Shown here in pieces: positions 1-35,591 of a DNA stretch of 35,591 nt (the stretch's first letter is position 1; the number at the start of each line of letters is the position of its first letter). The notes under the pieces were generated by a model. That model was not told the origin of the DNA. It saw only the letters and a list, made by a program, of their open reading frames with translations, and made no database searches. Position numbers and translations under genes: made by a program. The DNA is from Chitinophagaceae bacterium (lineage in GTDB: Bacteria; Bacteroidota; Bacteroidia; Chitinophagales; Chitinophagaceae), in NCBI GenBank assembly GCA_947379895.1, contig CANCPA010000026.1, forward strand, positions 1-35,591, in the 5' to 3' direction.

Positions 1-134
1 ATTTGATACTAGTACACTATATTTGTCCTCAACCTTAGTAGTATTTGCCATTAGAAACCGATGTGGTAGTTTGTTCCTAATCTATAATGCTATTAAGGTC
101 TTTTTATTGTGTAAACCTCCATATTTATTTTTTG
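1..134. other. Left-edge non-coding sequence
   Basis: AT-rich sequence downstream of the outer integrase. I see no gene, no further copy of the 45-bp att repeat and no clear terminator here. If a tandem element exists, its far end lies beyond the window. Confidence 0.4.
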
Positions 135-1361
135 TCATGTACTAAGATATTTATCAAATAAATCTTTTGCTTCTAATAACAAGGAGTCTGTGGCATAAGA
201 ATAAACCAATTCTATATTCCCTTTAAAGTGACTCCATCCCATAATAGAATATCTTGTTGCTGTATCATTAATTTTCGCTTCCGAAAGAAGTTGCTTACAA
301 GTATGACGCCCAATATGGGTAGATAAATTTTTATCAATATTTGCTAAAGCACCAATTACTTTAAGCGCATCATTATAATTACTCAACGATCTTTTAGGAA
401 GTGCAAGTGTAGAAATTTCTACTTCAACTAATGTTTGAAAATAAAGAAAAATTTCATTCGCCATGGTTGGAATATATTGCTTAACCCCTTGATCTGTCTT
501 TTCTCTTGTTCTATCTAATAGAAGTCCATGTTTATCAGCAAAAAATTCTTTTTTCTTGACACTCATCAAGTCTTTATAAGCAAGACCAGTCATAATACTA
601 AAAGCAAATAAATCCCTATAAATTGAAAGTGATTTATTCTTACTTAAATCCAAAACAAAGACCCTTCTAACTTCATTAATATTCAACTTTGGTTTTGGTG
701 AATATTTCTTAGATAAAGAAACCCCATCAAAAGGATTAATTTGAATTAAATCTAATTCTTTTGCCTTTCTGAAAATTGGCTTAAGTTGTTTTATTATCGT
801 CGCTGCAGATAATTCCTTCATCACTTTGCCATCTTTTTTTTCTGATAACAAATAGTATTTAAAACTATGTGCATCTTTTTTTGTAAATCCCTGCAATGTC
901 ATTTTTTCTTGGCCCTTTTGATTTAAATAATTTTTGACATGATTGATTGATTTCTGATAGTTTTTTACAGTTCCTATCCTAAGCACACCATTTTTCACCA
1001 AATCATCAAAATGATTATCTAAATATTTAACAAGGGAAATAGATGTTTCAGCATCTGCATCACCTGTTAAAATCCCCATTAAACTTTTAATACTCGTTTT
1101 TTGGGGATTGGGAGCATTTTGACTATTCCATCGATTAAATTCGGCCTCTATATTATTTAAATAATCATTTACATGATTATTCTTCTTATTCAACCTACCG
1201 ATTCCCTTGCCCCAAAGACAGAGATCACTTTCTTTAATTTCAACATTCAATCTTTTTTCACTTTTTTCCCCGTTGTGCAGTAACCTTAAATAAATTGGTA
1301 TTGCATTACTTCTTTTACTTTTTTTCCTTTCGTTAGGATAGAATAAAATTGTTGTCTTCAT
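135..1361 (-). CDS. Tyrosine recombinase/integrase (second, outside the island)
   Basis: A site-specific tyrosine recombinase of the Bacteroidetes mobile-element type, about 408 residues. It has an N-terminal arm-DNA-binding region, a SAM-like core-binding domain in the middle and a C-terminal catalytic domain. Visible catalytic residues are HIGR (HxxR) in the box II region, the GWSH histidine and the VYSY tyrosine near the C-terminus. The box I position reads TGLAYKDL, so the usual first arginine is absent; Bacteroides integrases such as IntDOT are known to lack it too. I start it at the ATG at 1361 (MKTTILFYP), where family similarity begins; the frame stays open upstream to 1466 but that part looks non-coding. 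It lies just outside the left att repeat and is read in the tRNA direction, so it may belong to another element integrated at the same tRNA, or to an older remnant. Confidence 0.88.
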   Translation of the reverse strand: MKTTILFYPNERKKSKRSNAIPIYLRLLHNGEKSEKRLNVEIKESDLCLWGKGIGRLNKKNNHVNDYLNNIEAEFNRWNSQNAPNPQKTSIKSLMGILTGDADAETSISLVKYLDNHFDDLVKNGVLRIGTVKNYQKSINHVKNYLNQKGQEKMTLQGFTKKDAHSFKYYLLSEKKDGKVMKELSAATIIKQLKPIFRKAKELDLIQINPFDGVSLSKKYSPKPKLNINEVRRVFVLDLSKNKSLSIYRDLFAFSIMTGLAYKDLMSVKKKEFFADKHGLLLDRTREKTDQGVKQYIPTMANEIFLYFQTLVEVEISTLALPKRSLSNYNDALKVIGALANIDKNLSTHIGRHTCKQLLSEAKINDTATRYSIMGWSHFKGNIELVYSYATDSLLLEAKDLFDKYLST

Positions 1362-1445
1362 CATTTCTAAATTATGTTTTAAAAAAGGTGAAGTATCGGC
1401 GGAGTAATTCCCTACAAAAAATGAAATGCTATGAAATTCTTTAGC

Positions 1446-1478
1446 AAAAAAAAAGCTGCAAATCAATGATTTGCAGCT
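1446..1478 (-). terminator. Rho-independent terminator, probably the original tRNA-Lys terminator
   Basis: Read on the minus strand, AGCTGCAAATCA is followed after one base by its exact complement (1454-1478), and then by a run of eight or nine T (1446-1454). This is a textbook intrinsic terminator. It lies 27 bases beyond the left att repeat, which is where the 3' end of tRNA-Lys would have been before the island inserted. I infer that it is the native terminator of the tRNA, displaced by the insertion. Confidence 0.8.
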
Positions 1479-1504
1479 AAAAGATAGTTTTCGAAACTAT
1501 TATG

Positions 1505-1549
1505 GTGATTCCGCAGAGGCTCGAACTCTGGACCCGATGATTAAGAGTC
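1505..1549 (-). repeat. attL: 45-bp copy of the tRNA-Lys 3' part
   Basis: This copy is identical over 45 bases to 22651-22695 and diverges on both sides. It covers the discriminator base, acceptor 3' strand, T arm, variable loop, anticodon stem 3' strand and anticodon loop of tRNA-Lys. The 5' half of the tRNA is missing, so this is an attachment-site scar and not a second tRNA gene. Confidence 0.92.
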
Positions 1550-1570
1550 TCAGACTATTTGACAATTCTT

Positions 1571-1597
1571 CTTTTCATTTGCTTTCATTTGTTTGCA
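1571..1597 (+). promoter_or_regulatory. Candidate integrase arm-binding repeats, left end
   Basis: Two tandem copies of a CTTTCATTTG-like decamer lie at 1571-1591, followed by TTTGCAT. A related CTTTGCTTTCAG lies near 1638-1650. The same motif occurs in inverted orientation just inside the right att site (22595-22610, TTTCATTTGCAAAC on the minus strand). Short direct repeats flanking the core att sites are typical of arm-type sites for tyrosine integrases. The role is inferred from position only. Confidence 0.4.
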
Positions 1598-1677
1598 TCT
1601 CATTGATATTCAATATAACTTATTCGAAAGTTCCTTTCCTTTGCTTTCAGATAATTATCTATTTTATCACTGAAAAA

Positions 1678-2946
1678 ATGCAAATTGTTATGCAAATTTT
1701 TAAGCCTACAGTTACCATTTTCTTAGATACTAGGAGGATGAAGAAAGATTTAACTTACCCTTTAAAGATTAGGGTAATTCATGCAAGAACCCCTAAATAT
1801 TATAAAATTGGGGTGGACGTTACGAAAGAGGATTTTGAATTGATTAAAAATGCCAGCCAATTAAAAGCCCTTAAAGATGTGGGTTTGAGAAGGAAGCTGA
1901 ATGAGTTAAAATTGAAATGTGATTCAATTCTAATCAAGGCAACAGAGTTAATCAATGGAATGGATGAATTCTCTTTCGAAATATTTGAAGATAATTTCTT
2001 CAATAGGAAAATGCCTGAAAAGAGAGTTGAGCTATTGGACTATTTTGAAAAGCTTATTGATAATCTTATAAAAGAGGAAAGAGTTGGAACTGCTTTGAGT
2101 TATCGTTCTTCTTTGATGAGTCTTAAAAAGTTCAATCCTAATCTGAAATTCAAAGAAGTAAATGCAGAATGTCTTAAAAACTTTGAAAGATGGATGTTGG
2201 AAAATGGAAAGTCAATTTCCACAGTTGGAATTTATTTGCGTCCTTTAAGAATGGTATTCAACGCTGCAATAGCCGATAATATCATTGGTAGAGATATTTA
2301 TCCTTTTGGTTTACGGAAGTATAAAATCCCATCATCCAAAAATACCAAAAAAGCACTTACTTCTTCTGAATTGAAGTTGTTGTTTGATTATGAGCCTTTA
2401 GCAGGTACATGGTATGATAAGGCTAAAGACTTCTTCCTATTTAGCTATTTATGTAATGGAATGAATATGAAAGACATACTACACCTTAAAAATCGTGATA
2501 TAGATAATAATTTCATTCGCTTCACAAGAGCAAAGACGATAAACACCAATAGGGCAAACAGTGCAAAAATATCTGTTTACATTTGCGAGCAAGTTCAAGA
2601 CATCATTAACAAATGGCGTAGTAGCGGTACTGACCCAGATGATTATATCTTTCCGTTCTTAACAAAATCACTTACTCCTGAAAAAAGGCATGCAGATACT
2701 CAGCAATTCATAAAGATGGTAAATAAGTACTTAAAAGATATTATAATCAAACTTGAGATTAACAAACCAATTACCACCTATTTTGCTAGACATAGTTTTG
2801 CTACTATGCTCAAAAGAAGTGGTATGAGTACAGAGGTAATTTCAGAATCTTTAGGACATAGCAATATTTCCACAACTTCAAGCTATCTAGATAGTTTTGA
2901 TGATGACACTAAAAGGTTAATATCTAAAGCCTTGATTCCACAATAG
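1678..2946 (+). CDS. int: Island tyrosine integrase
   Basis: A tyrosine recombinase of about 422 residues that probably catalyses integration and excision of the island at tRNA-Lys. The N-terminal arm-binding region (FKPTVTIFLDTRR, then a K-rich stretch) is followed by a SAM-like domain and a catalytic domain. The latter has TYFARH in the box II region (the HxxR histidine replaced by Tyr), the GHSN histidine and the SSYLD nucleophile tyrosine near the end. The box I arginine position reads NGMNMKDI, so it lacks the canonical Arg, as some Bacteroidetes integrases do. The frame is open from 1471 through the att repeat, but homology starts near MQIVMQIFKP, so I use the ATG at 1678 (1690 is an alternative). 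It sits 129 bases inside attL and points into the island. Confidence 0.9.
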   Translation: MQIVMQIFKPTVTIFLDTRRMKKDLTYPLKIRVIHARTPKYYKIGVDVTKEDFELIKNASQLKALKDVGLRRKLNELKLKCDSILIKATELINGMDEFSFEIFEDNFFNRKMPEKRVELLDYFEKLIDNLIKEERVGTALSYRSSLMSLKKFNPNLKFKEVNAECLKNFERWMLENGKSISTVGIYLRPLRMVFNAAIADNIIGRDIYPFGLRKYKIPSSKNTKKALTSSELKLLFDYEPLAGTWYDKAKDFFLFSYLCNGMNMKDILHLKNRDIDNNFIRFTRAKTINTNRANSAKISVYICEQVQDIINKWRSSGTDPDDYIFPFLTKSLTPEKRHADTQQFIKMVNKYLKDIIIKLEINKPITTYFARHSFATMLKRSGMSTEVISESLGHSNISTTSSYLDSFDDDTKRLISKALIPQ

Positions 2947-2970
2947 AATTTTGCAGGTTAAGTTTGATGA

Positions 2971-3001
2971 GGCTTGCCCGATAGGGCGGCCTTGTCAAGC
3001 C
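2971..3001. terminator. Hairpin between convergent int and umuC
   Basis: GGCTT pairs with AAGCC (2971-2975 and 2997-3001), and an inner GCCC-GATA-GGGC hairpin (2976-2987) lies inside. It falls between the convergent ends of the integrase and umuC. There is no T-run on either side, so a terminator role is only suggested by position. Confidence 0.3.
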
Positions 3002-3096
3002 TACCTTGAGCAAATGACTTCACAACTTAGAAATTAATTGACTAAAAATATATCCTCTAAATTACACCTGCAGGGAATGAATAGATACTCTCATAG

Positions 3097-4359
3097 CTAT
3101 ATCTTGATTGTTAGGATCTGTTTTATGTCAGTAGTATAACAAGGTGATAACCGTTCCTGTTTCAACTTCCAATTACGTTTATAGCCCTGTCTTGCAAATC
3201 GTACCAAATCCTTACCAAATGCCTTATTACAGCTATCTAAAGTCTTCATAAGCATATTATCCCTATCCCTTTTCACCTTGTCAAACAAGCCTCCCTGTAT
3301 TTGAGATTCAGGCGTAAAGTGAGTCATCATAACACCCACTTTTTTGTAATTATACCCTTTCCTGTAAATTTTATCCAATCCCCACATTGCATACTTAATC
3401 AATTCGTTAGATGTGTTCGTAGCAACATTTAGAGGAATGGTGATGGAATTGAAATATTGTTTCTCCTGCAGGCGATGAGGATTGGTTTGAATGAATACGC
3501 TTATAGATGCAGTACACGATTTTTGTAAACGCAACTTAACTGCACATGTATGTGTGTAATTAGCGAGAGCCTCTGCAATATCCTGTTTGTTCGATAGCAA
3601 CTTTCCGAAAGAACGTGCTGAACATATCCCTTTCTTAGGTGGTGCCTCAAGTTCCATTTCAATACAGGGTATGCCTTTTAGTTCTTGCAACATCCTTTCA
3701 CCAACTACAGTCATGTGATTTCTGACCCATTCATTCGATAGTTTTGTGAAATCTGCTGCTGTTAGAACTCCCATTTGTGAAAGTCTGATATTATGTTTAG
3801 AGCCAATTCCCCATACATCGCCTATTTCTGTCAATGAAAGGGTTGTCTGTATTTTTTCAGGGGAATCAAGGAAATAGACACCTATCTCCCTGCATTTCTT
3901 CTTAGCATACCTGTTAGCTACCTTCGCCAATGTCTTTGTAGGTGCAATGCCAATCGTTACCGGAATGCCCACGCTATTCTTCACTGCAGAGCGTATTTGA
4001 ATACATAGGGTTACAATTTCTTCTGTCTTATAGTTTGAGAGGTCAAGAAATGCCTCATCTATTGAGTAAACTTCCATGTCATCCACAAAGGATGCAAGTA
4101 CCTTTATCACCCTATTGCTAAGGCTGCCATAGAGCGTATAATTCGACGAAAAGACGTGTACCTTGTTTTGATTAAAGAAGCCCTCCATTTCGAATGCCAA
4201 TGCCCCCATCTTAATGCCTAATTCCTTTGCTTCCTCTGAACGTGCTATCACACATCCGTCATTATTACTTAGGACAACAACAGGCTTACCTTCCAATTTA
4301 GGATTAAATACACGCTCACAAGAGGCGTAAAAATTATTACAGTCAACTATTGCAATCAT
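3097..4359 (-). CDS. umuC: UmuC-type Y-family DNA polymerase (Pol V catalytic subunit)
   Basis: An error-prone translesion polymerase that with processed UmuD copies damaged DNA. Length is 420 residues, near the 422 of E. coli UmuC. The N-terminus [18 protein letters not shown] carries the first metal-binding Asp (D6), and the [10 protein letters not shown] motif carries the second Asp-Glu pair. The palm/fingers are followed by a little-finger domain and a C-terminal tail ([15 protein letters not shown]). The family start is the ATG at 4359; the frame extends 30 bases further upstream into umuD. It lies 10 bases after the umuD stop, so the two form one operon. Because it rides on a mobile island, it could supply SOS mutagenesis to the host or act in repair of the element's DNA. 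The catalytic residues look intact. Confidence 0.95.
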
Positions 4360-4369
4360 GATGTATCCC

Positions 4370-4813
4370 TTATACCAAATTGGCATCAATTATAATTCTC
4401 GTTACTGTTCCCCAAACCCTAAAATCCATTTCTTCTGTAATCGGAATTGGTGGGTATCTCGAATTGGCAGGCATCAACCTGATTCCAGAACTATTTTTTA
4501 TCAATCGTTTTACTGTAAACTCACCATTGATGCTTGCAACAATTATCTGATTGTTTCTTGGGTGGATTGACTTGTCCACTATCAATAATGAATTGTTAGG
4601 GATGTGTGCATCCATCATTGAGTCACCCACAACCCTTACAAGGTATATAGAAACAGGATTAGGAGCCAGATAATCGGCAAGATTGATGTCATCCTCAATG
4701 TAGTCTGCTGCAGGTGATGGGAAGCCAGCCTGAACGTAATTTCCATTGAATATGATGGAAAGAAATTGAAGATTCCTAATGTTGTAAGCAATTTGCGATT
4801 TAGTATTAACCAT
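4370..4813 (-). CDS. umuD: UmuD-type S24 autoprotease subunit of Pol V
   Basis: The 147-residue partner of UmuC and a LexA-like self-cleaving serine protease. The cleavage site is the Ala29-Gly30 bond in VQAGFPSPA, the nucleophile Ser65 lies in GDSMMDA, and the general base Lys102 lies in TVKRLI. The 37-residue spacing between Ser and Lys matches E. coli UmuD (Ser60, Lys97). There is no N-terminal helix-turn-helix, so it is not itself a repressor. It is the first gene of the umuDC operon. A perfect 15-base palindrome lies 8 bases upstream of its start codon and is the likely site of SOS-type or phage-type repression. Confidence 0.94.
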
Positions 4814-4817
4814 GCGG

Positions 4818-4836
4818 CAAAGCTAAATATTTTAGC
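4818..4836 (-). promoter_or_regulatory. umuDC promoter/operator palindrome
   Basis: A perfect inverted repeat GCTAAA-TAT-TTTAGC (4822-4836) lies just upstream of umuD. It overlaps TAGCTTTG (4818-4825 read on the minus strand), which matches the Bacteroidetes -7 consensus TAnnTTTG. I see no clear -33 element. If this -7 is used, the transcript would start almost at the ATG. A repressor bound to the palindrome would block the promoter, as expected for a damage-inducible operon. Which repressor binds is unknown. Confidence 0.5.
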
Positions 4837-5203
4837 ATTATGATTTAGTAATTGTTTTTACTATGTCACTAATATTCCCGATATTTCTTTGGTAATAGAA
4901 TTGCTAATTACATAATTAACTCAATGAAGCCTCATTTTATGGTTGCTAGAATTTACAAGTAGAGGACCCAAATTATTTGTGAGCTATAGTAAAGGACTAT
5001 ATCAAAAATTATTTAATAGTATTCAGGTTGAAGGATACAATGTTGTAGTAGCATAAGACTTTAATCTACTGAAATAAATACTACGCCTTTAATTTATTTA
5101 CTAAAAGTTATACAGAATAGCCAAATTTTACTTACACATAAAATTTGACAAAGTATCCAGTTATTATAAACACTATAATTGTTAAGGTTGCACTATTTTG
5201 CAT
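4837..5203. other. Intergenic region between umuD and the restriction operon end
   Basis: About 370 bases of AT-rich sequence without a convincing gene. It contains a 9-bp AT-only inverted repeat (5122-5130 with 5139-5147) downstream of the metallopeptidase gene, too weak and without a T-run to be called a terminator with confidence. I see nothing else. Confidence 0.4.
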
Positions 5204-5917
5204 CTATTCGCCCCATTCTTCTGCTCCTAATGGTAGTTCATTTAGTTCTACTCTTGCTTCACGCCAGTTAGGATAATGTTTATTCATTAAGGAAACAAAG
5301 TTGTCGTTGTGTGTTGGCTCAATAAGATGAATCATTTCATGTACTACAACATACTCAACAAGGTCTTTAGGTTTTTTAACTAACTCTGTATTGAGGCGTA
5401 TGTTCTGTAACTTGTGATTACAACTTCCCCATTTGGTTTTCATACGCTGTATGAAATAGGCATTTACTTTAACACCTAAGACCTTTTCCCACTGGGCAAT
5501 CACTTCTTTTATGTAAGTATGTAACAATGACTTTTGCCATTCATAGAGTATTTCCTCTCTCTTCTCTTTATTACTTCCGGATTTGACATAAAGGGTTATT
5601 TTTTTGTGGTCTATTTCTACCCTTGATTTTTCATCAACCACAATATTTAGCAAGTACACTCTTCCCCATAAGTAATGAGATTCCCTTTTTATAAATTGCC
5701 GAGGCGTTTCCCTTAACTGATTTGCCATTTTAGTTTGCTGCTGCCTTATCCAAGATAATTTAGATATTGCATAAGCCCTAGCAACTTCTAATCTCGTATT
5801 AGTAGGAGCAGACAATAATACTCTTCCATCTGGTGGATATACAGACAAATGAACATTTTTGATGTCCTTTCTTGTTACTTCAATACTCAATTCTCCTATC
5901 TGTATAATATCCTTCAT
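5204..5917 (-). CDS. YgjP-like (DUF45/M48-type) metallopeptidase of the RM operon
   Basis: A putative zinc peptidase of 237 residues in the YgjP-like family. The C-terminal half has KTKWGSC (160-166) and the zinc motif HEMIH (193-197), with a third likely ligand His203 in PTHNDNF. The N-terminal half is the beta-rich region usual for the family. Such genes are often found at the end of type I restriction operons; their role there is not established, and turnover of restriction subunits is only a hypothesis. Its start codon overlaps the hsdR stop by one base (TAATG), which implies translational coupling and membership in the same operon. No signal peptide is seen, so it should be cytoplasmic. 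Confidence 0.88.
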   Translation of the reverse strand: MKDIIQIGELSIEVTRKDIKNVHLSVYPPDGRVLLSAPTNTRLEVARAYAISKLSWIRQQQTKMANQLRETPRQFIKRESHYLWGRVYLLNIVVDEKSRVEIDHKKITLYVKSGSNKEKREEILYEWQKSLLHTYIKEVIAQWEKVLGVKVNAYFIQRMKTKWGSCNHKLQNIRLNTELVKKPKDLVEYVVVHEMIHLIEPTHNDNFVSLMNKHYPNWREARVELNELPLGAEEWGE

Positions 5918-8900
5918 TAATAGCCATTCATATTTTTAAGAAGCTTGAACAATAGTTTTGTCGACTCCCGATTTCGTTTCATCAATGGGAACAAAGCATT
6001 TAAAACTTCTTTCTCCCTTGTATCATCACCACGCCAACCTGCAGGGGCTTTCTCTATCATTACCGAATTAATTTCTAAAGCCAATGCAACCAATTCTTCC
6101 CCATAATAAAAGGTTTCTTCTCCAGTAGTGTAAGTCTTGTCTGCTTGCTCCAATATTGATGGCAGGTTATTATAAATAACAATTGCCTCTGCCTTTCCTT
6201 GTAGCTTACTTGGGATGGTACTTGATTGTTGCCCCTTAGAAATGTTCTTTACTAATTCCTCAGCTTTTCTTAAAAACTCTTCATATTCTATTGTACCCTG
6301 TCTATTTTGCTGAATTAAATCATCCAACAATTTCGACATCTCTTCATAAAAACGGGGGTCAGTCAATTGGTCTCTTATTATTGTCTGCCTTACATTGTTG
6401 ATAATACCTTCTGCAATGGAATTTCGAGATAGTTTTCCCTTTTCATTTAGCTTCTTTGCTATTGCATCATGAATGCCAGTTTTGATAATCATTTCCACCA
6501 ACGAATACTTATCTACTTCACCCAAGGGATCGGCAGGTTCTGCCTTTATATAAGTATTCAACAAGTGGCGCATATCTGCTTCAAAAGGTTTAATGTCTAG
6601 TTCCTCACCAGAATATCTTTTGATGGCAGATCGTATGTCTGTGTAAAACTGAACCTCTGTATTAATTGTTTCAATATCTGTGTCATTATATCCTGCTTCG
6701 GTTAGATAAGCAGAAATAACAGCAAATGCCCTTACATAGGAAACGACTGATTTATAAAATGAAATTCTCAGTGGTTCGGTTTCATTCAAGGAATTTGGGT
6801 TGTTTACATCTCCACAGAAATAGGCAATAAATTGTTCCATTTCTTTTGGGCGAGCAACTGGTTCACATAAATACTTTAAGGTCTCTCTAGCTTCATCCAG
6901 TCTTTTCTTACCTTCTACAAGCCAGTTCTTCAATTCTACATTATTTGTCTGAACACCACCCTCTTCTGTATCCAATTCATCAGATGTATATACAGCAATT
7001 GCCTCTTGAACATCACCAAACAATTCTTTGAAATCTACTATATACCCAAAATCTTTATCATCACCATCCAAACGGTTGGTACGGCATATTGCTTGAAAAA
7101 GATTATGGTCATGCAATTCATTATCTAAATATATGTAGCTACAGGTAGGTGCATCAAAACCAGTGAGTAGTTTACTCACCACAATCAATAGTTTGCAATT
7201 TGCTGGTTCTTCCTTAAAACGTTTTTTAAGCTCGTCCTCATATTGTTTGGTGGTTTGCTTATCCTTTAAAACATGCTTGGTGTAAGTATCAAACTTATAA
7301 CGTTCATCGCTATTTGCCGGTTCTCTTGATATGGCATTGTGATTGGGTTCAAAAGAAGTTACAATACCACAATACTGTCCAAAGTTGGTGTTGTGAAATA
7401 ACCGATAATAATGACAGGCATCATAGATAGAAGCTGCTACCAGAATAGCCGTACCTCTATTATTGTTCAACCTGCTTTTTAAGCTAAAGTCTTCAATGAT
7501 ACTTGCTATAATCCGTTGCTTTCGTTCGCCTGCACTCATTAGTTTCTCCATGTTTGCCCAGGCTTTGCGGACAACTGCCTTTTGGAAATTATTGAGGTTT
7601 TTGGTCTTTGCCTCAAACCAATTGTCTATTGCAGCTTGCGAGGTAAGCTGCTGAGGAACAGTTCTTGGTTCATATTTTAAATCAAGTACTACTTTGTCGG
7701 CTACTGCCTGATGAAACTTATACGTATGAATGTTTTTACCAAATACATCCCTTGTAGTTGGCTTATCTTTTTTTAATAATGGCGTGCCTGTAAAACCTAT
7801 GAAGATGGCACTGTGCAGCCACCGTTTCATTTGTTTGCCCATATCGCCCATTTGTGAGCGATGGCATTCATCTACAAATACATAAAACCTTCCTAATACA
7901 GTTGGTGTTACGCCCGAAAGGTCCTGTGTGTCGAACTTATGAATTAAAGCACAAAGCAATCTTGGACTCGTTGCACCTAAACTTTCAATCAATTTAGCCC
8001 TTGACAAAATTCTTGGGGATGGTGCTGTTTCGGGTATGACCCCAGCATTGCGCATTACGCCCTCTATTTGTTTGTCTAGCTCATCCCTATCGGTTACTAT
8101 CAGTATTCTTGCATCGGGGTCATGTTCCAATATCCACTTTGCCAATAGAACCATCAAAATACTTTTTCCACTTCCTTGGGTGTGCCAGATAACACCTCCT
8201 TCCCTGATTCGTATTTTTTCCTGTGCTGCTTTTATCCCTGCATACTGATGTGGACGGGGTACTTTTTTTTGACCAGCATCGTAAATGATAAAGTTTCTGA
8301 TAAGTTCTAGGAACATTGCCTTATTGCACATTTGTGCCAAAGGCCTATCCAATAATTCGCCTGCTGTAGTGCCAATAGGGGTATTGGTTTGGTCTTTCCA
8401 GTTTACAAAAAATTGTTCAGGCGTTCCCGTTGTACCATACCATAGCCCTTGCGAATCACTCCCAGCAAAAACAACTTGAACAGTAGAGAAAAAATGCACA
8501 TTAAAATCATTCTCTTGGTTGGTAATTAATTGCCTAATACCATCTGCCACTTCTATCGAACCACGCTTCAATTCAATAACCCCCAAGGCAATACCATTTA
8601 CGTAGAGTACCAAATCGGGGCGACGCTCATAGCCACCTTTTAGGGTAACTTCTTCTGCAATGCCAAAGTCATTGTTGTTTGGGTTTTCCCAATCTATGAT
8701 GCTCACATCTTCGTAAGGTTTTTCTATGCTTGTTTTTACCTTTATAGGGTAGCGTAGCAAACTGTAGGTTTTCATGTTTGCCTGATACAAGTTAGTGCCA
8801 GTTGTATCTGCTGCGGATTCTAGCTGTAGGGTAGCCGCCGAAATTTGGGCTTCGGTATAACCTCTTTTTAATAGGTTCTTCCGTAGCATTTCAGTTTCTA

Positions 8901-9033
8901 TATTGCGGTTGTTTTTCCTAATTTGCCAGTCGCCTAGCCAATCATACCCCAAGCAATCGGGGCGGTTGGTATCGGTAAATAACTCAACTACCCTGTCTTG
9001 TGTATTGCGTTCTGTGCGTGGGTTATTGCTCAT
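5917..9033 (-). CDS. hsdR: Type I restriction enzyme R subunit
   Basis: The 1038-residue motor and nuclease subunit that translocates DNA and cuts unmethylated targets. The N-terminal nuclease has the PD-(D/E)xK signature: Asp140 in RRPDLVLY and Glu154/Lys156 in GVIELKRG. The SF2 helicase core follows, with Walker A TQGSGKS (285-291), the Walker B-like DECH (388-391) and GFTGTPLL. A second RecA-like lobe contains LLTGFDAP and QAICRTNR. A C-terminal helical region would bind the methylase. The length is normal and the motifs are intact, so it is probably active. Its start overlaps the end of hsdS by 11 bases and its stop overlaps the peptidase gene. Confidence 0.97.
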   Translation of the reverse strand: MSNNPRTERNTQDRVVELFTDTNRPDCLGYDWLGDWQIRKNNRNIETEMLRKNLLKRGYTEAQISAATLQLESAADTTGTNLYQANMKTYSLLRYPIKVKTSIEKPYEDVSIIDWENPNNNDFGIAEEVTLKGGYERRPDLVLYVNGIALGVIELKRGSIEVADGIRQLITNQENDFNVHFFSTVQVVFAGSDSQGLWYGTTGTPEQFFVNWKDQTNTPIGTTAGELLDRPLAQMCNKAMFLELIRNFIIYDAGQKKVPRPHQYAGIKAAQEKIRIREGGVIWHTQGSGKSILMVLLAKWILEHDPDARILIVTDRDELDKQIEGVMRNAGVIPETAPSPRILSRAKLIESLGATSPRLLCALIHKFDTQDLSGVTPTVLGRFYVFVDECHRSQMGDMGKQMKRWLHSAIFIGFTGTPLLKKDKPTTRDVFGKNIHTYKFHQAVADKVVLDLKYEPRTVPQQLTSQAAIDNWFEAKTKNLNNFQKAVVRKAWANMEKLMSAGERKQRIIASIIEDFSLKSRLNNNRGTAILVAASIYDACHYYRLFHNTNFGQYCGIVTSFEPNHNAISREPANSDERYKFDTYTKHVLKDKQTTKQYEDELKKRFKEEPANCKLLIVVSKLLTGFDAPTCSYIYLDNELHDHNLFQAICRTNRLDGDDKDFGYIVDFKELFGDVQEAIAVYTSDELDTEEGGVQTNNVELKNWLVEGKKRLDEARETLKYLCEPVARPKEMEQFIAYFCGDVNNPNSLNETEPLRISFYKSVVSYVRAFAVISAYLTEAGYNDTDIETINTEVQFYTDIRSAIKRYSGEELDIKPFEADMRHLLNTYIKAEPADPLGEVDKYSLVEMIIKTGIHDAIAKKLNEKGKLSRNSIAEGIINNVRQTIIRDQLTDPRFYEEMSKLLDDLIQQNRQGTIEYEEFLRKAEELVKNISKGQQSSTIPSKLQGKAEAIVIYNNLPSILEQADKTYTTGEETFYYGEELVALALEINSVMIEKAPAGWRGDDTREKEVLNALFPLMKRNRESTKLLFKLLKNMNGY

Positions 9034-10234
9034 TTGCTATAGGTTTATAAATTCTTATTTTTCCTGTCAAAAGGTTTTGCATCATACCCTGTTTTAGTTG
9101 TTTGTATTTCTCCAACTTCGTTTCTAATGCTGTTATTTCATTATCCATATCGGAAAGGATTGTAGCAATTTGTGATTGTTCTTCTTGTTTGATAGGAAAA
9201 CTAATTTCTAACTCTCTCAAAACACCTAATGAAATGAACTTTTGGATTCCTCCATCAAGTTTACTTTCAAGGTAAGTTTGGAATAAGTTTGAATTAATTA
9301 GTTGTATCAAAAAATAGTTGTAAACTTTTTTTGGTTTCAATAAAGCAACATTCTTAATACAGAAATCAGGATTAAAATCTACTAATACTGCATTCCCAAT
9401 TGTTCCTATCATAGACATAATTATATCCCCATTATCTACTTTGGAACGTTGATTAATTTGATTTGCATCCTCTTTGGAAATTAAAGAAACATCAGTATAA
9501 TCAAGTTTTGAATTTATTATATTCTTTGAAGTTATAAAATAGACCCCATCATTTACATATTTTGGCGAATCGTGAGTTCCATCTCTTACATCACAGACCT
9601 CCCCCAATTTCTTCACTTCCCATCCTCCCTTAGGTTTCAACAATTCCTGCATTGCCCCTTGTTTGATGTTTCTTTTTTTGGCAATTAAACCTTCAAGACT
9701 ACTAATCAAACTATCCGTATCCGATAAGGCAGTCGCAATTGCTGTTTGCTCGGATATAGATAAAGGATAAGGAAATGAAAAGCCTTCCATTTCCCATTTT
9801 TGAGTATGAACTAAAGCAGAAGCTCCATGAGCATTATCTTCTATATATTTTGTTAGGTTTTTTAATGCGTATTTAAAGTATGACTTGTCAATTTTTTCTT
9901 CATTTATTAAAATTTTCCAAGTGTGATAATTTAATAGTGCCTTAGTACCTTGCCATACATGTGGCCCGAATGAAGTTCCCCTACTTCCTGACCAAGCAAA
10001 AAGAAGTTGCCCATTTTCAACTTCAATTTTACTATCATATTGTCCTTCATAATAATTAAAATCTTCCGAACCATTTAAGTTTTGAATACGAATAATGGGA
10101 AGACCATTCTTTTTCCATTCAAATGGTTTAAACCCCCTCCCATTTATTAATTGGCAAACGTCTTTTATTTTGCTCACTTGCCAATCATCTGGAATTACGC
10201 CTACTTCTGTTTGTTTATACCCTTGTGCTACCAT
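9023..10234 (-). CDS. hsdS: Type I restriction specificity subunit
   Basis: The specificity subunit, with two target-recognition domains that each read half of a bipartite DNA site. TRD1 covers roughly residues 10-170 and TRD2 roughly 205-355 from the ATG used here. Each is followed by a conserved helical spacer: the first ends IKQGAMQELL and the second LKQGMMQNLLTGKIRI. The opening GYKQTEVGVIPDDW is typical of HsdS. The ATG at 10234 is preferred over an upstream TTG at 10258. It is separated from abiEii by about 185 bases that carry four copies of an octamer, so it may have its own control. Recognition sequence cannot be read from the protein. Confidence 0.95.
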   Translation of the reverse strand: MVAQGYKQTEVGVIPDDWQVSKIKDVCQLINGRGFKPFEWKKNGLPIIRIQNLNGSEDFNYYEGQYDSKIEVENGQLLFAWSGSRGTSFGPHVWQGTKALLNYHTWKILINEEKIDKSYFKYALKNLTKYIEDNAHGASALVHTQKWEMEGFSFPYPLSISEQTAIATALSDTDSLISSLEGLIAKKRNIKQGAMQELLKPKGGWEVKKLGEVCDVRDGTHDSPKYVNDGVYFITSKNIINSKLDYTDVSLISKEDANQINQRSKVDNGDIIMSMIGTIGNAVLVDFNPDFCIKNVALLKPKKVYNYFLIQLINSNLFQTYLESKLDGGIQKFISLGVLRELEISFPIKQEEQSQIATILSDMDNEITALETKLEKYKQLKQGMMQNLLTGKIRIYKPIANEQ

Positions 10235-10287
10235 AAGTTTTCTTTTTATGCTTATCAAAACTACAAAGTCTGCTGCTTTTATGTAAT

Positions 10288-10378
10288 TGTTAGCTGTCTT
10301 TTACCAAAAGCGGACAGGTTTACCACATAAGCTGTCAGCTTTTTGCAAATGTCAGCTCTCTTTGCTTCAATGTTAGCT
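10288..10378. repeat. Four TGTYAGCT octamers upstream of hsdS
   Basis: The octamer TGTTAGCT or TGTCAGCT occurs at 10288, 10333, 10350 and 10371, all in one orientation, within the 185-base gap between abiEii and hsdS. The last two are 21 bases apart. Such clustering just upstream of hsdS could be a protein-binding site that controls hsdSR expression separately from hsdM. This is a positional inference. Confidence 0.45.
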
Positions 10379-10418
10379 AACAATGGGTTAAATGGTGTTA
10401 TCACGCCACTTGCTCACT

Positions 10419-11438
10419 CTAACCCCAGCCTATATTATTAATCCTTGTTTGTAAAACGTTCAATTGCTTTATCAACTCTCCAAAAGACAATGCTTCGCCA
10501 TAAATCATATTTTCTGTCATTGCCTTATAGTCTTTTTCCCAATCGTGCAATAGGCTATCAGGGGGTATAAATCGAATATGTTTGGGGCTATGCTTGCTAT
10601 AATCAATGCCCGAAATATGGGTAAAATGTTCTCGGTGTGCTATGATGGTGTTATACAAATCTCCGTTTGCCAATGCTTTTTCAGCATAACCAGTTTGCTG
10701 TAGCTTTTCTATGTCGTACAAGTGGCGGCTTAAACGCTCTACCCTTACCTTGTCCTTTGGTTTTTGAAACTCCTCGTGAAGCAGAAAAATCTTTTCTAAA
10801 AATGTCCTTTCAGGGTTTACAATAGGAATAGCAATGGATGTATCGCTAAATGGTCTACCACTAAATCTATCGGCAACCATGGTGGTTATCTCTCTTACAG
10901 AAAATGGTTCTTTTAGCGACCTACAACCTATTTCTACCAGTAGCCCTGGCTTTAGATAACTCTCTTTCTCAGTAAGTTTAGGGTAATAAATTTCTATAAT
11001 AATAGGGTCTTGGTCGTGATTAACCACTTCACGATACTTTATTTCTACCCCTACAAAGCCCAATTCATTAAACCTTCTTTGTAGTTCGGGGGTGAAGGTT
11101 TTAGTCATAAACTCGAAAGAGTTCCTTCTAAGCTTTCTTATATCAGCTTTGCTTATCTCTCCACTAAACCCTAAGTATTCCCTATCCAATGCCAAGTCTA
11201 TATCTTCCGAAAAGCGTTTTATCAAATCCCACCCCTTGCTTAAAGAAGTGCCCCCCTTAAACAATAGCGACTTAGCACATTCGGTAGAGAATATAACCGC
11301 CAATGTATGCGCCACCCACCAATCCTTTTCTATGGCAAAATCGGGCAACCTAACCTGCCTACCTGTTTCCTGAAATATATTCAGTTTGGTTTGGTTGGGC
11401 AGTTTATACCATTCTTGTAAGTGTGTCAGGCTATTCAT
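10419..11438 (-). CDS. abiEii: AbiEii-family nucleotidyltransferase toxin
   Basis: A 339-residue protein with the nucleotidyltransferase signature of AbiEii toxins: GGTSLSKGW (62-70) followed by RFSEDIDLAL with Asp79 and Asp81 as the metal-binding pair. AbiEii toxins modify cell components by nucleotide transfer and arrest growth; some relatives target tRNA acceptor ends. The start overlaps the end of the upstream antitoxin gene by 8 bases, the usual arrangement for AbiE type IV toxin-antitoxin pairs. The pair sits inside the type I restriction operon, between hsdM and hsdS, which suggests joint defence or that the pair stabilises the island. Catalytic residues are intact. Confidence 0.92.
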   Translation of the reverse strand: MNSLTHLQEWYKLPNQTKLNIFQETGRQVRLPDFAIEKDWWVAHTLAVIFSTECAKSLLFKGGTSLSKGWDLIKRFSEDIDLALDREYLGFSGEISKADIRKLRRNSFEFMTKTFTPELQRRFNELGFVGVEIKYREVVNHDQDPIIIEIYYPKLTEKESYLKPGLLVEIGCRSLKEPFSVREITTMVADRFSGRPFSDTSIAIPIVNPERTFLEKIFLLHEEFQKPKDKVRVERLSRHLYDIEKLQQTGYAEKALANGDLYNTIIAHREHFTHISGIDYSKHSPKHIRFIPPDSLLHDWEKDYKAMTENMIYGEALSFGELIKQLNVLQTRINNIGWG

Positions 11439-12045
11439 TAGGCTTTTCGGGTTTAGTGAAAATCAGATTTCTTATCCAATCGGGGGCGACCAACCTATCA
11501 TTTTTAAGGTTATAATCGGTCTCTTTTTTAAGTAATTCCTTAATCTTTTCTATTTCATCCTCTTGTACTTTATCCTTACCAATACTTCGCAATGCCTGAA
11601 TAGCCAATTTACTAACCTCGCCATTGGCACTAAGCATTTTGGCACTTGCTTTTTTAAGTGCTATTTTTTGATTGCCTACTTTTATTTCTCGTGGAGAAGA
11701 ATCGGTATAATAAACAATGTTTAGCGGTACTTGTGTAGTAAGACCGAGTTTGTATAAAGCGTAACTACCAGTAGGAACAATGCGGGCTTTGTCTCTTTTA
11801 GCAATCGCATTGGCAATTTCATCCACACTTGGCAGTACCACCCCTATAAACTTATCCTTTTTTGGACGAACATATATACCTGCCGCCACCCTATATAATT
11901 CGCCCGACAAAACAAGCCTTTCCAATGCTTTATTAATAGACTTTATGCCGCCGCCAATAGCGGCAAAATTCTCTACAAAAAAGAGCGAACCCCTCTTGGT
12001 ATTTTTAATTTTATCTAATGCTTTATCATAAACGCTTTCAGCCAT
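11431..12045 (-). CDS. abiEi: AbiEi-type antitoxin/transcriptional autoregulator (DUF6088-like)
   Basis: A 204-residue protein that starts with a winged-helix-like region (KIKNTKRGSLFFVENF, then SINKALERLVLSGEL and YRVAAGIYVRP), followed by the AbiEi C-terminal region (PTGSYALYKLGLTTQVP). It belongs to the AbiEi/DUF6088 group of antitoxins, which neutralise AbiEii and repress their own promoter by binding inverted repeats. A perfect 12-bp inverted repeat lies 15 bases upstream of its ATG and fits this. It overlaps abiEii by 8 bases. Its closest kin are unannotated DUF6088 proteins, so the antitoxin role rests on similarity and on its partner. Confidence 0.85.
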   Translation of the reverse strand: MAESVYDKALDKIKNTKRGSLFFVENFAAIGGGIKSINKALERLVLSGELYRVAAGIYVRPKKDKFIGVVLPSVDEIANAIAKRDKARIVPTGSYALYKLGLTTQVPLNIVYYTDSSPREIKVGNQKIALKKASAKMLSANGEVSKLAIQALRSIGKDKVQEDEIEKIKELLKKETDYNLKNDRLVAPDWIRNLIFTKPEKPNE

Positions 12046-12060
12046 ATTTTAACATTTATT

Positions 12061-12096
12061 TTGTCGCAAATTAAGCAACAATTTGCGACAATGCAA
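12061..12096 (-). promoter_or_regulatory. abiE promoter overlapped by a 12-bp inverted repeat operator
   Basis: TTGTCGCAAATT (12061-12072) is repeated exactly inverted at 12080-12091 with a 7-base spacer. On the minus strand, TTAATTTG (12067-12074, five of six consensus positions of TAnnTTTG) lies within it, with a TTG 19 bases upstream (12094-12096). The operator therefore covers a possible internal promoter for abiEi-abiEii. AbiEi proteins are known to bind inverted repeats for autoregulation. Confidence 0.6.
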
Positions 12097-12163
12097 CATC
12101 AGTATAACATGAATATAACAACAATGAAACATTTCATTTTGAAACTCGTAGAAGACCAATACT

Positions 12164-14593
12164 TTATATACTAAAACCCATCCTTATTAAATGTTCCTTA
12201 ACCTTATTCTCTAATGCAGCTACCTCTTTCGTCTGCAGTGGCATAGGCGTTTCATATCTTTCTATCAATTCTTTTATCCTGCCTGTTAATTGTTGGCTTA
12301 CCCTTTCCATTTCGGCTTTAACAGTTATCTCAATAGCTGGCAACCACTTATCCTCCACTACAATAACTTTTACCTCCGCTTCTGTTAGGGTAGGGTATTT
12401 TTCGTAAGCCAATTTATCAAGTGTTTCTTCTCTATCACGAATGTTTGTTTTCAGCTCGCTTTGCTGTTTATCTAGTGCCAACCATTGCTTTAATATTTCG
12501 ACATCCTCCTCAAAATCATCATCATCCTTTATCTCCTTAAAACGTTTGCTTACTTCTGCCTTGTTAATCTTTTCTAGTTCTGAAAAAGCCCCATCTTCTC
12601 CAGAATTTTCTTCCTCTAGTTCTGTTATAGAAGAAAGTGTGGTTTCTAATTCTGTCTGTTTTTCATTGATTGCAGCTTGTTCCTTTGCAAAATACTTAAC
12701 TACCAAAATAGTTTTAGGTACTAAATCACAAACCCATCCTTTGTCTTTTAGTTTTCCTTTGTCCTTCCCTGCTTTCACTTCTTCTAAAACCCTTCTTGTT
12801 TCAGCTTTCCAACCATCAGCAGCTATCAGGTAGGCATCATCCTGCATGGTTTCGTTCCAGTAATTCATCAAGTGCTGATATACATCATAAGCATTAATGA
12901 GTCTTGCTGTTTTGAAAGTATTCAACAAGTTTTCAGCTAATAGTTCTATCAATAATTTGGGCTTACCTTCTTTATCAAATCCATTAAGGTTCGATAATTC
13001 CTGTTGTTTCCATGCTTCAAAAATGGCAGCATTTACTTTTTGAAGTTCATGAAACTCCTTGTTTTGATGAATAATTGATTTAATTTCTGTTGCTTTTTGG
13101 GTAGCTTTCACATATCCTGTACGGTTAGCAGCTTCAAAAAGAGATGCCCTTAAACTCGGAAGAACAGTCCAAAACGATTGCAAATCATCAATATCACTTA
13201 CAGGTATCCCGCCATTTAGATGGGCATCAATATCTTGTATATCCTCCCTTTCTGTAGCATCAATATATCTAGGTATGTTTAGATTGTAATCGTTTTTCAC
13301 ATCTGCAATCTCATCAAGCGGTACCATCCTAGAAAACTTTTCAATGGATTCTAATTTGGTAAAAGCATCTACTGTTTTATGAATATCCTGATCCCTAAGC
13401 CTATTCTTATTGCCATCCTTAATAAATCCTTTTGAGGCATCAATCATAAAAATACCCTTACGGGCACTTGCATTTTCCTTATCCATCACCAATATACAAG
13501 CGGGAATACCTGTGCCATAAAATAAGTTGGCAGGCAAACCAATTACGCCTTTCAAAATACCTGATGTTATTAATTGTTTACGGATGCCAGCCTCGGCATT
13601 CCCCCTGAATAAAACCCCATGAGGAAGGATACATGCCGCTTTTCCTGTGCTCTTCATGGAACGGATAATGTGCAATAGATAAGCATAATCCCCTTGTTTG
13701 CTAGGCGGAACACCCCAGCTAAATCGCCTGTAAATATCATCTGCAGGTGAAAGCCCCGTACTCCAAGTTTTATCTGAAAAGGGGGGATTGGCTACCACAT
13801 AATCATAAGTTCTCAAATTATCTCCCACTAAAAACTTTGGTGATGCAAGGGTATTACCAGCCATAATGTTGGCAGTAGTAAAATTGTGCAATATCATGTT
13901 CATCCTAGCCAAACCCGAAGTGGTTACATCTTTTTCTTGACCTTCTAAGGTGATTTTCTTACCTGCTTCTGCTGCCACTTTCAATAATAAGGAACCTGAA
14001 CCGCAGGTAGGGTCGTAGCCAGTAGTTGCTGCCACTGAATTTTGAGGTGTAATACCAATTACTTTGGCTAATATCCTACTAACCTCGGATGGAGTATAAA
14101 ATTGACCTTTGCTTTTACCACTTTCTTGAGCAAAGTGCTGCATCAGATATTCGTATGCATCGCCCAATATGTCGTCATGGTCGGCTCTATTTTTCGAGAA
14201 GTCCAACAATGGATTCTTGAAAATATTGATAAGATTGGTTAATCTATCAACCATTGCCTTTCCTTCTCCAAGTTTGTTTGGGTCATTGAAATCAGGGAAG
14301 TCGTTTCGGGAAAGCTTGATGTTATTATCAATTAATGGTTGGATAATTTGGGTATTTATTCTTTCCCCAATATCATCTTTTCCTCTCAATTCAAGCATAT
14401 CCTTGAAGCTAGAGCCGATAGGGATTTTAACTGCTGGCTCAAAGTCATCAGAGTCAGCATACTTATCGGAGATATACTTGATGAAAAGCATGAACAGGAC
14501 ATAGTCCTTGTATTGGCTAGCATCCATACCTCCCCTCAACTCATCACAACTAGCCCATATAGAACTATATAATTCGGATTTCTTTATTGCCAT
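12164..14593 (-). CDS. hsdM: Type I N6-adenine methyltransferase subunit
   Basis: The modification subunit, which with HsdS methylates adenines in the target and protects host DNA. The N-terminal helical domain (residues 1-150) is followed by GQFYTP (163-168), SAM motif I DPTCGSG (194-200) and the catalytic NPPF (269-272). At 809 residues it is about 300 longer than E. coli HsdM (529). The extra C-terminal part (about 500-809) is charged and predicted coiled coil, rich in Glu and Lys; long forms like this are common in some phyla. It is the first gene of the operon, about 118 bases upstream of abiEi. Motifs are intact. Confidence 0.96.
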   Translation of the reverse strand: MAIKKSELYSSIWASCDELRGGMDASQYKDYVLFMLFIKYISDKYADSDDFEPAVKIPIGSSFKDMLELRGKDDIGERINTQIIQPLIDNNIKLSRNDFPDFNDPNKLGEGKAMVDRLTNLINIFKNPLLDFSKNRADHDDILGDAYEYLMQHFAQESGKSKGQFYTPSEVSRILAKVIGITPQNSVAATTGYDPTCGSGSLLLKVAAEAGKKITLEGQEKDVTTSGLARMNMILHNFTTANIMAGNTLASPKFLVGDNLRTYDYVVANPPFSDKTWSTGLSPADDIYRRFSWGVPPSKQGDYAYLLHIIRSMKSTGKAACILPHGVLFRGNAEAGIRKQLITSGILKGVIGLPANLFYGTGIPACILVMDKENASARKGIFMIDASKGFIKDGNKNRLRDQDIHKTVDAFTKLESIEKFSRMVPLDEIADVKNDYNLNIPRYIDATEREDIQDIDAHLNGGIPVSDIDDLQSFWTVLPSLRASLFEAANRTGYVKATQKATEIKSIIHQNKEFHELQKVNAAIFEAWKQQELSNLNGFDKEGKPKLLIELLAENLLNTFKTARLINAYDVYQHLMNYWNETMQDDAYLIAADGWKAETRRVLEEVKAGKDKGKLKDKGWVCDLVPKTILVVKYFAKEQAAINEKQTELETTLSSITELEEENSGEDGAFSELEKINKAEVSKRFKEIKDDDDFEEDVEILKQWLALDKQQSELKTNIRDREETLDKLAYEKYPTLTEAEVKVIVVEDKWLPAIEITVKAEMERVSQQLTGRIKELIERYETPMPLQTKEVAALENKVKEHLIRMGFSI

Positions 14594-15199
14594 TTCTAAT
14601 TTGTATTTACATTTTTCTATTTAAAACCCAATAATATGAATTGAAATTTGTAGCCAAATAAATCTAACAAATTGTTATTTCTGAATAAATGGCAATTTGT
14701 ATAGTCAGCAAATAATCTTGTACATATTCAGCAATAAAACTACTTTCTGATGCCGTAAAGGTGGGTGATTTATTGGTATGAATAAATGAAAAATTAGTTA
14801 AAGCAAATTATCCCTGTATTCTTATCTTGTAATTATACTTGTTTTAATCTAAAAATGCATTCCAATATTTTCCCACCAACTCTGTTGTACACATTAAATA
14901 TTCTAAAGTCCTCCTTTTTAATACCTACCTTACCCCACTAAACAAGGGTATTAAGCTTTAATCCCCCAAATCCCAATAATTTATCTCTCACAAAAGGTCA
15001 ATTTATTCAACCTCGAATCACAAATTCGGTTTGAATTGAATTGACCATTTCACAAAATTATATAATACACAATCTGAAATTCACAAAGGAATTTGGGATT
15101 TGTATATGTATGCCCCCGTCATACAACCACCTCCAAAACAAGCCCCCGCCTAACCTCTGGGAGGCAATAATGCCCCTATAACAATTTAATTATTTAACC
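14594..15199. promoter_or_regulatory. Divergent control region with a 50-base imperfect palindrome
   Basis: This 606-base gap separates hsdM (-) from the recombination module (+), so it should hold both promoters. The main structure is an interrupted inverted repeat at 14997-15046 built from three nested arms: GGTCAATT with AATTGACC, ATTCAA with TTGAAT, and CGAAT with ATTCG around a 5-base loop. A second pair, CAAATCCCAA at 14967-14976 and its complement at 15093-15102, flanks it. These could be an operator or an origin-type structure. I see no gene here and no clear -7/-33 pair. Confidence 0.45.
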
Positions 15200-15556
15200 A
15201 TGGTTAAGGTAGCAGGATTTAAAGAGGTAAAAAAATCAGATGGAACCTCATTTATCACATTGGAATTAATGGGAGGAATCGAAATGGTTCAATCTCAACA
15301 AACAGGGAATTACTACGCAACAGTGCGTAAATGTAGAGTTCCTAGTACGTTCGATTCAAACATCGCAGAGATGATGATTGGTCAGACAATCGAAGGTGAC
15401 ATTATAAGGGTAGCAGTTGACCCTTATGAGTACGTAAATCAACAAACTGGAGAGCAGCTTACCCTACATCACTCGTATGCTTATCGTCCAAAAGGCTCAA
15501 TTGAGTTGATTCGATATGTAGAAGAGCCGATTCTAGAAGTAAGAAAGATTGGGTGA
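15200..15556 (+). CDS. Small beta-rich protein, possibly OB-fold
   Basis: A 118-residue protein that I do not recognise by family. Alternating hydrophobic strands, the frequent Gly and Tyr, and its place directly before a RecA-like ATPase suggest a single-strand-binding or OB-fold-like partner, but this is inference only. It has no signal peptide or membrane segment. It is the first gene of the plus-strand operon and is followed by the ATPase after 66 bases. The start at the ATG 15200 has no Shine-Dalgarno, as is usual for this phylum. Confidence 0.75.
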   Translation: MVKVAGFKEVKKSDGTSFITLELMGGIEMVQSQQTGNYYATVRKCRVPSTFDSNIAEMMIGQTIEGDIIRVAVDPYEYVNQQTGEQLTLHHSYAYRPKGSIELIRYVEEPILEVRKIG

Positions 15557-15622
15557 CACAAACAAGGGGTTGATGGAAATGTCCGTCAGCCCTTTCATTT
15601 TTTAACTATTAAAACATCATTT

Positions 15623-16504
15623 ATGATTTTACAAACAGCACAAAGAAAGAGGGCTAAAATCCGCATGAACATTGCGTCTCCCTCCGGTTTTGGAAAAACC
15701 TACTCATCGCTACTGATAGCCTATGGCTTATGCAATGATTGGAAAAAGATAGCAGTCATTGATACTGAAAATGATTCAGCATCGCTTTACTCTCATTTAG
15801 GGAGCTACAATACGTTGAGGCTTGATGCACCTTATTCTCCTGACAGATACATTGAAGCCATCAATACATGCGAAGAGGCAGGAATGGAGGTTATTATTAT
15901 TGATTCTGTTACACATGTCTGGAAAGGAACAGGTGGGGTATTAGAATACCAAACTTCACTAGGTGGTAAATACACTGATTGGGCTAAAGCTACTCCATTG
16001 TACATGCGGTTCATCAATGCTATACTACTATCAAAGTGTCATGTCATTACTACTAATCGAAAGAAACAAGGGTACAACATGATTACAGAAGGAAACAGGA
16101 CAAAAGTAGAGAAAGCTGGTCTGGACGATGAAATTAGGGATGGCTATGAGTATGAAATGACTATTGCATTCGAAGTAATTAATGAGAATCATCTAGCTAA
16201 AGCATCAAAAGACAGGACTTGCCTATTTGCCAATGTGCCTGAATTTGTACTAGGAGTACAGACAGGAACGAAGATTCTTGAATGGTGTAATAGTGGTGAC
16301 CCAATTACAGTTGATGATGTCAGTAAAAGGATTGGAGATATGACCACCATTCAACAACTATTATCTCTTTATCAAGAGTATCCACAGTTTAAAGATGTAC
16401 TCAAACCTGAATTTGAGCAACAGAAGAGAAGGATTCTTGTGAATCAGGAAGTAAACACACAATTAATTAATCAACAAAATTTATCATTAAATGGAGTACA
16501 CTAA
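15623..16504 (+). CDS. Sak4/RecA-like AAA ATPase, phage-type recombination protein
   Basis: A 293-residue P-loop ATPase. Walker A is SPSGFGKT (19-26) and Walker B is VIIID (90-94) followed by SVTHVW. The middle has a polar motif TTNRKKQGYN (His-free sensor-like region) and the end is a helical tail rich in Gln. The pattern fits the short RecA-like/AAA_24 proteins found in phages and islands (Sak4 group), which load on single-stranded DNA and promote annealing or strand exchange. Its last 14 bases overlap the next gene. With the preceding small protein and DUF3871 it forms a recombination or replication module. Family assignment is good; the exact activity is inferred. Confidence 0.85.
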   Translation: MILQTAQRKRAKIRMNIASPSGFGKTYSSLLIAYGLCNDWKKIAVIDTENDSASLYSHLGSYNTLRLDAPYSPDRYIEAINTCEEAGMEVIIIDSVTHVWKGTGGVLEYQTSLGGKYTDWAKATPLYMRFINAILLSKCHVITTNRKKQGYNMITEGNRTKVEKAGLDDEIRDGYEYEMTIAFEVINENHLAKASKDRTCLFANVPEFVLGVQTGTKILEWCNSGDPITVDDVSKRIGDMTTIQQLLSLYQEYPQFKDVLKPEFEQQKRRILVNQEVNTQLINQQNLSLNGVH

Positions 16505-17474
16505 CAGCCTACAATTAGAAGTCATTCAACCCATTGAAGTTGAAGAAATGACAAGTACAGGAAAGCCCTTTATTGAGGCGAATACCGTATCGAGTAACAT
16601 GGATGAGATTAGGAAGAATCACATCATACCAGTTTTTGTAAAGGATAATGAACCTCTCGTAAGTCATTCGGAATTCATTGATTCCAGCTGCAGGATAGCA
16701 AGCGATATCTTCCACGATGAGATTATCCTCAAGCCAAACATCAGGTTATCGCATCCTATCAAGGGCAGAATTCCAGAGGCAAAGCATAAGCCTGCTAATC
16801 AATTGATGGATTGGGAGACAACTCTGTACTACGAACGAATGGCATTCATCATTGAAGTTCCTAGTATAAGAGGTTTGGTAGGAGGAAATGAACTTTCTCT
16901 AACTATTGGCGGTGTAAAGGCATATAACACTGATAATCTTTACAGCAGGAGCATGAGTGAACAGAATTTCAAGATATTCATCGGCTTTCAGAATAAGGTA
17001 TGTACCAATCTTTGCGTTTGGACAGACGGGTTTATGTCAGATGTTAAAGTCAAGAATATTGAGCAATTAAATATCTGTATTCGCACACTACTCGAAAGCT
17101 ACAACAAGAACTATCATCTTCATCATCTGCAGCAACTCACTGAATATTATCTAACTGAACAGCAGTTTGCACAGCTAATCGGCAGGTGTAGAATGTATCA
17201 GCAGATACCTCAATCAATGAGGAATGATATACCAGCTTTGTTATTTGGTGACCAACAGATGAATAACGTTGTAAGAGATTTTTACAGAGATGACAGTTTT
17301 TGTAGGGATGGAAATGGAAATATCAATTTATGGAAATTGTACAACCTATTTACAGGTGCTAATAAATCCAGCTACATCGATACTTTCCTTGACAAGTCAG
17401 TAAATGCCTATCAATTTGTTGAGCAGGTAAAGTGGGGATTACAAGGCAACTCACATAGTTGGTATTTGAATTAA
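16491..17474 (+). CDS. DUF3871-family protein
   Basis: A 327-residue protein resembling DUF3871 proteins of Bacteroidetes mobile elements. Characteristic are IIPVFVKDNEPLVSHSEFI (residues about 45-63), then a central region with SLTIGGVKAYN and KIFIGFQNKVCTNLCVW. The overall pattern recalls the DUF932 group encoded by plasmids and phages; function is unknown. It starts inside the end of the ATPase gene (14-base overlap), which implies co-expression and perhaps a shared role in DNA metabolism of the element. No signal peptide or membrane segments are seen. Confidence 0.8.
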   Translation: MEYTNSLQLEVIQPIEVEEMTSTGKPFIEANTVSSNMDEIRKNHIIPVFVKDNEPLVSHSEFIDSSCRIASDIFHDEIILKPNIRLSHPIKGRIPEAKHKPANQLMDWETTLYYERMAFIIEVPSIRGLVGGNELSLTIGGVKAYNTDNLYSRSMSEQNFKIFIGFQNKVCTNLCVWTDGFMSDVKVKNIEQLNICIRTLLESYNKNYHLHHLQQLTEYYLTEQQFAQLIGRCRMYQQIPQSMRNDIPALLFGDQQMNNVVRDFYRDDSFCRDGNGNINLWKLYNLFTGANKSSYIDTFLDKSVNAYQFVEQVKWGLQGNSHSWYLN

Positions 17475-17492
17475 GTAATCAAAAGCGATTTT

Positions 17493-17735
17493 ATGGATAG
17501 TCAGGAAATCAATTACGTGGATTGCAAGAGTATCCTAGTCATTAACGCTACAGGAAAAATGAGACAATTATTTGTACCTTTTCGTGTACAAGTAATTCTT
17601 GATAGCTCTACATTTAAAAAAGGTAGTTGGGTAATTGTTGACGAAGTACAAACTCACAAAAAGTTCAAGCTTATTTACAGAATTGGCATGAATTGGTGGC
17701 AATATGACTTGTTTCGTATTGCAGTTGTATTTTAA
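17493..17735 (+). CDS. Small hypothetical protein of the recombination operon
   Basis: An 80-residue protein that I do not recognise. It is hydrophobic and aromatic in its C-terminal half (NWWQYDLFRIAVVF). It starts 18 bases after the DUF3871 stop in the same direction and is followed 22 bases later by a strong terminator, so position supports it being real. No motif indicates a function. Confidence 0.6.
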   Translation: MDSQEINYVDCKSILVINATGKMRQLFVPFRVQVILDSSTFKKGSWVIVDEVQTHKKFKLIYRIGMNWWQYDLFRIAVVF

Positions 17736-17757
17736 AACAATCTTACTATCCCTAATC

Positions 17758-17796
17758 AATTGCTCCCGCCTAGCAAGCTAGGCGGGAGCAATTTTA
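17758..17796 (+). terminator. Strong intrinsic terminator of the recombination operon
   Basis: A 17-bp perfect inverted repeat (17758-17774 with 17777-17793) has a GC-rich core (GCTCCCGCC / GGCGGGAGC) and ends in ATTTTATTT. It would stop transcription after the 80-residue ORF and separates it from radC. The near-symmetry means it could work in both directions. Confidence 0.85.
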
Positions 17797-17852
17797 TTTC
17801 AACAGCCTGTCATTAGAAGTGAAAGACTTTAGACAGGATTAAACTAATTAAA

Positions 17853-18311
17853 ATGAATGAAACATCACAATTAAAAGTATCAGAATTACAAGTAAGCTAC
17901 AGACCTGCAATAGGAAGAAAGCCTCAAATAAATAGTGCTTTAGATGCTGCAAGGGAATTAAGGAAATTCTTTGATGAAGGAACAATCGCCTTGCAGGAAC
18001 AGTTTATTGTAATGTACGTGAACCATCGTAATAGAGTTTTAGGGGTTTATCCTATGTCTAAGGGTGGAATTGCTGGAACAGTTGTAGAAATACGCTTGAT
18101 TCTCTCTGTAGGATTGAAAGTAGCTGCTACAGGTATCATTATTTCTCACAATCATCCATCTGGGAATATAACACCATCATCTGCAGATAATGAATTGACT
18201 AAGAAGATTAAATCAGCATGTCAATTCTTAGATTTCAAGCTTTTGGACCACATTATACTGGTTCCTGCAGAAGATGAGTATTATTCCTTTGCAGACGAAG
18301 GATTGATATAG
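17853..18311 (+). CDS. radC: RadC-like JAB/MPN-domain protein
   Basis: A 152-residue RadC-like protein. The JAB metal motif is clear: ISHNHPSG with His99 and His101, followed by TPSSAD with Ser109/110 and Asp112; a Glu near 49 fits the upstream acidic ligand. It lacks the helix-hairpin-helix domain of chromosomal RadC, as usual for short forms encoded on islands and prophages. Function is uncertain; despite the name, a DNA repair role is not well established. It stands alone behind the terminator at 17758-17796, with its own leader that contains a small CCTGTC/GACAGG inverted repeat. Confidence 0.92.
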   Translation: MNETSQLKVSELQVSYRPAIGRKPQINSALDAARELRKFFDEGTIALQEQFIVMYVNHRNRVLGVYPMSKGGIAGTVVEIRLILSVGLKVAATGIIISHNHPSGNITPSSADNELTKKIKSACQFLDFKLLDHIILVPAEDEYYSFADEGLI

Positions 18312-18694
18312 AATTTTAAAATTGTCAGGTTTGTCGTGGGAGTCGGGTTTATTTTCCGTTTTGTTACCGGTATAATCAAAACGGATTTTATCAATTGATT
18401 TAATACAGATACATTTGTTCAAAATATTGTGTATGTAGTTAAATAGATTATAAAGGTTTTGTGACATATTAGCTGAATTTCTCGTTGCCGAAAAGTCGAA
18501 ATTTCATTACAAACGGGGAGGTTATAGTTAAGTGTTCAAGCTTCGGCTTGGAGCACTTGCTTTGCCTCGTTTGTACGGGCTTCGACTCCCACGGCAACAG
18601 GCAGATGTAAAGGTTTCAAGCTTTTTTTATGCCCAAAATAACCGTATCCAATAAGCTACTAAATAACATTTCATAACCATCAAATATTACAATT
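18312..18694. other. Structured non-coding region with a large nested hairpin
   Basis: This 383-base gap has no gene. At 18484-18598 four stems nest into one long hairpin: GTTGCCG with CGGCAAC; AGTCGAA with TTCGACT; an 11-bp stem (18508-18518 with 18565-18575, one G-U); and 18530-18558, capped by C-TTCG-G, a very stable tetraloop. Upstream, TTGTCGTGGGAGTCG (18331-18345) can instead pair with 18583-18597, competing with the outer stems. A separate 9-bp hairpin lies at 18355-18385. It could be a structured RNA, a leader for the next gene, or a recombination-type palindrome; none is proven. Confidence 0.6.
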
Positions 18695-19237
18695 ATGAAA
18701 AGACTTTTCAAATTATCGTTGTTTCTAACGCTTTTGATATTAGGCTTTATATCCAATGCTCAGAACCTGACAATAGACCAAGTTATTTCCCTAAGGACTA
18801 AATCTTTAGTTTATGTTGAGGAATACTTAGCTGCCAGAAATTGGGAATTGTTGTCTGCAAAGGATCAAACTAGAACAAATTTCGGCGAAATAATTTATTC
18901 TTACCACAGAAAAGGGCTTGATTATAAAGCTAATGCATTCTTAACTTTTCTCTCTCACACTGATTATCCTAATTCCGGAAGAGTAATGTTCCAGTTCTCA
19001 AATCTTTCTAAGAATAGTTTATTTATAAATAGGCTAAAGATGCTGGGATTCAAACTTGCAGACTCTGGAATTAAGGATGGCTCTATCACAAAGATATACA
19101 AGAATAAAACTTTAGCAATTGTTTCAACTACTTCAATAATTGAAGATGAAGTTAGTTCGAGTAGTATAAATAGCTATAAATTTTACTTGTTTGATTTGAT
19201 AGACTTTGAAATTAATTATCAGGAAAAGTTTTTATAA
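18695..19237 (+). CDS. Exported protein of unknown function
   Basis: A 180-residue protein with a clear N-terminal signal peptide (KRLFKLSLFLTLLILGFISNAQ, cleavage after about residue 23). The mature part has no motif I know; it contains a run of polar residues and few cysteines. No lipobox is visible. It is the first of three small exported proteins on the island and probably acts in the periplasm or outside. It lies behind the structured region, which may form its leader. Confidence 0.75.
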   Translation: MKRLFKLSLFLTLLILGFISNAQNLTIDQVISLRTKSLVYVEEYLAARNWELLSAKDQTRTNFGEIIYSYHRKGLDYKANAFLTFLSHTDYPNSGRVMFQFSNLSKNSLFINRLKMLGFKLADSGIKDGSITKIYKNKTLAIVSTTSIIEDEVSSSSINSYKFYLFDLIDFEINYQEKFL

Positions 19238-19299
19238 GCTCATTAAAATCAGGGTAGCCGAAAACTGAATTCTAGAGTAGGCATCAAAAATTTAATTCA

Positions 19300-19884
19300 A
19301 TGAACAAATTAATTAGACTAATTAAGTCTGTTATAGTCCAAAGGAAGTTTTTATCAACCATATTAATTTTTATAATTTTTAATAGTACTATTCATTCTCA
19401 ATGCTTGATGCAGAGTATTTATCCCCCATATCCATCTGAAAAATTCCCTATCGTTGTCTATGCTCTCAGACCTGAATCAATATATAATAGTCAAAATATG
19501 AAAGTTGATTTTAGTATTGAAAGAAAGGTATTTAAAAAAGACAATAGGTTAAATTCAATTTATAATATGGTATTTAGTGTCACAGGACTAATTGGAAAAA
19601 GTGTTATCCCTGACTTAGCTGAAATAACATTATTGAATGGCAATACTGTATTACTTTACATTCCCCAAAAAAGTGGTTATCATGTTTCTGAAACAGGATT
19701 AGCTGTTATTTCAGATTGCTATAATGAGTTCTCTGAAACCAGTTCAGAAATTCAACTGTTACTTTCTTATGGAATAAAACGTATTAAGTTAGAAGATCAG
19801 ACAAACTCCATAGTGATTAAACAATTATCTAGTGATTTTTTTCGAGCTAAACTTAAATGCTTATTGGATAAGGATGGTCAGTAA
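19300..19884 (+). CDS. Exported protein with three cysteines, unknown function
   Basis: A 194-residue protein with an N-terminal hydrophobic segment ending near IHSQ, so the mature part would start at Cys35. Cysteines are at 35, 140 and 187. The region IKLEDQTNS with flanking residues resembles the next gene. I do not recognise the family. The long, positively charged N-terminus before the hydrophobic stretch could be a signal peptide or a membrane anchor. It lies 62 bases after the previous gene and 38 bases before the next, so the three are probably co-transcribed. Confidence 0.72.
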   Translation: MNKLIRLIKSVIVQRKFLSTILIFIIFNSTIHSQCLMQSIYPPYPSEKFPIVVYALRPESIYNSQNMKVDFSIERKVFKKDNRLNSIYNMVFSVTGLIGKSVIPDLAEITLLNGNTVLLYIPQKSGYHVSETGLAVISDCYNEFSETSSEIQLLLSYGIKRIKLEDQTNSIVIKQLSSDFFRAKLKCLLDKDGQ

Positions 19885-19922
19885 CAAATCAAACATATTT
19901 TACTATACTAAATAACTTTTAT

Positions 19923-20450
19923 ATGAAACACACCACAGTATTACTCTTATCTCTATTCATATTTCTTAAAGGAATATCTCAATGTGCTATTAAAACTGAA
20001 TATTCAGATGATAGAAGTTATATATCCTATTCAACGGAGGTAGAGAATTTATACGTAAATGAAGATTTAGAAAACGGATTAGCGAATGTTGCATTTCACA
20101 TTACAGTTCAAAAACGCACATCTGATTCTAAGATTATTCGAAATTATCTTCAGGTTATTTCGATATTTGATAAGGGGAAGAAGTTACCAATTCCTCGAGT
20201 AATTGTCTTCAATAATTCAAAAGTTGTGAATGCAAATTCCAAAATCAAAACTACATATTACGGTTCATCTACGATTGAAAGTTGTGTATTCGAATTAAGC
20301 ATAGATGATTTATTGTGGTATAGAAACACTGAAATTACCAGCATGAAAATAGAGGACCCAGTTGACCAAATTAGTTATAGTTTCCCTGTAAATGGCAGAA
20401 GAATTAATAACCACGCTAATTGTGCGTTAGATATTATAAGAGGAAATTGA
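19923..20450 (+). CDS. Exported protein, likely distant paralogue of the preceding gene
   Basis: A 175-residue protein with a signal peptide (LLLSLFIFLKGISQ) and a mature N-terminus starting at Cys21. Its cysteines at 21, 121 and 167 match the 35, 140, 187 pattern of the previous gene, with the last two 46 versus 47 residues apart, and SQC follows each signal peptide. The segment MKIEDPVDQIS aligns with IKLEDQTNSI. I infer a duplicated pair. Family and function are unknown. A strong terminator follows at 20542. Confidence 0.74.
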   Translation: MKHTTVLLLSLFIFLKGISQCAIKTEYSDDRSYISYSTEVENLYVNEDLENGLANVAFHITVQKRTSDSKIIRNYLQVISIFDKGKKLPIPRVIVFNNSKVVNANSKIKTTYYGSSTIESCVFELSIDDLLWYRNTEITSMKIEDPVDQISYSFPVNGRRINNHANCALDIIRGN

Positions 20451-20541
20451 TGGAAATACTGTTATCATTTAGCCCGTTTTCAAAAATCTGATTTTGCTAA
20501 CAGGATATTTTATGCCTTAAATTCAAAGTAGGTCAGGAATT

Positions 20542-20593
20542 AGGCTGTAGAAATATTATCTGGAAAAATGTAATATTTCTACAGCCTTTGCTT
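20542..20593 (+). terminator. Terminator between convergent genes
   Basis: A 17-bp perfect stem (20542-20558 with 20571-20587) has a 12-base loop and is followed by TTGCTTTATTTAT on the plus strand. It ends the exported-protein transcripts and lies between them and the convergent HUH gene. Confidence 0.8.
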
Positions 20594-20596
20594 TAT

Positions 20597-21034
20597 TTAT
20601 AAAATGAATCCATGTTCAACATTATCCTTCATGAGGTTTTTAACTGTATATACATTCCCGCCCTTCCCTTTCTCATACTTCTTTATATCGCATCTGTTAT
20701 TGGTCTTCTCATAAGTACCACTGAACTTATTCCAAGCACTCTTAATTACACTTGCCTTTGCATCCTTTGTTATTATCAACGCATGTATATGGTAATAGCC
20801 ACTCTGATGAGGCTCTGCCACCCAAAAGATTTTAAATATATCTGGTTGCTTTTGAAATAGGTAATTTGATAACCTTTCAATCTTTGAACATGCCCTATTC
20901 AATGACATATTTTCTCCTGATGTGAATGTTACCATAAAATCCCATTCAAACCTATTAAGGAATTCTATGTACTCCTTGACAGTTCCATAGTCCTTTTCTG
21001 CCTTTGTTTTCAAATTTTCTAATACATTTCTCAT
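20597..21034 (-). CDS. Small HUH Rep-like endonuclease
   Basis: A 145-residue protein with the signature of rolling-circle HUH endonucleases. Motif 1 is FMVTFT (33-38), the HUH metal site is HIH (82-84) in YYHIHALIITK, and motif 3 is Tyr129 with Lys132 in VYTVKNL, the expected nucleophile arrangement YxxK. A Glu at 74 lies just before the HUH site. Such proteins nick a single strand at an origin and are used by plasmids, phages and some transposons. The protein lacks a helicase domain. On an island it may start replication or mobilisation after excision. The upstream region (21035-21422) holds several hairpins that could be its origin. Family inferred from motifs. Confidence 0.78.
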   Translation of the reverse strand: MRNVLENLKTKAEKDYGTVKEYIEFLNRFEWDFMVTFTSGENMSLNRACSKIERLSNYLFQKQPDIFKIFWVAEPHQSGYYHIHALIITKDAKASVIKSAWNKFSGTYEKTNNRCDIKKYEKGKGGNVYTVKNLMKDNVEHGFIL

Positions 21035-21377
21035 GATAAATTAACTTATTAAGTGAAGAATTGATTGAGTCCTATCTCAATCTTGAATTGGACACTAAGC
21101 TGTCCTGATGTTGTAGTGTAAGCTCAATTGATTTGGTTTCCTATCTGATTCAGAGCTGAGTCTGTATCTAATCTCTCTCTTGCAGATTCAGCAATCTGAA
21201 TTAGAGATTATGTAGGTGTACTCTTACTCTCTCATATATACTCGTTAGTATAGTTCAGAGTTCAGATGTATAGATTGATAGTGGGTAGAGATGAGTAGTA
21301 CTAGAGCAAACTGCCTGTTTACCCGAGATAATGCCTCAATAAAGTTTGTGAATTTGAAAGGAATCTGGATTTTAAAA
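21035..21377. other. Hairpin-rich region upstream of the HUH gene, candidate origin
   Basis: This gap of more than 300 bases has no gene. It holds three hairpins: GATTGAG with CTCAATC at 21063-21082; GGACA with TGTCC at 21090-21105; and a two-tier hairpin at 21169-21210 (TAATCTCT with AGAGATTA outside, AGATT with AATCT inside around CAGC). Rolling-circle Rep proteins nick at hairpins near their own gene, so this is a plausible origin or nick region. The nick site itself is not identified. Confidence 0.45.
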
Positions 21378-21414
21378 GAAGACATTGGAAGAGCCAACTC
21401 AATCCAATGTCTTT
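21378..21414 (-). terminator. Terminator of the excisionase-like gene
   Basis: AGACATTGGA (21380-21389) pairs with TCCAATGTCT (21403-21412) over 10 bases, extended by one A-T and one G-T pair. Read on the minus strand it is followed by TCTTTTAAAA. It lies 9 bases beyond the stop of the HTH gene. Confidence 0.65.
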
Positions 21415-21422
21415 AATGACGC

Positions 21423-21692
21423 TTATCTTTCTAAGGTGCTAAGTTCCTCTATGGTCTCAACCTTACCTTTATTCATCCAATTATCCAAATCAATTTTCTT
21501 GAAATAGATTAACTTATGAAGTGGCTTAAAATGTGGTATTAATCTGCGGCTTGTCAACTTGTAAAGTGTGGACTCTGCAATCCCTAAATAAATTGCAGCC
21601 TCACTTAGTTTAAGTTGTTCTTTCTGTAAAATCTTCTGGGTTTCTAGAAATTCTCTAATCTCTGCTATCCCTTGCTCTAACTTATGTGTCAT
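21423..21692 (-). CDS. Excisionase-like helix-turn-helix protein
   Basis: An 89-residue DNA-binding protein when started at the ATG 21692. A helix-turn-helix of the HTH_17/MerR-like excisionase type spans residues 28-55: KLSEAAIYLGIAESTLYKL followed by a basic RRLIPHFK wing. The N-terminal third is a helical region. Proteins of this type on islands act as Xis (directionality factor) or as transcription regulators. The frame is open 69 bases further upstream, but that part does not look like the family. It lies near the right end of the island, the position often taken by excision factors in such elements. Confidence 0.8.
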   Translation of the reverse strand: MTHKLEQGIAEIREFLETQKILQKEQLKLSEAAIYLGIAESTLYKLTSRRLIPHFKPLHKLIYFKKIDLDNWMNKGKVETIEELSTLER

Positions 21693-21784
21693 AACATGAT
21701 GTTTATTACACTGCAAATGAAAGCAAGAATAATGAAATTGAACCTTGACGACCTTGATCAAGGTTCACTATAAATTTGGAAAAA

Positions 21785-22495
21785 TCAAGTAGGAAGTTTA
21801 TTTAACTCAAAATTCAAAAGTACTAATTTGTCAGATATAGCTTTCTCAGAACTATTTTTTGATTTTAAAACATTTGCAAGTGACTTTGTACTTAACTCAT
21901 CTTGTTTGTTAATAGAATAAAAGTTTTTAGATATAAAATTGGCTAATTTTATCTTCTTTATACTTGATTTATCTATGATATTATTTTCATAAAATAGACC
22001 AAACAGACAACCAATTTCCTCAACCGTAAGATTTAGTCGAACTTTAAATCCAGCGTTAGAAAATCTCTCTGAGCCTCTCATTTCGTATTCCTCCTCAATA
22101 TATATTTTAATTTCATTTAGCCTATTTGAGTAAATACTGAGCTCACTTTTTAAAGAATTCAAAAGCAAGTCTTTTTGAATTTTTTCAGCTTTTTTAGACT
22201 CTAATTTTGAGGGATTGGGATTCTGGAAATCAAATGAGGTTGGTTCCTTCTTTTTGAAATCTACAGTGGATACTAATGAATTCAATTTGGGTAAGATGGA
22301 TTTGATTTTATCAAGGAATATGTCTATAATCAAAAGAGTTTCTTCGTTATCAAACCCCAATATTCCGTTTTGAATTGATTCAAAAATCAAACTTTTTTGA
22401 AATTCAATACTACTTTCGTTTGTATAAAATTCTATCTCAAACAACCTTTTTTTCAAAGGTTCAAAACACTTATTTATTTCATTTATATCACTCAT
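21785..22495 (-). CDS. Hypothetical protein near the right end of the island
   Basis: A 236-residue, highly charged protein that I do not recognise with certainty. The N-terminal two thirds are helical, probably with coiled coil (residues 80-140 rich in Lys, Glu, Ser). The C-terminal part (about 155-225: FKVRLNLTVEEIGCLFGLFYENNIID, split here across the motif, then KLANFISKNF) resembles a short module seen in several Bacteroidetes mobile-element proteins, possibly DNA-binding, but I cannot name it. It is followed by the excisionase-like gene 92 bases downstream and may share a transcript with it. Its start is the ATG at 22495. Confidence 0.7.
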   Translation of the reverse strand: MSDINEINKCFEPLKKRLFEIEFYTNESSIEFQKSLIFESIQNGILGFDNEETLLIIDIFLDKIKSILPKLNSLVSTVDFKKKEPTSFDFQNPNPSKLESKKAEKIQKDLLLNSLKSELSIYSNRLNEIKIYIEEEYEMRGSERFSNAGFKVRLNLTVEEIGCLFGLFYENNIIDKSSIKKIKLANFISKNFYSINKQDELSTKSLANVLKSKNSSEKAISDKLVLLNFELNKLPT

Positions 22496-22594
22496 AAAAT
22501 TTAAAATTTACCGAAATTAAAGAATTTTATAAATAAGCAACAGATTAGATGCAAGAAAAGGAAAATATATGAAATTTATGAATGTTAGCAAATT

Positions 22595-22610
22595 GTTTGC
22601 AAATGAAAAA
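22595..22610 (-). promoter_or_regulatory. Candidate integrase arm-binding site, right end
   Basis: On the minus strand TTTTTTCATTTGCAAAC matches the CTTTCATTTG repeats near attL, in opposite orientation relative to the island. It lies about 40 bases inside attR. Role inferred from symmetry of position. Confidence 0.35.
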
Positions 22611-22640
22611 AGCACCTACGAGTTTTATGTCGTAAGTGCT
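22605..22640 (-). terminator. Island-borne terminator for tRNA-Lys
   Basis: On the minus strand AGCACTTACG (22631-22640) pairs with CGTAGGTGCT (22611-22620) across a 10-base loop, with one G-U pair, followed by six T (22605-22611). It lies 11 bases beyond the tRNA 3' end and would replace the native terminator displaced to 1446-1478. Confidence 0.78.
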
Positions 22641-22650
22641 TAATTGTCAA

Positions 22651-22695
22651 GTGATTCCGCAGAGGCTCGAACTCTGGACCCGATGATTAAGAGTC
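22651..22695 (-). repeat. attR: 45-bp repeat within tRNA-Lys
   Basis: It is identical to 1505-1549. It overlaps the 3' 44 bases of the intact tRNA gene plus one base downstream, so integration kept the tRNA functional by supplying its own 3' part. Confidence 0.92.
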
Positions 22696-22724
22696 ATCTG
22701 CTCTACCAACTGAGCTACGAAATC
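22652..22724 (-). tRNA. tRNA-Lys (anticodon CUU)
   Basis: A complete 73-base cloverleaf on the minus strand. The acceptor is GATTTCG paired with CGGAATC and discriminator A; the D arm is TAGCTCAGTTGGTAGAGCA; the anticodon stem GATGA/TCATC holds loop CTCTTAA, giving anticodon CTT, which reads AAG lysine codons; the T arm is CAGAG-TTCGAGC-CTCTG. CCA is not encoded. The 3' half is the integration target of the island. Confidence 0.95.
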
Positions 22725-22739
22725 ATTCCTTTGGGGGTG

Positions 22740-22772
22740 CAAATATAGTATCCTAACTTTAAAAAAAATCAA
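22740..22772 (-). promoter_or_regulatory. Bacteroidetes-type promoter of tRNA-Lys
   Basis: On the minus strand TATATTTG (22740-22747) is an exact match to the -7 consensus TAnnTTTG, with TTG (22770-22772) 22 bases upstream as the -33 element. Transcription would start a few bases before the tRNA 5' end at 22724. This supports the assignment of the window to Bacteroidota. Confidence 0.65.
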
Positions 22773-22827
22773 CTCTTTCTATTTTTATTTAAAATAGTTC
22801 CCTTAGTTTGCAGACTTAAGCTAAATT

Positions 22828-23502
22828 ATGGAGAAAATAGCAGTAATTGTTGCAGGTGGTTCAGGGTTAAGAATGGGAAAAGATACACCCAAACAATTTC
22901 TTTTATTAAAAAATCGACCAATTCTTTCTCATACAATTAATGCTTTTGTTGAGGCCTTTCCTGACATTCAGATTGTATTAGTATTGCCTGAAGCTCATAT
23001 TCAAAGGGGGAAAGAAATTGCAGCAATATTCAACAATACAAGAATTGAATGTATTGTGGGTGGAGACTCTCGCTTTCAGTCTGTAAAAAATGGAATTAAA
23101 ACCATTAAAACAAAAGAGTCAGTTGTATTTGTTCATGATGGAGTAAGATGTCTTCTCAGTCCCCTACTCATCAAGCAATGTTTTGAACAAGCTCTAATTA
23201 AAGGTTCTGCGATTCCTGCTGTAGCTGCTACCGATAGTATTCGTTTAGTAACTGACAATGATTTGAGTATTGTAACTGACAGAAACAAGGTCCGAAATGT
23301 ACAAACACCCCAAACATTTTTATCGTCCGTTCTATTGCCTGCATTTGAGCAACAATACCAAGAATCTTTTACAGATGAAGCAACTGTAGTAGAAGCTTTT
23401 GGAACAAGTATACACTTGATAGAAGGGGAATTTACCAACCTAAAAATCACTCGCCCTATCGACCTTTTAATTGCTGAAAAAATACTTGAAGAAAGACAAT
23501 AA
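22828..23502 (+). CDS. ispD: 2-C-methyl-D-erythritol 4-phosphate cytidylyltransferase
   Basis: A cytosolic enzyme of the non-mevalonate isoprenoid pathway that joins CTP and MEP to give CDP-ME. Length is 224 residues, normal for the family. The nucleotide-binding motif AGGSGLRMG (9-17) is followed by PKQF (21-24) with the conserved Lys22. VHDGVR holds Asp104 and Arg107, TDEATVVE is the substrate-binding stretch and NLKITRP closes the fold. It is divergent from the tRNA and reads away from it, so it marks the start of chromosomal sequence to the right of the island. Confidence 0.96.
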   Translation: MEKIAVIVAGGSGLRMGKDTPKQFLLLKNRPILSHTINAFVEAFPDIQIVLVLPEAHIQRGKEIAAIFNNTRIECIVGGDSRFQSVKNGIKTIKTKESVVFVHDGVRCLLSPLLIKQCFEQALIKGSAIPAVAATDSIRLVTDNDLSIVTDRNKVRNVQTPQTFLSSVLLPAFEQQYQESFTDEATVVEAFGTSIHLIEGEFTNLKITRPIDLLIAEKILEERQ

Positions 23503-23752
23503 TTTTGATTAAGTATACATCAGAAATAATTATTTATTTGAACAATTTTTTTGCCAATTATTCAACCTAAAAATAAGGTTGTAAACAGTATTAACCCACT
23601 GCAAACTTTCTTCTTTCTCACTATTACGAATCTTACATTTTCAATTTCAATTTAACAACAATTAATACTGATTTTAATTCTGTTTCTGCACTTTATCAGA
23701 CAAGCAAATTAGACAATTCCTTACTTTTTAAATATTAAAAAGCAATAAATAG

Positions 23753-23992
23753 ATGACAAATAAAACAATTAACCTTTTAGAAGGTATAGGTGTAGGAATG
23801 AGAATTTTATCATTTATGGGATTAAGTATCCTAGGAAAATCAACACCATTTTTGGCCTTATGGATTGTCAATACTATTGATGCCATCATATTGACTTATT
23901 GTGCGGTTATCAGAGAAAACAAATCATATATCATACTCAATGTTTTTTGGATTATTGTAGGATTAATTGGTATCTATAACAGCTTAAAATGA
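23753..23992 (+). CDS. Small membrane protein, unknown function
   Basis: A 79-residue hydrophobic protein with two to three predicted membrane segments (about 15-28, 33-52 and 58-76). The composition and length fit a small inner-membrane protein. I do not recognise a family. It lies 250 bases after ispD, in a stretch with only a weak CAACCT/AGGTTG hairpin. Confidence 0.65.
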   Translation: MTNKTINLLEGIGVGMRILSFMGLSILGKSTPFLALWIVNTIDAIILTYCAVIRENKSYIILNVFWIIVGLIGIYNSLK

Positions 23993-24072
23993 TGAGAATA
24001 ATGACAAATTTCTTATTATTGCAATAAATAAATTGATTTCATTCTCCTACATTTGAAACTAAAAAACATTGG

Positions 24073-24702
24073 ATGGACCCTTATAAGGTTACTTTTGAAA
24101 CATGGAATAAAGTAGCAAAACTTTACGAAGAAAATTTCATGGAACTTTCTATTTACAATGAAAGCTATGATTTATTTTGCCATCAAATAAGTGCCTCTGA
24201 CCCCACTATATTTGAAATTGGCTGCGGCCCTGGAAATATCACCCAATATTTACTACAAAAAATTCCCAACCTTAATATTGATGCCATTGATATCGCTCCT
24301 TCTATGGTTGCACTCGCCCAAAAAAACAATCCTAAAGCAATAGTTTGGATACAGGACAGTAGGGAAATTGATAGTGTGAATAGTAAATATAATGCTGTTG
24401 TTTGTGGCTTTTGCATTCCCTATTTATCTCAATCTGATGTTTCTAAATTAATATTCAACTGTTCAAATTTACTTTTGGATGGTGGCTGTATTTATCTCAG
24501 CTTTGTTGAAGGCGACTATCTTAATTCTGGATACCAAACTTCAAGTAGTGGCGATAAGGCTTATTTTTATTTTCATGACCTTGCAAACATTATTTCAATA
24601 TTGGATAATAATGGCTTTAACATTATCAACCAATTAGTTGCCTTCTATGATAGAAAAAATGGTGAAAAAGAAAAACATACGATTTTGATAGCAAAAAAAT
24701 AG
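24073..24702 (+). CDS. Class I SAM-dependent methyltransferase
   Basis: A 209-residue methyltransferase of the Rossmann class. Motif I is EIGCGPGN (48-55), with AIDIAPSMV as the acidic post-I loop and VVCGFCIPYLS as the motif IV region. The substrate cannot be read from the sequence. The fold is complete and no signal peptide is present. It lies 80 bases after the small membrane protein gene in the same direction. Confidence 0.88.
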   Translation: MDPYKVTFETWNKVAKLYEENFMELSIYNESYDLFCHQISASDPTIFEIGCGPGNITQYLLQKIPNLNIDAIDIAPSMVALAQKNNPKAIVWIQDSREIDSVNSKYNAVVCGFCIPYLSQSDVSKLIFNCSNLLLDGGCIYLSFVEGDYLNSGYQTSSSGDKAYFYFHDLANIISILDNNGFNIINQLVAFYDRKNGEKEKHTILIAKK

Positions 24703-24820
24703 AAGTTAATTCATTGCCATTTTAACGATTTCTCTTTTTGAAACAAATTTTGGTAATTAACATAAGCTAAATGACGTCATATATTTCAATTTTAAGGGGA
24801 ATTAATGTAAGTGGCCCAAA
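24703..24820. other. Intergenic sequence before the MITE-like repeat
   Basis: About 120 AT-rich bases after the methyltransferase gene. I see no feature here. Confidence 0.3.
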
Positions 24821-25049
24821 TTAATAACTCACCTTACGCAATAGATTGAATCAGATGCTTTTTGTCTTTTTTTTTCTATTGCCACAAAGAAACTAAGTCG
24901 CAAAGGCTCTAAGTTCTTTAAAATCACTTCATAAGTATCAATACTTCATTTTTTTCTTTGTGCTACTTTGAGTATTTATGTCTTTGTGTTGAAGAATATA
25001 AATTAGACTTAATAACCTTTATTAATTATTGCGTAAGGTGAGTTAATAA
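24821..25049. mobile_element. MITE-like element with terminal inverted repeats (copy 1)
   Basis: The ends are inverted repeats: 19 bases (24825-24843) match 25027-25045 exactly, and 21 of 22 match when extended outward. The element is 229 bases long and has no coding capacity. Its minus strand aligns closely with 35284-35409 at the right edge of the window over about 125 bases, which shows that it is a dispersed repeat. Non-autonomous mobility is inferred from the terminal repeats and from the second copy. Confidence 0.7.
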
Positions 25050-25089
25050 AAATGGGTAAATAGAATTATACTATCTATTTACCCATTTT
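25049..25089 (-). terminator. Terminator of the DUF6588-like gene
   Basis: A 15-bp perfect inverted repeat (25049-25063 with 25075-25089; arm AAAATGGGTAAATAG) abuts the repeat element. On the minus strand it ends in TTTTTATT. It lies 44 bases beyond the stop of the outer-membrane protein gene. Confidence 0.7.
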
Positions 25090-25133
25090 CGATTTATTTA
25101 AATTCAACTTTAATATAATTGAAAATAATTAGT

Positions 25134-26258
25134 CTATCTGATACCAAGTCCCAATCCAAGTGATGCCACAGGGTATTGTTGAAAAGTATATTGTGCATTA
25201 ATGTGTAATACAACAAAATTCAATTTAAAACCTACTGTTGCTCCCGGCATGAAAGTATTATAATCTACATTAACTGGATTATTCAAATTCGATACATTGT
25301 AAACTACAGTATGAGGAGTTGTAGTAGTAGCAATTGTCTTTATCTGATTGATTGAACTTAAATAAGGATAATCTCCATTGAACCCAAAATGAAAATTATT
25401 TTGACTAAATCCAACACCTAAGTAAGGCGTAAAAAATAGCAAGTCTTTGGATATGATGACATTTGCCATAAAAGAAGAGCTAGACATACCAAACCCTTGA
25501 TTACTCTTATTATAATCAATTAATTTCGCAGTTGCATCAAGTTCTATAGGATTACTTGATAGAAGAGCAGGCGTAATTTTATTATCAAAAGAATAGTCCA
25601 TATTGAATTTGGTATAAGCTGCCATTACAGACAAGCTAAATGGCAATAAACTTATTCCAGGAATCCATTGTTTTATATCGTGTTTAATACCAACACCCCA
25701 TAAACTACAGTTGATATTTTGTAACGGTAACTTAGGTAAAAACCGAACTGTTAACTCCGTTTTTAGTGGCAATCCAATCGATCCTTGTACACATAGCGTA
25801 GGAAGTATTTTGGAAACACCATCAGGTGTAGTTAAAGTAGTTAATTTCTGTGGGCTATAGGTGGTACCATTTATAGTTGTGGATGGAGAATATAAAGTTA
25901 ATCCAACCCCCTTCCCAGAGCCTGCAAAAGTTGGAGCGGAGGTTGCTTTGTTTTCTACTTGTAGATTTGATGATAATTTAGTCAAATCAAAAGTTTGGTC
26001 ACTAGTAGGTACAAATAAGGCACCTGCCTTTACAGTAATATCAAAACCCAAGGTGCGATGAGTAGATCCGGTACTGTACCAATTACTTCCCATTCCTGTA
26101 GCGAACCCTATACCGAGAGGCTTTACATAACTAGAGGCTAATTTATTTAAATCCCCTCCAGCTTTGAAAAGGTTTGAAATATCGCCTTGTGCATCCGCTT
26201 TATAAATCATCAGGGTTAATGCAATCACCCAAAAAAAAGAATTAATTTTCTTGTTCAT
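25134..26258 (-). CDS. DUF6588-like outer-membrane beta-barrel protein
   Basis: A 374-residue exported protein. The signal peptide is at 1-23 (FFWVIALTLMIYKADAQ). A short helical segment DISNLFKAGGDLNKLASSY and PLGIGFATGMGSNWY follow, typical of DUF6588 proteins; the rest is amphipathic strands with alternating residues and an aromatic end (LGLGLGIR), consistent with a beta-barrel in the outer membrane. Function of the family is unknown. It is read towards the MITE-like repeat and ends with its own terminator. Confidence 0.82.
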   Translation of the reverse strand: MNKKINSFFWVIALTLMIYKADAQGDISNLFKAGGDLNKLASSYVKPLGIGFATGMGSNWYSTGSTHRTLGFDITVKAGALFVPTSDQTFDLTKLSSNLQVENKATSAPTFAGSGKGVGLTLYSPSTTINGTTYSPQKLTTLTTPDGVSKILPTLCVQGSIGLPLKTELTVRFLPKLPLQNINCSLWGVGIKHDIKQWIPGISLLPFSLSVMAAYTKFNMDYSFDNKITPALLSSNPIELDATAKLIDYNKSNQGFGMSSSSFMANVIISKDLLFFTPYLGVGFSQNNFHFGFNGDYPYLSSINQIKTIATTTTPHTVVYNVSNLNNPVNVDYNTFMPGATVGFKLNFVVLHINAQYTFQQYPVASLGLGLGIR

Positions 26259-26533
26259 TTTATTTCAGTATTAATAATGCGAATTAATGTGAATTAAGGG
26301 ATTATACCAAATAAACTAAAACTTTGTGAGCAATTAAATGGCGAGTTATATCATTTAGTGAAAAATTCCCCCATTAATTGTCGTTACATTGAGTCAAATT
26401 AAATAATCTCTATAGTTACAAGATCAAAATCTGTAAATTATACAAAAATCAAATTTAATTATGTAATTACAGGATTCTAAAAGTACGTCACTTTCGCTTC
26501 GTTGGAAATTATTCCAATACTAAAGAGTAAAAA

Positions 26534-27220
26534 ATGAAAATTTTAATCGTATTAACATCACACAGTGACTTAGGAAAAACTGGTGAAAAGACAGGGTTTT
26601 GGATTGAAGAGTTTGCAACACCCTTTTATGTTTTGCAAGATAATGATGCAGAAATCACTATTGCATCACCGCTCGGAGGTCAACCTCCTGTAGATCCGAA
26701 AAGTGAATTACCCGAGTCGCAAACTCTTGCAACAAGAAGGTTTTATTCGGATATTGAGGCTATAGAACAAGTAGCACATACCCATAAACTTAGTGAAATA
26801 AAATACGATGAATATGATGCAGTTTTCTATCCGGGCGGGCATGGTCCACTTTGGGATTTAGCAAATGACAAAGACTCTATTGCATTGATTGAAAATTTTT
26901 ATTCTAACAATAAGCCAATCGCCTTTGTTTGTCATGCTCCTGCCGCCTTAATTAATGTAAAAAGAGAGGATGGGTCACATCTTGTTGCAGGAAAAGATGT
27001 AACAGGATTTTCAAATTCAGAAGAGGAAGCCGTACAGTTAACCGACATCGTGCCATTTATGCTAGAAACCGAATTAAAAAGACTTGGCGCAAGCTACAGT
27101 AAGGGAACTGATTGGCTTTCGTATGTAAAACAAGATGGTGTTTTAATTACAGGTCAGAACCCTGCATCATCTGAAGAAGTTGCATTGAAATTATTAGCTA
27201 GTCTTATCAAAAAGAAATAG
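26534..27220 (+). CDS. DJ-1/PfpI (Hsp31-like) protein
   Basis: A 228-residue protein of the type 1 glutamine amidotransferase-like/DJ-1 superfamily. The nucleophile Cys133 sits in AFVCHAPAAL next to His134, an acidic residue lies at Glu25/Glu26 (FWIEEF), and the YDAVFYPGGHG motif is present. Members act as glyoxalase III, deglycase-like or chaperone proteins; this length fits the Hsp31-like short class. The active site appears complete. It is a single-gene transcript ending at a strong terminator. Confidence 0.9.
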   Translation: MKILIVLTSHSDLGKTGEKTGFWIEEFATPFYVLQDNDAEITIASPLGGQPPVDPKSELPESQTLATRRFYSDIEAIEQVAHTHKLSEIKYDEYDAVFYPGGHGPLWDLANDKDSIALIENFYSNNKPIAFVCHAPAALINVKREDGSHLVAGKDVTGFSNSEEEAVQLTDIVPFMLETELKRLGASYSKGTDWLSYVKQDGVLITGQNPASSEEVALKLLASLIKKK

Positions 27221-27245
27221 AAAAAGTTGTATGAAAAACTAATCA

Positions 27246-27278
27246 GGGTGAAGCATTTGTAATGCTTCACCCTTTTTT
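27246..27278 (+). terminator. Terminator of the DJ-1/PfpI gene
   Basis: A 12-bp perfect stem GGGTGAAGCATT/AATGCTTCACCC (27246-27257 with 27261-27272), a 3-base loop and six T form a textbook intrinsic terminator, 26 bases after the stop codon. Confidence 0.9.
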
Positions 27279-27364
27279 ATTTAAAATTGATTCATTTAAG
27301 ATATGTGTATATGTAAAATTGGATAGTTTTGATTTAAGTTTTCATCTTTAAAAGACTTCCCTAT

Positions 27365-28207
27365 ATGAATGAACAAACAGATTACAGCCTCAGTTCTATC
27401 TTGAAAAAAAGAGATCCTGACTCTCATAAGGGGAATCATGGACATGTCTTAATAATGGCAGGTAATAGGGGCAAAATGGGTGCAGCAGTCATTGCAGCAA
27501 AAGCATGTCTACGATCGGGAGTAGGGTTACTTACCGTGTCGGTACCTATTGAAGAAAGAATGATTTTACAAATTGCTATACCCGAAGCAATGTTGATATT
27601 TCGTGAACATTCTATCAACATGAATATCTTTTCTGCTGCCTGTATTGGCCCTGGATTAGGTATTAACGAGGAAACGAATAATTGGGTGGGTGAATTTATC
27701 CTTCAATTCAATCAACCACTTTTGATTGATGCGGATGCTTTGAATATCATTGCCCTTAATAAATCTATTGAAAAAATAAAAACAGGAACAATTTTAACAC
27801 CACATGCTGTAGAATTTGACCGATTGTTTGGTACTCATACTAGTCATTCTGAAAGGATTGAAACTGCAATACAGATTTCAAAAAAGCTCTACATCACAAT
27901 AGTATTAAAGGGACATCATACATTAATCGCTTCCTGTGGTGAAACTTATGTGAATCATACAGGAAATGCAGGATTAGCAAAAGGAGGATCGGGCGATGCA
28001 CTCTCGGGTATCATTTGTTCTTTTCTGGCACAGGGTTATTCTGCCTTTGAAGCAGCTAAGTTGGGTGTTTATTTACACGGCAGGGCATCAGATATAGCAT
28101 TAAATAAACAAAGTATGGAAAGTATGCTAATCACAGATGTTATTGATTGTTTGGGTGATGCATTTAAAGAATTAACAAATTCGGCAAATTTGAGTTTGAA
28201 CAAATAA
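27365..28207 (+). CDS. nnrD: ADP/ATP-dependent NAD(P)H-hydrate dehydratase
   Basis: A 280-residue protein equal to the C-terminal half of YjeF/Nnr proteins. It dehydrates the damaged cofactor NAD(P)HX back to NAD(P)H. Motifs are GHVLIMAGNRGKMGAA (nucleotide region, 26-41), IGPGLG, LLIDADALN, LTPHAVEFDRL and GGSGDALSG with the catalytic Asp211. The N-terminal epimerase domain common in other bacteria is missing, so the epimerase would have to be a separate gene elsewhere. The ribokinase-like fold is complete. Confidence 0.92.
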   Translation: MNEQTDYSLSSILKKRDPDSHKGNHGHVLIMAGNRGKMGAAVIAAKACLRSGVGLLTVSVPIEERMILQIAIPEAMLIFREHSINMNIFSAACIGPGLGINEETNNWVGEFILQFNQPLLIDADALNIIALNKSIEKIKTGTILTPHAVEFDRLFGTHTSHSERIETAIQISKKLYITIVLKGHHTLIASCGETYVNHTGNAGLAKGGSGDALSGIICSFLAQGYSAFEAAKLGVYLHGRASDIALNKQSMESMLITDVIDCLGDAFKELTNSANLSLNK

Positions 28208-28731
28208 ACTCACTATACTAAAGTTCAAAAAAAAAGGATTACCAAAAGGCAAATAAATCCCAAAGAAAAAAATGAAGGGGGTATATCATACCACTTTAAG
28301 TTCATAAGATTCTAGTGTGAAAAAGTAATCTACATTCTATGTTTCATTGAATAAATTTCAATCAAATACTTAGTAACTACAGTGATGTTAAAATTTTATT
28401 ATTTTAAATTCCCTATTTGACTTGTGAAAAAACTCAAGAGCTAAAAACTTTTTTTCTATACAATTAAAGAATCATCATTAAAACCTTACTCTCTACCGAA
28501 GTTTAAATTATAAGGTTTGTAGTAGTTTGATTAAATAAGCTAAAGGTGACTTAAGTTAGTACTATTCCTCAAATCAAACTGTACATTTATGCCAAGATAA
28601 CCCCAATTTATACCACCTATTAAGTGTGAAAATGAGTGAGCAATATATTGTCTTTACAATGCTCCCATTCAATTACCCACTTATATTAAGTATAAATTAA
28701 TTAAATAACTGCTTAAATATGATCTTGAGTT
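28208..28731. other. Long gap upstream of the first PAS kinase
   Basis: This gap holds no gene. Near its right end (about 28620-28685) an imperfect pairing involves TAAGTG and CACTTA around GAGTGAGCA/TGCTCCCATT, which might form a leader structure. I cannot find a clear -7/-33 pair. The rest is AT-rich sequence without visible features. Confidence 0.35.
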
Positions 28732-31434
28732 ATGAAAAAGGATAGTCAAACAACAAAATTTTTCAGGGCTACAAGTACTCCTGCTTTAATTATTTCACAT
28801 TACAAAACTACATTCATAATTACCGAAGTTACTGACTCATTTATTATAGCCACAGGCATAAAAAGAGAATTACTGATAGGCAATTCAATATTCGACTTCT
28901 TCTCAAAAGAACTACCTGAAGAACCAACGAGATTATTAGAAACAATTCAAACAGTCATTCAATCTAAAGAAACAATAAAAGCTGAGTGCATTGATTTTCT
29001 TACAGACCATTCAATATCAGAAATATTTGATTATTTTATTTGTGATATTGATTGTATACCTGTCCCAGAAAATGAAGAAGTTGCTGAACTTATACTTTCA
29101 TTGACTAATATCACTTGCCAAAGAAAAGTAGAAGAGAAAAGTTCCGACGAAAATGAAGATCAAGATGAATTACTATCAGGCTCTTGGAGTTATGACATTA
29201 AAACCGACAATTATACTTTCTCAGATGAAGTAAAGAAAATTTATGGAATTGAATCTTCAGCATTAAAACCAACAATGGAAACTATCAGATTGATGGTTCA
29301 TCCAAATGATGTAGCAAAAAGGAATCGTATCATAAATCATGCATACGCTACAGGGACTGAATACTATTTGTCGATTAGAATCATTAGGAAAGATAAAAAA
29401 GTAAAAAATATTGTCGTAATAGGTCGTCCACAAAAAGATTTGGAAGGCAATTTAATAGGCTATGAAGGCCTAACTAAAAATGTAGTTGAATATAAATTAC
29501 TCGAAAAAAGACTCTTCGAAACACTATTTGATCTCCATAAAAATAATAAAATCATAGAGTCCTTAATTTTAAATATCCCTGTTGGTATTGCTTTAAATAA
29601 AATCAGTACAGGAGAAACAAGCTTTGTGAATGATGAATTTAGCAATGTATATGGATTAAACAATTCTAATAATGATAATCTTAATAATTTTTTAGCCAAA
29701 ATCTATCCAATTCAAGAAGAAAGAAATGAAATACTTCGAAAACTTCATAGTAATGAAGATGTTGACAAATGCGATTTGAAGAAATGGCAAGAAGTAGAAA
29801 TAATTACAGAGAATGGAGAACAAAAAATTATTAATACCAAACATATTCCTTTATTAGATCAGGACATGCTAATCACGACTTCTATAGATGTAACTGAGAA
29901 GGAAAAATTATTACTTGATCTTCACAAGGCAATTGAAAGATATAATCTTGTTTCGATGGCTACGGATGATGCAGTATTTGATTGGGATATTAATCATAAT
30001 ACCATCTTCTGGAAAAACAGTATATTAACCGAAGCATTAGGATATCAAGAAGGTATTGAACGAAATACTTTAAAGGAATGGGTAGATGGCATTCATCCTG
30101 ATGATACAACTGCATTCAAAGAAAGTCTTATCAGTTTTTTAAAAAACAAGAATGCAACAAAATGGATGCCTGACTATTATAGGGTAATCAAAGCTGACGG
30201 TACTTATGCGCATATTAAGGAACTATCGTTAGTTGTACGAAATGAAGAAGGTAGAGTAATTAGAATGGTGGGTGTTTTAAGAGATGTAAGTAGAAGAAAG
30301 GCAGAAGAATTAAGATTAAAAATGTTGGAATTAGTAGTAGAAAACATGGGTGATCCAGTAGTCATTACTGAAGCAGATCCACTTGACTTTCCTGGACCAA
30401 AAATCATTTATGCTAATCCTTCTTTCTTAAAATTGACAGGATATTCAGCAGATGAAGTATTAGGCAAAACGCCACGTGTATTGCAAGGAAAATTATCTGA
30501 AAGAGAGGAACTTAAAAAGCTCAAAGAATCAATGATAGCCTGCACATCATACAAACTATCCACTGTAAATTACAAGAAAGATGGCACCCCTATTTGGATT
30601 AAGGCACATATTAGTCCTGTATTTGACGAATCAGGAAAATGTATCAATTGGGTAGGTGTTCAGAGGGATATTACAGAGGAGAAGAAAGCAGAACTTTTAT
30701 TACAAGAACTGAACAAAAACTTAATAACTCAAACTGAGAAGTTGGAATTATCAAATAAGGAATTAGAACAGTTTGCATATATCGCATCTCATGACCTTCA
30801 AGAACCTTTAAGAATGATAATTTCGTTTTTGGGATTACTGGAAAAGAAGTTTGATAAAAATATTGATGAAAAGGGGAAACAATATATCCATTTTGCAGTG
30901 GATGGTGCACAACGTTTGCGTCAGATAATTTTTGATTTGCTTGATTATTCAAGAGTTGGCAGATTAGTTTATCCGGACCAAATAATTGATTTAAATGATT
31001 TATTAAAAGAAATAAAACACGCATTACACAGTAGGATTACTGAACAAAAAGCAGTGATTGTAAGCAGTAACTTACCTTCAATAATGGCAAAGAAAACGCC
31101 ACTTTCACAGGTGTTCCAAAATTTGATTAGTAACTCTTTAAAGTATGCAAAAAAAGATGTGCCCCCTATAATAAAGATTTCTGTAGAAGAAAAAAAGGAC
31201 TGTTGGCAGTTCTCTATTATGGACAATGGAGAAGGGATTGGAGAAATGTTTTATCATAAAATATTTATCATATTTCAACGATTACATACTAAGGAAGAGG
31301 TTCCGGGTACAGGTTTAGGATTGGCAATTACCAAAAAGGCAATAGAAAATATGGGTGGAACGATATGGGTGGAATCGGAAGTAGGTGTGGGAAGTACCTT
31401 CTTTTTTACAATCGCAAAGGCATTAATGAAATAA
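28732..31434 (+). CDS. Multi-PAS sensor histidine kinase (first of a paralogous pair)
   Basis: A 900-residue cytoplasmic histidine kinase without membrane segments. It has about five PAS-type modules: roughly 10-130, 145-255, 275-390, 400-520 and 530-650. The HisKA box FAYIASHDLQEPLRM carries the phospho-acceptor His687. The ATPase domain has an N box (NLISNSLKYAKKD), DNGEGIG and GTGLGLAITKK. The fifth PAS has GKTPRVLQG where light-sensing LOV domains have a Cys, so it is not a classic flavin photoreceptor. No receiver domain or nearby response regulator is seen; it is an orphan kinase. It has a close paralogue about 1 kb downstream. Confidence 0.94.
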   Translation: MKKDSQTTKFFRATSTPALIISHYKTTFIITEVTDSFIIATGIKRELLIGNSIFDFFSKELPEEPTRLLETIQTVIQSKETIKAECIDFLTDHSISEIFDYFICDIDCIPVPENEEVAELILSLTNITCQRKVEEKSSDENEDQDELLSGSWSYDIKTDNYTFSDEVKKIYGIESSALKPTMETIRLMVHPNDVAKRNRIINHAYATGTEYYLSIRIIRKDKKVKNIVVIGRPQKDLEGNLIGYEGLTKNVVEYKLLEKRLFETLFDLHKNNKIIESLILNIPVGIALNKISTGETSFVNDEFSNVYGLNNSNNDNLNNFLAKIYPIQEERNEILRKLHSNEDVDKCDLKKWQEVEIITENGEQKIINTKHIPLLDQDMLITTSIDVTEKEKLLLDLHKAIERYNLVSMATDDAVFDWDINHNTIFWKNSILTEALGYQEGIERNTLKEWVDGIHPDDTTAFKESLISFLKNKNATKWMPDYYRVIKADGTYAHIKELSLVVRNEEGRVIRMVGVLRDVSRRKAEELRLKMLELVVENMGDPVVITEADPLDFPGPKIIYANPSFLKLTGYSADEVLGKTPRVLQGKLSEREELKKLKESMIACTSYKLSTVNYKKDGTPIWIKAHISPVFDESGKCINWVGVQRDITEEKKAELLLQELNKNLITQTEKLELSNKELEQFAYIASHDLQEPLRMIISFLGLLEKKFDKNIDEKGKQYIHFAVDGAQRLRQIIFDLLDYSRVGRLVYPDQIIDLNDLLKEIKHALHSRITEQKAVIVSSNLPSIMAKKTPLSQVFQNLISNSLKYAKKDVPPIIKISVEEKKDCWQFSIMDNGEGIGEMFYHKIFIIFQRLHTKEEVPGTGLGLAITKKAIENMGGTIWVESEVGVGSTFFFTIAKALMK

Positions 31435-31486
31435 GACTTTGGAATAACGTTCGTAGGATGTTAAGAGAGAATGGATTGAAATATTT

Positions 31487-31630
31487 GGTTACTACTCAGG
31501 AGGTATGACCACTAGGGTTACAATGAAAAAGACAAGGGACACAAAGATTTCTAATAAAAAATGACATGAGCGATTTTAATCAATATATGCTTGTGTTTCT
31601 TATGGTAAAGAAGACTCCAGAATAGTAACC
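31487..31630. mobile_element. Small MITE-like element with inverted ends
   Basis: GGTTACTACTCAGGAG at 31487-31502 has an imperfect inverted copy (14 of 16) at 31615-31630, giving a 144-base unit without genes. A further inverted copy at 32164-32179 agrees with the left end over about 65 bases inward with gaps. The unit could be one short member or part of a larger one of 31487-32179. Confidence 0.5.
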
Positions 31631-31706
31631 TTTAATATATGTTACTTTGTTTGATTGAAAATTTTTTCAAACAAAAACACTAATTTATCCGAGTTAGAAA
31701 CAAGTT

Positions 31707-31894
31707 TTTCCATGTAAGAATGCTTTGTTTCCAACATAGAAAAAATTCTTTCCAACAAATAAGAGCTCTTTTTATAAAAGAAAAAGCTCTTTCCAAGGTA
31801 GAAAAAGTACTTTCCACGAAAGAAAAAGCTATTTCTAAGGAAGAAAGAAAGCTTTCCAAGTAGAAAAAAGTTCTTTATTAGAAAGAAAAAAAAC
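31707..31894. repeat. Nine-unit 21-bp tandem repeat with phased A/T tracts
   Basis: Units begin with TTTCC at 31707, 31728, 31749, (TTTTT 31770), 31790, 31811, 31832 (TTTCT), 31853 and 31874 (TTTAT). The spacing is 21 bases with one 20. An approximate consensus is TTTCCAAGGAAGAAAAAGCT. Each unit pairs a T tract with an A tract half a unit away, about one helical turn, so the array should be intrinsically curved. It lies between the two kinase genes. It contains no ORF. Confidence 0.75.
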
Positions 31895-31909
31895 TTTGCG
31901 ACTTTGGAG

Positions 31910-32076
31910 GTTTACCACTAAGAACACAACGCTTTTTACAAAGAACCACAAGAATTTATTGTTTATAATAGCTCAGTTGTTTCATATATTTCACTTAAAA
32001 ACTTGGTAACCCTTGTATTTATCCTTGTTTTACCACTAACAGCACAATGTTTTTTTATAAAGAAACACAAAGATTT
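31910..32076 (+). repeat. Two direct copies of an intergenic repeat
   Basis: TTTACCACTAAG followed by AACACAACG and TTTTTACAAAGAACCACAAG (31910-31955) recurs with changes as TTTTACCACTAAC, AGCACAATG and TTTTTATAAAGAAACACAAAG (32028-32076). Similar words in inverted orientation occur at about 32110-32165. This is a type of ACAAAG-rich repeat seen in intergenic regions of several environmental bacteria. Confidence 0.5.
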
Positions 32077-32462
32077 AAGGTATCTAAACTTGCTTAATCT
32101 GGTTAAATTTGATTAGAAAACTTTGTGACCCTTATTTTTTCTTTGATTTCCTTGTGGTAAAAGCTCCCTGAGTAGTAACAGTATTTTCGGTATTAATAGT
32201 AGTAGGAATGGCAAATATTCATTTACTATTTAATTATAGTATTAATCTATTTCTAAATTAATTCCGTTTAGACATGTAAAACTCTGACAATAAAGTAAGG
32301 TTTCATTGAAAGAGAAGCCTTTCTTAAATAAGCAACATTTATTGATTAATTAATAAAACATAATACCTGATTTATGTCATATTAAATTAATTAAATCCCC
32401 TTTACATTTACCGCTTATTTTGATTCTGTTATATTTCAATCTTTTTAATCCTTATTGTTATC

Positions 32463-35195
32463 ATGTTTACTAAAAGTCGCTTGCTTAAAATATTTAGGGC
32501 AACTAATGTGCCCGCATTATTAGTATCAGTAAATGAGCCAATATTTTCTATACAAGAAGTATCTGATTCATTTGTAAAATCGACAGGAGAAGAAAGAGAA
32601 TTCATTATTGCTCAACCTATTAATAGTCTTTTTTCAACTAAGTCTCCCATTGAAACTAAAGAAATAAATCAAATATTAACATCAGTACTTCAAACAAAAA
32701 AAACAATAACAATTGAGGGTGTAGATTTCATTCTAAGAAAACAAAATTCAAACCCATTTGCCTACTTTTTCTGCGATATAGAATGTACTCCCGTTATAGA
32801 TGAATTGGAAAATGGAACTATCGCTAATAATGCTACTCCTTTCTCAATCATAATAACTCTATCAAATATTACTTGCTATAAAAAAGAGTATGATAAAATT
32901 AGTATTGAAAAAGGTTTGATCGATAAGGAGTTTCTATTTGGCACTTGGGATTATGACATCAAAACAAATTTGTATTCATGCACTGATTCAATCTATGAGA
33001 TTTATGGAGTGGACCCAAATTCAATCGTTCCAACAATGGATGCTATTCAACAATTTACACATCCAAATGATTTAGAAAAGAGGAATCGCATCATTAATTA
33101 TGCGATTGCACATAAAAAAGAATATTATCTTGCTTATAGAATTATTAGGAAGAACAAGGAAATTAAAAATATCGTTTCGATTGGCTTTCCAAAAATAGAT
33201 ATAGATGGTAATTTGGTTGGATTTGAAGGTATGCTTCAGGTGGTTTCAAGCAAATTTCAACTAGAAAGAAAACTATTTGAAACTATTTTTGATTTAAACA
33301 AGAAATCAAGACTTATTGAAAAACTCATTGCAAATATTCCCGTTGGAATTGCAGTAAATAAAATTAGCACCGGAGAATTTACTTTATTCAATAATGAATT
33401 TGAAAAAGTATATGAATGGGAAAAGGAAAACTTAAAGGACTTTAATTCGTTTCTTGCCAAAATATTTCCAAACGAAGAAGTAAGAAATCAATTTAAAGAA
33501 AAAATTTTCAACGATTACCATGTTTCAAACAATGAAACTCCTCAATGGAGAGAAGAATCTATTATTACAGAAACTGGAAAGCAAAAAACAATCAATTCAA
33601 AGCGAATTCCAATACAGGAACAAGATATTTTAATTACAACTGCATTTGATATCACAGAAAAAACACAGTTGGTCAATAACCTAATAACAGCTATTGAAAG
33701 ACATAATTTAGTTTCTAAAGCAACCGATGATGCAGTATTTGATTGGGACATTGAAAAGGATATTATCTTTTGGAAAAATAGCATTTTAACTAATTCATTA
33801 GGTTACAAAGAAGGAATGGAGCGAGATAATTTAACGCAATGGTTAAACGGCATTCATCCTGAGGATTTAGAAGGGTTCCAATGTAGTTTAAATAATTTCC
33901 TTAGCAATAAGGAACAAACAAATTGGAAACCCGATTATTACAGAATTCTCAAAGCCGATGGAACTTATGCCCATATTAAAGGTTTGGCCTATGTAATCAG
34001 AAACAAAGTAGGTGTTGCAATAAGAATGGTAGGGGTGTTGCGAGATGTTTCTAAACCAATGGAAGAAAGTTTACGGTTAAAATTGCTTGAGTCGGTTGTG
34101 GAGAATATGGGAGATTCGGTATTAATTACAGAAGCTGCCCCTCTTGATAAACCGGGTCCAAAAATTATTTATGCCAATCCTGCTTTCTATGAATTAACTC
34201 AATATACTCCCGAAGAAATATTAGGAAAATCACCACGTATTTTACAAGGAGAACTCTCTAATTTAGAGGCATTAAAAAAATTAAAATCGGCATTGAGGTG
34301 GGGAGTGCCCTTTAAATTATCTACTGTTAATTACAAAAAAAATCGTGAGCCCATTTGGATAAATGCTAGAATTAATCCCATTTTTGATGACAAGGGAAAA
34401 TGTATTAATTGGGTTGGTGTTCAAAGAGATGTAACTGAGGAAAAGAATGCAGAAACTATTCTGCATGAACTAAACAAAAGCCTTTTATTACAAACTCAAA
34501 AGTTAGAGCTTTCAAATAAAGAACTTGAACAGTTTGCTTATATTGCTTCCCATGATTTACAGGAACCACTTAAAATGATTACCTCATTTCTTCAACTGCT
34601 AGAGCGAAAATATGAACATCAACTAGATAATAGAGGGAGAGAATACATCAAATTTGCAGTAGACGGTTCTTTAAGATTGCGTCAAACTATTATGGAATTA
34701 CTTGAATATTCAAGAGTTGGAAAAGCTGAAAGCAAAGAAGAATATATTGATTTGAATGACTTAGTTGCTGAACTTCAAGAAATTCTATCTGAAGTAATTT
34801 CCGAAAAGAAGGCAAATATAGAAACGAGTAGTCTTCCAACTGTATTTGCAAAGAAAACTCCTTTAAGGCAAGTATTTCAAAACCTGATTGGAAATGCATT
34901 AAAATATGCTAAGAAAGACGAAGCGCCTACAATTCGTATTTCTGCAGAGGAAAGTGACGACTTTTGGAAATTTGCTATAGTGGATAATGGAATGGGCATT
35001 GCAACAGAATATCACGAAAAAATATTTGTCATTTTTCAAAGATTACACACTAAGAAAGATATTCCTGGAACAGGTTTGGGATTAGCAATTACTAAAAAAG
35101 CAATAGAATCGATGGGCGGTAATATTTGGTTAGAATCTACAGTTGGAGTAGGAAGTAGCTTTTACTTTACAATTGCAAAGGAGTTAAAAAAATAA
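32463..35195 (+). CDS. Multi-PAS sensor histidine kinase (second of the pair)
   Basis: A 910-residue paralogue of the first kinase with the same domain order: about five PAS-type modules, HisKA with phospho-acceptor His697 in FAYIASHDLQEPLKM, and an ATPase domain with NLIGNALKYAKKD, DNGMGIA and GTGLGLAITKK. Similarity runs the full length and is strongest from the fourth PAS to the end; the first PAS and the region after it have diverged, which suggests different signals. The fifth PAS has GKSPRILQG, again without the LOV cysteine. No membrane segment and no response regulator nearby. The pair arose by duplication and both look intact. Confidence 0.94.
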   Translation: MFTKSRLLKIFRATNVPALLVSVNEPIFSIQEVSDSFVKSTGEEREFIIAQPINSLFSTKSPIETKEINQILTSVLQTKKTITIEGVDFILRKQNSNPFAYFFCDIECTPVIDELENGTIANNATPFSIIITLSNITCYKKEYDKISIEKGLIDKEFLFGTWDYDIKTNLYSCTDSIYEIYGVDPNSIVPTMDAIQQFTHPNDLEKRNRIINYAIAHKKEYYLAYRIIRKNKEIKNIVSIGFPKIDIDGNLVGFEGMLQVVSSKFQLERKLFETIFDLNKKSRLIEKLIANIPVGIAVNKISTGEFTLFNNEFEKVYEWEKENLKDFNSFLAKIFPNEEVRNQFKEKIFNDYHVSNNETPQWREESIITETGKQKTINSKRIPIQEQDILITTAFDITEKTQLVNNLITAIERHNLVSKATDDAVFDWDIEKDIIFWKNSILTNSLGYKEGMERDNLTQWLNGIHPEDLEGFQCSLNNFLSNKEQTNWKPDYYRILKADGTYAHIKGLAYVIRNKVGVAIRMVGVLRDVSKPMEESLRLKLLESVVENMGDSVLITEAAPLDKPGPKIIYANPAFYELTQYTPEEILGKSPRILQGELSNLEALKKLKSALRWGVPFKLSTVNYKKNREPIWINARINPIFDDKGKCINWVGVQRDVTEEKNAETILHELNKSLLLQTQKLELSNKELEQFAYIASHDLQEPLKMITSFLQLLERKYEHQLDNRGREYIKFAVDGSLRLRQTIMELLEYSRVGKAESKEEYIDLNDLVAELQEILSEVISEKKANIETSSLPTVFAKKTPLRQVFQNLIGNALKYAKKDEAPTIRISAEESDDFWKFAIVDNGMGIATEYHEKIFVIFQRLHTKKDIPGTGLGLAITKKAIESMGGNIWLESTVGVGSSFYFTIAKELKK

Positions 35196-35283
35196 AGTGT
35201 AGTACTGTAAAAGACTCAATTTAGTCAAGTACAAAATAAACATCTACTACAAAGTAATCAATCAATGAGTTCATGTTTTTGTA

Positions 35284-35409
35284 TAATTAACTCACCTTAC
35301 TCAACAATTAATAAAGGATATTAAGTCTAATTTATATTCTTCAACGCTAAGACACAAATACTCAAAGTAGCTCAAATAAAAAAAGAAGTATGGATACTTA
35401 TGAAGTGCT
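35284..35409. mobile_element. Second copy of the MITE-like element, truncated
   Basis: From the left terminus (AATTAACTCACCTTAC at 35284-35299) this sequence matches the minus strand of the 24821-25049 element over about 125 bases, including AATTAATAAAGG and TATTCTTCAAC. Similarity stops near 35409 where another inverted terminus begins, so the copy is truncated or interrupted. It is opposite in orientation to copy 1. Confidence 0.68.
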
Positions 35410-35591
35410 TTAACCCAGATTACGCAATAGACTCGTTATGAAATTCGCAAATACAAAAAAGACAAGTTTTTATGCAGATTTTTTGACTGAATACATAATA
35501 GATTACGTTGAAGTCAAACAAATCAAGTAAAAGCGTGTGTTTGAAGTAGTTGTGAATTGTAGTAGAGTCCTATTGCGTAATCTAGGTTTAA
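35410..35591. mobile_element. Element with 25-bp inverted ends at the window edge
   Basis: TTAACCCAGATTACGCAATAG at 35410-35430 is nearly repeated in inverted form at the end of the window (35565-35591, CCTATTGCGTAATCTAGG). The ends share TTACGCAATAG with the 24821-25049 element, so they belong to a related family. The unit is about 180 bases, with no gene I can support, and its outer end meets the window boundary. Confidence 0.5.

Follow-up and report, generated by a model that had tools for sequence, protein, structure and literature searches.

The window analysed here, a stretch of 35,591 bp that makes up an entire contig of a 401-contig Chitinophagaceae assembly (genome 5.32 Mb), harbours a 21.1 kb element inserted in tRNA-Lys(CUU) with the anatomy of a site-specific integrative element. 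Our preferred reading, to which we assign a probability of roughly 0.85, is that this element is excised by its own integrase, IntA, and moved with a helper, in a satellite-like or mobilizable fashion, while carrying type I restriction-modification (RM), AbiE and UmuDC genes. It is a member of a Bacteroidota family and, at this site, probably sits in tandem with a second element on its left.

Boundaries of the element

The element is bounded by 45 bp direct repeats at 1505-1549 and 22651-22695, identical at 45/45 positions and present as two copies only in the 5.32 Mb genome (genome search, ≤3 mismatches). By comparison, the longest repeat in the Markov-resampled window was 15-19 bp (n = 20, first-order). 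The repeat sequence corresponds to positions 30-74 of the 74-nt tRNA-Lys(CTT) (anticodon CUU), called at 22651-22724 on the minus strand. This bears out the insertion in tRNA-Lys(CUU) between exact 45 bp att repeats that the first-pass annotation had claimed. Direct repeats derived from the tRNA 3' part thus stand at both ends, as in a tRNA-integrated genomic island, and an integrase lies beside att, the IntA start being 141 bp from the distal copy if placed at 1690. This start was picked by eye; family and genome searches were run with 1741-2946.

135..1466, minus strand: IntB, a further tyrosine integrase, beyond the left att (profile matches in Pfam and PHROGs; context of its relatives)
1454..1478, minus strand: terminator-like hairpin, directly past the distal att in the tRNA direction (one found; shuffles mean 0.3, s.d. 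0.6)
1505..1549, minus strand: distal att copy, identical to tRNA positions 30-74 (repeat and genome search)
1690..2946, plus strand: IntA, the element's tyrosine integrase (profile matches in Pfam and PHROGs; relatives often beside tRNA 3' halves)
22651..22724, minus strand: intact tRNA-Lys(CTT), whose 3' 45 nt (22651-22695) are the tRNA-proximal att copy (tRNA call and repeat comparison)

The contig does not extend to the native flank past the left att, and a search of the same genome via the rdgB context did not locate it. Given a second integrase directly outside the left repeat, the sequence on that side probably belongs to another element and not to native chromosome. Both IntB relatives found adjoin tRNAs; tandem insertion is therefore likely, with IntB marking the tRNA-proximal end of the second element. 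Excision at 1505 would probably leave that element behind, and not the clean empty site predicted previously. No distal att for the second element was detected in the genome at ≤3 mismatches. Contig C8 of this genome contains a 25 bp piece of the tRNA-Lys 3' end, apparently a decayed site, that may represent this distal att; its neighbours look chromosomal.

Gene content

The following features were assigned between the repeats, in addition to IntA.

3097..4389, minus strand: UmuC-like Y-family polymerase (Pfam IMS 1.3e-39, IMS_C, DUF4113)
4370..4813, minus strand: UmuD-like S24 peptidase (Pfam 1.4e-29)
5204..5917, minus strand: YgjP-like metallopeptidase, adjoining HsdR (Pfam 1.2e-56; HsdR-adjacent in G263 too)
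5917..9033, minus strand: HsdR, type I restriction subunit (Pfam, PADLOC)
9023..10258, minus strand: HsdS, type I specificity subunit (Pfam, PADLOC)
10419..11438, minus strand: AbiEii nucleotidyltransferase toxin (Pfam, PADLOC)
11431..12045, minus strand: AbiEi antitoxin, DUF6088 (Pfam, PADLOC)
12164..14593, minus strand: HsdM, type I methyltransferase (Pfam, PADLOC)
15200..15556, plus strand: SSB-like protein, tentative (AlphaFold model pLDDT 88; top PDB matches are SSBs, weak)
15623..16504, plus strand: AAA_24 ATPase, Sak4-like ssDNA annealing protein (Pfam AAA_24 2.9e-12; PHROGs)
16491..17474, plus strand: DUF3871 protein, DUF932-like predicted fold (Pfam; structure comparison)
17493..17735, plus strand: orf80, small conserved core protein with no predicted function (recurs in 50/80 DUF3871 loci)
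17853..18311, plus strand: RadC JAB-domain protein (Pfam 4.2e-34)
18695-19237, 19300-19884 and 19923-20450, plus strand: three small ORFs with hydrophobic N-termini (assessed by eye)
20597..21034, minus strand: small HUH Rep-like protein, 145 aa (REP_ORF2-G2P 1.1e-7, phrog_3419 6.1e-6)
21423..21761, minus strand: HTH_17 excisionase-like protein (Pfam, PHROGs, NCBIfam TIGR01764)
21785..22495, minus strand: orf236, no family in PHROGs, PADLOC or NCBIfam

The genes named by the first-pass annotation were recovered by Pfam or PADLOC: UmuC, UmuD, HsdR, HsdS, HsdM, AbiEii, AbiEi (DUF6088), the AAA_24/Sak4-like protein, RadC and REP_ORF2-G2P (HUH). The AbiE pair is nested in the RM cluster, with HsdS on one side and HsdM on the other. 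Also inside the repeats, beyond that earlier gene list, are the integrase, the YgjP-type metallopeptidase, three putative exported proteins, orf236 and the HTH_17 excisionase-like protein. The three small ORFs at 18695..20450 matched no Pfam family and probably encode exported proteins, while orf236 matched no family in PHROGs, PADLOC or NCBIfam scans. The HTH_17 protein scored 27.6 bits against TIGR01764 excise, slightly below the cut-off of 28.8, and is a candidate recombination directionality factor.

The earlier statement that conjugation and phage structural genes are lacking holds for the proteins scanned, by Pfam (window proteins other than orf236) or PHROGs (9 element proteins). With the same Pfam scope no relaxase family was found, such as the own relaxase of a canonical integrative mobilizable element (IME); an HUH Rep-like protein is present. 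No T4SS or coupling protein, as an ICE would carry, occurs among the Pfam-scanned proteins, and no capsid, portal, terminase or tail gene, as in a prophage, was detected by Pfam or by PHROGs (9 element proteins and IntB). An ICE or intact prophage was rejected, as no such genes were seen among the proteins scanned.

A putative ssDNA-recombination core

The core block has the order SSB-like, Sak4-like, DUF3871, orf80, RadC. The first of these has no match in Pfam, PHROGs or NCBIfam, and because its model matches SSB structures in the PDB only weakly (best E 5e-3; VIA Z about 4), the SSB-like label is tentative. The Sak4-like protein matches phrog_1366 (function unknown) at 1.6e-66 and the Sak4-like phrog_124 at 9.6e-5, with no match among PDB sequences. 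The DUF3871 model yielded 20 matches in BFVD at E≤0.001; those named DUF932/TIGR03299 (E 1.8e-6 to 2.5e-5, Foldseek probability 1.00) have TM-scores of only about 0.4. From these structural matches, DUF3871 is predicted to adopt a DUF932-like fold. Foldseek found no PDB match at E≤0.001, and PDB entries matched by VIA (Z at most 7.2, entries of mixed families) were set aside. The Rep-like motifs TFT, HxHxL and YxxK are common to the window protein and two relatives.

Relatives of the element

IntA relatives are commonly found at tRNA genes: 21/29 of those fetched adjoin a tRNA 3' part beginning at tRNA position 27-37, with a match of just 17-22 nt in three of the 21. Among the 19 IntA genomes followed up, 11 have exact 35-66 bp repeats, 6.7-34.6 kb apart, with an intact tRNA ending the element or array, and 8 have no such repeat in the stretch read at the first IntA locus. 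The 11/19 count refers to first-followed loci and does not include the second IntA locus of G223. In the longer IntA stretches (n = 8), an HTH_17-like protein was matched in 6/8 and Rep in 1/8. The relative in G030 is itself located at tRNA-Lys(CTT), in 17.7 kb with exact 45 bp att repeats, type I RM and a MobA/VirD2-type relaxase. Ten tRNA-Lys(CTT) sites were readable in the genus; one is occupied (G011), and at the other nine the 2.5-19 kb read contain no integrase of the IntA/IntB type. As the genes downstream of the tRNA vary by species, these sites do not amount to a strict empty-site comparison.

Of the two relatives closest in gene order, G263:C9 (L200/L201; same DNA as L105, JADBXR010000017.1), spans 22.4 kb between exact repeats at tRNA-Met and is in tandem with a second element, its att copies lying at 33533 and 55963 with a third in tRNA-Met at 80057. 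It shares IntA (47% identity), YgjP-HsdR-HsdS-HsdM, SSB-Sak4-DUF3871-orf80-RadC, and the Rep-like and HTH_17-like proteins, as well as the exact att and the tandem partner. In contrast to the tRNA-Lys element, no UmuDC was found in 72.7 kb, and the AbiEi/AbiEii pair is found in the neighbouring element, with a short AbiEii-like match only (87 aa) in the element itself. The G223:C1 element (L234; same DNA as L090) occupies 18.7 kb between exact 46 bp repeats at tRNA-Asn. It has an IntA relative (42% identity), HsdM-HsdS-HsdR and SSB-Sak4-DUF3871-orf80, whereas RadC, Rep, HTH_17, AbiE and UmuDC are unmatched in the stretch. A check for the same gene order without att repeats therefore gave the opposite outcome, as the closest gene orders, G263 and G223, both have exact att.

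As judged from sequence, DUF3871 serves as a marker of this Bacteroidota family. We kept 80 of 276 DUF3871 loci found, each cut at 10 kb either side. Sak4 lies ≤1.5 kb upstream in 62/80, an SSB-like gene within 2.5 kb in 52/80 and orf80 ≤2 kb downstream in 46/80. Exact tRNA-derived repeats of 30-73 bp bound at least 11/80, a lower bound because of the 10 kb cut; L090 proved bounded once extended. Not counted are L091, whose 47 bp repeat lies at a distance of 339 bp, and L080, whose 25 bp copy falls within another called tRNA; L151 is kept, as its second copy, called tRNA-Arg by ARAGORN, is the repeat itself. The cargo of the att-bounded members includes RM along with other PADLOC families. In only 34/80 fetched stretches was an IntA- or IntB-like gene present. 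Rep-like and HTH_17-like proteins were matched in just 2/80 each, so the replication and excision steps proposed below may not hold family-wide. The genome of the window has a second DUF3871 block, at tRNA-Met (C43), where no integrase or att repeat was seen.

Just one plasmid record contains DUF3871, NZ_OY725960.1 of B. finegoldii, a 15.5 kb circle with two integrases, a recombinase and an Eco57I-type methylase. It was considered as an excised circle and rejected: comparison with 104 tRNAs by blastn gave no tRNA-derived site, the best match being 12 nt, so the record is no proof of excision of this type. Identity of L104 with a G205 contig was likewise rejected, as the sequences differ in the stretches compared.

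Discussion

The anatomy of the site records integration: IntA recombines attP, equal to the tRNA from anticodon arm to 3' end, with the chromosomal tRNA, which rebuilds an intact tRNA at one end and leaves a 45 bp copy at the other. For excision, replication and transfer, we infer a course in which excision, with the HTH_17 protein as its likely factor, would yield a circle with one 45 bp site. Judging by the protein families, the HUH Rep-like protein probably nicks this circle for rolling-circle replication, and ssDNA would be the substrate of the SSB-like and Sak4-like proteins together with DUF3871, orf80 and RadC. Neither packaging nor conjugation genes were detected, so transfer most likely depends on a helper, either a phage or a conjugative element. 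The type I RM, AbiE and UmuDC genes would be cargo, protecting the host and stabilising the element.

One sub-case of the helper step, which we regard as tentative, is a phage satellite, excised and replicated on helper infection and packaged in helper particles, with RM and AbiE excluding competitors. Integrase, excisionase-like HTH, Rep-like, Sak4-like and SSB-like genes, present without structural genes, are consistent with this, as are the varying replication genes of relatives (BT4734-like primase in L136 and G011, DUF3987 in L139) and eight DUF3871 loci on seven IMG/VR contigs. However, no packaging or terminase-like gene was recognised in the scanned proteins, and DUF3871 occurs in only 2/50,697 phage records. 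A PHROGs scan of 80/101 proteins from the IMG/VR loci gave no structural family among the best 25 of 97 families. P4-like satellites and PICIs, like the tRNA-Lys element, have an integrase, an excisionase-like HTH protein and their own replication gene. Tycheposons are tRNA-anchored and cargo-bearing without conjugation genes, a likeness of description and not of sequence. They are named in PMC11389934. The satellites and PICIs also resemble the tRNA-Lys element in defence cargo and transfer reliant on others (PMC9122126, PMC11389934), whereas the cases in PMC9122126 are from E. coli and neither a satellite marker nor a helper was identified for the tRNA-Lys element.

The other sub-case, possible yet short of probable, is an IME moved by a conjugative element via an oriT on the IME, perhaps with the HUH Rep as relaxase. 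The relaxase of the G030 relative at tRNA-Lys(CTT) argues for this, and IMEs inserted at tRNA 3' ends have been described in Bacteroidota: NBU1, NBU2, Tn6031 and MTnPi4 share the tyrosine integrase and tRNA 3'-end integration, and NBU1 and NBU2 are helper-dependent (PMC5704250). In contrast, a MobP relaxase is encoded by NBU1 and NBU2, whereas no relaxase family was matched among the Pfam-scanned proteins of the tRNA-Lys element, whose Rep is just 145 aa, and the SSB-Sak4-DUF3871-orf80-RadC block does not feature in the cited description of these IMEs (PMC5704250). The same source describes an IME/ICE tandem at tRNA-Lys in Streptococcus agalactiae with two very different integrases, and thus a similar tandem accretion; this is a different phylum, and the likeness is one of description, not integrase sequence.

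It is unlikely that the region is a stranded genomic island, immobile now and maintained for the defence and repair functions it encodes. The C8 piece does resemble a decayed site, but the integrase, HTH and Rep-like frames are open, and the left att, free of tRNA selection, still matches at 45/45. An assembly or binning artefact at the tRNA repeat, which the 401-contig source and the contig end near IntB might suggest, is highly improbable given the similar att-bounded layout in other assemblies (G263, G223).

We favour a helper-moved integrative element. The gene combination had been described as unusual, and this is not supported: core and RM cargo recur in relatives, and UmuDC in a few. 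The suggestion of an undescribed type survives in part, as no name for the family was found in a limited search of open-access literature, but the kind is familiar and the G030 integrase relative has an IME-like relaxase. With somewhat less than even confidence, we suggest a phylum-wide, unnamed Bacteroidota family built on a portable ssDNA-recombination block (SSB-like, Sak4-like, DUF932-fold DUF3871, orf80, RadC), with swappable integrases, replication initiators and defence cargo, that would form tandem arrays in tRNA genes and act as a main RM/defence carrier, spreading as ssDNA with helpers. The core poses the questions of what a Sak4-like and an SSB-like protein do in an element without a phage body, whether the HUH Rep also serves as a relaxase, and in what way tRNA genes come to hold tandem arrays. 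Many defence genes ride elements of obscure transfer route, and DUF3871 provides a simple marker for one such Bacteroidota group.

Integration at the tRNA-Lys(CTT) gene

The window spans one complete contig (35,591 bp); the assembly has 401 contigs and totals 5.32 Mb. The features that frame the 21.1-kb element are as follows:

135-1466, minus strand: IntB, a second integrase outside the distal att, with the contig end next to it
1505-1549: distal (left) copy of the 45-bp att repeat
22651-22724, minus strand: tRNA-Lys(CTT), called by ARAGORN, the sole tRNA found in the window

Sequence comparison found the copies at 1505-1549 and 22651-22695 to be identical, with no further copy in the 5.32-Mb source genome at up to 3 mismatches. 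The longest chance repeats in 20 Markov resamplings of the window were 15-19 bp. As the repeat corresponds to positions 30-74 of the tRNA, recombination at it leaves the tRNA intact. The left copy is free of mismatches although the tRNA does not need it, which suggests recent or active integration. The element occupies the 3' part of the tRNA with its integrase at the distal att, and it belongs to a recurrent family.

The site was compared across 13 genomes of the genus including the source, ten of the other 12 having a readable tRNA-Lys(CTT) 3' side (G009 stops 24 bp beyond the tRNA and G001 yielded no such site). In nine of these ten, no IntA- or IntB-type gene was present in the 2.5-19 kb examined. 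The sole occupied site, in G011, carries an IntB-type integrase adjoining the tRNA and a primase-like protein. A separate G011 contig holds an exact 44-bp att copy with an orf80 relative near it, and we infer that the two contigs join.

Gene content

From the distal att, the order is IntA (the tyrosine integrase, reading inward), UmuC, UmuD, YgjP, HsdR, HsdS, AbiEii, AbiEi and HsdM. On the opposite strand follow an SSB-like protein, an AAA_24/Sak4-like protein, DUF3871, orf80 and RadC, hereafter the core, and then three small proteins with hydrophobic N-termini, as judged by eye. The tRNA-side end holds a small HUH Rep-like protein, an HTH_17 protein whose match to an excisionase model is close to the cut-off, and orf236 adjoining the tRNA. 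The named genes have uninterrupted reading frames of ordinary length. The TFT, HxHxL and YxxK motifs of the Rep-like protein are shared with two relatives.

The AlphaFold model of DUF3871 (pLDDT 84, 22 sequences) had no PDB match at E<=0.001, and matched phage DUF932/TIGR03299 proteins in a viral structure library with modest TM-scores. The SSB-like model weakly resembles SSBs.

Right of the tRNA, tandem paralogous ORFs of ~900 aa each (28732-31434 and 32463-35195; two 300-bp segments 71% alike) look by eye like sensor histidine kinases. Inverted repeats at 24821-25049 and 35286-35591, including a 99-nt pair at 92%, look like a small dispersed repeat that may have broken the assembly, the second set lying at the contig end.

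Recurrence of the core

DUF3871 is present in 12 of 149 relatives, source included. A species-level collection gave 276 DUF3871 loci, the best 80 of which were retained for counts. By record title these 80 belong to Bacteroidota, broadly defined (two Aliifodinibius MAGs among them), except for one short MAG contig that is labelled Gammaproteobacteria (L109). Iterated profiles found Sak4-like proteins in 62 of the 80, SSB-like in 53, orf80 in 50 and RadC in 27; UmuC, UmuD, AbiEii, Rep and HTH_17 were found in 2 each. Some Hsd protein occurs in 20/80, HsdM and HsdR together in 6/80. UmuDC also lies beside the core in two further genomes (G032 and G063). Among the same best 80 of 276, 34 have an IntA- or IntB-type integrase, 45 have tRNA genes and 56 have either or both. 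An exact repeat of 30-73 bp derived from a tRNA is present in 11, with copies 6.5-19.7 kb apart. It corresponds to the tRNA 3' part in eight cases and the 5' part in three; in the latter (L114, L127 and L135) it consists of the 5' part together with DNA upstream of it, so members of the family differ in the side of attack. Pfam matches among the 131 proteins of the 11 bounded loci included DUF3871 (11), AAA_24 (9), integrase PF00589 (9) and RadC (5), and PADLOC matches included AriA, type IIG RM, TIR-TM, HamB and a type IV restriction enzyme.

Three further loci were observed. A second SSB-Sak4-DUF3871-orf80-RadC block in the source genome (C43:4871-9060, L063; DUF3871 76% identical) adjoins an intact tRNA-Met, with neither an IntA/IntB-type integrase nor an att repeat within the 28-kb contig. 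In Segetibacter koreensis (L088) the core directly follows tRNA-Lys(CTT) with UmuDC ~8 kb on, the same tRNA and repair cargo as in the window; no att repeat was found in the 21 kb examined. A circular 15.5-kb B. finegoldii record (L079, NZ_OY725960.1) encodes DUF3871 along with two integrases and an Eco57I-type methylase; it has no tRNA-derived site and may be an excised relative.

Relatives of IntA and closest layouts

Of the 298 genomes of the order searched, 48 match IntA at E<=1e-40, among them the source. In 21 of the 29 other loci fetched, the 3' part of a tRNA, from tRNA position 27-37 on, lies upstream of the integrase (3 of these matches being only 17-22 nt long); four loci have another kind of match (full tRNA-Gly, 5' part or shorter 3' part) and four have none. 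Lys, Met, Asn, Arg, Val and Ala tRNAs are among those matched. Among 19 of these genomes with longer stretches, 11 have exact 35-66 bp repeats, 6.7-34.6 kb apart, and one end of the element or array falls in an intact tRNA. Type I RM matches occur in 5/19 (HsdR alone in G239). In one of the 19, G030, an element at tRNA-Lys(CTT) has an IntA relative and type I RM genes; a MobA/VirD2-type relaxase lies inside it (L208, 12114-12926). Within the stretches examined, DUF3871 was found only in G263 and G309 (2/19), so elements swap integrase and core with one another.

In the Chitinophagaceae MAG G263 (contig C9, JADBXR010000017.1, L105), the first element reads att (33533), IntA (47% identical to that of the window), YgjP, HsdR, HsdS, HsdM, the five-gene core, Rep, HTH_17 and att (55963). 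Beyond lie a second IntA with AbiE and a third att copy in tRNA-Met at 80057. In contrast to the window, no UmuDC was found here in 72.7 kb, and the first element has just a short AbiEii-like match. In G223 (contig C1, L090), tRNA-Asn, orf80, DUF3871, Sak4, SSB-like, HsdR, HsdS, HsdM and IntA are enclosed by two exact 46-bp copies (227335 and 246016). This bounded element with RM and core belongs to a second IntA locus of G223, additional to the 11 cases counted above. G263 and G223 are the strongest support for the element reading, as att logic and RM-plus-core content are shared across different tRNAs and genera.

A likely tandem insertion at the left flank

IntB has relatives at E<=1e-60 in two other genomes only (298 of the order searched, source included). 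Both lie beside a complete tRNA (tRNA-Arg and tRNA-Lys(TTT)), beginning ~155 bp from its 3' end and reading away from it. This is the placement expected of IntB if the site at 1505 was the tRNA end before insertion, so an IntB element and the present one are likely a tandem insertion. A terminator-like hairpin adjoins the distal att at 1505 on the tRNA-direction side. No third full att copy was found in the source genome (<=3 mismatches); the far end of the second element lies beyond the contig.

Elsewhere in the source genome, an exact 25-bp piece of the tRNA-Lys 3' end (C8:14260-14284, L168), preceded by a hairpin-like stretch, is possibly a relic att site; the 20 kb examined there gave no tRNA call. 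In Pedobacter sp. BS3, another integrase directly follows the distal att of an element at tRNA-Val (L136, 18824-18962), likely a further tandem insertion.

Prior descriptions and mode of transfer

Islands integrating at tRNAs are already known, as are IMEs that accrete in tandem and satellites that carry defence genes (PMC5704250, PMC11389934, PMC9122126, PMC10121019). In the open-access literature covered, which includes few subscription journals, the term DUF3871 occurs in one paper, on iron deficiency, and no name for the element family appeared in titles or abstract openings among the matches listed. DUF3871 is rare in phage and plasmid records alike (2/50,697 and 1/72,556 at E<=1e-5).

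We propose that IntA would excise the element with the HTH_17 protein, that the HUH Rep-like protein would drive rolling-circle replication, and that the core proteins would handle the ssDNA. Transfer would depend on a helper. As sub-cases of such a helper-dependent element, it may tentatively be a phage satellite or, at a similarly guarded level, a mobilizable element.
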